Source of the DNA: Tetradesmus obliquus
Taxonomy: Eukaryota; Chlorophyta; Chlorophyceae; Sphaeropleales; Scenedesmaceae
NCBI GenBank assembly: GCA_030272155.1
Contig: CP126193.1
Coordinates: 3,100,001-3,164,000 of the forward strand
Direction of reading: 5' to 3'
DNA: 64,000 nucleotides
Shown here: positions 1 through 64,000 of the stretch, piece after piece
Layout of the letters: the number at the start of each line of letters is the position of its first letter
How positions within the stretch are numbered: the stretch's first letter is position 1
Translations under genes and position numbers: made by a program
Notes under the pieces: model-generated
What the model was told of the DNA's origin: nothing
The model's database searches: none
Seen by the model: the letters and a program-made list of their open reading frames with translations, nothing else

Positions 1-410
1 TCGGCTCGTCTCCACGCGGCTTCACTGCACTGTACAGCTGCGCGGGATCAAAGCCTGTGCTGCTGCTGCTGCTGCCGCTGCTGCTGCTGCGCCTGCTGCT
101 GCTGTGCTGCTGAGGGTACAGTTGATGCTGCCAATCTTCCGGCAGAAGGTTTGGCAACCAGTGAGGCACCAGCCACTGCCAGCCGTCTGCAGTGGCACTG
201 CTGCAGCAGCTGCTGCTGTCCCTCAGCACGTCTCTTGCTTCTTCATCTGCCGAGTGCGCTGCATAATGTTGCAGGCCTGCAGGCGTGAGCCCTATCCGCA
301 GCTGCCAGAAAGTGAGGCCAGCTGCTGCTGCTGCATCGTTGTCGCCATCTGCACTGGCAGTCTCTGCAGTGCTCGCCTCTGCTGCAGCATCTGCACTTTG
401 CTGCCGCCGC

Positions 411-483
<73 letters not shown>

Positions 484-1564
484 GAACAAGCTCCGGCATT
501 GCTGCTGCTGCCATCAGGGATATGTGCTGAGCCGGCAGCAGCGGCACCACAGGCAAGTGCTTGCTGCTGCTGCTGCTCTTGCTCAGTTCACCAGGGCAGC
601 TGGCGTCGTGTGCTGCCGCAGCGGCTGCTGCTGCTGCAGCTGCAGCTGTGCTGGTGCAGTGCTGCAGGGCTGCAGCCACGTCAGCAGCATCTGGCGGCAT
701 GAGCACGTCGCACTGGAAGGTTTGCAGGAAGCTGCTGGGCACCTCATAGGTGCAGAACTGCACGACATGCTGCTGCTGCTGCTGCTCCTGCTGATCCGGT
801 TTGCCAGCTGACACAGCGCCAGCCTCACATCCAGTAGTCGAGTTCAGCTTGCTGCTGCTGTCTTGCTGATGCTGTTTTGTTGGCTCTGCATCCTGCTGCT
901 GCTGCTGCTGCTGGCGAGGGTCTGCTGCCTTGGCCTGCCGCTTCAGCGGCGCGCATGCCATACCAATGTGGCCACTGCTGAACAGAGCCAGCAGGGTGGA
1001 GCCATCCACATGCTCCGGCAGCACGCAGCAGACCTGCAGGCAGTGTACGGCATGGTCAAGGCACACAGCAGTGGAGTGAGATAGAAGCATACTACAGGGC
1101 TGTGCCACATGCAGCTTTAGCTGCTGAACACGCTCCAGACTTTTCAGGGTAGATCAAGCTGGGATGCATGGTCAGAGAACTAGGCGCTTTCGACGTCAGC
1201 TGTCCTGCGCTGCAGACACAGCTGACAAGGTCAATCACCTTGTGCCGCACATCTGCTGGCTGCCCTGGCACCTGCCATGACAGCTGCAGCACCCCTCCAT
1301 GCTCCTCCCCGCCCTCCTCTTCCTTCTTTCTGTCTGTCAGCTGCACATCTATGCAGCTCACAGGCCCATCATGCAGGGCAGACGGCTCTGGTGACGCATG
1401 GTGCTGCTCCTCTGAAGCATCTGCTGTTAGACTGGCTTTGGTGGTGACCAGGACCTCTGCGAAGGCATGCAGCTCCTCGAAGCGACTAGTTGAACATATA
1501 AAATTGCGGAGATTCTCGTAGCGGGGCCTGCGTTTTCTCCAATAGCGCTGCTGCTGCTGGAGTG

Positions 1565-1601
<37 letters not shown>

Positions 1602-1718
1602 GTGGAAACCCTCGTCATCACTAGAGGTCTGATCTTCGTCATACGCTTGTTGATTGTGTTGGTGAACAGGAACATCCGTGATTCTGCGTTGCGGTGCTGC
1701 CTGCTTTCTGCGCGACAT
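1..1718 (-). CDS. SHPRH-like SNF2/RING protein, N-terminal part (runs off the window)
   Basis: Two exons are modelled: 1718-1239, starting at an ATG that gives MSRRKQAAPQRR, and 1033 to the window edge, joined in phase 0 by a GT-AG intron. Exon 2 is open throughout and holds a 23-codon CAG run (Gln) and Ala and Ser runs. Near the edge it reads FDPAQLYSAVKPRGDEP. This resembles the segment just before the helicase core in plant SHPRH-like proteins (basic MGRRK-type start, later F-x-x-x-x-FY-x-A-I-K-P). Those are SNF2 ATPases with RING and PHD modules acting in DNA-damage tolerance. No helicase motif lies inside the window, so the family call rests on short similarities and is an inference. The 5' end faces the KH gene across about 1.8 kb. 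Confidence 0.45.
413..481 (-). repeat. (CTG)23 microsatellite encoding poly-Gln
   Basis: An uninterrupted CTG tract on the + strand is read as 23 CAG codons in the SHPRH-like frame. It keeps frame with the flanking codons PELVR on one side and RRRQQSADA on the other. Confidence 0.9.
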
Positions 1719-3498
1719 GCTGTCTTGCAACACATTTGCACCGTTCAAAAGTCGTCCGCCCGCATCTGTTCCACATCACAAAAGGAAAACATTCATGCGA
1801 TAGACTGCAGTTGCAGCGTAAAATTAGTTAGGGCGGGAGAGGCGCCAGGTTGCGACTCTGGGGTTTTTAGTGTGCCCTCCCTGGGGTTCTTAGTGTGCCA
1901 GGCTGGCAGCAATGGGAAGTGCTGCATGCATCTTGAGCGGTCTAACCCAGGGCTCCTCTAGAACGCATTTCCTTGGAGCTATTGTTGAGCTGCCGCGTCA
2001 CGAAAAGCTTTTAGCCAATTGCCAAGGACCAGACAACTGCCGTTGTGTTCGCTGTACAAAAGAGCGTGCCAGGCTGGCAGAGACAGGATGAGCCTGGGGC
2101 GGGCCACACAACCTGTGGTCTTCCAAGTACACCTGGGGAGCTAGGAGTTCAGTGTCTTGCACGAGGCAATTGTTTTCAAAAAGACGAGCCAACTGGCGTT
2201 GTGTGGTGTTGACATGAAAATCTGCTGCGCCAGGCTGCCAGCCTCAGGCTCTGCTCTGAGCCTGAGCTTTTCTGTCTGACTTCCGGCTTGCGTGGGTGAC
2301 CAGAAGCACAGCCGAACAATTGAGGCGCCAAACACATATCCAAAGAGGTTAACCGTTGGTGTGTTCCGGCCGCAGCGCCGCAGTGTCATGTGGGAAGCTG
2401 CAAGCAGATCAGCTGAAAGTTTCTTACAACACACAAGGGGGATGCCGTTTTTTGTTATTTGTGGTTTTGCTGGTGCAAAATGCCAGCAGCCGCTCACTAA
2501 GATGACCTACGAGGTCCAAGGTTGAAAGGGCTCTGGCAGAACAAGAGGTTCACCTGGAACTTTCTGCTGCTTGAGACAGCAAGTATCAAGGCAGGGACGC
2601 CTGACGCAGACACACTCTGTCCCCACCCAAACATCACCCACCTTTCTTAAACTATGCGAGTGCGCTGGTCCTGTGGTGCACCACACTCCGACAACGTTGG
2701 TGAACGTCACAGACATGCATTGGATGAAGGAGAAATTGTAGCTGTGTACGGGCAACTAGCTAGACGCGCACCCTGCATCCCATTCTTGCGCTCAGCCGTC
2801 ACCGATCTTTCTCAATGCCTGCCTGCAAGTGCAGGCTGCTGTTGAAGAGGGTGGCATGCGAGATTGGTGCCGCACGGCTTAGGGCGGCAATCAGGCTTGC
2901 AGCAAGCGACTCTGAGTCAGGTCAACTGCTTGACTCTGGTTTTTTTGCGAAGAGCTTCCTTGAAAGGCTTTTAGGGAGCTTTTGTAATTGTGGACACTTC
3001 AACCTTGGCAGCTCTTGGTTGTGACATCCATACTGCGGCTGCCTGGCCAAGCAGCCCGGCCACTGGCCAGGTGAAGCACGGGCCTGCAGGCCCTGCCGGG
3101 CTGAAGGTTTAGCAACCCCTGGCAGCGTTGTCTGCTGGGTGTGACACCTGTTGTAGTACTGTCTATTGCTTTGCAGTAGAAGTCACATCTTCTTCGTAGC
3201 ATCTGCTCTCTGTGCGTCGCACCATCCAAGGCACAACTTGCACATAGCTGTACAGGCCTGTAGCTGGTTACAGCGGGACTTAGGGTGTTTGCCTTGCTGA
3301 CAGCTGCAGCTGCTGCTGCCACACATGGAAGTTTGCATCTTGCCTGCTGTGAACCAGCACTGCTACTGCACGATCTGAGTAAGCTTGCTCACACTTGTTC
3401 AAGGAGCAGGCTCATCACCTTGGCCACCTGCACAGTCACTCTTCAGGCAGGCATCGAACAACAAGTCTTGAATTTCAGAGTGCGGTACCAATACTGTT
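1719..3498. other. Intergenic region between divergent SHPRH-like and KH genes
   Basis: No convincing exon is visible on either strand. The region carries diverged direct repeats built around GCCAGGCTGGCAG (near 1898, 2070 and 2230), and the stretches near 2030-2090 and 2189-2260 look like old duplicates of each other. It should contain both promoters; no clear TATA box was identified. Confidence 0.5.
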
Positions 3499-6400
3499 AT
3501 GGACGGCGATGCTGCGCCTGATGGGGCAGGCATAGTGCAGCCAGCTGTGGAGCAGCCTGCTCTGGACGCAGTGATGGAGAGCACGAGTCTGAAACGTTCG
3601 GCACCTGATGATGATGCTGTCGCTGCGGAGCCCGAGGCAAAGCAGCCTCGCCTTGAGGGAGCGGCCGCAGAAGGGTACGCTTCTGCAGAGCATAGTCACT
3701 TGAATCTTTCTCCTTGTTCTTGTGTGATCCGTCACCCAGAGCTTCTGCATTGAAACTTTGCATCAACCTTCATAGCCTGGCTGATCAAGCGCACATGAAT
3801 GGAAGTGTTGTTTGCTGCTTGCTGCTGTCTTGCGCGCATCTCAAGCAGCGATGCCCATGTGATCTCTGTTTGCTTGCAGGACCCCTGCTGGATCAGAGTC
3901 TCAGGGCACTGCGCTAGATGCCCTGCTCCCACCACAGGCCGTGCAGGCAGCACCCGAGCCTGCTGCTCAAGCACAAGCTGAGGCAGCAGCAGCAGCTGCG
4001 GCAGCGCAGGCACAAGCACAGGCAGATGCAGCTGTGGCAGCAGCCGCACAGGCTCAAGCAGCCGCACAGGCTCAAGCAGCAGTGCTTGCTGTAGCCGCAC
4101 AGGCAGAAGCCGCTGCAGCCGCACAGGCACAGGCTCAAGCACAGGCACAGGCCGCAGCAGCTGCGCCTGCAGCAGTGCCTGCGACTGCCGATGCCCAGCA
4201 GCTGCTGAAGCAGGAGGAGCCTGCACAGCCCGCAGCAGCACCAGAGCAGCAGCAGGAGCAGCAGCCTGCCACTGCAGCGCTTGTGCAGCAGCTGGACGCC
4301 TCCGCCGCTGCCGCAGCGCTCGCGGCAGCTGCAGCATCCGCGTTGGGCAGCCAGCCGCAGCCGTCGGCAGAGCAGCAGCACCAGCAGCGCGGCCGCGGCG
4401 CGCCAGGCGGCGGCAGGGGCCGTCCGCGGGAGTCATCCCAAGGTTCCTCTATGTCTGGCCAGGAGCCCAGCGGCGACGCAAGCAAGTTCAAACTACCTGC
4501 AGATGCTGTGCTAAAGCAGGAGATCCCGCTGCAGCGGCGCATGGCGAGCTGCGTGATCGGCATCAAAGGGGCCAGCGTGGCCAAGTTGCGGCGCGAGAGC
4601 GGGGCCAAGATCCACGTGCGGCCTGGGCAGGGCCCTGGGGAGCTGGACCAGGTGGTGGAGGTGGAGGGCAGCATCGAGGCGGTGAGTGGCTGGAAAGGTT
4701 TGTTGGCCTGCGTGCTGTTTTCCTATGCAGCGTTTGAAACCAGGTACACCATACAGAATGAAAAAATTGTCCAAGATCTAGTGTGAGTTGATTGTGGGTC
4801 ATAGCAACATCCTGTGAGCTGCTGCAGGCTCCTACATGAGTATCTGGTGCTACCTGGATTGTCGCCACTTCCATCAACGCTGCATACTCTACTGCTGTGT
4901 TGTAAACACGCCGCACGCCGCACTCTGCGCTACCTCTGCGGGCCCGCAGGTGCTGCTGTGCATCCGCATGATCGACGACCTGCTGCGCAGCGAGGACGCG
5001 AACTACAAGATGGCGCCCAAGCCCGAGGTGACCTGCCGCTTCTACGTGCTGCCGGAGATGATTGGGCCGGCTATCATCGGCAAGGCGGGCACGCACGCCA
5101 AGCACATCCGCGAGCGCACCGGCGTGCGCATCGAGGTCGTGGGTGAGTGGGCTGCTGCTGCTGGGGGATGTGTGTGTGTGGGCAGTGGGGCAAGGGTTGG
5201 GGGCCTGAGGATAGGGTGGGAGGGAGGGTGTGCATGTGTGCGCATCGAGGTCGTGGGTGAGTGGACGCTGCTGCTGGGGCAGGGCAGGGGGATGCACCGT
5301 GAGCATCAAGGGTGTGGGCGAGTTTGCAGGAAATCTCGTGTGTGGTACGTGTGGTATGTGAGGTATTCGAATACCGTATGTGTATTTGCGGAGCCTAGAC
5401 AGCAGCTGCTGCTGGCAGCCATAGCACCTACCTGCCATGCCAAAGTTATGGTGCCAATCATCTTGCCATGCATCACGTGCCCGCCTCCCACAACCTCCCC
5501 TTAACGCCTCTCCCCACACTCCGCTGCTGCTGCCGCTCAACAACCGCAGGCCCCGCTGACGGCGCCAACAGGCAGCAGATCGTGCTGCACGGCACTGCGG
5601 AGCGCACGCGCGAGGCCTACCACCTGCTGCTTGGCAACATCCGCAAGTATGCGCCCAACCTGGCACCAGGAGCAGTGCCCGCACCGCTGCCTTTCCCACA
5701 CAGGCCATCATCAGGCGGAGGCAGCGCCGGCAGGGGAGGCGGCAGCAGGTGCGGCTGGGTCAGGCGAGCAGGCGTGCGTGTGCGGGGTGCGGGGTTGGTG
5801 TGTGTGAGCAGCGAGAGAGGCAGCAGCGGGCTGTTGGATGAGCAGCTCAGCAAGTTGATGCTGTTACTCTTGTGGCTGTACGTTCCTGCGTTGGCGTGGC
5901 AACAGGTGTGGCTCATCATCCAACACGCCATTAAGCTGTGGCTTTGCTGTTCCATGCCATCCATGCGTGACTTGCTGCATGCGCTGCTGTTGCGCTGCTG
6001 CTGCTGCTGCTGCTGCTGCTTCCTGCAGGTACAGTGACAGGCCAGGCCCGCCCCCCAGGGATGGCGGCAGGGGCTACGGCGGAGCCAGGAGCGGCAGCGC
6101 CGGCGCACCACCCCCGCCACCCCCACGCGGTGCAGGCGGCTACAGGTGTGTTTAATATGGAAATTATACACGCAAGGGCATGCATGCAGGCTAGCCACAG
6201 GTTCTAGTACTGCAACCAAACTTCCTGTATGCAACGAGTTGGAATGCTTGAACTTCTTCAGGCATGTGTGCTGAGTGGGTGCCTGCTGGTGTCAGATAGG
6301 TTTTAACTGCAGCGCTATGCCTCTGACTGCGCTGATGTCTTGTTTCTTTGTGCGTCGCGCTGCAGGGGCTATGATGACTATGGAGCCCCACCTGACCCCT

Positions 6401-7377
6401 ACAGGCCACACGACCCCTACGCACGCGCCGCGCCAGCAGCAGCACCCTACGCCACCGCGCAGGCACCCTACAGCACCGCAGCAGACCCCTCGGCGGCGGC
6501 AGCAGCAGCAGCGAGCGCGCAGGGCATGGCAGTGGCAGCGCAGCAGCCGCAGATGATGTACATCTTGCAGGATGGGGTGCTGAAGCCGCTTGCAGTCACA
6601 TACCAGCAGGCAGTACCTGCCGCTGCACCTGGCGCTGCTGCTGCTCAGCTGATGCCTGGCCTTGCCGGGTATGCTGCTGCGCCTGCTGCTGCTGCGCCGA
6701 CATCGACTGGCGGCACGACTGTGCTGTATCAGCAGGCGGGCGCAGCAGGCGGCGCGACGTATGCGTATGCGGCGCCGGCGCAGCAGCAGGGCGCACCCGC
6801 AGCTGGTGCTGATGCGAGCGGTGCTGCGCCATCCTGGATGGGTGCTGTGCAGCAGCTGATGGCTGGGCAGGTTGCTGCTTCGTCTGCGCCGCTGACAGTG
6901 GGCGCGTACCCTGGCGCTGCTGCTGCGACGTACACTACCGCGGTGAGCATGGGTGTGGCTGCAGGGGTGTTGGGATGTGGGCTTGCAAACAGCGAGCAAT
7001 GTGCAGCTGGGGGCGCCGCCACAGTACTGTTCGCAGCTGGTGCTTGACAGCAAGCAGTGCTGCTGCCAGCTGCTGTGTAGTATTGAAAAACTTGCTGAGC
7101 AGAATGGTCACATCAGCGCTGCACAGATTTTGAAAAGTTGTGCTTGCAAGTCTTGGCACAGGGCCCATGTGGCAGCTGCTGCTGCACCGCACTGTTTTGC
7201 CTGGGTGTGTCGTTGACCTTGTGTGTGTTGCTCACCTGCTGCTGCCCTGCTGCTGCCGCCGTGCTGCTGCTGCTGCTGCTGCTGCTGTTGCTGCTGCTGC
7301 AGGCTGCGCAGCCCGCGCAGTACACCGTGCCTGCAGGCACGCAGTATGTGCAGTACGCCAACTACCCGCCACAGTAG
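3499..7377 (+). CDS. Two-KH-domain RNA-binding protein, Ala/Gln-rich
   Basis: Seven exons join in phase: 3499-3674, 3880-4681, 4950-5142, 5550-5748, 6029-6145, 6366-6942, 7303-7377, giving 712 residues. An Ala/Gln-rich region (about 80-250) precedes KH1 (about 268-335, with GIKG at about 286-289). KH2 follows (about 350-420, with IIGKAG near 370). After KH2 come an Arg/Gly/Pro segment and a Tyr/Pro/Ala tail. The GxxG loops place it in the KH type I (PCBP/hnRNP K, plant FLK/PEPPER-like) family, which binds single-stranded RNA in splicing, stability or translation. The RNA target cannot be inferred. Several introns end in CTG runs just before the acceptor. The intron after exon 3 carries a copy of the exon end and donor (separate entry). 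Confidence 0.85.
5126..5278 (+). repeat. Duplicated exon-3 end plus 5' splice site in the KH gene
   Basis: The 25-nt stretch covering the end of exon 3 and its donor (GCGCATCGAGG, TCGTGG, GTGAGTGG in succession) recurs unchanged 114 nt downstream. The true donor is at 5143 and the copy at 5257. A weaker third copy lies near 5300. The 114-nt interval is open in the coding frame. Confidence 0.9.
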
Positions 7378-7496
7378 AGCCCGCTGGTGGTACCGAGACT
7401 GCTCAGCAGGTAGGCTTCACGCGCGCGCCAGCAAACCACCACACTGTGCTTCGTGACAAAGCAGGAAAATGTACAGCAGCAATCATCCCGCCAAGC

Positions 7497-8030
7497 TCAG
7501 CAGTTGAACACCCGCCAGCACAGCATTGTCAGTCTTTCACGGTTGCAATGATACAGTCTGCGGAAAGAACACTGCACATTGACTGCAATAATGCAGAGCA
7601 TGACATAATATTGCTCATCAACAGATGCTGCACACTCTGTTGTACACTCTGTGTTTGCAAGCAGCTGTGGCAGCACACTCAATCACACAGTCAGCAGTCG
7701 TGTACATGGAAGCATCAGTGACTAACACATGGCAGGCAACTTTCTTTGTGTGTAATGCAATGCCAGCAGCTGCGCCCTGCTTGCTGCCACAAACGTACTT
7801 CACCACCTTACATTGTAGGTTGCAACCCTTGACGAGCCCAGTTGCTGTAACTGCAACCAGCTGTTGCGATAGCGGCGCTCGCTGCTCCGGCGGCAGCTGC
7901 TGCTGCAGCGTAAATTGCAACCAGTCCGGCCCTTGGCTGTGAACATCAGGGAGTGCTGTAGGAAGGTGCTGTAAGCGGCGCAGCAGCAAACCATGCGGCA
8001 AGGAACGAGCAGCCAGAACGGAAGGTGCTG
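7497..8030 (-). CDS. Possible two-exon fragment, unidentified
   Basis: An open stretch at about 8030-7815 reads PSVLAARSLPHGLLLRRL, then SQGPDWLQFTLQQQLPPEQR, which looks like genuine coding sequence with a transit-like start. No ATG in frame was found; an acceptor near 8035 would require an upstream exon. A donor (T|GTAAGG) near 7816 could join an exon ending in a stop at 7497 in a compatible phase. No family recognised; it may be spurious. Confidence 0.25.
7751..7755 (+). terminator. TGTAA polyadenylation signal, KH gene
   Basis: TGTAA lies 374 nt after the KH stop codon. This pentamer is the usual green-algal polyadenylation signal. Assignment is by position only. Confidence 0.4.
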
Positions 8031-8422
8031 GGCACGGCTAATAGTTATGAAGACCATGTGCTTGCCAGCACAACATCACAAGTAGCAGTGGGCGGCGTGC
8101 GTGCAAGCCAAGCTCGCACAGCAGTGTGGAGTCAGGCAGCTCTTTCGTAGCAACACAGCAGCAGCGTGTGTGCGGCGGACAAAGGGCAGACACTTTACCA
8201 GCTGGTGCAGGAAATGGTGGCAATGTGTTGCAAGTGTGAGGAGGTGTCCTTGCAACTTCATTGGACGTAGGGCGTAGCCCAAGGAGCTGTACACAGCACA
8301 GCACCCATCAACGTAAACATGTTGCCAGATGTAGAGTCAGCAAAGTACACAGTTTGTGTGTCTTGAGTTGAGTTGAGTTGTGTCAATTCACCTCAGCCAG
8401 TTAGTTGTTGGCAGGACCTCAG

Positions 8423-8491
8423 ATGTGCTCAAGAGTGCAAGGATAACATGTGCTCAAGAGTGCAAGGATAAGATGTGCTCAAGAGTGCCGA
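8423..8491. repeat. 25-bp tandem repeat, nearly three copies
   Basis: Units beginning ATGTGCTCAAGAGTGC occur at 8423, 8448 and 8473. The first two units differ by one base and the third is truncated. Confidence 0.9.
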
Positions 8492-8706
8492 AGGCTTGCT
8501 GAAACCCTAAAAGCCAACGGCATGACCGCGGTCGTACTGATGCAGTGCTCGTTTGGTGTTGACATGTTCATTGTACAGGCTTGTGTCAGAGCGCTGTTTC
8601 TGAATCTATAGTTGGTGTTGGCCTAGAGTGTATCAACGCACGCGCAGCGCTCGCTGCACACTACTCAATGTGTAACAACGGAACAAGACATCGAATGGGC
8701 AAATGG

Positions 8707-9159
8707 TTACAGTGTGCAACATGGCCACGGTCCTGGATGCAGCGCAACAAGCGCAAGCGGGGGCTCACAGGCAGAGGTTGGCTCCTGCACAGTGCAGGAA
8801 CAGCTGTCCATCGTGATGGGGCACACATGATTCCACGCCAAACAAGCATTCACTTTTAGGTGCATGAATTCACGGATGTAGGTGTGTGCACTTGCAAACA
8901 TTACACACCGCAACATCAACAGCGGCATGAGAGACAAATGCGATAAGCCCTACGGCGAAACAACTGATAGCAGCAATCTGTCTGCTCTGGGCGGCAAGGC
9001 GTCGACTGTCGCGGCACTTGCTGCACATCTTGCCATATAGGGCGGCTGCAATTTTTTGAGGATGCGGCTCAGCATGATCCGTCATGTGCTGCGGTTGTGC
9101 AGGGCGACGACAGCGCGGCTGGTGCCTTGCCGGGTAAGGTGGCGCGTCAGGTGATGCGT
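8707..9159 (-). CDS. Possible small one-TM protein
   Basis: From an ATG near 9159 the frame reads MHASPDAPPYPARHQ and then a Cys-containing segment (GKMCSKCRDSRR). A hydrophobic stretch suited to one membrane helix follows (ISCFAVGLIAFVSHAAVDVA). It is either single-exon to about 8870 or spliced in phase 0 at GCG|GTGTGT to an exon ending in TAA at about 8707, where the stop overlaps TGTAA. No family recognised. Confidence 0.28.
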
Positions 9160-10194
9160 GCATGGCAGCACATGTGGTGTACACTGTTGTTCACTGCGCT
9201 ACAATGGTGATACGCGCAGCCAGCTGCATAACAGCAGTGCCACTTGTATGCTGTGCAGTTCTCTGCTTCAACTGTAGTGCCACCATGCTGCAGTGTGAGG
9301 GGTGCTGCATGCTGACCGTGTGCGTTGCCACGCTTGCACGGTGATAGACTGACCGCCTGTGCACCAAAGGCAACCGCTAACAAAACAAGGTGAGGGATTG
9401 TGCGGCACACTTGGAAGTCTGCCTGCAGGTGCGCGGCACATCTTGAAGACTGCATGCAGGTGTGCGGCGCGAACCTTCTTGCGACTACTGGGAGGCTGCG
9501 GCTCAATTCATTGAGGCAATCAGAGCACCAAAGCCACTGGCAGTCCCAAAGCCTCTGCTTGCTGGTACGCCTGTTGGAAGCAGTGCGTGACGGCAGTTGC
9601 TGCGTCAGCAACAGCAACGGAAGGCAGAGAAGGCTGTGGTTGCTGCTTTCTTCAGCATGCTGTGTGGCTGAGCATGCTGCCATACTGCACCAGCAGCTAC
9701 GCAGCTCGATGATCTGCCGTTCAGTTTGCGGAAGCACATGTGCCACCAGTGGTCGATTTTTACCAGGAGTTTTGGCACTGTGGGCAGTGACAGTGCTTGA
9801 CATTATTAGTTTTGCCCTGCCGCATAACGTGAGGCAGCACATACATGATGGCTGTCAGTTGTCCTGCACCGGTGGACAGCGTGGTGTGTTTGGACTGATT
9901 GTTGTTTGTTACATTGTGCCACCGACGGCAGCGCAATGCTGGCTTAGAGTCATGCAGCCTGTGCCTAGCAAGCAAGCTCATCTGTTTTGGTCCACATGAG
10001 CACCATCACTGGCTATTGTATTGTATTGGCTGCACGACCAACCTCTGTGCGGCTGGTGTTGTCTATTGTGTCGTGAAAGCAGCCGTTTCAGTTACTATGG
10101 CGCAGCGCTATGCGTGCACGCGTTTACAGCTGTGTCATCCGTCTAGCCCACTCTAGTGCTATAGGGATGTTGAACTGAGCTGTGGCCACCTAAC

Positions 10195-10835
10195 ATGCTG
10201 GTGTGCTTCAAGATTACATCTACTGCTGTGGCTGACCTGCCTGCTGCTTGCCTGGTGTGCCGCAGGGGCCCTGCAGGGCCGCTTCCTGCCGGCCCTGGGC
10301 CGCTGTCCTCTGGCCTGGCCAACGGCACACTGCAGAGCGCCCTGGTCAAGGTTCCTGCACGCTTCAAGGCCGTGATGATGCACACGAGGTAGGCATGGGA
10401 CAGCTGAGAAGCAGCACGCACTACTGCAACGGGCCTGTGTCACAACCGACGGTCGACAAGTTCACAACTGACAAGCCGATACCCCAGTCATTGAAAGACG
10501 TCACGCAATGGCCTGACATTGCAGTTACTTCAAGCAAGTGAGGCGTTTGCCGTAGTGCTGCATTCCTGCGATGCAGCTGCCCCGTTCTATTGCTGACTGC
10601 ACGGCACTGCCCTGCTGCTGCACTCCGCCATGTCAGGCGCCAGGGGCAGCACCGGCTGCGTGCAGGGCCTGTCATCAGGCGCGTCATAACCTGGGAGGAT
10701 GACAGCCAAGGTGACGCTGATGGGCGGGAGGATGAGGAGGATGCGGATGGGGGTGTGGAGGACGGCGATGACGCTGGCAACGATTCTGACACAACAAGGG
10801 ACACGAGCTCATCCGAAACAGAAGGTGACGATTGA
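10195..10835 (+). CDS. Small protein with acidic C-terminus
   Basis: Two exons join in phase (10195-10388 and 10637-10835), giving 130 residues. Exon 1 contains GPLSSGLANGTLQSALVKVP and a basic segment ending AVMMHTR. Exon 2 continues with RQGQHRLRAGPVIRRVITW and then a tail of about 45 residues dominated by Asp, Glu, Gly and Ser ending in TEGDD. Codon use in the shared part is like the neighbours. The start ATG is uncertain: the acceptor-like CCGCAG at 10260-10265 would allow an upstream exon, so this may be the 3' end of a larger gene. Acidic tails are common in nuclear and chaperone-type proteins, but no function can be assigned. Confidence 0.4.
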
Positions 10836-10956
10836 GGAGGCAAGGCAGAGACAGGAAGGTGGCAGGAAGGCGGCAGGAAGGTGGCGGAAGGGTGATAGGA
10901 AGCTGGCAGGAGGCCTTGCTTTCTGGGAAAAGCGTACCGGGCAGGTCAGGAAGCAT

Positions 10957-11104
10957 GAGTACCACTGCTGGCAGCTCTGCATCGTCTGTGGACGGGCTGG
11001 CACGAACGCTTGCTTTTGCGCTTGCGCTGCCGCTCTTTGCTGCTGTTGTAGCAGCGCTGCTAGCCTGCTGCCGATCGCGGCAGCCGCTGGGGCTCAAAGT
11101 TTGA
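10957..11104 (+). CDS. Short ORF with one predicted membrane segment
   Basis: An ATG at 10957 opens a 48-residue frame: a Ser-rich start, a hydrophobic run (TLAFALALPLFAAVVAALLA), then CCRSRQPLGLKV and stop. It could be a terminal exon of an unresolved gene or chance. It lies immediately after a purine-rich imperfect GGAAGGTGGCA-type repeat (about 10850-10915). Confidence 0.2.
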
Positions 11105-12662
11105 GCCACACAGCAGGTGTGTGGAGTTGCTGTACGCCTATTGCAGGCAGCTTAGTGGCACTATACCGTATAGTGCGGGCAGTCATATTAGCTGGAAACC
11201 AGCGGCTAGAGGCTCTGTAGTCGAGTCGTGCGAGCTGTGTTGCTGTGCGGTGAGTGGCGGGTAGCGCTGTGTTAGCCTAGGCGCCGTTGCACGTGTTATT
11301 GCTGCAAACAGCGCGGGCGCGTGCATTTTGGGTTTCTGGCCTCTGTTCAGGTTGTTGCTGGTGTGCTTGCTCCAGCTCAAAGAACCTTGACCTAGGTGCT
11401 GCCTACCCTACACTAAAGACCGCTGAACAGCCATTGCATATGCCGCCAGCATGCTGGCTGCCGCACTGTGCGCACAGCTGGCCCAGTATAAAATTGGTAC
11501 AACGTGCAAGCAGGTCAATCATTGCATGCAACATAATGCGTACTCACATAGCAAGAAGGGCCCCCCCCAGGACCAGCATGGCTACTTCAACTTCAATGTT
11601 TTGGTGCTGCTGCTCCTCCTACTTGTTCTAGTATTACCTGCATTCAACACAAAACCTGGTCGGTGCCGCCCTCAGTAGCCACGATGGCCTGGGGGGCAAC
11701 GGCACTGACGGCCTTCTGCTCCTTTGTAATCAGAGGTAGTCCTGGTGCCGTGTTGTCAGTAACATCCTCAGTCTGTCACCTCCCAGAGCAATAAAATGTC
11801 AAGGGCCAAGGCATGTTAATGCGTTACATTCTCAACTAGTACTAGCACTTCACAAGTATACGACTGCTGGACGTCTCAGTTTGTTAAGCTCCTTGCTGAC
11901 TACGCAACAGCAGCGGCCGGCATCTGCCTGAGCCATACATGCATGTGGCAGTGCGCCGTTGCCACTGGCAGACATGCCTTCCTGACAAGCCACATGTACC
12001 GCGCCCAAGGTGGAGATGCTGGCTTGCTGAGCACACCACACAGCGGAAGACAACCGGCGCATGCAACTGCACAGTGCCCTGCAAGCCGCACTGCCCATCG
12101 ATGGGGTGATATCACGCACTGCGTATGGCATGTTCAAGGCAACAGCAGCATAATGCACCTGCTGCCTTGTCGCCACAGTTGCGTCCGTCAAAATCCACTC
12201 CAGCGTATCCTATGATCCAACTAGCTGAGCCGTTGACCGACTGCCTGTGTTGAGCTGCGTCTGTGGCTCTGCCATCGGACCTGCCACACTCCAGACAAGA
12301 CACAGCTGCCATTATCGATGAACCTCTAGCCAAGCTTACAATATATGCAGAGCCAGTCGCCTCCTCTCTGTCCTGCGGGCCAGCCGCTAGCACCGCTGCA
12401 GCAGCTGCTGCTGCTGGTCAAGCTCGCTGCCCTAGCGCACACTGCACACCAACCGATCTTAGCTCAGCTGCTGATGATGATGGTTAGCGCTGCTGCTGCA
12501 GCCACCATTGGCACCTGCTGCCGAGCCATTGCATGCTCTGTGATAGAGCATCTCCCCTGCAATGAACTCCGCCACATAACAGCCTGCCGCAGCTGCAGTG
12601 ACCGGCTCAACTAATGACGGCTTGTAACGGTGCTGTCACCTCTGTGTCAGACGGTAACCGGC
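11105..12662. other. Intergenic, nothing convincing
   Basis: No exon chain or domain is visible on either strand. The right part should hold the 3' UTR of the Rieske gene. Confidence 0.4.
12336..12340 (-). terminator. TGTAA polyadenylation signal, Rieske gene
   Basis: TTACA on the + strand reads TGTAA on the gene strand, 323 nt after the Rieske stop. Confidence 0.4.
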
Positions 12663-13495
12663 TTAGCCGATGACGGCCTTGCTGTGCTCGTCATCCAGGA
12701 AGCGGTACTCGGGCACCTCCAGGTTGTAAGGCGCAGGGCCCCTCCTCACGCGGCCTGAGATGTCGTAGTGCGTGCCGTGGCAGGGGCAGAACCAGCCGTT
12801 GTAGTCGCCCGCGCCCGCGATGGGCACGCAGCCCAGGTGCGTGCACACGCCCACCACCACCAGGTACTGCGCGGAGAGGAAAGGCAGCAGCAGAGCAGAG
12901 GAAGAGGACGTCAGGGCAGTTTGTGAGCAGCAGGGAGCAAGGTGGCGCTATCAAACTAGTGGTGGCGATGTGCGTGCACACGCCCACCACCACCAGGTAC
13001 TGCGCAGGGGAAGACAAGGATACACGACACAGGTGTACAAGGTGAAGGATTGAGGTGACACAGTGCTGCATGCTACACCACGCAGTTGTAACGCAAGCAT
13101 TCACACAACAGCAGCCTGTGGTGAATGCAGCTGAAGGAGGGGGGGAGGGGGAGAGTACGCAGCGATGACCTCAGCCAGGGAGCGCTGCACAGCCAGCACA
13201 GCTGCTGCAGTACTGCGAGTCTGACTGCTGTGTTGCCGTGTGGCAACTAGCCTCTGCTTCTAACTCTGCTGCCACTGCTATTGCCACTGCTGTTACTGCA
13301 CCTCCTGTTGCACCTCCTGCACCAGCATGCCTGCCACACATATGCCAACGCACCCTGAACAGCACACCTTGGGGTCAATCACGCTGCTGCTGCTGCTGCA
13401 CCTCTTGCAGGCCATCTGGCACAAGCACATCTGGTGCAAGCACGCCGCCACCACCCCCGCACCCTACACCTGAGCTGCGCCTTGGGGTCGATCAC

Positions 13496-13529
<34 letters not shown>

Positions 13530-15411
13530 CACCTCTTGCAGCGCATCTGGCACAAGCCCATTCAACGCAAGCACGCCGCCACCACCCCCGCACCCCTACA
13601 CCAGCGCTGCACCTTGGGGTCGATCACACTGATGCTGCTGTTACTGCTGCCGCCACACCCCGAGCCCCACCACCAGGCGCGCACCTTGGGGTCGATCACG
13701 CGCTCCGCATCCGTCTGCGGGTCCCTGAAGCCGGTCACGTCGGTGTTCTCCGCCTCGCTGATCTCGTCTGCGGTGCGGTGGCGGATGAACACGGGCTTGC
13801 CGCGCCACTTGACGGTGACGGTGTTGCCCTCCTCGATGCCGCTCAGGTCCACCTCCAGGCTGGCCATGGCCAGCACGTCAGCAGCGGCCTGCGCGGCACG
13901 GGCAGGAACAAGAGGTGTGTGTGTTCAGAGCGTGTTTTGAGGCATGTCATTGCCGTTGTATACCTCTGACGGCTGTGTCCAGCAGCGGCCTGCGGCTGAG
14001 CTATACACATTGATGATAAGCGTCACTGGCAGCAAAGGCAAGCATGCCATAGGCACACTGTAGGGGTGGACGCTCCAAGTAATAGTCGCATGAGCTGCGC
14101 AGGGTTGCTCTGCTGCTACCTGGACCCAGCGCCTTGCAGTGCCGCCTGGCCAATGCCCACACCACCAGGCGCAACACTGGCAATGGACCTACGCCACCAA
14201 CTCTAATACGCTGTTCTACAGTTTCAGGCAGGCGAGCGGCAGCACCGCTAGAGTCTTGGCATGCCGCATGCTCCTGCAAGCTGGTGCTGTCCTCCTTTGC
14301 AGCTTCTGCTGTGTCCTTGCTGCATATAGCTGCCCTCACTGCTGTTGTCCTGCGCGCAATTGCTGCCTGTGATACTGCCTTGCATGCTGTGTGTCTTGCT
14401 TCCTTGCAAGCCGCATTGCTGTTCTTCTCCTGCGCAGCCTTGGCCTTTGACAGCCTTCGATGGCCATGTCGCCTCCCTGCACGCTGCATTTGCTGCTGCT
14501 CCCACGAACTGCTGCAGGTAGCTGCTTCCAATGCTTTCTGCCATCACTGCTGCTGGTTCCTACTGCCCAGCTGCTGGTGCATGCTGCCACTGCTGCTACT
14601 GCCGGCTATGCTGCTGCTGAATACTGCTGCCATAGCAGGTGCTCACGCTCATGGACAGAATGAACTTGAGTGCCAGCAGGCGTGCTGCTGTTGCGTAGAA
14701 GAAGCGGCCACCAGCCTGCACTAGCGTTGCAGGCGACTTGTTGTCCAAGCCAGGCGCGTAGCGCTTGTGGTTGCTCTCGTCATAGCTGCAGCAGCACACA
14801 TGAAGCAGCAGGAGCAGCAGCTGCAGTGGAGTGCCCACACTGGCAGGCTACGGCTGCTCCAAGCCCCCTGCATGTGCTGATCACATGGTTGACGGCAACG
14901 CTGAGCTCTGATCGCAGCTGCTTGGTGCTCGGCACTGCATTTTAGGACTGCAAGGGCAACCCTCACAGCAAGCCCAACCAAGCCACTGGCTGCAATTGGC
15001 TGCGTCAAACTGGTATATAGCACAAGAAAGTCTTTACTTGCTGTCCTGCGTGCCTGCTGTGTGCACTCACGAGATGTTATGGTTTGGCGAGCGAGCCAGC
15101 TTGTCGCATGGTGACAGCCCTGAGGGCTTCACTGCTGCAACTTCTGACGCATAGCCTGCATGTGCGGGAGGGCCAGCAGCTCAGCATGTTGCAAGATCGG
15201 CCCAGATCACTGCTGTCCTGCTGGTGCAGCGCTGCAAACTATACGCACTTCTAAGAAAGCTACTAAATGCTCCAAAGCCGCCAGATGTGCTGGTTGAGGC
15301 CTCAGCTGTGGCTGACACAAGCTGCGAGCAGCTGGACGCGATGGGGCAAAGCACTCCAGGGGCATTCAGCAGGCGTGGCACAAGGCCCGAGAAGGCCTGG
15401 CGGAGAGCCAT
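12663..15411 (-). CDS. RIP1: Mitochondrial Rieske iron-sulfur protein of cytochrome bc1 complex
   Basis: Five exons join in phase: 15411-15249, 15155-15071, 14785-14647, 13888-13685, 12866-12663, giving 264 residues. The protein is the 2Fe-2S subunit of respiratory complex III, which passes electrons from ubiquinol to cytochrome c1 in the inner mitochondrial membrane. The N-terminus ([20 protein letters not shown]) suits a mitochondrial presequence. [12 protein letters not shown] and the hydrophobic [17 protein letters not shown] mark the matrix stretch and single anchor. Cluster ligands are visible in CTHLGC (C205, H207) and CPCHG (C224, H227), with the disulfide cysteines C210 and C226. The end, [19 protein letters not shown], is typical of plant and algal forms. 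The intron between exons 4 and 5 is expanded with copies of both of its own splice-site regions (separate entries). Confidence 0.96.
12837..13005 (-). repeat. Duplicated exon-5 start plus 3' splice site in the Rieske gene
   Basis: A 36-nt stretch covering the first codons of exon 5 and its CGCAG acceptor (12837-12872) recurs identically at 12970-13005. The decoy acceptor would start an exon at 12999, 133 nt early, which shifts the frame. Confidence 0.92.
13361..13702 (-). repeat. Tandem copies of exon-4 end plus 5' splice site in the Rieske gene
   Basis: The exon-4 end (GTGATCGACCCCAAG) followed by its donor occurs four times: the real junction at 13685/13684 and intronic copies with exon-end equivalents at 13613, 13481 and 13368. 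Copies at 13613 and 13368 keep GT; the one at 13481 has GC. Two copies sit inside a unit of about 131 nt that also repeats CAAGCACGCCGCCACC and CCTCTTGCAG. Confidence 0.92.
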
Positions 15412-16121
15412 CTTGAGATATTTTGTGTCACACGCGCTCAGCAGCTAGCCAGTGCTGCGTGCGAGTACGGCAAAAGAAGGGAGCAATACTGCTGTGGGGT
15501 GACAGTCACTTCTCCACGACCCGTGAACCCCTGGGGCTCTGGGTTCGACCAGCACCGTTGACCAGAGTCCTTTCGCCAAAGCCAGACAATGTCTTTCAGG
15601 TAGCACTACACACAGCTGCACTTGCTCAAGGTGCACGTCAGCAGATTGTGAAAGCATCCGCGTGTGCAGGCACGTGCTGCTGTCAACCTTGGTACTGCCG
15701 CAAGCGCAAGTTGCGCTTCCATCTGGTGGAGTGAGGGTCCAGAAGTTCTGCTGAAGCTGTTAACATACACTGCAATTCTTGCAGCACCTCTCAACATCTG
15801 CATCTGTGCCAGGCCATGCAAGCTTGCAGGACGCTGTTGCACCACGCACACCTGTGTAAATTCGTTCTTATACACCTGGCACATATCCTGCCTGTACAGC
15901 AAACATCACCATGCTACACACAGCTCTGACGACAGCAACGCTGACACAAGGCGCCTGTCTCAACAGGATGCAGCGCTGCAGAATGCACGGTACCGGCATC
16001 CCCAGACTGCATGCCATGGCACGATGCTGCACCAAACACCAGCTGCTGTGCTGCGTGCCAGTCAGCTGCACCACACTGTCTCACAAGCCCGTCCTGCACA
16101 CCGCTGCCATTAGTAGCAGTG
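15412..16121. other. Intergenic between AKR 3' end and Rieske 5' end
   Basis: Both neighbours are on the minus strand, so this holds the AKR 3' UTR and the Rieske promoter. No further gene was seen. Confidence 0.5.
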
Positions 16122-17240
16122 TCACCAGCTGCCGCCCCTCTCCCATGCGTAGACGTCGGTGGTGGGCTGGTGCGCACCCTCGTAGGCGGCGTCAATGTCC
16201 AGCAGGTCGATCTCGTCCAGCTCAAAGCTGAACAGGCGCTGAGCATCCTGCAGCAGCAAGTTCTACTGTGAGTAACAGGTGCTGTGCACAGGCAACCCTT
16301 AAACCACTCAGATTCAGCATCACGTGTCAACTCGTGCTTGCCGCACGCACACCGTGGCAGCAGGTGGCAAGGAGCCTGCCAATGCAATCGCTGGTCTAAG
16401 CCGCCAGCATGTCTGCAAGTGTGCAGCTGGCCGCAACCAGCACCCTTTCAACTGGCCTGCTGTAAGCTCACCCGTGTGTGTGTGGCGTTGCGCGCCCCCA
16501 GCACGACTGCTGCCACATTTGGCTGCTGCAGCACCCAGCGCGCTGCCACGCACGAGGCGCTCACGCCGTGCTTCTCGCCCACCTCGTGCAGCACCTGCAC
16601 ACAGCACAACACACCACGGCATGCATTGTGCTTTGAAATGAGTTAGTCGTCATTTACTGTTGCATGTGTGTCGCAGAACAAATACCCTCAAGATATGGCA
16701 GAGCGCACTCCGCTTGTGCTGGCCGACGCAGGCTGAAATTGACCGCTGAACACCTGCATCCTGCAGCTGCAATGCGATCCGTGCACACACCGCAGCCGGA
16801 CTGCAGCCGGACTGCAGCAAGAATACATCCTGCACCACAATATACCCTGGCTGCAGCCTGCACAACAGCAGCACAGCTGCCGCAGCTGCTGCTGCCAGGG
16901 CCTCACCCGCAGCAGGTCCTGCATCCAGCTCCAGCCGCCCAGCTGCTTCAGCAGCGTGCCGTAGCGCGCCTTGGACACCGTGTCGATGCGCACCCTGCAT
17001 GCATGCGAAAGTGTTGCGCCACGATGAGCCAGCATGCCACCGACCGGCGGCAGTGATGCAGTGGGAGCAGCACATCAAGCATGTGAGTGTGGCTCGCATA
17101 CTCAGTATGCAAGGCGCTCGCTGCTGTGAATGCAAATGCGAGTGATAGATGGGTGTTGTCATGTGCAGCGCATGCAGCAATGTGCTGCAACTCACCAGAC
17201 TGCTGCTGATTGCAGGTTCTCACAAACATCAGGCTCAGGT

Positions 17241-17278
<38 letters not shown>

Positions 17279-18261
17279 ACATGTTTGCGGGCACGTCCAG
17301 GTATCGTTCGGACAGCAGGCCGCCCCCAAGCGTGCCATAGGCCAGCAGCGGGATGCCGCGCGCCTCACAGAAGCGCGCCAGGAACAGCGAGGGCCGCCTG
17401 TCCATCACGCTGTAGCTGACCTGCAGCAGCAGCAGCAGCGGCAGCAGTGTTGAGCATGTTCACACGTTGTGTTACACAGTCTCACTGCGTTTGGCTTCTG
17501 TGACAAGCGCACCACATGACCGCTGCCTGTCTAACTATACACGGCAGGACGAAACTCAGGTGCAACCAGCTCAACAGAGCTTGTTGCATAGCCACAACTG
17601 ATGCTGTTGCCAATTCTGCATAAACCCGCCCACCTGATTGCTAACAGGTTTGACTCCAGCGTCCAGCAACGCCATCAGCATGCGCTGGTCAAAGTTGGAC
17701 ACGCCAACCGCCCCCACCAGCCCCCGCTGCTGCAGCTGCTGCAGTGCCTTAGCTGCCGCCACAAAGCCAGGGATGCGATTTGCGGGGCCTGGCTGCTGCT
17801 GCGGCGGCTCCCAATGCAGCTGCACCATGTCTAGGGTTGTCACGCCGAGGCGGGCTATGGATGAGCGCACGCGCTGCAGGACAAGGTGGAACAGTGCAGG
17901 GAGGTGTGGTGGTACACAGCAGCAGAGGGCAGCAGATGGAGGGGTTTGTGGAAGTGAAGGAGGGCGCTGCCACGGTGCTCAGCAGGAGGTAGGGACAAGG
18001 ACACATCGCTGGCAAGCAGAATGCTGCAGCTGGGCACTGCAACAGCAGGCGCTGCTGAATGGGCGGCATGGCCGAGTGTCAGTGGGCATCATTGAGCAGC
18101 AGGGATGTGTACTTTGCCAGGTGCGCACGTCACGGTGATCAACATCAACTTGCATTCACGGCTGCGGCCGCAGCTGCAGGCGCCTCACGTATTCGATGTT
18201 CTCTAGGCGCAAGTCGGCCGGCTCAGGCGGGGCCATGAAGCTGAGCTTGGTCAGCACCTGG

Positions 18262-18295
<34 letters not shown>

Positions 18296-19818
18296 TGTGG
18301 CAGCATCACCAGCATTGGTGGCAGTGATGGTGTTCTCAAGATGGTGCTGATAGGGTAAGGTCCATGCCAGGTCAATGCATCAGCAGATGTGGCTGGTCAC
18401 TCGGGGCAGCGCTGCTGCCCAACCACCTACCTGTTTATGGGCTGCAGTAGGTGCAGTACAGACATCAACCCACACTGCACCGCACACTGTGCTGTGTGCA
18501 GTTGCACACAAGATGCAATGCTGCTGCTGCTGCTGCTGCTGCTCCTGCTGCAGGTCAGTGTGCTCATGCATTGCTGCTCTTGATGCTGGCTCACTTTGGT
18601 GCGCATTGCTGCTGCTGGGTTGAGCCGCAAGTACTGCCCTATGATGGCCTCGCTGGGACCTGCGGCATGCAGCAGATCATGCACCAGGCGGCACTGAATC
18701 AGGCATTCTAAGGCAAGGGAGCTCACAGCATCTTTGAACTGTTATGTTTGCAGGCACTGGAGGCAACAATAGCAGGTGCGTTGATCATGCTTTGTGCAAG
18801 CTGTGAGCCAATCTTCACTTAGGTCGTCTTCAAAGCAACATGGGACATGTAAGCTTGCTGCTGCTGCGAGCCGCTCTCACCGTAGATGTCAGCAGTGTCC
18901 AGCGTGAACATGCCTGGCAGGACACAGCAAGGGGCAGCAGCAGCAGCAGCAGGATCGTACACATCAGATGTCTGCCGGCGCAAGACCCCGCTATTGCTGG
19001 GCATGCGCAGCAGCAGCCTTAGTCCTGGCGCGCAAGGAAGAGGCTGAGCATTAAGAGCGCTGCTCAGCAAACAACCAGGCATGACTGCTGGAGGCACTGT
19101 CACAGCATAGCCCTGCCACTGCTTCAGCATTAACACACAGCATCCACTAATGTGCAGACACTATGTAGCTGTCAATCCAAGCAGATATGTTGCTACCCGT
19201 GTCTGCTACAAGCGATGCTGACAGTTGCTGCCTGGTACAGCTGCTGCGCAACTGCTGCTGTTGTCAGCGCCAGCAGCGCTGCTGCTGCTGCTGCCGCACC
19301 TGCTCTGCTGAATACGTCTAGGTCTTCGATGGCAGCAGTGCCTGAGGTGCGGTCAGACAACTGGTCACCCCTGCAACAACAGCAGCAGCATCAGCAGTGA
19401 GTTCAGCGTAGTTCTCAACGCATGCTTTGGCACCTGAGACAATGTCATGTTTGTTGGTGCTGCAGCACAACTCGTTTTGCTGCTGCTGAGGTGACAGTTG
19501 CACCCACTGTCACTGCCAACTTACTTGTGTTGGCCATCCAGCTGCCAGCAGCCACGGATCACCTGCAGCCATTCAAATCAGCGCAGCAACAGGACAAGTA
19601 CGGCACATGCAGAATGCATTTGATTGCACCTTTTGCTGCTGCAGCCGCAGCCTGCACACAGGGCCGCCAGCAGGTGCTAGAAAATTTAAACACTGCAGCA
19701 AGTCGGCATACGCATTCCATAGTCCACTGCAGAGCAACGTTCAGGCTGCTGCAGTGCTGCTGCTGCTCCCACCAGCCAGGCTGATGTCACTGACAAGGAA
19801 GGCACATCTAGCTGGCCT

Positions 19819-19854
<36 letters not shown>

Positions 19855-20261
19855 TGGCGCACCTTGCTGACTTCCAGCTGGTCAGTAAGCTTAACACGAG
19901 GAACAGTCCCAGGCGCCTTGGCTGCTGCTTTCTGCTTTGCTTTTGCCGCCGGCCGCTTCTTGCGGCGCTTCTGCGCTGCCGCTGCTGATGCTTTGCTGTC
20001 GCCGCTGCTCGCTGCTGCTGCTGCCTGCTCCTGTGCAGCATCCTGCAGGGGTGCTGCTGCTGCTTCTGCTTGTGGCTGCCCATCTTCTGTTGCTACTGCT
20101 CTTTCTGCTGCTGTCCATACTAAGAGGCCACTGGTGCCTGCTATGAGGTCTCTTCTGTTCAGTGACTTGCAAGAAACAGTGCTGCTGAGGCGCCTGCTGC
20201 TATGACAAGTGACAGCTGGGCATGTCACGGGCCGCTGCTGCAGCAGCTGGGCTGCTTGCAT
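16122..20261 (-). CDS. Aldo/keto reductase with N-terminal organelle leader
   Basis: Eleven exons join in phase, giving 468 residues: 20261-19863, 19562-19525, 19370-19300, 18913-18881, 18659-18595, 18257-18189, 17873-17634, 17420-17281, 16994-16907, 16594-16472, 16262-16122. Exons of 38 and 33 nt are included. The AKR barrel begins near [14 protein letters not shown]. The catalytic tetrad is recognisable as D175 and Y180 (LDTADIYG), K206 (VLTKL) and H245 (QLHWEP). [10 protein letters not shown] and [11 protein letters not shown] are family landmarks. The 130-residue leader has [19 protein letters not shown] followed by a hydrophobic stretch and an Ala/Lys-rich linker, suggesting plastid import; the RR plus hydrophobic stretch might even be a thylakoid signal. 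It is expected to reduce carbonyls with NAD(P)H; the substrate is unknown. It is divergent from the mTERF-like gene. Confidence 0.88.
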
Positions 20262-20854
20262 GACTGCTGCCGCAGCTATTGATGAAAGTTTTTATGTCAG
20301 CTCAATGAGATGCTTCGTGTGCTGCTGTCAGTGTCACTGCTGTTGCTGCTGCCACTGCTGCTGCTGCTGCTGCTGCTGCTGTTGATACAGCTGTGTGCAT
20401 TGTCTGCAAAACGTATCAACGCGCCAGAAGTAAAACGTCAAAAGGTACAGTGTCTCACTGAACAATGTTGTTGTGTTGATGAGCACGTAAGCGAAAGCAG
20501 GGTTCCAGCCTTCCGTAACAGGTCCGTCTTTGACAGTTCGCTGTGCCTGCCGAAGCAGATAGCGAACATCACGTTGAGAATTGCATCGTTCACTCTGATA
20601 TTCGTCAATCGTGTTTGCTATCCTGCAGCTGCACGTCACACCACGTGCAGCACGCATGCACTGCCTCAGCTGCTGGTGGTGATGCCCTAGTCAAGTGCAC
20701 ATCCGGGTGCCGCATGTATCTTGTAAACGTTCCTGCAGACTATTGAACTGAATCAAGTTGAGTTAAAGTTGAAGCTGCAACATACATGCGCAGCAGCAGG
20801 GGTGACGCAACATTGGCAGGTACATGGCTGGCTGGCCACATGTGAGCTGTGAGG
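20262..20854. promoter_or_regulatory. Divergent promoter region, AKR / mTERF-like gene
   Basis: About 590 nt separate the two start codons. A short CTG run (20355-20382) lies on the AKR side. No TATA box could be assigned. Confidence 0.4.
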
Positions 20855-20993
20855 ATGCACCAGCTGGCAGCACACCGCCACCTCCGCGCAACAGCACGAC
20901 TTAGCCACCCCTTACATTTAAGCTCAAGGGCTGCTGTTGCGTCAGCCGGTAGCTGTACTACCGTTGTGGTACGCAGTATTGCTGATGAAGCTA

Positions 20994-21041
<48 letters not shown>

Positions 21042-22995
21042 CACCCAGGCGCGGCAGAGGGCGGCCTTCAAAGCAGGATGCTGACCAGCACGATGATCAA
21101 TCAATTACTGACCCAGCACCCACAAGCAGCTCAACAGCAGCAGCAGCAGCAGCAGCAGACGTCAGCAGCGCAGCGCACGCGCTGCACGCCAGCACAGGCC
21201 TGCCCCTAGCTGCTGCTGCGCGCGTGGCAGCAGCAGCGCAGCGCGGCGGCTACGGCGTGCTGTCTGATGCTGCTGAGGTGGAGCAGCGAGTGGCGGCGCT
21301 GCAGCGGTTGCTGGGCGAAGCGGGAGCTGCCAGGGCACTGCAGCGATGGCCAGGCATACTGGGCTCCAGGTGGGGTGTGAAGCGGCCGGGGTGATGCCAA
21401 GCAATGAGGATGCATGTGCGACTGGCAGGATTGGAACGGCCAGCTCTGCAGCAGCTGCTGCTGCTGATGAAGATTGGAGCAGGCGCTGCAAGGGACAGCC
21501 GTCAAGGAGTCTTTCAATGTTGGGTGTTAAAAGAGGTGTTTCGACTTGTGTTCGCCTGCATCCGCCACGGCTGTTGGAGCTGCAGCGATACACACATGCA
21601 AGCACACAGACAGCATGCCAGACATGCACAAGCAGCCTGACAGGCTGACAGCCATATGCTTGTATGTTTGCTGCCGCACTCCTGCAGTCCCGAGCTGCTG
21701 GCCTTGCACCTGGCACAGTGGCTGTTCTTCTTTGGCGACGATGACAACACAACCACAACCACAACAACCACCAGCAGCAGCAGCAGAAGCAGCAGCAATG
21801 AGTCGGGCCTGAGGGCCAGGCTAGCTGCATCACCACAGCTGCTGGCAGTTGATGCAGAGCATCTGGTGGGCAACCTGTACGAGCTGGGGGCCATGGTGCA
21901 GGCAGAGGTGAGGGCAGATGCTGAGGAGGTACACACGCCTGCACAACCCTGCAGCAAAAGCGAATATGCTTGTAAGCTGGCATACGAGCTGCAAAGTGTA
22001 CAGGCTCCTTCTTGCACATGTACTGCACCAACCCGCAGGCGCAAGAGCCTCACTGTGTCTTACTTGCAACACACAATTTCAGCTGCACTAGTCCCTGCAC
22101 CAGCAGTCACCTGGAGAGCCAAGCGCAGTGCTGTCAACATGGCAAGCAGGCAGTCGTTTGCACAGCACTCTGTAGCACATGCACCTGTGGTCACCAAACT
22201 GCATTGCATGCATGTGAGGGTCAGCGAGTTCCATTCGTCCTGGCGCCATCATAGCTGACATGAGTTTCATCGTGATTCTGCGCAAACATTGCTTGCCACG
22301 TGTGCGCAGGACTTGGACACCTTTGCGCGCAGGGCCATGCAGCTGGCGCTGGCACGGCCCAGCACGCTGCAGCAGAAGATGCGCCGGCTGCTGCTGCTGC
22401 TCAACTCGGAGGGCCAGAGGGCAGCAGAGGCCGCCGGCGCAGCCGCTGCTGCTGCTGCAGGAGAAGATGCTGCTACTGCATCTGCACGCAGGCGCACAGG
22501 TGTGTTGGTGCTGCTGGGGTGCATGACTCGCATCATTTGCATGGGCTGCTTATATATATGCATGCAGCCGCTGCAGCATGCCAATCCATCTGGCATCTGT
22601 TCATGGCATTCATTGCATTGCACTGCTGCAATGTTTGTGCTGCTGCTGCTGCTGCTGCCACTGCTGCTGCCACTGCTGCTGCTGCTGCTGCTGGCTGCAG
22701 CGAGTCTGGTTGCGCCCGAGTTCAGCTTGGCGCAGCTGCAGGCTGCAGCGCGGCGTGACCACCGCTGGCTGGCCATGAGCAGCGAGGCGCTGCAGGCGCG
22801 GCTGCTGGGGTTGCAGCAGGCCCTGGGGGTGAGCTGCTGATGGTTGAATGCAGATGCGTTGTTATGTTGCTATGTTTTTACGGTGTTATGGTGTTTGAGA
22901 AGCTGGTTGTGCTGCAGGTTGCCAACTTGTTGTGTGTTGCTGCTGCAGTTCCTCCACCAGCAGAGTAGTGCATGTGAGCATGAGGCTTGCACCTC

Positions 22996-23051
<56 letters not shown>

Positions 23052-23691
23052 GCTGCTTCTGCCGGCAGGTGTCCATGTCAGTGGCTGGCCGGCTGTTTTT
23101 GAAGCAGCCCTCCATCCTGCACAAGAGCAGCAGCCTGCTGCAGCAGCGCATCGCGTCACTGCAGGCGCTGCCAGGGCTGGGACAGCAGCGTGCTGTGGAT
23201 GTGGTGGTGGCGTTTCCTGCACTGCTGAACCTGCAGCCCGAAGTCCTGCAGAAGAGGTGGCAGCTTCTGCAGCAGGTGGCTGGGCGTACAAGCACATACA
23301 ACTCTGTGTACATCTTTTTTGATGGCCTTCTGCTGCTTGCTTGCGTGGTGTGCTAGCATGGTGCTCCTGCTGCCACCTGCCTGCATGCAGCTCGCAGACC
23401 TGACAGCAGTGCCACAAGTGGATGTGCTGCCTGAAGCTTCAAGCATGATCTGCTGTGCTGCTGCAGGCTGCGGCAACGTCTCCCGCCTGGCAGCAGCAGC
23501 TGTCGGCCATGCCTGCAGCCACGCTGGCCTCCATCCTGCCGCTCAGCAGCAGCCGCTACAGCAGGCTGCAGCAGGTGGCTGCGTGCCGGCAGCAGCCTCG
23601 CCGCACGATGCGCGGGGTATTGTGCATGTCTGAAGCTGCTTTCGAGGCGTTTGCAGGCAGACATTTGCACGCACCGCAGCAGTCCAACAGA

Positions 23692-23743
<52 letters not shown>

Positions 23744-24231
23744 GAGGAAGAGGGGAGATGCTGCTTGATGGGGAGGGTGAGCCAGCTGAGGGTGTGCTGA
23801 GCATCAGCGAGATGCAGCTGATTGCTGATGGCCTGGCAGTGGCACCAGCCAAGATCACCATCAACCCCATCAGCAGTGCAAGCAGCAGCAGGGATAGCAG
23901 CAGCAGCAATGATACCAGCAGTGGGGCACCTGGCGGCAGTGCAGCTGGCAATTCTGACAGCAACAGCAGCAGCAGCAGCAGCAGCAGTGCTAGCGGCAGT
24001 GAGGTGACTGGTATCCGGCTGCGATATGGCACAGCGGATGTATCACTGCGGCAAAGAGCGCTGACACATGATACTCTGTTGGAGGGCTTGGTGAGGTCGT
24101 GCTGCTGCTGGTCAAAGCGTGAGAACAGTCACCATTTGACTGCGCAGCAGTGTGCAGGCATCGCTGCGTATGTGCCTGCTGGTAAGTGGGAGCAGTACGT
24201 AGCGCGCTGCAAGCATCCCCGCAGCTTGTAA
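20855..24231 (+). CDS. mTERF-like organelle nucleic-acid-binding protein
   Basis: Six exons join in phase: 20855-21369, 21688-21928, 22310-22499, 22701-22828, 23069-23275, 23467-24231, giving 681 residues. The leader (MHQLAAHRHLRATARLSHPL) looks like a mitochondrial or plastid transit peptide and is followed by Ser and Ala runs. Repeated helical units of about 30-35 residues with a Pro-containing turn follow, e.g. ALQRWPGILGS, LAASPQLLAVDAEHLVGNL, RLFLKQPSILHKSSSLLQQR and VVAFPALLNLQPEVLQKRW. These match the mTERF pattern. Members act in organelle transcription termination, splicing or DNA maintenance. The C-terminal third carries long Ala and Ser runs. The 21928 donor could instead be 21907, also in phase, and another intron may exist after about 24090, so the tail is uncertain. 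TGTAA overlaps the stop. Confidence 0.65.
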
Positions 24232-26302
24232 ACTTTTTTCCTTCCTTGTACCGTGTACATACTGGCTGTACGCTGAAGTATTTCACGGCGTTGCTGCTAG
24301 CGTGTGTTTGTCCAGGTGGTGTACCTGATACAGGAGCAGCACTCTTGTTGCGTCACATCTCCTGTATGTCAGCACTGCACTGATGTGTGCCTTGAGTTGT
24401 TGAGAATGCTGCGCTGCGGCGGCCCAGCTACCATCCACGCATGCAGCGTTGCACATGTAGAGTCCTGACTGGATGAACGAATGTACATCAATGCAGCGGC
24501 ACTGGAAGAAGTGCAGCACTGCGCTAGTCTGTATACAAGCACACTGCTGATCATGAGCATGCAACTGCAGCTGCTGCTTCAAAGTTTTGCAGTGCCTCTT
24601 GCATGCCAACTGCATGCGACCTCTCCAACGTAAGGAGGCAGTCAGAAATGGGCCACTAGCTGTGAATGTGCCATTGGCTGCACAGGATGATGTTGTGTGC
24701 AGCTGCAGCACTGCCGCAGCAAGTGGTGGCGGCTCCGTGGCACATACCTTGCAGTATGCATGCGCAAGTATGCATGCACGTTGCACTGCATAGATCTTCC
24801 ATCATAAAAAAAACAGGTATGCACTCGCAACAAGCATATGGATATCTGTACTGCCATCGCCTTTTGCTTCACAAGGCAGTGCGCTGCTGTGCCATGATGA
24901 ACATGCGCAGGCAAGGCACAGCTCTGCTGTGGCAGCAAATGCACATGCTGGACACCAGCACAGCCCGCATGGCACAGGATCCAGCACCCAGAAAGCTGGC
25001 AGGTTGTTTGAGGCAATTACGTAGGCTACAACTGTTTGTGGTTAGCTTTCACACTAGACCTATCGGTGTGCACTCCGGAGCTCGAGCCTGACGATACAAC
25101 ATATGATTCACATTGCTGCACGCTGTGGTCTCAATATTCACATAAAAAACGAACTGCTGTCACTTTCCCTGCGACATATCAAAATGGATGTTTTTGCATG
25201 GCTCCGTCACCGCAGGCGGGAAGGCGAGTCGAACGAGGCATTCCCGCCCAAAATCAACTGTGCTGCAAAGCCGTTACTTATTGCTTGTGACACGCAAATA
25301 AAAGATACCAGGGCACCAGCAGCATCAGAAGCGTGTATAATGCGTCACCAGCATTGCTATAGTCAGCAGCACCGGCTGAGCAGAACTGCATGGCTTTCAT
25401 GGGTCATGGCCAGCTGGCAGCTGCATGCACAGCTGTAGGGAGCTTCCAGCAACAATGTGTGCTTCAAGTCAAAGCTGCAGAGGCGCCCGAGCACCTCACC
25501 CCAATTGTGACATGCTGACGTGGGAGCTGTTACCACTGGCACCCAGGCTGCGCCTGCTGAACTTCCATGCCAGCTTCAGCCTATAAGTCGGCCCAACTTT
25601 GCCTCTACATCAGCCATTGCTCAGTACAGCGTCCACAAGTCTTACTTCCATGCGATTTCAATGAGTTTCTGCTTATGCTGGGGTGTATTTCCGCAAGGAC
25701 AACGCTGTTGAGCCTTGCACCCCAGCCACCACTCGCAGGCCCTACTGCCGGGCTTAAGAGTGGTGCCAGCAGCAGCTGCTGTCTCCTGGGGTGTGCCCCT
25801 CAGGCTGCAGCAGCTGCTGCTGGGTGAGCTTGCCACTTTCATCGTGACGTTTGTGCACGCAAGTGCAGCTGCATGGCTGTGGCCCGTGCCAAGCTGGCCT
25901 GATGCTGTTCAGTCTTGTGTGGCAACACACAGGGCTGCCAGCAGAGGGTTTCAGCATGTTTGGCGTGTTGGGTTTCCGCATGCAGTTCACAGTGACGAAA
26001 GGCAACATACAGCTTGCCTGCTGACATTGCATGCCACCTTACGCAATCAGTCAGTTAACACAGCTGGGCAGCATAGCATCAGCACCAGGTACATCAGGTA
26101 AGCCATGTAGCTTGGGCTTTACTTCTTGCGTGTCAGACATGCGCTGCAGGACTTCACACACCAGCATCATCAGGTTACCATGTAAGCCACAGCAGCACCA
26201 ACAGCACCAGGCCCCACTGCATACAATGGAGGACACGCTGCAGCGTCTCGACTGCCAAGCCTTCCATATGATTCAGCGTCACCGTGCAATACGGTCAGCA
26301 GC
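24232..26302. other. Intergenic between convergent mTERF-like and DUF1824 genes
   Basis: No domain or exon chain was found. One plus-strand frame from an ATG at 25184 reads MDVFAWLRHRRREGESNEAF and stays open to 25438, but nothing supports it further. Confidence 0.4.
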
Positions 26303-27315
26303 TCACAGGCTAGGCGCAGGCTTGGCCATGGCCTCGTCAAACAGGCCCAGCGGGAAGTGCCCCAGCAGCTCGCCCTGGCCCAGCTGCAGCAGCACGCCAC
26401 GGTCACGGCCCTGGTACAGCGAGATGTAGCACAGCTGTAGCACACACAGCAGCGGCGGCGGCAGTAGCGGCGGCGGCAGCAGTGCTGTCAGCCATGCTGA
26501 CACCAGGCAGACATGCGGCACCAGGCACTTGTAACACGGTGCTGGGCATTGCCCAGGGCAACTGCAGAACAAAAGCTGTTCAGATACCCTGCTGCTGATG
26601 GCCACCTTGACTGCAAGTTGATGCAGCGCTGGCGTATTCAAGGCAGTGTGTATGGCATGCTCAAGGTAACACACCAGTCATTAAGGCATGCTGCTCAAGT
26701 TGCCAGCATTGCTGTCGTGCACGCATGCTATTCAAGGTGTTGCGTACAAAACAAAGGCGGGCGTGCTGCAGGGCTGCTAATGGTGCGGCAAGACACTGCA
26801 CCTGCGTCCGCGAGTTGTACTTGAGGTAGACGGCTCCCTGCACGGCTGCTATGCTGGCTGCACCTTGCACCTGCACAGCAGCAGCAGCAGCAGCAGCAGC
26901 CAAGCCTCAACACGTGCGGCAGTACAAACCAGCCTCAGAACAATCTAACTTAGCTTTGAAAGCAAGCATGCCAGCAGCAGCTGCTGCTGCAACAGCTGCC
27001 GCCATCGCCTTGCAGGACACCATTCATTGCTTCCTGGCCCCACCCCAACCCCCTCACATGCTGGCAGGCTCATTGGTCAGAGAGAAAACAGACAGAAAAC
27101 ACAACTTGGTCAAAGCATGGATGGAGCATTGGGAGGTTCTGCAAACTCACCCTGTTCTCAGGCTGCAGATAAGGCAGCCCCAGCGCCTCGCACAAGCTGC
27201 TGCTGCTGCTGCTGCCATCACCTTGCAGGAAACCACAGATTGCTTCCTCCCCGAACCCCAGCCCCACTCACCCTGTTCTCAGGCTGCAGGTAGGGCAGCC
27301 CCAGCACTCGCACAA

Positions 27316-27361
<46 letters not shown>

Positions 27362-28204
27362 TCGCTTCACACGGAACCAACCATTGCTTCCTCTCCCCAC
27401 CACCACCACTCACCCTGTTCTCGGGCTGCAGGTAGGGCAGCCCCAGCGCCTCGCACCAGTCGCGCAGCGCACGCACGCCCAGCCTGCTGTCACTGGCCAC
27501 CACGCCCATCAGCACATCAGGCGGCGGCTCGCAGGCCCAGGCCTCCTCTACACAGGGCTGGCTGTACACCAGCTGCGGGGCAGGGGCGTGCGGGTGACAA
27601 TCATGATGTGTGAGAAGGGCACTGGCAGGGGTGTGCGGCGCAGTGAGTTTGAGAGGTGTGTGTCACAGCCGTAAGCCGGATACGTGCGATGTGACAAGGA
27701 TGCCAAAGAATAGGTTGCCGCAGATTTGCCAAGCGGTGTTTGGGGTTGCTGGCAGGCAGGTCCTGGGGCCGCCCAATGTGTGTACTCTCAGGGCTGTCTG
27801 CTCCTGCTTCCTTCAAGCTACAGCATCAAGCACCATGGATGCTAAGCTGACTGCGCGTTGTCTGTTGCAAGGCCCTGCTGCTGGCGGGCGCTGCATGCTG
27901 CTGCTTGAGCGCAGCTATATGGCCATGCTGCGTGTGCTGCTGCTGCTCTCAACAGGCAGTGGATCTGACAAGCTGACAGCTGCTACACCTACTTCACTGA
28001 AACACATAACAGACATAACAGAAAGCCCCTTACCCAACCACTACGGCAGCAGTCCCAACTCACCATTAGTGCATCCCTCAGCTGTGCTCTGCCGCTGGCA
28101 CTGCCCAGGTACTGCTGCGCTGTCCCTTTGATCTCCATGCGGGTGAACTCCTTTAGCAACTTCCAGGCGACTAGTACCTCTGGCGGAGTTGCTGCTGCTA
28201 CGGC

Positions 28205-28237
<33 letters not shown>

Positions 28238-28627
28238 TGCTCCTGCTGGTGTGGAAGCTCCTACATCAGGCAGCACGATTGCACAACACGTCGCAGGTCA
28301 GATGGTGACATCTGATGGTGCTGAGTGATGGTGCAATCTGCTACACCGCCATGACTGAGCAGGTGTGTTCTGTCACATATTGTGTAGTTGTTCCGTCAAG
28401 CTGTGGCAAGCGTGCCTGTGCAGGCTGCATGCTCTGCAACCCTCACCAGCAGTAGGCGCGCCTGCTCCACTGCTGCTGTTGCTGCTGCACTGCCAGGTTG
28501 TCTTGCGCATTCTCCGCGCCATGCACACAGAACTACGAGCTGATAGATGTACACGACTGGGCGGTGTTTGCAATTGCAGTGAAGCTGTTTGAGCCCTGCT
28601 CGGGCACCTGCATCGTAGTTGCTGCAT
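26303..28627 (-). CDS. DUF1824-family plastid protein
   Basis: Five exons join in phase: 28627-28447, 28260-28064, 27572-27414, 26870-26802, 26434-26303, giving 245 residues. The N-terminus (MQQLRCRCPSRAQTASLQLQ and onward, rich in Arg and Ser, poor in acids) suits a chloroplast transit peptide. After a Pro/Ala linker comes the domain: a helical start (WKLLKEFTRMEIKG), a middle section, then GAVYLKYNSRTQLCYISLYQ, GRDRGVLLQLGQ and GHFPLGLFDE. The VY-(I/L)-K-(F/Y)-N-(S/T) strand, the YxGxxRGVL strand and the GHxPLxLF end are the DUF1824 signature of cyanobacteria and plastid-bearing eukaryotes. No biochemical function is established for the family to my knowledge. The intron after exon 3 holds copies of that exon's end and donor. 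Confidence 0.72.
26985..27440 (-). repeat. Tandem array of exon-3 end plus 5' splice site in the DUF1824 gene
   Basis: The exon-3 end (encoding CEALGLPYLQPENR) with its GTGAGT donor occurs at the true junction (27414/27413) and in intronic copies whose exon-end equivalents are 27272 and 27151. Each copy is followed by a CAG run and a TGGTTTCC/GATTGC-type spacer. A fourth, degenerate unit at about 26990-27070 keeps only the spacer part. Units are about 120-142 nt. Confidence 0.9.
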
Positions 28628-29366
28628 GTTGCTACGGATTTGCGAGTGGCAGCAAGCCGGTGGTGCGAGTTTACTCAATCGTAAGCAATGAACCCGGTTA
28701 CAACGTTGAGGAGGTGAGCACCGCTTGCTTCAAGCAACAAGGTTGCCTACGTACCCTCGCATCTCTCTTATCTGTCATGACATGCTGATCAGTCATCTGT
28801 CACAAGAAAGAGACAGCAACGGCACGTACGTGCCTGCTCGCTGGACTTAAAAAGAGATCACTTGCAGCAAGTGTATGCAGGGTCATGCACTTACAGTCTA
28901 CAGCACAGGCTGCTGCTGAGGTGGCCACGCTGACACACCGTGTGCCACAGTGTCCAGGCTGGACAAAACATTCACAATCACATGCAGCCCAAGACTTGTG
29001 GGTTCAAGTGTGCAACATGCAATATAACAGGAAAACGATACATGAAACAATACATGAAGTGTGCAGGTGAGATCTGTTGTGACACAGTCAACGCCACAAG
29101 GGTGGTCAAGGAAAAATGTACTACTCTGTTCTGCCACTGGCTAGTGGCTGGGCAACTTGCTGCTGATTGACAGCACATGGCTGTCTGTGCTGCTTTCAGC
29201 AGCTCAAGTATCGAATCCAAAACATAATCAGCACTGTAGTGCTCACTGCAGTAACGTCAGTGTCTGCAGCTCTGGTGAGGTGCTGCATCCAAGCTCTACT
29301 AATAGAATTGTGATTTCCAAGTGCACCAAGCCTCCCTTGCAGAGTTGCACACTCCACTGATTTGCA
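28628..29366. other. Intergenic, 3' of the secreted gene and 5' of the DUF1824 gene
   Basis: Both flanking genes are on the minus strand. No additional gene seen. TGTAA-like sites occur on the minus strand (e.g. near 28890). Confidence 0.4.
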
Positions 29367-30109
29367 TTAGGAGTTGTCAGTACTGCCTGCTACGGCAGTC
29401 GCCTCCTCACCCGCGCCAGCAGCCTGCACAGTCGCCGCCGCTGCTGCTGCCGTCTGAGCAGCAGCCTGCAGCTGCTTCATGTCATAGTAGGATCCAGCAG
29501 GCAGCTTTCCTGTCTTCTGCACAATCGGCACATCAAGCAGCACCTCGATCAGGTTCTTGGTCTGCCCATGCCATCCTTGCGGGCAGATTATGCACGAGGC
29601 GTTTGCAGGCATGGGAGGGGTCTGGTCCTTGGGAATGAGGGAGGCAGGGTTCCAAGGCTGCAAGCCGCTGGTGGTGTTGTGGCAGTGCCAGCCCAGGAGT
29701 CCCACGTGGCAGAAGGTCTCCGGCAGCTCGGGGAGGTTTAGGGCTTTCCACACGCCGCGGATGTCGACCACGTTGGCAAAGGGGGTCAGGTCGTCGTAGG
29801 TGATGATGGGGCGGGCGGCGCCCCACACGCCTGCAAGAAGCAATGCAGCATAAAGAAAGTGTCAATTCATTGAGTCATGTTGATGATGCAGTGTTTCATT
29901 TGTTTTTGTTGTCATAATGCTGGTGCTTGGTGGCAGGCTTCGCTCAGCAAAGGGGCGGATGGGAGCAACTTTGTCCTGCAGTGCATCACCTGGCGAGCAG
30001 GATCCTGAGCAGAGGTGACATGTGCAGCAAGAAGTAGAGCATGCAGTAGCTCACCATGCGCAGCCAGCGCTACTGCCAACAGCGCTGCCAGCATGTGCTT
30101 GAGCGCCAT
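29367..30109 (-). CDS. Secreted 172-residue protein, family unknown
   Basis: Two exons join in phase: 30109-30055 (signal peptide MALKHMLAALLAVALAAHG) and 29830-29367. The mature part begins VWGAARPIITYDDLTPFANV and has four cysteines in the pattern TFCHVGLLGWHCHNTTSG and NASCIICPQGWHGQ. Both segments include an N-glycosylation sequon (NTT, NAS). The tail is an Ala/Thr/Gly-rich stretch ending STDNS. A good TATA box sits 111 nt before the ATG. It is divergent from another secreted-protein gene starting at 30600. I do not recognise the family; the disulfide-rich core suggests an extracellular or wall protein. Confidence 0.7.
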
Positions 30110-30599
30110 AGCTGAGCTCCTGCTGCAGCTGCAGCTGCTGTGTGCTTTGTCAGGGTTGGCCTGGTGGCACAGAGTCACGAGGGCACGTCACTGCGTAAAT
30201 AAATGATCGGTTTGGCGCTCTTTTATATTTAAGGCCTACTTTTCCTGCCACAACAGGCGTCCGAGTGTAAAAGCATAAAGCCAAGGCCACTGTGCTGCGC
30301 ACCTTGAAAGCGCGAAAACTTCGAGGCCACCGCAATACTGCTGTAGATGATTTACCTTTTTATTAGCTGAACTCAAATAAGTGAGATCAAGTGTGGTAGG
30401 ATGAGAAGTCCGACAACATCTGCCGTGTATCCAGCCGAGGGGTGCTTTCTTCTTGCGACACGTGTGCTTGAGTACACGGAGCACTGACAAACGAACGATC
30501 GCAGCACAAACTATCAGAGCGAACACACAGCTGTGTGAAGCAACAGCAACAATTTTCCCGCTAGCTTTGCGCGCCATCGAGTTATCAGCAACCTCAGGC
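30110..30599. promoter_or_regulatory. Divergent promoter region of two secreted-protein genes
   Basis: The 490 nt between the two ATGs is less GC-rich than its surroundings and contains the minus-strand TATA box above. No equally clear TATA box was found for the plus-strand gene. Confidence 0.5.
30220..30227 (-). promoter_or_regulatory. TATA box of the 29367-30109 gene
   Basis: The minus strand reads TTAAATATAAAAGAGCG here, 111 nt upstream of the start codon. Confidence 0.6.
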
Positions 30600-32691
30600 A
30601 TGCGGCAGGCGCTGCTGCTGGCCATTCTGCTTGGAGCTCCGCAGGTAAGACGTTTTCGATACTGATAAATTATTTGGTCGCAGTGGTACAGGCGGCAGCC
30701 GCACCAGGACGCATGCAGCAGCAGCAGCACAAGCAGCAGCTCCTGGATGTGTACTGCCTCAACCACAAACACAGCAGCAGCAACGGCAGCAGCAGCAACA
30801 TCTGCACCTCCAACGGCATTTGAAAAGGAAGCAGATCTGCAGCTGCGGGTGCAGGGGCTTGAGTAATGCAAACCTGATGCTGCCCTGCAGGCATGGCTGG
30901 CAGCAGCGCAGGGCATCACCAAGCCGATTGGTGTCGGCAACACAGGTGCGCTGACAACCTGCACATCCCCATGTTGCATGCTTGCAATTGTACATTGCGC
31001 GATTAATATGCACCTCTAGATGCATCAAGCTCGATTGTGCGAGGACCAGATGTTTTTATGGCGGCTGCATGCAGGCCCTGGGCTGTGGAAGCCAGACATC
31101 CAGTTCCCCATCCCTGAGAAGACAGAAGCAGTCATCACCATGGAGCCATACACCTACTACAAGCCCGCCATGGAGTTCCACACAAAAGGTCAGCATCAGC
31201 ATCATCATCAGCAGCAGCAGCAGCAGCGAGAAGCGGGAGCAGCAGCAGCCGCGGCAGCAGCAGCAGCAGCAACGCCTGGCCACTGCCACTGCGGCAGCAG
31301 CACCAGCACCAGCACCAACACCAGCACCAGCACCAGCACCAGCACCAGCACCAGCACCAGCACCAACACCAGCACCAGCACCAGCACCAGCACCAGAACC
31401 AGCAGCAGCAGCAGCAGGAGCAGAAGCAGTGCCAGCAGCAACGCACGGGAGGAGCAGCAGCACCACATGGGAGGAGCAGCAGCAGAAGAAGCAGAGAGTG
31501 TTAGCAGCTGCTGGCTGCACAAAGCCAACACATAGGTTGCGTGCCAGCGCACACGAGAGGCACAGGATGCATCACAGTGCACGCGCAACAGCCAGCGGAC
31601 TCATGCGCCAAAGTGCCAGTCAAATGCTGAATTCATGTCAAAGAGCAGCAATGCCTGGCCACTGCCACTGCAGCAGCAGCAGCAGCAGCGGCGGCAGCGG
31701 CAGCAAGCGTTTGCTGACATAGCTGTGCCCTGCCGCTGCGCCTTACTTGCAGGTTTCTGCATTCCTCGCCAGGCGTGGCAGCTGCAGGGGGCCTATGCGG
31801 TGGAGTGCCCAGCAAACACATACCTGCAGACATACTTCAACGGCAAGCAAGTCTGGTGAGTGCAGCCCACAGCAGCACAGCCAGAGCATGCACCAAGGGT
31901 GTCACCAGCAGGGTGGCGGCAGCAGCAGCAGCAGCAGTGCAAGTACCGCACATACTGAATCAATGACCTGGTGATGTGTCCTGCTTTACACTTCTTAGCT
32001 GTGCATGCCACACTCGGTGGCACGCAACGCACAGTTGAAACTCAAGCCTGGCAAAACGACTGTACAGCACGTGCGTGGATAAATGCACAGCAGCGTCGCT
32101 GCTTGCAGCCGGGTGAAACCAGCATCTGAACTGCATCTTGTTGTTTTCTGCTCTGCTGTGCGCAGTGCTGCAACGCGCTGCACGGGTCCCTTTGGTATGG
32201 ACAAGGGCGCAAAGACAGCCATCCCACAGCAGAAGACCAACGCCATGGCAAACTTCATTGTAGATGCAATGGAGGAAGCCCCTGCAACATACTGGGGCGG
32301 CGATGCTGGCACAGTCTGCAACACAGTGCTGCTAAAACCCATCATGACGTGTGGTGAGGGCTGCATGATCGATAACAGGTTGTACGGAGATTGGTGTCTG
32401 TGCCCCGACGGCGTCATGCCCTGCCCTTACAACAGCTTCAACACCGGCTACCAGTGGTGTCAATGCGAGCAGCTGGGCCCTCCGTACGGCCTGTGCGTGG
32501 CGGATTCGTACTACTGCGGCTACTACTGCCAGTACGCGCCGAGCTGGATCTTCACTGCGATCGCAAAGGGTGCGATGCTGTGCCCGATTGATCCAGTGAT
32601 CATAGATCCATACAAGCCAGATGCGATCTTCCCAGGATGGGAGTATAACACAAATGGAGGAGGTCTGGTGGGATATTCTGGCAAGCGTTAA
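30600..32691 (+). CDS. Secreted cysteine-rich protein, family unknown
   Basis: Five exons join in phase: 30600-30644, 30891-30945, 31075-31188, 31753-31855, 32166-32691, giving 280 residues. The first two exons supply a signal peptide (MRQALLLAILLGAPQAWLAA). A non-Cys section with PGLWKPDIQFPIPEK follows. The C-terminal half is Cys-, Tyr- and Gly-rich, with closely spaced cysteines in MTCGEGCM, GDWCLCPDGVMPCP, GYQWCQCEQ and DSYYCGYYCQYAP. The regular W-C-x-C units suggest a disulfide-bonded extracellular module. No known domain is recognised, and a wall or matrix role is only inference. Intron 3 (564 nt) contains a (CACCAG)n tract and a duplicated sequence around TGGCCACTGCCACTGC (31276 and 31655). 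Confidence 0.72.
31300..31400. repeat. (CACCAG)n minisatellite in an intron
   Basis: About 16 units of CACCAG or CACCAA in a row inside intron 3 of the Cys-rich gene, flanked by CAG runs. Confidence 0.9.
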
Positions 32692-35600
32692 AGGCGGCAG
32701 CAGCGTGGACCCTCTGTCCAAGGTTGTCAGCAGCTGCCTATTAAAGTATGTGCGCAGGACCCAGCCGATGTGTATCAACACGTGTACACTGTGCTGTGTT
32801 ACGACAGTGTGCTGACAGGTGAAAGGTGGTCAGGCAGGGGATGTTGGTGTTCTTGCCGCATGTAGAGCTTGTACAGTGTGCGTCAGCCAGCACTCTGCTC
32901 ATCACATCTGAGCTCAGAGAATCGGATGAGCTGTGTGTTAACATGGAGTTTTCAGAGTTTTGTGTGTGCATCTATGCCAGCTGTGTGCAAGTGTGCTGGC
33001 TAACAGCTGACTGAATTAGTTGTGGCAACAGCAATGCATGCAACGCCAGCCGCCTGACGGGTGGAGGAATTTTGAGTAGGGTTATCTTGAAGATGGGTTG
33101 GTTGGTCGCTGCCAGCTGGCAGTGCCAGCTTGTTTCGGCAGGCGCAGCAGCCTGCTGTTGCACGATACGTGGACTTGGCATTTTGGCGAACGTTCCGAAC
33201 GCGTTCGGAACGCACGATACGTTACGCTTAGTGGCGAACGCTGCTTGGGAACGCCAGCTTTGCCTCTGCGTCATCTGCAAACCCCCAGACCCTTAAATAA
33301 ACTATCTATGTACATAAGTAATAACATTATCTATCCACTAAGGTCCCAGGACGTCGCAATTTTGAAACAGTTCAAGTGCCGGTGTTCGGGGTTCTTATCC
33401 GGCACACCAAGTGGGTGGATTCGCGGCATGCAGAAGGTCACCAACTGCAAAGTCGCTAATTTATAAGTCTCAAATCTATGTGTGATTTACAGTAACTTAC
33501 TATACATGATATGGCTGTGAGTATGCGTGTATTGAGTGCGGGATCAATAAGCTAACAGCAGCAAAACGCGCCAAAGTCAGCAATCGTTCCGAACGCGTTT
33601 CTGCCTCTCGGCCTAAAAAGTCCGAACGTTCGGAACGCGTTCGGAACGCACGATACGAAACGCGAACGAAACGTTGCGTGCAACCCTGCTGGCAGCAGGG
33701 GTGTGATGTTCAGGGTTTCGTCGTGGCTTTAGGTGGCTACCGAGCTTTGGTGAGTCGCAGTACACCCTCTGTGTACCTCTCACTTCAAAGCTACAGCTGT
33801 GTGGAAGAACCGGCTGGAACCACAAAACATCATAACATGTCATTACTCACATTGTGTAATCAACACACCCCCAAAACTTGACCGGCACTGCTGCGCCGCT
33901 GCAAGGGTCAACATACATAAGTCCCAACAATCTTAAGTGGCCACAGCAGTTACCCAGCATACCATTTGCAGCCTGCAGCGATCAATTGGCAGCCAGTGCT
34001 GCAGATCATCGCAGCATGGTGAGAAACAGCAAGTCAAATGCCGCAGCAGTCATGCAGGTCTGGGGCAGCACTGGCAATGCCCACATCATGCGGTCTGCAG
34101 TCACGACTGAGCAGTCCAAGCAGATTGATTTGAAACCCATGCCAGGTGGCTGACAGACAGCTCTGTATGCAAACAACCATTCACCTGAAAGTCTAGCATG
34201 CGGCCAGCCTCTGCAGCACTGGTTGCCAGGCGTCGACAGCACTGCGGTGTCAGACACAGACAGAGACACCCTTGACCCAGCATCCGTGGCAGCCACATTC
34301 ATCCGCATCGTGTGCGCAATGATGTGCAACATGTCCATGTCCGTGTCACGCAATCCAGCCTGCCAAACCACCAAGTCGTAGATGGCACCCACAGACCCGC
34401 CTGGCAGGGGATCTGCTGCTTGCCGCCCCCAGCCAATTCACCAGGGCTGCACCATGACTGATGAGTCGAAGTGCACCTGATGCACCTGTAAAAGCGCAGT
34501 GCAGTACCAGCGTGCACGCCCAACATAGCAGGACTGCCCAAGTTTGCAGCTTGTGGCGGCTCTTCTGCTCCTGTCAATAGAAGTGCACCACTTTGTTGGA
34601 ACCAGTCAGACCAAGAAAAAGTAAAAGCAGGACACGCCAGGAAACACAGCGCCGAGGTAGCGCAGCCCTCAGTGCAACTGTTGTGTGCTCTCCTCTATCT
34701 GCATGATACACACACATGAAGTACATATCCCAGCACACACTCATAACCCTATATGCTGTACTCGCACACACACTCACACACGCACGTAATTGCTGATTGA
34801 TTATCACTACAGCCATGCAAGCGCATGGCTGGAGGGGACGGCGGACCTGCAGCAGGCGCACCGTGCTGAGCATACACGTATGCCCGCACATAGGCTGACC
34901 CCCTTGGTGCGAATGAAAGACCACACTTGCGAGTGAAGCGCCCAGGCAATACCTTTGGGCACTCTGCCAATCTCACCCATGCTGCTGCTGCTGCTGCTGC
35001 ATTGCAGCAGTTGCTCTTTATGTAACATATGAGATGTACTGAACACCATGAGAGGCCACTCTCTTTGTCTTCGCCACACAAGAAACCCCGCCAGTGTTGC
35101 ACACGTATGCCACGGCCAGGCGCACACTCAGCATGCATGACAAGCTGCGTTTGCAGCGCGGCAAGCTGCGCACACCCTTCAAAACAACCTTCCCATGGCC
35201 TTCCAAAACACTGAGTCAAATCGTCCTACATAGACAGCCAAGCCTTTGTTGCCTATATTGCGGACAACAAAAGCATCCATACATGCATAGGCATGCATGC
35301 ACGCATGGCACTGAGACAAGTACATTGTGACAGTGCCGGCACTCCACCTTGAAACAGCTGTGGCAGTGCAGAACCGACAGACAGCAAGAGTCGTATGCTT
35401 GCTACTGCGATTGCCAGCACCAAGGGGAAAGAACGTGCGCTGCCTGGTTTACAAAAAAGAATACAAGCACAAGCTGCAGGATATTTTGCGTATGGTACGC
35501 ACACAGCACTGCACTGGCAGAAGAAGTCAACCTATGCACACACACTGACAAGCTGCTGCTGTCGTAGATGAAAAAGCATGTCCCAACTTCCTCTCAACTG

Positions 35601-36253
35601 TATCGGTACACACTGATGTATCCAACCATTCATAGACGCTCTGCATGCCGACAGCAAAGGGTGCTGGCTGGGCTCAACTAACCTTGTAAAAGCGTGTGAA
35701 GAGCACTAGTGGTATAAAAGTGACTGCGGCTGCATGTGCTGCATATGCAGGGCACCGTACACGGCTGCAGCACATGCTGCCTGCTGAAAAGCGCCTGTCT
35801 CAGAATGTCTGAGAGACCATGCTGTGTCAACGTCACAACTCAACGCAAGCAACACAATCATGTGCTTGCGCATCACTTGCAGGCACTGGTGAGCCAGCAC
35901 ATGGCACAGCGCACTGCTGCTTGCAGGAACTGCGGGCATGCAGCAATCAAAGCTTCAGACATATCCCAGTATCGCGCCCCTCAGGCAGACAACAAGCCCA
36001 GGAATCTAGATCCAAAATTGTGCAATCTGCACTGCCCGCCGCTGCATGTCGCATCGTGCTGCGGCCATGCATCCAGCTGCAGGCGCACAGCAGACAGCAG
36101 CCAGGGTGGCCATCCACAACATAGCAACATGAGATGATTAAGGGCTTCACTGGCTGCTGTTGTGCGCTGTTGATACTGTTGTACACACCGGACACTGGCC
36201 CAGTCTATCTGGAATGGAGTAAGGCTGCCAGGTTGACGTGGCATCAGGCTGCT
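32692..36253. other. Gene-poor interval with palindromic repeats
   Basis: CTG/CAG content falls and no exon chain is convincing. A minus-strand frame at about 34392-34190 (MGAIYDLVVWQAGLRDTDMD) is mildly coding-like but could not be joined to anything. Two related palindrome-bearing repeats occur at 33191-33221 and 33585-33657. Confidence 0.4.
33191..33657. repeat. Repeats bounding a 0.45-kb AT-richer segment, possible MITE
   Basis: CGTTCCGAACGCGTTCGGAA, completed by CG, is a perfect 22-nt palindrome at 33191-33212. The 23 nt at 33199-33221 recur in direct orientation at 33635-33657, and a partial copy lies at 33585-33600. The segment between is relatively AT-rich. Because the motif is palindromic, it can serve as both direct and inverted termini. 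Confidence 0.6.
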
Positions 36254-36740
36254 TCAGTTGGTCCTCATGTTGTCACGCAGCTGAGACCAGGCATTCTCAT
36301 GCCAGTTGCAAATCAGCCGATGGTCTGCAGCAGAGGTCAGAGAGTCAAACAGGGTGTGAGCAGCTGTCCATCAGCAAGTGCGAACAGGCTTGCTCTGCCA
36401 AGGTGGGTGGGTAGGTGCTGGTGCAAGCTAACTCGGATGCCATTTGTACGAAATCGCAGCCCAGGTCAATTGCACCAGCAGGCAACTCACCAGACTCTAC
36501 TTCGTCCATCATCAACACATTCTGAGGCAGTGCAGGCCTCATGCGCAGGCTCTGCTCGGCTTGCTGTTTGCCCCTCAGCTGCTTAATTCTGTCCTGAAGC
36601 ACGCCCATGCTAGGCTCAGGGGCACCGGGGGACCCAAACTTGTTGGAGTTAACCGCGCGAGGCACAATTGAAGCGGCTCTGCAGTTACCTCTGTGCTGCA
36701 GCTGGCGCGAGGATGAAGGTTGGATCCTGGCAGCGAACAT
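36254..36740 (-). CDS. 106-residue plastid-type protein, family unknown
   Basis: Exon 1 (36740-36491) and a 71-nt exon 2 (36324-36254) join in phase through a GTGAGT donor and CTGCAG acceptor. The first 40 residues (MFAARIQPSSSRQLQHRGNC and onward) look like a chloroplast transit peptide: basic, Ser/Ala-rich, no acids. The mature part is hydrophilic and helical (VLQDRIKQLRGKQQAEQSLR), then PQNVLMMDEVES, and exon 2 adds DHRLICNWHENAWSQLRDNM before RTN and stop. The phase match and the aromatic, non-repetitive exon-2 peptide argue that the gene is real. I do not recognise it. Confidence 0.58.
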
Positions 36741-38455
36741 CGTGTGGCGTGCAAATCAGGGATTTGAAACAACGGATTGACAGCTGAACTGCTGAGAGCA
36801 GCAGTGTACTCTTTCTGATGACGGCGGTGCAATTGCCAGGTCAGCTGCCCAAACACCTAACACATCCTCCCGTCTGGCTGCTTCACCATAGAAGGCCCCC
36901 AAACCCGTAAACGCCCATCGAAAGCTCGATCGCTTGTTTTCAATGTTTCTGCAGTTTCGTCGCGCCGTGTGCCTGCTAGGCAGACCGTGCAGCGCAACTG
37001 CCTACATTCAAAAGCCTTGCCAGCTGTGGTCAACACAACATCAGTGGGCAGCCTACATATGCTGCCACAACTTGTAGATCTTAACTGCTGTAATCAAGCA
37101 AGTTCTTACCAGATGATGGCTTCAGACAGCCAGCATCTTGGCGGAGCATCCAAGGCTCATCCAAACAGAGAAGCACATGAACTTGAACCGAATGTACCGA
37201 AAGAAGCGCTGCACGGCACGCCACGATGCAAAAAAGCACCTTGACGACGTGTCGTCGACCCCATGACCCCATCACAACATCATCAATAGAAATCTGCCAG
37301 CTCAGGCCTCACATCAAGCTTCGTGGAGACCTCGATGCGCCATCTGCAGATGCCAGCTGGCACAAAGATGGAACTATCCAACTCATCAAGCGCCCTTGAG
37401 CTTGATTTACAGATGCAGCCTGACGTGCAGTCACGTGAAGGCCTTCATTGTGCTGCCTGGAACCTGTCACGCCATCAGCCAGCTCCTGGCACCCAAACCC
37501 AGCATGCCTTGCAGTGGTCAAACCCAACAGTTGACTTTCACAGTGTTAGCTACCAAATGCTCCCTGCCAAATCCAGAAGCATGGCGACGCAACTCCTCAT
37601 CAGTGCAGTACACGTGTACGCTGCTTCACCCTCCAGCAATGCTCTGGCTTGGCACAAACGTTCACCCGTGCGCCAGCAAAATGAAGCGCATGGGTCGCAG
37701 CAGCACCTCCTGCTGTGTATGCACCAAGGTCACCCAGCAAGATGGCGGATGCTGGCTGGCTCTGCTACTCAACGCATTGCAACGCAAGGGCACATCCAGG
37801 GTAGGAATCGTGTATACAATCGGCAAGCACCACTGTTGGCAGAAGCGCTGCATATGCACATCCTGACAATGAGTGGCTGCTGTTGTAGTTAGCGCAAGCG
37901 GCATGTAACAAAGCACAAGGTCCGACATGGGAGTGCCAGCACACAACAGATGGTCCGTGTGAGCCACAAGCTTGGCATGTGGCAGAAGCTGCGACAACCC
38001 ACCACGCTATGACATGCACCCAAGCAGGTTTGTCAATCGAAGGTTATATCAACCCAATGCACAAATACAAGACGCACACTACGGCAACAATCGCCCCGTT
38101 AGCTAAAGCACTCGTCAACTCAAGACTGGTTGTGGCCGGGGATATCCGCAGGCCAGCACAACCTGTCAGCAGCGCATACGGCTTCAGCCGCGCACCCCAC
38201 ACCAGTAAAGCAGGCATCGCAGCCAGCCCACGCAACGCATGCAGATGCTGTGTGTGACAAAGCAGTCATAATGCTGCCGCAGCTTGCAGGACCGCTCAAG
38301 GATTAGGCAGGCACCGTGCTGGTTGCAACTCCAGCACAGTTGGCAGCAGCCCTCATCCTGGCTCGCTCGTAGAGTGTGCAACCAGCTGAGTCATTGGGCT
38401 TGCTTCACCAACACAACATGCAGCAGTGAGCATTGTTTTGTCTGGACGTCACGCA
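36741..38455. other. Intergenic; possible decayed coding sequence
   Basis: Plus-strand stretches read coding-like but are broken by stops: about 37155-37255 (HPRLIQTEKHMNLNRMYRKK) and 37396-37866 (with PAMLWLGTNVHPCASKMKR). They could be remnants of a mobile element or chance; no domain was identified. Confidence 0.3.
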
Positions 38456-38460
38456 TTACA
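38456..38460 (-). terminator. TGTAA polyadenylation signal, bZIP gene
   Basis: TTACA on the + strand lies 59 nt after the bZIP stop on the gene strand. Confidence 0.4.
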
Positions 38461-38518
38461 CCACCAAACTACTGGCAGCAGCTTTGGGACACGATGCAGC
38501 CAAGCTGCGCTGCACGTG

Positions 38519-41188
38519 TCACGGGCACGCCCGCTTTGCAGGCCGCTCCGAAACAGGGCCGCCATTCGCTGCTGCTGCTGCCTCTGGCTGACCAGCAGCA
38601 GGCATGCAGCCAGCAGCTGCAGCGCCTGCAGACGCCTCTTTCATGCCGCCAGCGCCCTGCTGGAGTGTTGCCAGCAGTGCTGACACAGCAGTGAGTGTGC
38701 CAGCCTTGTTGTTGCTAGACTGTGGGTCGACTGCTTTTGCCGAACGTTGTAGCTGCTGCTGCTGCTGATCTGGATCCTCCACCTGCTGCTGCTGCTGGTG
38801 CTGCTGCGTCTTGCTGCTTGTTGCCATCAGCGCAGCAGTTAGCAGCGACAGCATACCAGGTGCAAGGTCGCCTGCTTTATGCTGCTCCTGAGCTGTTACG
38901 TAGTGGTCGGACTCGGGGCCTGCTGCTGCTGCTGCTGCTATTGCTGGCTGACTTGCTGCAGCCGCTGCATCCACTGCCAGTGTGGATCTTCTGCCGCTGC
39001 TGCTCTTGTCACCGTCATTAGCAGCAGCAGCTGCACCCGCAACTGCCCTGCTGTCCCCGATGAGGCCACTCAACAGCGCTGCAACAGCCGAATCAGTGAT
39101 CGATCCAGGCACCCCAGGCGCCGCCGGCACAGCTGCTGCTACTGCTGCTGCGGCTGCTGCAGCTGCTGCTGCGGCAGCGGCGGGCTGTGCTGGGCTGTCT
39201 GTGGAGCTGCCTCGCCTCGATGCCAGCAGCGCAGCTAATGCATCCACAGCGCCTGCTGCGTCACCACCAAAGCTTGGCAGGCTCAGGCCTGCACTGTCAC
39301 TAAGTGCAGCAGCAGCTGCTGCTGCTGCTGCCTGCTCAGGCATGGACTGCATGTGCTGCCCCTGCTGCATGCTGCTGAGCTGCGGCAGAGCCAGGCTGAG
39401 TGAGGCTGGCAGCTGCAAGCTGCTGAGGGCGGCGCCAGGCTGGCCAATGGAAGGCCTGCCGCTGCCACCTGCTGCATGTGCTACCTGCAGCTGCCATTCG
39501 AGCTCGTTCACGCGGGCTTGCAGCATCCCGACCTGCAGCCAAGCAGTGCAAGCAGCGGCCAGCAGCAGAAGCAGCAGCAGCAGCTCATGCTAGCACCCTC
39601 GGTTGCTGGGTTCGTGGCAACAGTGCAAGGAACTGCTGGAGACAGGCCGCAAGGCATGCACATAACGCATGAGGCAGCCAGGTGGGGCGCACTTGAGACA
39701 CAAGCAGCAGCAGACGGCCGCAAGCACGGCAGCGCCATGCATTCCTAAGCTAACACAACCCATGCGGCTTTTCTCCTGCAAGCACGCTGTGTTTGTTTCT
39801 GCACAATGTCGCAACTGCTCCCCAGCATAAGTGTAAACAGTCACACTACACACCTGCTGAACAGCAAACACGCCAAACGCCCTGCACCTGCCTGTGCAGC
39901 GCAGCCCGCTCCGCCACCAGCTCAAAAGCAACTACCTGTATCTTACACATGTGACACGGCAAGCAGGCCCTGCCTCCCACCTGGCTGTGCAGCGCAGCCA
40001 GCTCCGCCCGCAGCCCCGCGTTCTGCTCCTCCAGCGCCTCCGTGTGCTGCTGCCGCCGCAGCCTGCTGCGCGCCGCGCTCTCCCGGTTCTTGATCATGCG
40101 CTTCTCCTGCTTGGCCAGCCGGTCCTCGCTCACCTCAGCCAGCGCCTGAGCAGCAGCGGCAGCAGCAGCAGCTTAGGCAATGGCGGCGACAGCAGCCGCA
40201 TTCATTGCAATGCTACACCAGATGCAGCCAGTGCAGCCGTACTGACTGCAATGCATATCAAATGCATTGCTGCCACATCATAGAAGAAAGGGGTTGAGCT
40301 GCCACATCATACTGCTGCAGGTTGTGCTGCTTCACTGCATCCTGCGGAAGCTCAATCCACTCCGTGTTTCACACTGCTGCAGCTGCTCTGCTGCGATACA
40401 CCACAGACCCACCTGCAGCTTCTGCATCGTGTCCGTGTTCTTTCGCCGCGCCCGCTGCCCTTGGTTGCTTGACGTGCCACCCACTGCTGCCAGCGCCGTT
40501 GAGGTGCCCCCGCGGCTGGTAGCTGCTGCTGCGGCTGCTGCTGCTGCTGAGACGGGCGACTCGGTATATCCAGAGTCTTCATAATCAGCAGCATCAGGAG
40601 CTGGCGGCGCAGAGCGGGCGGAGTACTGCTGCTCTGCAGGGGCTGCAGCTGCTGCTGCTGCTGTAGCTGCTGCCGCTGCCTGCTGCTGCTGGTGGAGGTG
40701 CCGGCCAAGCAGTGATGTCAGGAGGGCTAGCTCCGCATGCACATCCTGGGCAGGGGATGTTGATGCTGCATTTGGCGCTGCTGTTGCTGCTGCTGTCGAT
40801 ATGTTGGCGAACCGGCTGCACCCCTGCATATGCAGCACACACCTTACTGAGGTTCGGAGCGGGCACTTGCAATAAGCATTTAGTAAGTCTATGTAGGACG
40901 CCGTCACGCACCTGTTCCGCTGCTGCCATGCTGTCCTCACAGCTGTTGAAGTCCTTTCCCTGTACCTGCCAGCAGCAGCATCAGAAGCAGCACATGCGTC
41001 AGGTACGGCTACCGCGTTGCCCTTTCAACCCGACTCCGACACAACTTATCAGGGTGTATGTGCTCTATTATCACCTTATTGTCTGACTTGGTCCCTCCGG
41101 CACTGTTCTGTCCTACTTGGGCCACTGCCACGAAAGCATCCTCAGTGCCGGGAGGCCCAAACGCATTGATCAAAGAACCCTTTTGCAT
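38519..41188 (-). CDS. bZIP transcription factor, ABF/ABI5-like basic region
   Basis: Five exons join in phase 0: 41188-41075, 40965-40912, 40823-40413, 40145-39981, 39532-38519, giving 585 residues. The basic region reads KRMIKNRESAARSRLRRQQ with the invariant N213 and R221 (N-x7-R). It is followed by a zipper with Leu at 231, 238, 245, 252 and 259. KRMIKNRESAARSR is characteristic of plant group A (ABF/ABI5/AREB) factors, which bind ACGT-core elements as dimers; an ABA link in an alga is not implied. The N-terminal 190 residues and the 270 after the zipper are Ala/Gln/Ser-rich activation-type sequence; the end is RPAKRACP. The intron splits the zipper between L245 and L252 and carries a copy of the exon end and donor. 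Confidence 0.9.
39886..40020 (-). repeat. Duplicated exon-4 end plus 5' splice site in the bZIP gene
   Basis: The exon-4 end encoding RAELAALHSQ plus GT has a diverged copy encoding VAERAALHRQ plus GT 93 nt downstream (exon-end equivalents 39981 and 39888). CTGCGCTGCACAG is identical in both. The interval is open in frame. Confidence 0.85.
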
Positions 41189-41418
41189 AAATCTGAAGTG
41201 GAAGTGTCAGGCGTCCGGTGCGGCCATGGCAGGCGTGCTGTCAAGGCGTGCTGCTGCGTGTTTCGAAAGCACCAGCCAAGTTCAGCAGCTATTGGGCGCT
41301 TACAACGTGCGTATTCTGGCCACTTTAAGGCTCTACCATACCATATAATCCGGCTGAACACCGCTCAGGACGTTCAAAACAAAAAGTCAAGGTCTGCTGC
41401 GTATTCAGGCATGTAAGT

Positions 41419-41836
41419 ACACAAGTGCTTGCAGAAATGCTACATCAAGAACCTAAAATATCAAAAGCAAACCAAACAGCTGATTGACGGCACATGGGGC
41501 AGGTAGCAGCTGTTTAGCCAGCTGTCCCTTGAAGACGCTGCCAAGGGTTTTGAAGCAACTGTGACACACCTGGAAGCTGAGCTGTCTCTTTCGAAACATG
41601 CGGTGGATCATCGTGTGTTCTACTCCGAACGTTGCTTCCGCATCGCTGTCTGCGGTGCAGACAGCTCACACCAAAGGGCGGCAGTTGCGCTGCTGGCCGC
41701 CTCCCCCCCCCCCCCCCCCCAACACACCATGGATTTCCTGCAGGCTGCCATATGGCAGCCAGATGCCATACTGGTAAGACATCCTGCCAAGCAGCCCACG
41801 GTGCATCGCAAAGGCTCTGATTTTAGTACGCTCTAG
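41419..41836 (+). pseudogene. Coding-like sequence interrupted by a stop
   Basis: One frame reads KCYIKNLKYQKQTKQLIDGT, a TAG, then QLSLEDAAKGFEATVTHLEA, ELSLSKHAVDHRVFYSERC and FRIAVCGADSSHQRAAVALL, before a homopolymer of 18 C (Pro codons) at 41703-41720. Only a 15-nt intron could remove the stop. It may be a decayed element or gene piece; no family recognised. Confidence 0.3.
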
Positions 41837-42901
41837 ATTTCAGTTCGTCCAATCATGCTTAGTTCATGCCACCATCCTCACTTCAACATGGTCAGTACTG
41901 CTATGCGCATGCCCACTTCAGCAATGATGGCAACGAAATGCAACAGTCGCAGATTTACGCGCCCTGACAGCAACGTAGAACATACAGCACCAACGCAGCC
42001 GCAAGCATGTGTCTGACAAAGCCATCGGCCGACATAAGGCAGCCGCAACCCCTTCCTGCTCAGCTGGCAGCTGCAGCCTTTCGTCAGCAGGCATCACCTC
42101 GTGCCACTGCCACACCTGCCCCGCAGCCCGCCACCCATGCCACATCAATGTGTGTATATGGTGTCCATATGGTGTCTGTACAGACACATGTGTCCTTTAG
42201 CAATACGAGCCCAGCGACCAGCAAGCCCTAGTTGGTGCAGCAGCTATGTTTCAATGTCGATCCGACATGTCCTCTGCAGCTGCGAGGCTGGAGCCCAGTG
42301 CAGCTGCTTGCATGCCCATGATGCGTGTGCACTAGACACATTGCTGTGCACACTCTGTACAAGCACGCCCGCAGCTGCAGCCGCCCTGGTCACCTAGAAA
42401 ACTTAGCAAACACTCTATGTACAGATCCTTTGATATCAAGCCGTGAACAGAGCTGTGCAAGCACCTCGCAGCACGACGGGGCTGCGCCACACATCATTCT
42501 ACACCAAAGGCTTCACATCTTATATATGCTGTACATGCATCTGCTGTGCATGGCTGGGTCTCTACAAGTTGGACAAGTTGCAAGGCTCCAATCTGTGCCT
42601 GACCTCTGTCTACAAGCTATTGATGCAAATATGTCAAATGAACAGCTCATATGAGGTGCTCTGCAACTCTTTGTGTCCCAAACATTCTGCACAACTGCAC
42701 ACACACATGCAAAACACTAGCAGCACACATTGGTGTTATTGCAGCCACACCGCATGTTTTGTTGCCGGCTGGCAATTGTCATGAGATGAGCAACTGCTGC
42801 TGCTGCTGCTATCCTTGTGTCAACTACACCTGCAGCTGGCAGTTGCTGCACCAAGCACGGCAAAAGCCGGATGACAAGACAGCAGCTACTGGTATCTACT
42901 A
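41837..42901. other. Intergenic, nothing convincing
   Basis: Short frames only; no domain, exon chain or RNA gene seen. Includes the 3' flank of the secreted gene at 42902. Confidence 0.4.
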
Positions 42902-45057
42902 TCACTGCCTCCTCCTACCGCCGTTGCCAATCTTGATGGTGGTGCGCACCTGGCCGCTGGCAGTGGTGGTCTTGAGCTTAGAGTTTGCATAGCTGCCTCC
43001 CTCATTCAGTGACACCGCAAAATTGGTGGCTCTGCTGGTGGCCTTGCCTGCTGTGGTGGCAGCGTTGCTCTCAATTGTAGATGAAGCAGTACCGCTGCGT
43101 GCCACACTGCCAGATGTAGCTACAGACGCAGCGTTGCCGCTGGTGCTAGCAGCGTCCACGTTGAGTTTGCTGGTGGCATCTCCAAACACCCCAGACAGCG
43201 CGGCATTCGTGCTCATAGCCAGGGAGTTGCCGGTGTTGGTTTGTGTGGTGACCTGGCTGCGTGCATTTGCATCACCCAGCAGCGTCGCCGCCAGCGTCGC
43301 TTGCGCTGCATTTGCCTGGCCATCTGGGGCCTTGGATGTGGCCAGTGTGTCGGCCCCGCTGGATCCAATCGCATTGAGCGCCTTGTTCAGTGTGATGCTC
43401 ATGGCGTCCCTTTCTTCGCTGCTTGCGCGGCCCACGGCAACTGATTTGACTGGCCCCTTTACACTCTTTGCATTGCCCAAGGCCAGCACTTTTGCTGATC
43501 CCTTTTTGGACTGAGACTCACCAGAGCTAGTGCCAATCGCACCACCTGTCATGCCCTTGGCATCTGAGTTGCTGATGGTGTTTGCTGCTGAATCGACTGA
43601 CGTGGATGCTGTCTGGGAGTTGGAGACTGCTGCAGGCAGCCCGCCAGTAGCGTCAAAGTTGTAGGTAGGGTTGGCTGCCCCAGGGTTGGCTCCTGACGCC
43701 TGAAACTGTGCACCGTACTCGTCGAAAGTAACAGCATCTCCCACCAGCTGCTTCACTGTGTCTGGCACACGGATGGGTGCGTTGCTGATGGCGCCGAGGG
43801 CAGGGATGAGTGCACCCACCTGCAGCGTAAGCAACACGCGTAGGCAAGCAGGACAGCCTGCATGCTATGTAGGCAAGTGGCTGGCTGACGCACAAATGTT
43901 CCAGGTACACAGGAAAGGCTAGGATGAACGATACAAGCTTTGCGGCATTGATGAAAAGCTCAATGAACATGGTACATCTGTGAGGAGAGCAGACCACAAC
44001 ACGGCAGCTAGCCACACCAGAAGCCCACATCCAAAGCAGCACACGCAGGTACTACCTAGTAGCTGCTCTGAGAACATATGACCAGCAGTGGCCAATTTGC
44101 TATGTCATAGCTGCTTTAGGAGCAATATAGACAAATTAAAAGCAGCGGTGACAAATGTCTGTGTTGTGAAACTGTATGGGGGGCATTCAACATCACGGCT
44201 GCCGCCCCACCTGCAGGCCGAAGCTGCCCATCTTGTTGGCCATCTGCAGCGGCTGCTTCAGCTGCTCCAGCCGGTCACTGATGCGCGTCTGCGTGGGGAA
44301 GGCGTACTCGCTCAGCCGGATGTCACCACCCCGCGGCAGGCTGCCCAGCAGGCCGGGAGCCATGGTGCGCAGCGCCTGCGGTTGTCGACAAGAGAGGCGG
44401 CAGCTTGCATGTGAGCGTGTGGGCAACATGGTCGGAGAATGATGCATTCGACTACGAAAGTGACGAACGAAGGTTTACGGGTTGATCAGGTTGTGTGCAG
44501 CAGCAGTAGCAGCAGCACGAAGAGCAGCATGTGGTGCTTGGGGAGCGCCATGTGCAGGACACTTCTGGGGTAGCTTGTGGCACAAGCGCTGCCATCAGAT
44601 TAGTGCAGCAGCTGTGGCCGCACTTGTTCTGTGTTGCAGAGCTAGACGGCACAACCTCAGGCAAAGGCTTTTTGCATACCTGAGGGACTGCCAGCTGCGC
44701 CTTTATTGGCAGCAGGTCTGGCGGTGCACTTGGCAGGGATCCAAATGACGTGCCAGCTACCAGTGGGTCCTTGCCTGTGTTCTGCACTGCTGACTTGACG
44801 AAGCTGGCGGCGTGCGTGAGGCCCTCAACTGGCAGCACGCTGAGCAGCAGCCGCCTGTGGCTGGATGTGCTGCTGCTACTGCTACTGCTGCTGCTGCTGC
44901 TGCTTCCATCAGCTGTCTCGGAAGCCATGGGTGGTTGTATTTGGTGTGTTTGTTGCTGCGCAAGGTCCGCTGCGGCTGCATGGCAGGTAGCTGAGCCTGC
45001 AGGAAGGCATGCAGTTGCCGCAAGGACAGCACACAACAGATGTTGTTGTGTGTGCAT
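42902..45057 (-). CDS. Secreted Ser/Ala/Thr-rich protein, family unknown
   Basis: Three exons join in phase 0: 45057-44680, 44375-44211, 43819-42902, giving 486 residues. A signal peptide (MHTQQHLLCAVLAATACLPA) precedes a poly-Ser run and HRRLLLSVLPVEGLTHAASF. Exon 2 is non-repetitive (RLSEYAFPTQTRISDRLEQL). Exon 3 opens with VGALIPALGAISNAPIRVPD and then becomes a 250-residue stretch dominated by Ser, Ala, Thr, Gly and Asn with few hydrophobics, such as SGSVARSGTASSTIESNAAT. It ends with TIKIGNGGRRRQ. The mature protein has almost no cysteine. Composition suggests an extracellular O-glycosylated or wall-associated protein; no domain was recognised. Confidence 0.7.
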
Positions 45058-45654
45058 TGTGTATGATGCCGCCGCCAAGCAGCACATTGCTTGAGTTTGA
45101 GGGCATGGGCAGATGGGCATGTGCCGCATACCATGTGCTGTGCATGCTGTGCTCTGTCATCATGTTGCTGCCGTGGTGCCAGAAGCTTTGGCCTAGATTT
45201 CATTCCTTTTCGACTGCTCACCTAAAACTACTATCAGCAGCAATGCGTGTAGTCGAATGGCTGCGCTCATGTCAAGATGCTGCTCAATGCTGCTGCTGCT
45301 GCAAGCCTATTGCTGGTTACTTCGGCCACTCTGCTATGTTGACTGGCAATCAAGATGTTTGATATTCAACCGCGTTTACATCAAACACTCTCTCAGGGAA
45401 AAGGGTGCACAGCGAGCAGTGACGCGCAGCTGGTTCGTGGAGGGCGGGACTTTGCGTGGTTGCGCTGTCGATGGATTCAATATCATACAGCTGTCTGTTA
45501 GCGACTTGAACTAATGCTGCTCTATTTTTGTTCGTTTTGTTTGGTCAAGCGGTGCACTTTTTTGTTTGTTGCCCGTTGTACTGCTGACAGCTCGGCAACC
45601 TTCGCTGCTGCAACTCATCATCTGCTGATCCAACTCCAGCCTCTCTGAAGCCAA
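45058..45654. promoter_or_regulatory. Divergent promoter region, secreted protein / fucosyltransferase
   Basis: About 600 nt between the two start codons. The right half becomes T-rich (about 45520-45570). No TATA box assigned with confidence. Confidence 0.4.
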
Positions 45655-47765
45655 ATGGTGAAATCGAGGCCATCGCGCTCTTTTTGTTTACAAGCACGGC
45701 AAAGCATGAAAAAACAGCAGTCCAGCTCTGAGTACATAGCCTTTGCTGTTGTTGCCTCAGTATCTTTGACAGCAGCCCTGCTGATAGGGAGAGGTATAGA
45801 TCTCAGCGTGTATGCAATCTCACAGGACAGAGCACACTCGCTGCCGCTGGAGAGAACAGGGGCTCCTGTGCGGCCAAACGTGCAACAGCAGCAGCAGCAG
45901 CAGCAGAGCCAGCCGCGCTACCCACCTGCGGCACTAGCTCGCCAACGAGCAATAGCAGCAGACGTAGCAGAAGCAGCTGAAGCATTGCAGCAGTATCATC
46001 GGCTCCACAACCAGCCTGTTTTGGCTGTGCACCATGAAGCTGGCAGCTACCCTGAGATCCACTGGCCTCAGCACAGTGGGGAACTGCCACAGCTGCCTAG
46101 TGATGCAGTGCTGCAAGCCAGCGGCAGCAGCAGCAGCAGCAGCAGCAGCAATAGCAGCAGCAACAGCAGCAGCAGCAGCCATGCCAACGGCCCCAACCCC
46201 TTCATGCTGGTGGCATACAACGGCACATTCTTTGGGCAGCAGTGGCCGACGCATGCGTGAGTGGACTGCGTAGAAGAGCAGCTGGGTACACCTGCCAGAT
46301 GAGCTGGAAGAAACATACATGCAGTGCAACAGCACCTGTTGCATGCCAGGGATAAATTTGAATGCTGCAGCAGCACGCCAGCATCAGACACAGCAGCAGT
46401 AGCAGCAGCAGCCGCCGCCGCCGCAGCAGCAGCAGCAGTAGTGTCTTCACAATCTGAAGAAATGCCACACCGTGTGGTTGCTGTGCGTTTGCAGGTTGCA
46501 GTGTGCTGTGCCGTGCATAATGACAAGCGATACGGCCAAATACGACCAGCGAGCAGATGTGCTGGTCTACCATGCACCTGAACTGGCTTGGGACAGCTTC
46601 TGGGCAGCGCCAAAGCCGCAGCACCAGCTCTGGGCACTGCACAGTATGGAAAGTGAGGAAGCCTACACAGTGCAGCAGGCAGCTGCTCCAACCTGGCAGC
46701 GCTTTGACATTCAGGCAAACTACAAACTATCTGCAGTGCGGCCTGAGCTGATCCATGTAGCCGTCCCATATCTTAACTCAGCTCAGTACAGAGGGTTCAG
46801 AGAAGTGCGGCCAGCTATGTTTAACAAGACAGGGCTGGCGCTCTGGATGCACAACAACTGTGATGCGGTGTCGTATCGGCAGCAGCTGGTGCAGCAGCTG
46901 ATGCAGCTGATGCCGGTGGACTCACCAGGGGCCTGCCTGGACAACATGGATGCTGGGGGGCTGAACACAGCAGCACCCACAGAGCTGATGGCGCGCTACA
47001 AGTTCTACCTGGTGTTTGAGAATGTGTTTGGGGACCCTGACTGGTGAGGATGGGGGAATGGCCAGTTTGCACGCCAGCCTTACACCCGAGGCACAGCACT
47101 GCATGTGGCGAGCCAAGTGCTGCACCACCATTGCCATCAACAGCCATCTGAGAATACATGCAGCTTGATGCCAACTGATGCATTTTGCTCGCTGCAGCTG
47201 CAGCACTGCGTCTTCTGGCGGTGACTCAGATGCCAGGGACCTGGCAAGCAGATGGCAACCACCATGCGCGTTCCACGTACCTGCAAGGCAATAAGTGCAG
47301 GTTGCCTATCTCCAAGCGGTCTGATATGACAAGTTGTCTGCGCTGCTGCTGTTGCAGGGTGTCCTCCACTTTCTTCAGAGCTTTGGATGCAGGGGCGGTG
47401 CCTGTGGTGCTAGGTAGGCACAGCTGCAGCTGACAGCGCATGCACCATGCTAGCTCATGCACATGCATATGCATTGATGGCCGTGCACAAGAGCACAAAA
47501 AAGTGCTACTTGGGCGTCAACACACACAGCAGATTTCCAGGTATGCAGGCTGTAGTGGACCTTCAACCACTGTTGCTGCTGTGACATAGGATTCGGGCAA
47601 TGCCTTGTGTGTGCTTGCAGGTGCTCCCAACGTGCTCAAGTTTGCTCCAGGGCAGCGCTCCATCATCCGTGCCTGCGACTTTGACAGTGCGCAGGACCTT
47701 GCTGATTACCTGTTGTACTTGGACAGCAACGACACAGCATACAGGTGGGAGGTATACGGCATGCA

Positions 47766-47803
<38 letters not shown>

Positions 47804-48399
47804 GTACATAGCTATTCACAGCATTGCATGGCTATGCTGTGGGGAGTGTGCTGGTGCTTATGTTCATGTGCATGATTGTGGCTCGCGCCATATACCATTG
47901 TGGCATTGGTTGCAGCAGCAGCGCAGATCTCAGATGAGGCGGTTGTGTGCATGAGACAGGGCAGGAGTACAGCTGTGGAGCATGCACCCACAGCTCAAGC
48001 GTCTTCTGTAATGCAATACCAAAAGGGCAGCAAAGGGTCACAATTCATCCATCTTGCCTGTGCGCGTGCAGGGAGTACCTATCATGGAAAGAAGCCGGCC
48101 CCTCAGCAGCATTCAGCAGCCTCATGCGCACAGCAGACCTGTCCCCCTGGTGTGAGGTGTGCATTGCAGCAGCGCAGCGCAATCCCAGGGCCTTTGATGC
48201 CGCCACACAGCAGACCCTGCTCAGCCACCAACAGACAAAGAGGGCGTTTGACCAGCTGAATGCACGCCTGGATCAAGAGGCGAGCATTGCATGCAGAGGC
48301 AAGACAGCTTGGTGGGAAGTGCAGCCGGCGGAGGGGGATGCAGCGCTGTGGGCCAGGGATGAAGCAGTTGGGGCACCGGCGAGGCGAATGACCAGCTAG
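45655..48399 (+). CDS. GT10 alpha-1,3-fucosyltransferase-like type II membrane protein
   Basis: Five exons join in phase: 45655-46256, 46495-47043, 47358-47413, 47621-47744, 48072-48399, giving 552 residues. A short basic cytosolic end is followed by one membrane anchor (IAFAVVASVSLTAALLIG, about residues 28-45). A Gln/Ser/Asn-rich stem then leads into the catalytic part, as in Golgi fucosyltransferases. The GT10 core is clear: KFYLVFEN, ALDAGAVPVVLGAPN, then FAPGQRSIIRACDF and a C-terminal Cys-containing region (SPWCEVCIAA). The family moves fucose from GDP-fucose to N-glycan or other GlcNAc acceptors. The usual D-Y-(V/I)-T-E-K motif between FEN and AL reads DPDWVSSTFFR, losing Glu and the donor-binding Lys, so activity or donor use is in doubt. 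Confidence 0.85.
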
Positions 48400-48954
48400 G
48401 GTCTTAGGTTGTGGACAGCTGTACATGACATGCTGTAGTTGTTAAAGCCTTTGGTTTGGTGTGCTGCTGCAAGGCTGGACCAAAAGGAGTACATTGATTG
48501 TTTACTGTTTATTGAGGGCAAAACAATGGTGGCGTCAAACTGTGTCACTGTAGCAGTAGCTGTAGAGAGAGAGATTCAACATGAGCAAAGAGCTGCCTGC
48601 ATTGCCCGAATGTATTGCTAGCATGATGGATTCATCCGACTGTCTTCCCAGCAGCAGAGCCTACACGGCAATAGAAAACTTCTCAATTCGCATTGTTTAC
48701 CTTCAAGCGTTTCTGGAGTATGGCTGGGACAATTTGACCAACAGCATGGAAGCTGTCACCGTCACAGTCACAGCTGTCGTTGCAGTGTTAATCTAAAGTT
48801 CAGTTTGCACTGCAACTGATCAACACCCGAATTACATGCACGAAGCATCAACCATAGGTACACACTGTACAGCATGAACGCTTAACATGCGCAGCTGAAA
48901 CTGCAGCCATGTTAAGCCTTAGAAAAGATCTGGAGGATTTATCCTGCTTCGAAT
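48400..48954. other. Convergent intergenic region
   Basis: Lies between the stops of the fucosyltransferase-like gene and the PTYGTG gene. Only 3' UTR sequence is expected; no gene seen. Confidence 0.5.
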
Positions 48955-48959
48955 TTACA
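48955..48959 (-). terminator. TGTAA polyadenylation signal, PTYGTG gene
   Basis: TTACA on the + strand, 148 nt after the stop of the minus-strand gene. Confidence 0.45.
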
Positions 48960-49106
48960 TGAGCCTGCCGCCACCTATGATCAAGAGGATCATAAAAGAG
49001 GTGACGCAGTGCAGCGCCAAGCATGTTCCAATAAACAGCCACAAAGAATGTGTACATTTAGAACAACTGCACAGCAAGGCACGCCGCCGGCACACGCGCC
49101 TCACAG

Positions 49107-51249
49107 CTATCGTGCCCTGACGCCGTTGGCGTAGGTGTTCAGCCCTGCCGCCACTTGCACAGGTGCCAGCTGCTGCGCCCGCTTGTAACGGCATTTGTAC
49201 TTGTTGCCAGCAACCCACACCTGCTCCCCGCCCTCACATGCCCTGCGCGGCGCTGCTGCTGCTGCTGCTCCTGCAGCTGGCGCTACAGCTGCTGCTGCTG
49301 CACCCGGTGCTACGGCTGTTTGGCCAACTCCAACCATTGGAGCCAATGGCTGCACAACGGGCAGCTGCCGCGGCTGCACCACTGAGGGCCGCATTGCTGC
49401 CACCACACTCTGCTGCGGCATTGGCCGCTGCACACCTGTTGGTGCTACAGGCGTCGCTGTTACTATCACAGGGTTGGCTGCTGTAGCAACAGGTGCTGCT
49501 ACTGCCACTGGTGCTGCTGCAGCTGCCCCAGGCGCTCGCAGGTGTGCTGCCATCCTTGCTGTGTCGCTGTACTGCGAAGCTGTTGACCAAACTTGGTCCT
49601 CTGCTGGCCTGGGCACAACATAGCTAGGGCTCTGGTTGGGTCCCTTTTGTGTCTGGTATGTTGCCGTATCATCATATTCTAGGTTTTGCAGGAAGTCATA
49701 GGCAGGAAGTGCCTGCTCAGCTCCTGCAGACCCTGAACCGCTGCCGCCGCTGTCGCTGCTGCCACCGCCTGCACCTCCTGTGGTGTATGTTGGGTAGTCT
49801 TCAGTTACTGAGATGCTGGCATCGTCTTGCACAGGCATGCTGCCACTGCCATATGTTGGGTATGGCGGGTTCTGCTCTGTGGTTTGAGCAGCGCCGCCAG
49901 TTGTGTACGTTGGGTAGGGGTCCAGTGGCGGGTTCTGCTCTACTGTGGATGCGTAACCTGCTGGGCCGCCAGTGCCGTAAGTTGGGTATGCTTCAGCACT
50001 GCCTGTGCCGTACGTCGGGTATGCCTCAGCACTGCCGGTGCCATATGTTGGGTATGATTCTGTGGCTGTGGCATCCACAAAAACCTGTGTGGGTGGCTGC
50101 CCTGCAGCATCCATCGCAGCGCTTCGGATGCTGCTCTCATCGACCACAACAGACGTCACTTCTGGTGCTGGTGCTGGATCACCGGGTGTGCTCATAGCTG
50201 CAACACCTGCCCTGCTGTTGTCTTTGTTGTCGGGTCCAATGTTGACATTTAGCAGGCCATCCAACGCCCACAGACCCAGCCCAGCATCCTGCAAAAAAGC
50301 GGCAGCAGGCACAAACCAGCGCTTGGTTCATTGCAGCCAGATGCGGAGCAGCTGCCGTATGCTGTAGATTTGTGCGCACATACACAACAATCTACCATTT
50401 TAGCGTAGCTGAGCGCTGGTGTGTAAGAGGTGCCTGGTAGCTGCTTTGTTGCTGTTCTGAACAGCTCTGCTCGTCCTACAAATGCATACAGCATTTTGCA
50501 CACAACATTGCTGCTGCTATTTTGTGTTATACATTGCAACAGCTGTCTCCCATCTCACCCTTGTGAGGCTGACATCCAGCACGTTGCCACCTCCCAGCTG
50601 CAAGTTCCAGCCTCGGTCCTTGGCCTTGCCAAACCCTAGCGCCTGGCCCAGCCCAAAGCCCACATAGTTCTTGTCAGCTGACACATCAATCACTGCGTCG
50701 CCAACGCCCAGGTGCAGGCCCGTCTCCCTGTTGAGATCAAGGTTCACAAAGCCAGGGGTGACTCCAGCCACATATGGATCGTAGTATGTATAGCCATAAG
50801 GATCGATCTGCTTTAGAGACCTGCCTGTCGAGACGTGAAGAGATGCAGCAGCTGCAGCTGCTGAGGGTTTGGCTGCTGCTGCGGCTGCTCCTGCTGCTGC
50901 TGCTGCTGCTGTGGTGGCGGCTGCTGGTGTGCGGCCATGCAGCTTGATCTTGTGTGTCGTATCCCTAATGGTGGGTCCTAGTCTGCTGATGCTGCTGCCG
51001 CTGCTCCTGCTGCTTCTGTCAGGTTGAGCGGAGCCTGGCGCATGTCTGTCAATGTCCACAACCCTGCTGCCTCCTGCGTTCAAGTCGCAAGCAGGAGACA
51101 CGCGCATACTCAAGCAGATGCAAGCATCGATCGCATTTGCAGCTGGCATTGCAGCACAGTACTGCTGCCAGCTTCAGCATGCCAATGAGCCTACCTGTGA
51201 GAACGCTGCCCGACGCAAAGACCAATGTTAAAACAAGAAGCTGTTGCAT
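49107..51249 (-). CDS. Secreted protein with PTYGTG repeats
   Basis: Three exons join in phase: 51249-51195 (signal peptide MQQLLVLTLVFASGSVLT), 51073-50559, 50288-49107, giving 583 residues. After an Ala/Ser-rich section comes an ordered region, starting near IDPYGYTYYDPYVAGVTPGF. It contains Gly-rich strands (HLGVGDAVIDVSADKNYVGF, LQLGGGNVLDVSLTRDAGLG) with a repeated L-x-(V/L)-G-x-(G/D)-x-V-x-D-V pattern, suggesting beta repeats. A tract of Y-P-T-Y-(G/T)-(T/S)-G units follows, then an Ala/Pro/Val-rich stretch. The short terminal part has CEGGEQVWVAGNKYKCRYKR. The Tyr/Pro-rich repeats resemble cross-linkable wall proteins in composition only. No known family recognised. Confidence 0.72.
49785..50070 (-). 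repeat. Coding minisatellite, YPTYGTG units
   Basis: At least six imperfect units encoding (S/A)-Y-P-T-Y-G/T-T/S-G occur. The three at about 49975-50060 are nearly identical and spaced 33 nt (SAEAYPTYGTG); others are spaced 60-90 nt with EQNPP spacers. Confidence 0.85.
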
Positions 51250-53856
51250 TCCGCATCTGCTTGTATTGCAATAGAGTCTGCTCCTTGAGCGCTGCCGCGC
51301 TCGTGCACTACACGCAGAACAACTGCGCGCCATTGGTGACTGAGCGGCGATGCGGCCGCGAAGCTTTTAAGTCATACAAAAAGCCGTAAGTTTAGACCGA
51401 TACATAAATGAATGTGCATAAGCACCGTGAAGGTTGCGGCGACAGAGCACGCCCGCTCTTAAGATCACTGGGAGGATGTGAGGGTGGGGCGAAAAGCAAG
51501 AATAAGGAAGCGTGATAAAGGCAACATGGAACGAGCACCAGCCTAAGTAGCTTCGCTTGGTGTGTCATTGTGGCCCAGCCCCGCCCATCTCTCAACACGG
51601 TGCTTGCGTGGCAGCGCATCCAGCGCTGCACGCCAGCACTCCGACAGGCCAAAGCAGTATATTACAATCAACACACATTATAATACACAATATAAACCGT
51701 GGATCATGCTGTGCACTGCTGGCATTCAGCAGCCCTGCCTACAGTCCACTGAAATTCCACGCATGTACAACGCAGCTGTACCTCTGCAGCCCACCCTGAT
51801 ACACGGGCAAGGCAGCACAACCACATCTACGCCACGTGGCATGAGTTGGTTCCCTGCCCAGATGGCAGCAACAGCGAGCAAGCATGGTCAACAATCCCTG
51901 CAGCCGATGCCAATCCTGTGCATCTGTCTGCTGCCAGCAGTGCAGCATGCCATCACAACGCTGCACTGGCCGCCCCAGAAGCAGATGTTGATCTGCAATT
52001 GATCACGACCCATGGCCTGCACACTCATATCCCTGGTAACGACAGGGGCCAACTGGCGCTGCCACACAGCAAACTGGCAGTGTTGACCACCAGGGGGGAC
52101 CAAGCTAGCTGAACAGAAGCCTCAGCACAAGGACAACACTTCCACCTATCAATCAATGCTACGAAGTACGCTCGTAAAACTCGAAGCCACAATCACCAGC
52201 ATAAATACTCCAACTCGGCATCCATATATCACAAACCCAGCAGGGAGCAGCAAGCAGAGGGCGCAAGCGCACAGCCTCAGCCGTTCGCAGGCACGGGATG
52301 CACCAGTGACCTGCACTCACACTGCTGCTGCTGCTGCAGGAGTAAGTCTGCCGGCCCCAGCAACTGTGCATCTTGCAGCACCAGCACTGACAGCCACACC
52401 AACACAGGTTGGTGCGTGAGCACCCCCAGCAGCGGGTACAACTCGCAATGCACCCTGGGGAGCTGCCAGCAGGGCAGCAACCATTGCTTTCACCACTTGG
52501 TGTAAGCTAGACTGCCGCCTGTGTTGCAAGGCGGCGCACACACAGAGTGTGTGAGCATGCTGCACATGGCAGGGCATGCTCACGTCGACACTTGAACTCA
52601 ATGTGACTTCTGACTACCACAAACTTGGTACATAGTAATCGTGCACACCCCTCACTCCAGGCAGGATACTATGATCAACCTACAAACCAATGGAGTCAAC
52701 CTACAAACCAAACTGGTACCCAATCTAGCGCTCACACGCCCAAGCACAAGCAGGGCAGAAAAGGTCACACAGGCGACCAATGAAATCTGGTCATAGTGAC
52801 ACAAGGTCAAAGGCAGGCGCCTGCTTGACGAGCAGCAACAGCAGCAACTCGACAAGCGGTTGGTGTCCGTACACACAAGTTGTTCAGGTTGAAAAGGTGA
52901 TGCTGTCTACAAGTCAACTTGTCAGCCTGTCTGACATGATTGCAAGAAACTGGCGAGGCATGCCAACAGTGGCTGCCAGCATGGTTCCTAGCAGGCAGCA
53001 GAACCTATGCACACGCTGAGTTTGCTACAGCAGTACAGAACTAAAACGCAGCAACAACTGGGTACATCTAGTGACTGCTAACTACATACTAAACACAAAG
53101 CATTGTGATGTCAGGGAGAACTTGCAGCAACCTGCTGCTGCTCCTGGCTGCAGCTGCCACAGCTGCCACAGCACAACGATATCATCAACACGACAGCAGC
53201 AGCAGCTCTGCCACATCATGGTGCAGCCTTTGCTGCGGCTGCTGCTGCCTGCTTGGCTGGCCTGGGCTGCGCAGCAGACTGTTGGCTGGTGCTGGTGCTG
53301 CTGCTGCTGCTGGCTGGAAGTGCAGCTGACTCTGTTACGACAGTGCTGGCGCCGCTGCAGTCGCGCCTCGCCCAAACAAAGCCAAGCTGAGCGATGTACC
53401 TGCACGCAGCCGGCGCGGACAGCCATGCAACAGTCAGCACGCGGCATACTGGCGAAGGACATGACGGCACAAATGCACCAACAGAACATCTGCTGCTCAC
53501 GCCGTGATAGCCGTAAGGCGTCCAACAGGACTCTAAGCATTCAGCCGCTGCTGTTGCTGCTGCTGCTTAAGTGGTTGCTGAAGGGGGTGTTTGTTGCAGC
53601 TGCCTATTGCAGGGTCCTTGACAGTAGCCAAATAGCGGTGCTGCTGCTGCTCTGTCACGCGCGGACACAGAGCAGACAGCATCTTGCTCTGCTGCAGGCA
53701 GTTGTCATGGCAGCAGTGCCAGCCAGCTATGCTGCTGCTGTTGCTGCTGCTGCAACTCCGCTGTTGAGGTCAGTTCTGCATCTTGCACCCTTGGGCTTTG
53801 GTGCTGTCATCGCAACTGCTGCCTGTCACTTCTGGCCCTGCCACTTGGCTGCCGCC
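51250..53856. other. Intergenic, nothing convincing
   Basis: The left end holds the promoter of the PTYGTG gene. A small direct repeat (GTCAACCTACAAACCAA-like) lies at 52675-52710. The CTG-rich part at 53110-53760 gives long low-complexity frames on both strands but no domain. Confidence 0.4.
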
Positions 53857-55694
53857 TCACCTCTTCTTGTAGCCCCCAAGGTGCTTGGGCAGTGGCTTGC
53901 CCTCAAAACCCCTGAACGCGGCAATGTACGCGCCTGCTGGAGCCTGCACGGCTGCCTTGGTGACACCAGTCACGTTTGGGAAGCCCCACGCAAACCAGCG
54001 GCCCCTGAAGATACACATAGTGTTCAGGGTGGGTGTTGTCAGTCAGCAGGCATGCCACTGCTCAGCAGAGCAGCGCATACGCATACACCCACATTCTGGA
54101 TGTGCAGCCATTTGCGTGTTTCAACTCCGGCATATTGGGCGGGCGGTGTGCTTGTTGCTTAGTAGAGTACGCTGCAGCAGATGATCCTGCTTGCCACAGT
54201 GCACCCGCCTGTCGCCGGCTGCCGCATACAGGAGCTGCAGCATACAGTCTGACAGGTATCTTGGTGTTATAATGCATGATATGGACCACGCAGCATACTT
54301 CATCCCTGCCTGCTGACACTCACTGGGAGCTGGTGAAGTTGACCCAGCGCATGATGGTGTCCCACTCCAGCTCAGCGCGCACAAGAACTTCATCGCGGTA
54401 CAGTGTGAAATTCCTGGGGACGTGCGGGCGTCGTGCGCCCACCAGCAGCCTGTCTGCGTGCGTGTACTGCTCAGCGCCGTGGCCGTACCTGCGCAGCAGC
54501 AGCACGCAGTGCGAGGCGATGAGCATACACATGTGCTCGCATAAGTGTTGCTGGCCACGGCGGGTGCAGTTCAACTATCATCATGTGTGAACGTCCGTGC
54601 AGTGCGCTGCGGCTGATATGCATCACCTTCACAAGCAAGCAGCTGCTGTTGGTTGCTTCGTTGCAGTGCTGCGCTGTCGCCAGTTCTGCAAACAGGCTAG
54701 CCAGCTGGCAGCAGCAAGACCAGCCATCTGTGCCTCACCAGGTCTGCAGGCCCTTGAGCTCCCCAGGGTCATGCCACTCGCCATCATAGTACCAGGCCTT
54801 GAACAGCGTGAAGCGCGACAGCGGGCCGTACATCCTGAAGGCCCACTCCTGGTTGTGCCACACAGTGTCGTTTGGTGCAGGCCTGCCATACAAGCTGGAG
54901 TAGCCGACCACTGGGTCAATCTTGGAAGGCACTGCAGGCAATTGTAGCAGGTGGTGCAGAAGCAGCAAAATAGTGGGTTTGGTAGTGTATCAGTCGCGTT
55001 TTGGCTTGATGTTGGTATGGTTCTTATTGTCTTATTGTGGAAGAGGCTCAACTGACAGAGCAGCACTGCTGCAGCTGTGCTGACCACTGCTGCATGCACC
55101 GAACAGCTGTGTGACCGTGCCACTGGTTCTCCCAGTGGAAAAGCACATTAGACAGATGATCATTCAAATTGACCGAAGCTGATCTGCTGAAGAACGAGAA
55201 GTCGTGCTGGCACTTTACAACCACCACAATCGGCGGGTCAGAGGCCTGAACAACCTGGGCCCACACCCAGCTCACATTTACAGCCCTTCATGATGTTGGA
55301 CTCCACTAAATACAGCGAACACATGATGACTAAGCACACCGCCCATGCAGCCACGAGCACAGAATTACGAACTGCCATGGCTTCCTGCTACGATACAGAC
55401 CCAAATCCTGATCAATTCCTTCAAATGTGCTGTTAACTGCTTTGACAAAACTTTTGATCACCAACATGATCTGCTGTTCAGGCCAGCTCAGGGTTTGACT
55501 TGTAACAAAATGTTGTATTAAGTTGACGGTCACCATTTCAATGGCAGGCATCAGGTACAGAGAGCCAACATCAGTAAGAGAAACGTTCTCCTTAATCCTT
55601 TTGCGAGTTCAAAAGCATGTTGACGCCCTTCATCCAGCCACCAGTTGTCACATGGCAGGCGTGCTGCAGGGTGGATCCAACCCTTCCTTGCCAT
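53857..55694 (-). CDS. Unidentified multi-exon gene with an apparent one-base frameshift
   Basis: The last three exons are firm and in phase: 54931-54739 (ending EWHDPGELKGLQT), 54488-54324 (YGHGAEQYTHADRLLVGARR through WDTIMRWVNFTSS) and 54004-53857 (GRWFAWGFPNVTGVTKAAVQ to GGYKKR and stop). Upstream, an exon starting at 55285 reads AVNVSWVWAQVVQASDPPIV and continues QHDFSFFSRSASVNLNDHLS; its 3' junction is unresolved. A further exon (about 55620-55397) reads ENVSLTDVGSLYLMPAIEMV. The most upstream frame (MARKGWIHPAARLPCDNWWL, ATG at 55694) runs into it only if one base is added in the A4 run at 55599-55602. Sequons (NVS, NFT, NVT) and aromatic-rich segments suggest a secreted or lumenal protein. 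Family unknown; start uncertain. Confidence 0.55.
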
Positions 55695-56109
55695 GGCACA
55701 AGCAGAAGAGCCTGATGCATTCTCTGCATCAGCACCCTGCAATCAGATCACTTTAAACGACGTGCTGTCATCCAGCATCAAAGCGGCAGGGTGCAAACTT
55801 TGAAGTGTTGCTGCCATCATCCTGCGCAATAGGTGCCACACGGGATAGGGGTGATGGGGGGTAGGGTACTTCTGCTGCTTTCACTGCTACCCGGGATCCC
55901 AAAAGATAATGGATTCTCAGGATAAATGCACCTCTAAATAAATCATCTCTTGCTGACGATTTTAAGCATGTCGCGTGCGTGGCCGGCGCGTGTCCACTGT
56001 CATATCTCCAACCAGTGCAACAGACTTCAATCGCATGTCGGCATGCCCAACAACAACGAAAAAACGACCATTTAGCCGACTCCTTGTCATTCGTCCTGCT
56101 TTTGTCCAA

Positions 56110-57262
56110 ATGGCTGCCGCACGCTTCCTTGCGGCTGTCACTCTTGTGCTGCTGGCCTGCACTGCGCTGGCCAGCGACAAGACAATCAACACTGTCGATG
56201 CAAGCTGCAAGGACACATTCAAGTCGATCATGAGTGACAACTATGCGGGCGACAAGTGCGGCGACATGATCAAGGCAGCCATGAGCACAGCACCAAAGGG
56301 CGCCAGCGATTGCCCAAATGGTGTTATTGCTGATGCTGGATCCGAAGTGCAGAAGTGCATGTCCAAGAACAAGGCGAGCCGCTAGCATCAGGCTGTTGAC
56401 CAGGCTGCTGCAGCTGCTGTAGCACATTAGTCACTTGTTGACCTGGCAGAGAGACACATGCAGCTGCACATCAATTGCACTTTGCAACCACAGTGTGTCG
56501 TGCACCTCTTATCCTTAAAGCTAATGCATGGCAGCAGCATGGGTGGGTGGTGATGTGAAAAGCGCCACAGGTGGCTGTCAACTAGGGCTTGCAGTTGTCT
56601 GAAGAAGCACGCACCGCTTTACTGCTGCCGATTGTTGCCGATTGTGGCGCTTGCAGGACACTGTCGAGGCATGGACAAACTTCATCAAGCGCTGCGAGGT
56701 GCTCAACGTTAGCGAGGTGAGCCCGCCACCTACTCATGTAACACAGCCAGCACGGTCGAAGTATGTTCACACCATGCAGTGCCCTGCAGCAGAGCAGCAT
56801 GTGAAAGGACGAACTTAGCGGCATGTGCTCCTCCACCCGTGCATATGCCCAGCGCGCCTCAGCGCAGCTGCTGGCGATTGTGGTTGCATGACCAGCATCA
56901 GCAACAGCCACGCTCGGTGTGCTGTCACAGAGCTGCTGGCCTGACTAGTGCGGCAGGGTGATGGCAGGTGTAGCTCACGTGTACCCTTGCTGTGTGATCC
57001 AACACACCACTTGTGTTCTGCTTTGTTGTCACCCCTTGCTCTACACCCTTCCCCTGCTGCTGTGCAGCGTGCCGGTGCTGGAGAGGCAGAGGCAGCAGGA
57101 GATGCCAAGCCGTCCTGCTTCCCTCGCTTCAATGGCCTGTCCTCTTTTACCAACTACCTGAACGGCCAGTCAGGCTCAGCCAAGTCAGCTGCAGGAGCAG
57201 CACACATGGCACAGGGCGCCGTGCTGCTTGCAGCTGCTGCTGGTGCTGCACTGCTGCTGTAA
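56110..57262 (+). CDS. Small secreted Cys protein with GPI-anchor-type C-terminus
   Basis: Three exons join in phase 0: 56110-56373, 56657-56716, 57068-57262, giving 172 residues. Signal peptide MAAARFLAAVTLVLLACTAL is followed by a helical Cys domain (ASCKDTFKSIMSDNYAG, DKCGDMIKAAM, ASDCPNG, EVQKCMSKNK, then IKRCEVLNVSE and KPSCFPRF). The protein ends in a small-residue segment and a hydrophobic tail (GAVLLAAAAGAALLL), the arrangement of a GPI attachment signal. The first intron appears to use a GC donor (AAG|GCGAGC); if it is not spliced, translation stops three codons later at ASR, giving a 91-residue protein without anchor. Family not recognised; an ATG further upstream was rejected because the signal peptide starts here. 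Confidence 0.68.
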
Positions 57263-58513
57263 GATTGCAGCAGTCCGGCTGTACATATAGGTGGGAGTAG
57301 TGACCGATGGGGGTGTCTATCAGCTGGTGTGTGTCAGCATGTGGATGGATGCTGCTTCAGCAGTTGTTGGTGCAATGGCGGTAGCAGGTGCTGCTGTGGG
57401 TTTACAGCAGCTGCTGCTGAAACTGAACTAGCGGCAGGATGCGTGATGCTGTGCGTTGGCCATACAGCTGACGGGCGATAGCGTGTTGTTCAGCAAGTGT
57501 GTTGCCACTGCAATGTCTGATGTCAGGCTTAGGCGCATGTTGTTGCTGTGCAGGCGCCTGTCACAGTGGCAACGCATGGTGGCAACAGCGCATTGGTGTT
57601 GTCTGTTGAAAGCCTCGAGTGTTAAACTTGGCAGCATGCACTTGCTTGCACTCACGTTGGCTCCCAGAAGGCAGCTATTGATGCTGCACTGCTGGGGTCT
57701 GCAAGAAGCTTTGCAGGCCTGATGTGGTACAGCAGCCTTGGTGCTGGCAGGGTACATGATGGCATGTATTTATGCAGATTCACTGCAGTTTGATATTGCA
57801 CTGTGGTTTGTGCTTGTGGCTTAGGTACTTTGTGCATACCGCCTGGTGCAGTTTGCAGACCAGCATTTGGATTGCGTGATCGAGTCAGCAGCATGAGTAG
57901 CCTTGGCTCTTTCAGAACATGTGCGCTGAATAGTCTGTAAAGCATGGCTGTTACACGTCGTCTGGTCCAGGTCTTAGGCTGCTTTCTGTTGCAGCTTCAG
58001 CAGGTGTGTGCCTAGTCCAGGCAGTGGCAGCAGGATCCTGTCTTTTGAGACATTGCAAGGTGTTGCCAGTACCCTTGCTGATATATTGCTGCTTGTTGCA
58101 GCAAGTCATGCGGTCGAGGACAGCTGTGCCTGCTCGGTCCGAATGCACGGCGATGGCATGCCATGCCATGATGGCCTATGCGGGCAGCGCTCGACACATC
58201 ACACAGCCCACCAAAAACGCAATGGATGAGTTTGAAAAGTCATTTTCTCGTATTAAGTTATGAAGGACTGATTGAAGTGCCACAGATATTAGGCACCACA
58301 GCACAGCAGTGTCAGGCACAGGGCGCGTCCCGTGTCAGAGTGACTGGTAGCACGCATACGTTCTTAAGAAGAGTGTCTTCATTATGTCTTGTACACTTTA
58401 AATTATTTGGCGCTGCCTGAACACGTAGAAGCTATCATTCAAAACTGCTGGGAAGTACAACTCGAAACAGCCAGTGCCTGCTGTAGACGTTAGCACCACG
58501 TATAAGCGCGACG
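57263..58513. other. Intergenic, nothing convincing
   Basis: Contains the 3' UTR of the GPI-type gene and the promoter of the esterase. No exon chain seen on either strand. Confidence 0.4.
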
Positions 58514-60942
58514 ATGAAGCTTTTTCTAATAGTCTCGGCGTTACTAGCATGCTCGACGCTAGCAGCAGCATCCTGCCTGCCTGGGGACCTGCCATGCGCG
58601 TGCAAAGAGGCGGGCGGGCAATGGCGCGCCCTGAAAGAGCCACTGAAGCCAGTTTGCACGTATGAGTTCAAACAAAAGGTCAACGGACAAGGTGAGCTTC
58701 TAAGCAAGGCAGCATCAGCAACCTGCCTGAACAGCACTGCAGCAGCAATGGCAGCAGCGCCATGTTGACACGCCAGGACTGACAGTGGACCCCTGATATA
58801 TCCGCTGCACAGCACGTCCCCACACGCAGCATACGTTCACCTAATGCTGTTCTTTGGTCATCTCTTGACGCTGCTGCAGACATGACCAGGACGTTCAATG
58901 TGTTCCTGCCGGCTGGCTACCGCAACACGCGGCGCTACCCCGTGTGGATGCACATCCACGGCGTGTACTGGGGCTCCATGGACAACATCAGCCAGCGCAT
59001 GGGCTGGAATGTGCTGGCCATGGATGCCACTGCAAACTGGGATGGCGTGGCTGGCAGCGACAAGGTGTACAACAGCGCGATCGTGGTGTACCCGCAGTCC
59101 ACGCCCAGCCCATACACCAACCCAGACCAGCGCATGGTGAGCTGGCAGAGTTGGGCATGAAGCGTTTTGTCGCCGGCTGTGCATGTGCCAGTGGTAGCGT
59201 GGGTGGATGGTTCTCCTGGGGGTGGTAGAGGCAGTTGTTGGCTGCGCTATGGTGACACTTGTATATGGCACAAAGCAGTACAAGCAGGCAGCAGGTAGCA
59301 CCAGCTACAACCTCAGCATGCCTTCTCATCCATGACGTCCATTGATTGTGCAGCGCATCAAACAGCAGCTGCTTGTATGCAGCTCCTTTTGCGACCCCAA
59401 TGCTCAACGCATTGCACCGACTGCTGTTGTGTCCTGCTGCAGCTGTGGAACCTGCCGTGGTGGAGCTGCTCCGCCGGCTCCTGCGTGGACCGCAACATTG
59501 ATGAGATTGCATACATTGAGAGCGTGCTCAAGACCGTGCTGAGCAAGCTGTCAGTGGACAAGTCAAAGGTGCGGCAGCAGCCCTCTGTAAGCTAGTACTC
59601 CAAAACAGGACGGGAAGGTGACAGTAGTGACTGTGGTGACCAAACACAGGAGCTGCACACCAGCTGCTTCTAGAATGGAGGCAGTAATAGCATGGCTGGG
59701 ATTCACCAGTTTGGCAGCAGGCAAGCCCCCAAGCAGCAGCAGCATTTTAAGCATGTGCCTGTGCTCACCCTGCCTCTGCTTGCTCCTCCTGCCGGCTGCA
59801 GTTCTGGGTGACGGGCACATCAGCGGGTGGCATGATGGTCAACTACCTGCTCTGCAAGAGCGAGCTGTTCCAGCGCACAGCCACAGCAGTGGTTGACATG
59901 CTTGGCGGTGTGGGCGAGTCTTTCCTGGGTCAGTGCAGCCCCAAGGTGCAGCTGCCGCACCTCATCCTGCACGGCATGGAGGACCCTGTTATAACATACT
60001 GGAAGGACAACGTGGTGGACGGCTCCAACTTCATCTCGACACGTGAGTTGCTTGGTTGGCGCTGCTGCCGTGTTGTATGATGAGGTTAGTACGTGAGATG
60101 GCGGACAAGTGCACGCTGCGCTGCTGCATCTGCATCCGCAACACCAGCAGCAGTAGAGCAGCACTTGCACCCGAAGCTATACAGGGGGTTGTGCACCGAC
60201 GCTCAGCCAAGCAGCACTCCTGCTATGCGCGTCTTACGTGCTTGCACATGCTGTTGGCACCTCACTTACAGTCCTTCCTGCCCCCTGCCTGCCTGCTTAT
60301 CACAACAGTCAAGATGGCCAAGTGGTGGCAGGGCCTGCGCGGCTGCAAGGGAGAGCCCCGAGATGAGTACAATGACCAGACCTTGGAGTGCCACGTGTAC
60401 TGCGAGGGAGGCCCGGCTTCGGAGCGTGCAGAGCGGCGGCCAATGGGCCGCAAGACGATCCCAATGCACGGAAAAGAGGCCGCATTTGCGCTGCGGCAGC
60501 AGGGGGCTGGGCCTATCCTGAAGCTGTGCGGCATGAAGGGAGTGGGGCATGATCTTAACACGCCCTACCAGGGATATCCCTTTGATATCGCATGGTGAGT
60601 GCATGTTGTGCATAGAGGCCTCCTGCCGTCTGTTTGTTCAAAATTGTGCAAAATTGTGCACACCAGCCTCCTGCCGTCTGGCAGCTATGGAGCCAGTGGG
60701 ACAGCATACAGGTCAACACAGCAACAGCGGGCTCAAAAAAATTGAGCCATGCCAAGTAGACTTCCGCTAGGCATGCGCTGCTGTTGTCTAGTAGACATCA
60801 CGTTGATGGAGCCATAGCGTGCCTCATGTTGAGGCAAAGCTTATTGCTGGCTAGTAGTGCCCCTGCTGACCTCCAAACCTGCTCTGCTGCATCCTGCTGC
60901 TGCCTCTGCAGGGAGTTCCTCAAGAAGCAGTCAGGCCTGTGA
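58514..60942 (+). CDS. Secreted CE1/PHB-depolymerase-like esterase
   Basis: Six exons join in phase: 58514-58691, 58880-59136, 59443-59568, 59802-60042, 60309-60594, 60912-60942, giving 372 residues. Signal peptide MKLFLIVSALLACSTLAAAS leads to a Cys-rich start (CLPGDLPCACKEAGG). The alpha/beta-hydrolase core reads FNVFLPAGYRNTRRYPVWMH, IHGVYWG, then PWWSCSAGSCVDRNIDEIAY and the nucleophile elbow GTSAGG (G-x-S-x-G). LPHLILHGMEDPVITY supplies a likely acid, and VGHDLNTPYQGYPFDIAWEF the likely catalytic His. This layout matches the esterase_phd/LpqC/feruloyl-esterase group. It probably hydrolyses extracellular esters; polymer, feruloyl or other substrates cannot be told apart. Confidence 0.85.
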
Positions 60943-61715
60943 GCAGCTGCTGCCAGCTGCAAAGCTGGCAGTAACCGCAAGGCAGCTGGGCTGGCAGATG
61001 CAGTGCAGCAGCACTCTGCTGCCTTGGGATGGTCTGAGGCACCAGCTGCACAGGCTGCCCTGCAGCACCCTACAGCTAGCTAGCTAGCTAGCTGATCAGT
61101 GCAGTTTTGAGGTCTTGTTGTGGAACAGCAGCAGCAGTTGCTTTGAGACCGGCTGTCGGCAATTGATGATCAATGTAGGCCATGGTGGGTTGTAGGTAGC
61201 AGTAGGTAGCACAGGACTGCGTTAATGGTTTTGTAGGCACATTACTGATTCGGACAGCAATGGCATCATGCACTGCATTGGCGCTGCATACAACGGAGTG
61301 GGTTCCGCATCAGCTGATGCGCTTTGTTGCAGATGGTGCCAAGTAGGACAGCTATCTGCTGTGCAGCAGTAGCTGTCGACTATGTTGCTGCCACCAGCAG
61401 CAGGGATATGGCTGCTGCTGGTCCCATTACCATCACAGCAGTTGCACCCCAACATCAGTCACATGCAGCTGTTCACTCTCTGCTGGCTGACACAGCTTGA
61501 AGCTGTCAGCAGCTGTTGTTGCGGCTCAACAATTGTGGCACAACAATGGGCTGGCGTTGAGTGCTTCCGGCAATCGTCTGCATCGAGTTTGCTGTGCCTT
61601 TTCAATGGAAAAGTCCAATTGATGTTGGCTGGGCATTGCATGTTTTGTGTGCCACTGCACTCTGTACAGAGCAATGTGTGTAACATATCTGAAAGGCGCC
61701 CTCACAATTTGTGTG
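60943..61715. other. Convergent intergenic region
   Basis: Between the esterase and the minus-strand secreted gene. It contains a self-complementary (TAGC)n stretch at about 61075-61092 just after the esterase. No gene seen. Confidence 0.5.
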
Positions 61716-61720
61716 TTACA
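61716..61720 (-). terminator. TGTAA polyadenylation signal, 61953-63333 gene
   Basis: TTACA on the + strand, 233 nt beyond the stop of the minus-strand gene. Confidence 0.45.
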
Positions 61721-61952
61721 TGACGGGAACACAGCCCTCAGCTGGTTACAGCTCAGCAGGCGGAGGTCGGTCAGGCAGCATTCTTGGTGCACGCCTGTTA
61801 GAAATAGCCTGTGCCGGTTGAGCTGGCCCATTGGCCGTGTACTTCTGCTCAAGATGGCCTTTAGCTCAGCCGTGACCGAGGGAACACACACATCGGACAC
61901 TCGCAATCAGACAACTACACAAGATTTGTATGTACATGCAGTGAACGCACAT

Positions 61953-63333
61953 CTACTGCCGGCTGTTGGGCCTGCTGGTCAGCAGCCGCAGCACGTCAAG
62001 CTGCCCCTGACCAGCGCCACTGCTGCTGCCGCTGCTGCTGCTACCGCTGCTCTTCAGCTTTCTCCTCCAGCCTCCACCCATCCCCAGCATGCGCTGCTGC
62101 CAGTCAAGCAGCCCACCGTTCGCCAAGCTCTCCAGCCGCAACAAACCCTCGCTAGCATCTGCTAGCATGCTGTCAAACACACCCTGCACAGACGTCATCT
62201 GCTGCTCTAGCTGCTGCTCGACAGACTGCACCAGCCTCCAGGCATCATCTTGGCCCCAGTCGAGTGACAGCCCGTAGCTGCCGAGTGTGTCTGTGACGCC
62301 TGCTAGCGTCTCAGGCTTAAAGGCAGGCTTGGTATTGCTGCTGCTGCTGCCGCTTCCCGTAACCCCAGCCACAGCAGCAGTCAGAGGCTTGCCATTTACT
62401 GAGCCACTGATGACAACGCGCTGTGGGCTGTCACTGCTGCCAAATGATGACACTTGAATGCTGTAGGAGGTTGGCTGGCTGCTGCTGTGCTGCTCGAATG
62501 CTGCACTGCCCCACGAGCCCCATGCACTGTCAGGGTCCCAAAACATAGCTGCCTCGTGTCTGTCGCTGGTGCTTGCAGGAAAGGGCTGCTGGTTGTTACC
62601 CAAGCCGTCGAGGTCCAACTGGGGCACCGCAGGCTGCTGTGCGTCTGCTGCTGCGGCAGCGCGGCTGGCTACTGCTGCGGCTGCGGCTGCGGCTGCAGCG
62701 GCAGCCGACGGAGACACAGCATTGCTCTGCAACTGCGCGCTTGGCGCCGGTGCTTCAATACTGCCATCTGCAGAAGCCAAGCATGCGTAAGCATGGTTTA
62801 TGATAGAGCAGACAATGGCAGTTGCAGCATCTGAACTCAATGTGTAGGTGCTGTCAGTGCTACATGAGCTACAGCCAGCATGCATGCATGTGTTGACCAA
62901 GCACTCAACCAACAAACACCACAAGCAATCAGGCTGCCTGTAACACTTTACGCCTGCACTGCAGCAGAAATAACACCAAATCATCTCACCGTCTTGGTCA
63001 TCAGCTGGAGGGTTCATTGCAACTGCTGGGCTGGATGGAATTTCTGGCCTGCTGCTGCTGCTGCTGCCTGCTGCTGCCTCCACCAATTGCTGCCCCTCAT
63101 AAAACCTGCATAACACATATTAAATGTTTCACTGCATGTTCGCTAAAATTTTAACACCAAGGGCCGACCTACAGACAAAATTGTGCTTCAAAGATCGAGG
63201 CACTCGCTGTACTGCCCGCAAGGTCAGCTCACCGATGGCCTTGCGCACGAGGACTCAGAGCTAATGATGCATCAAATGTTACGGACAAAAGAAAGCAGAC
63301 CGCCAAGCAACTGTTCAGCTGGTGCTTCGCCAT
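61953..63333 (-). CDS. Secreted Ser/Ala-rich protein, family unknown
   Basis: Three exons join in phase: 63333-63233 (signal peptide MAKHQLNSCLAVCFLLSVTF then DASLALSPRAQGH), 63105-62990, 62767-61953, giving 343 residues. Exon 2 reads FYEGQQLVEAAAG and a Ser/Pro-rich stretch. Exon 3 has an Ala run, then a more ordered part (FWDPDSAWGSWGSAAF, YSIQVSSFGSSDSPQRVVIS, GSVNGKPLTAAVAGV) and a helical section (DAWRLVQSVEQQLEQQMTS, SEGLLRLESLANGGLLDW). It ends with a basic/Ser tail and LDVLRLLTSRPNSRQ. It has a TATA box about 90 nt upstream. No domain recognised. Confidence 0.7.
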
Positions 63334-63423
63334 CACACTCAGCTGCTCCGCACGGCAGCGCACTTCCAGAACTTGAACCGTTCTGCGTCAAACGCTTACT
63401 GCTAAAACTGCTTGAGCTAGATG

Positions 63424-63431
63424 TTTTTATA
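63424..63431 (-). promoter_or_regulatory. TATA box of the 61953-63333 gene
   Basis: The minus strand reads TTGTATAAAAACATC here, 91 nt before the start codon. Confidence 0.6.
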
Positions 63432-64000
63432 CAAGCCAGCTTTGTGTGCGGAGGCAGGTCTGCACGTTAGTGGTGACTGGCGCGCTGTCAGCAGTACACA
63501 CAACGGGTGGTATCAACCCCGCTTCACTGGGAAGCATGATCGATTGGTAGAGGCTACAAACACCACACATGTCTAGCAAAATTACAGATTAAGGGCTGGT
63601 CAATGCCCCTCAAAACAAACACACAGCGAATGAAAATGAAAAGTTGCATCATGCATGGATGATCCTGTCTGTGAGGCATCCCCCGGGGATGATCCCCGAG
63701 CTCACAGCATCCTGCAACACGTCAACACCAGTAATAGAGTGTGCTGCGCAACTGAGTGAGCCCACCTACGTGACCTTGGCAAGATAAACCCAGGGCTGTG
63801 GCAAGTACAGTCGGTGAAGCACCCATGTCGCACGCCATGAAGCACATCCGCAGGTCATGGCCAGCTAGTGGCGTGTGCAGAGCATGCAGGCCAAGCAGTG
63901 TGTCAGCACCGGCACAGCACCGGCACAGAAGGCCGCCCAGCATGTGACACCGACTTCCTGCCTTCCTGCCTTGTCTTTTTAGAGGCACCATACGGCTCCC
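63432..64000. other. Right edge, no confident gene
   Basis: A minus-strand frame (63991-63722) contains LGLHALHTPLAGHDLRMCFM and could be an exon of a neighbouring gene, but there is no start, acceptor or domain to support it. An inverted GC-rich motif (GGGGATGATCCCC) lies at 63684-63696. Confidence 0.3.

Follow-up and report, generated by a model that had tools for sequence, protein, structure and literature searches.

The window, a 64-kb stretch of Tetradesmus obliquus DNA, contains four genes encoding KH, Rieske, DUF1824 and bZIP domain proteins, whose identities are backed by Pfam. In each of them the tail of an exon recurs, together with the donor site, in the next intron; the preliminary description had claimed such copying for these genes, and all four cases (4/4) were verified. 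The exons, which are taken from gene models, and the copies are as follows (spacings in nt):

4950..5142, + strand: KH-domain gene exon with duplicated 3' end (start from the gene model; Pfam); putative donor GTGAGTGG from 5143
5238..5264, + strand: KH copy 1, exon tail and donor, 27/27 identical by sequence comparison, spacing 114
5299..5322, + strand: KH copy 2 (third version), decayed, 19/24 matching (5/24 differ), GT donor lost
13685..13888, - strand: Rieske exon (gene model; Pfam); putative functional donor GT at 13684-13683
13613..13627, - strand: Rieske tail copy 1, spacing 72, GT retained
13481..13497, - strand: Rieske tail copy 2, spacing 204, GC in place of the GT donor
13368..13384, - strand: Rieske tail copy 3, spacing 317, GT retained
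12970..13005, - strand: Rieske acceptor-side copy, GCGCAG and the first 30 exon nt, an exact match to 12837-12872, spacing 133
12663..12866, - strand: Rieske exon (VCTHLGC...; gene model; Pfam); putative functional acceptor immediately upstream, AG ending at 12867
27414..27572, - strand: DUF1824 exon (gene model; Pfam); putative functional donor GTGAGT from 27413
27272..27305, - strand: DUF1824 tail copy 1, 34 exon nt, spacing 142, GTGAGT retained
27151..27193, - strand: DUF1824 tail copy 2, 43 exon nt, spacing 263, GTGAGT retained
39981..40145, - strand: bZIP exon (gene model; Pfam); putative functional donor from 39980
39888..39915, - strand: bZIP tail copy (single), spacing 93, differing at 2 of 28 exon nt, GT retained

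The KH repeat comprises 19 nt of exon followed by GTGAGTGG, and these 27 nt are identical between 5124-5150 and 5238-5264. In the Rieske gene the exon tail, which encodes VIDPK and ends at 13685, recurs with its donor at spacings of 72, 204 and 317, and the same intron additionally carries a 36-nt exact copy of an acceptor and exon head that was absent from the preliminary description. The DUF1824 exon tail is present three times with its GTGAGT. The further claim that a single intron per gene is affected holds for these four genes and, on reading through other genes, not elsewhere. The spacings of the nearest KH (114), Rieske (72) and bZIP (93) copies are multiples of three, and those of DUF1824 are not.

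Comparable copies occur beyond the window genes, as had been supposed. Our sample of 324 kb lies on four contigs and consists of the window (region W) and regions A, B and D, with junctions predicted by gene models without RNA support; a copy was called where exon edge plus splice site recurred on the intron side with a better match than the 99.5th percentile among swapped controls. All four regions contain such copies, which were seen at 127 of the 896 modelled junctions that could be tested, and the notion that donors are specifically copied fails, acceptors being affected equally (64/436, versus 63/460 donors). A stricter 24/30-nt test in W, A and B gave copies at 49/400 donors and 42/400 acceptors versus 0/1089 and 0/1027 (total 0/2116) in the swapped controls. 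Of the informative sequence windows, 0.7% in W, 6.4% in A, 1.4% in B and 8.4% in D match another stretch 40-500 nt away at 20/24 positions or more; the fraction was 0.0000 when W, A and B were dinucleotide-shuffled. W is the poorest of the four regions, with copies at 7/136 junctions, a count from which KH is missing because the gene model read its copy as the exon end. The gene finder used here took copies as extra exons. A literature search, in which few subscription papers were covered, found no previous report of such copies in green algae.

Most introns are affected in a ClpP-like gene and in the gene for proteasome RPT3. In one alignment, the match to a solved RPT3 chain leaves out the stretches that the copies encode, and the DUF1824, Clp and COX15 profiles each correspond to one uninterrupted stretch once copies are omitted. 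The ClpP-like gene also bears an array of near-identical whole units of 118 nt, and its last coding part is repeated in the 3' flank. In a kinase gene, tail copies were seen by eye at the 5' ends of introns and head copies at their 3' ends. The phytochelatin synthase gene of this genome has many local repeats.

Repeat coverage in the 40 exon nt adjoining splice sites is 7.1% at donors and 6.6% at acceptors, against 0.6% and 1.0%, respectively, at intron positions +15 to +50 and 0.18% in far intergenic DNA. Likewise, 150 duplication events touch an exon and something else, versus 34 that are intron-only and 4 that are intergenic. Tandem arrays with a period of at least 50 nt number 20 after 30 rows were merged by eye (including row A 66705-67129, labelled all intron, which continues the kinase array into which it was merged). 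Sixteen of the 20 contain an exon border, four are wholly or mostly exonic (main periods 120, 69, 75/150 and 72/144), and none is intron-only or intergenic after merging. Among the 16, A 67955 and A 85290 are modelled as mostly in-frame exon, and D 41329 includes just 14 exon nt; the chance under uniform placement of 16/16 arrays at an exon border is 8e-8, or, by our arithmetic, about 6e-7 with 14. Coverage, event counts and arrays support the earlier proposal that splice junctions, and not other parts of introns, are where the copies gather; because copies are scarce in intergenic DNA and intron interiors, uniform neutral duplication fits poorly. As exons are GC-richer (0.63) than introns (0.55) and intergenic DNA (0.54), there is room for an effect of GC on duplication. 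Trinucleotide repeats were dropped as a trigger, since CTG/CAG tracts are not significantly enriched next to junctions (Fisher p 0.30 for donors, 0.74 for acceptors).

Spacings are narrowly distributed, with a median of 126.5 nt and 127/166 between 100 and 160 nt, and 48/166 are divisible by three, which is no in-frame bias. Homology spans at least 90% of the tandem unit in 35/102 families, the other 67 being not fully recognisable; in many other families the exon part alone is recognisable, and the intron part is similar in 47/105 nearest pairs. Beside long exons, the units reach a median of 55 nt into the exon and 66 nt into the intron, and their borders are centred on the junction rather than uniform (KS p 0.001 gapped, 9e-7 ungapped). 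Up to five versions exist per junction, the exon's own included. By eye, most copies appear single-sided, with one splice site; a few whole-exon copies lie in region A near 82.7-82.96 kb and 91.7-92.0 kb.

GT is retained in 74/88 donor copies and AG in 65/78 acceptor copies; splice-site scores are lower in copies than at the outer sites, and 33/52 nearest donor copies exceed the 25th percentile of model donor scores. Of 38 indel events within copies, 36 have lengths that three does not divide, under an alignment scoring that favours short gaps, and 7/92 exon-copy pairs, which are not independent, have an in-frame stop. Differences in the nearest copies of W, A and B fall on the three codon positions as 35/34/152. 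Some families, with counts of 0/0/9 and 0/0/8, are strongly biased towards the third position, which suggested coding constraint on the copies; the idea was rejected, as the overall synonymous/nonsynonymous/stop differences (205/213/4) and the frameshifts favour decay plus exon or allelic change. One ClpP intron suggested a "conveyor belt" in which the copy closest to the exon would be the youngest. This is not general: among 40 families, divergence of the nearest copy is lower in 19 and higher in 15, with no general age gradient.

Being direct, local and within the same gene, these copies probably belong to internal (intragenic) tandem duplications, a head-to-tail unit with both exon and intron parts being recognisable in the 35/102 families. 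Gao and Lynch in 2009 reportedly found internal gene duplication to be ubiquitous and common in eukaryotes, and are said to have dealt with both internal duplications and intron creation; the copies described here differ in comprising partial exons with a single splice site, and in their narrow range of unit sizes. In rice, Vaughn and Bennetzen in 2014 reportedly described small tandem duplications arising from break repair. Short tandem duplications are also ascribed to repair of nearby breaks in part of a further paper (PMC8355091); the likeness lies in the short tandem units, that part ties them to no exon-intron border, and the word "intron" is absent from the paper. The potato RdRp gene, as described in an excerpt of PMC4974935, has a direct tandem duplication across an intron-exon boundary, splicing signals included, like those seen here. 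It is a single case in which a new spliced intron was made, unlike the present copies, which affect about 14% of testable junctions at both intron ends and probably lie mostly within an existing intron. Introner elements, in the portion of PMC9860276 that describes them, add intron sequence with splice sites by inserting copies in many genes. The present copies are local: among the best candidates scored in a search of 104.66 Mb with one unit, a ClpP exon tail, the 5 matches were all local. Nor do the copies resemble, as a class, mutually exclusive tandem exons, each of which is complete with both splice sites and an intact frame, as 36/38 indels shift the frame and the copies look single-sided.

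We favour, with a probability of roughly 0.6, recurrent tandem duplication across junctions at exon edges, the copies being spliced away and decaying. Local tandem duplication would recur, with segments, mostly of 100-160 bp, straddling exon-intron borders. The spliceosome would keep to the outermost sites (first donor, last acceptor), and an extra copy might be tolerated because these sites are used, so that it stays intronic and decays. The exon-edge preference would most likely stem from a repair or recombination step anchored in exon sequence and running off into the intron; candidates are template switching during break repair and exchange between homologues that have diverged.

The latter has a specific form within this explanation, which we advance tentatively: when diverged homologous chromosomes exchange DNA or serve in each other's repair, their exons alone would be similar enough to pair, synthesis would enter the non-matching intron, and local joining would leave a copy made of an allelic exon edge and an allelic intron end. 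This would explain the exon-edge preference, the donor/acceptor symmetry, the third-codon-biased differences of the nearest copies and the unrelated intron flanks next to near-identical exon parts. Descriptions of relatives also favour it: part of PMC7955037 calls Scenedesmus sp. NREL 46B-D3 a likely diploid whose alleles are separate; UTEX 3031 is diploid with two close PCS alleles, according to an excerpt of PMC12899622; and the S. obliquus DOE0152z assembly is twice the size of that of UTEX393 (PMC5552973). On the other side, frameshifts and first- and second-position changes show much later decay, and no allele is needed to explain whole units that are nearly identical, as in the 118-nt ClpP array. 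Rather unlikely, and disfavoured, is neutral tandem duplication everywhere, with exonic events purged by selection and junction cases recognisable for longer through their constrained exon half. The 205/213/4 differences are, by our estimate, near expectation for a free copy and a constrained exon, and the lost GT and AG and weaker splice-site scores fit decay; the excess of exon-touching events over intron-only and intergenic ones, with which the arrays concur, and the junction-centred unit borders speak against it. Plain neutral duplication, simulated for the donor type in four settings, also did not reproduce the data. Among pairs whose exon parts differ by at most 7%, the intron part was recognisable in 92-97% of simulated pairs versus 24/44 observed; the third-codon share was 0.42-0.43 versus an observed 0.50 in nearest copies and more in farther ones; and exon gaps per 100 nt were 1.2-2.1 versus 0.61. 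This mismatch implies that the exon part is somehow preserved or refreshed, or that the intron part was different from birth. It also weighs against the favoured explanation, as do the lack of a general age gradient and the higher GC content of exons.

That the assembly joined two haplotypes in series at exon borders is improbable, even though relatives are probably heterozygous diploids and the differences are third-codon-biased: up to five versions per junction, frameshifts within copies, the presence of copies in four of four regions on four contigs, and the kinase copies, whose placement as judged by eye is not concatenation order, all weigh against it. Still less credit attaches to selected alternative donors or isoforms, the in-frame seeding envisaged by the preliminary description. 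Besides the fairly strong nearest donor copies (33/52), this view could draw on S. acutus phytochelatin synthase, transcripts of which retain introns 4 and 5 (reported in part of PMC12899622), the gene being rich in local repeats here. Spacing without in-frame bias stands against it, as do the frameshifts, the stops in some pairs, splice sites weaker than the outer ones, and copies that, by reading, mostly seem to have a single site. Copying through RNA or cDNA seems hardly credible: it would account for similarity that is confined to exons and stops sharply at splice sites, but copies include GT or AG and often intron sequence. Fused, intronless exon-exon copies appeared in 1/328 tests, the lone match (40/40) adjoining its own junction, and this mechanism was rejected.

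Recurrent duplication at exon edges would offer a natural large-scale test of spliceosome choice among near-identical sites, a possible way for introns to grow at exon borders, and a mutational process whose preference for exon edges calls for an explanation. It is also a warning for annotation, as gene finders readily call copies as extra exons. More speculatively, the introns of this lineage may grow inward from both ends through a mutational process tied to exon edges, most boldly through failed exchange between diverged homologues that pair only in exons. If so, introns would archive older or allelic forms of the exon edges next to them, and near-identical decoy sites would have to be bypassed routinely by the spliceosome.

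Copying of exon edges together with their splice sites into the adjoining intron extends beyond the four genes of the window in which it was first described. The preliminary description held that an exon tail and its donor are repeated in one intron each of a KH, a Rieske, a DUF1824 and a bZIP gene; all four cases are present, and Pfam confirms the identities of the genes. The spacing to the nearest copy, claimed to preserve frame in KH (114 nt), Rieske (72 nt) and bZIP (93 nt), is a multiple of three in these genes; the DUF1824 spacings (142 and 263 nt) are not. In the Rieske intron the acceptor and exon head are also copied, as 36 exact nt lying 133 nt upstream of the real acceptor. Two other repeats occur in the window: CGAACGTTCCGAACG-type motifs recurring at 436 nt in 33187-33660, possibly a transposon end, and a 33-nt in-frame repeat within an exon (YPTYGTGSAEA; 49968-50060, minus strand), which is an ordinary protein repeat.

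The genome comprises 104,662,953 bases in 17 contigs (C1, C2, C3, C5 and C14 are contig labels). Besides the window, which is C3:3100001-3164000, we analyzed region A (100 kb of C1), region B (100 kb of C2) and region D (60 kb of C5), all chosen at round coordinates prior to inspection; the four total 324 kb, or 0.3% of the genome. Our own both-strand HMM gene finder, self-trained on the sequence and using no annotation, yielded 44 models with 518 introns, which are sequence-only predictions in which some copies are called exons. Homology backs the Clp protease, protein kinase, COX15, formamidopyrimidine-DNA glycosylase H2TH and proteasome RPT3 genes.

In a test requiring 24 of 30 nt to match within 600 nt (window, A and B), copies were found for 49/400 donors and 42/400 acceptors, against 0/1089 and 0/1027, respectively, when queries were moved to the junctions of other genes. 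A gapped test, its cut-off set slightly higher than the 99.5th percentile of such swapped controls (n = 1724), detected an intron-side copy at 127 of the 896 informative junctions in the four regions, although one duplicated stretch can give both a donor and an acceptor entry, so that these are not all independent events. Donors (63/460) and acceptors (64/436) contribute alike, and the regions give 7/136 (window), 43/267 (A), 23/313 (B) and 54/180 (D). A further exon-side copy is absent at 108 of the 127. At least one copy-bearing junction occurs in 24 of the 44 models; clustering by gene exceeds that in all 1000 permutations, and by reading, most introns of the ClpP-like, kinase and RPT3 genes carry copies.

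Repeat coverage (24-nt windows with at least 20 matches) reaches 7.1% at donors and 6.6% at acceptors in the 40 exon nt adjoining the junction, compared with 1.1% and 3.3% at 60-95 nt inside the exon and 0.6% and 1.0% at +15 to +50 in the intron. It climbs again to 3.1-5.6% at +60 to +250, where the copies sit; distant intergenic DNA has 0.18%. At shifts of 40-300, 150 events involve both an exon and other sequence, 30 are exon-exon, 34 intron only and 4 intergenic; the regions comprise 99.8 kb of exons, 160.7 kb of introns and 63.5 kb of intergenic DNA. Tandem Repeats Finder (period at least 50) gave 30 rows, merged by eye into 20 arrays. An exon border is included in 16, of which two are modelled as mostly in-frame exon and one has just 14 exon nt; the other four, whose main periods are all divisible by three, are wholly or mostly exonic. 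After merging, none of the 20 is intron-only or intergenic, the one all-intron row having been joined to the kinase array that it continues. Uniform placement predicts a border-spanning share of 36% among tolerated arrays, giving P = 8e-8 for 16/16.

The proteasomal locus has copies of an exon head and of an exon tail:

C5:3038798-3045344, RPT3 gene: exon head with four upstream copies; exon tail MELLNQMDGFDQSVNVK with two downstream copies

A short satellite of about 22 nt also lies in this gene, in noncoding sequence between model exons 1 and 2 (C5:3039900-3040070). In the ClpP-like gene the final coding stretch recurs, along with the 3' flank, past the stop codon (C1:1022442-1023000), and the process is therefore not restricted to introns. 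The phytochelatin synthase gene, to which only a published study of its splicing drew our attention, has many local repeats: near C14:1985900 there are 12 direct-repeat families of at least 28 nt, one of them a CAG tract. Profile part 174-210 matches at C14:1985632-1985742, a second match, to part 178-205, lies at 1985876-1985959, and repeat family D4 pairs this exon match with its second match. In the sister species S. acutus, transcripts of the same gene that keep introns 4 and 5 are reported, as is one that lacks exon 2 (PMC12899622).

Spacing has a median of 126.5 nt and falls within 100-160 nt in 127/166 cases. Among 45 families (junctions with their copies) with exons of at least 130 nt and spacing up to 175 nt, the gapped medians for the duplicated unit are 55 nt of exon and 66 nt of remainder. 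Unit borders are non-uniform about the junction (KS p 0.001 gapped, 9e-7 ungapped). As about 20 exon nt are needed for detection, short exon parts are censored; this does not account for the shortage of long ones, the exon part exceeding 0.7 of the unit in 7% of 57 versus 33% expected, though undetected indels could shorten some exon parts.

Tandem duplication is a probable source of such units. One spanning an intron-exon boundary, like the copies here, has been described in potato RdRp (PMC4974935), and small tandem duplications arising from break repair are discussed in another paper (PMC8355091). Homology over the whole unit is visible in 35/102 families, and near-perfect arrays of 118 nt (ClpP-like gene), 183 nt (kinase) and 215 nt (region B) exist. 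Intron parts are significantly similar in 47/105 nearest pairs, and in only 24/44 of those whose exon parts differ by at most 7%, where simulated neutral tandem duplication predicts 92-97%. The third-position share of differences, 0.42-0.43 in simulation, is 0.50-0.71 by rank. Compared with plain duplication, then, the exon part is better preserved, or the intron part less related, than predicted. Exchange between diverged alleles would yield both features.

In the 34/101 pairs whose intron parts are homologous over half their length, codon positions 1-3 differ by 4.4, 5.4 and 14.7% and introns by 14.0%; gap openings number 5.9 per 100 columns in introns and 0.58 per 100 bases in exons. Counts by codon position are 35/34/152 for nearest copies (window, A and B) and 115/98/214 in a looser gapped set (all four regions). 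Copies differ at 34-36% of third positions with A or T in the exon versus 8-9% at non-CpG G or C, as expected if copies retain older GC-rich states while exons drift. Differences are more frequent at CpG sites (7-25%) than at other C or G (5-9%; all four regions), which perhaps reflects methylation-driven mutation.

Inner sites, those in copies, score below the first donor or last acceptor of the intron (medians 7.2 versus 8.9 bits for donors, p 0.001; 8.0 versus 9.5 for acceptors, p 0.002), and are within one bit of the outer site or better in 31/52 donors and 28/56 acceptors. Only 48/166 spacings are multiples of three, and 36/38 indel events in copies are not. In the best alignment of RPT3 with a solved chain (8amz_K), the one alignment examined, copy-encoded stretches are skipped. 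A single-copy product joined to the upstream coding part requires the first donor, and the same logic requires the last acceptor. The copies behave largely as decaying DNA, and we infer that the cell probably uses the first donor and the last acceptor.
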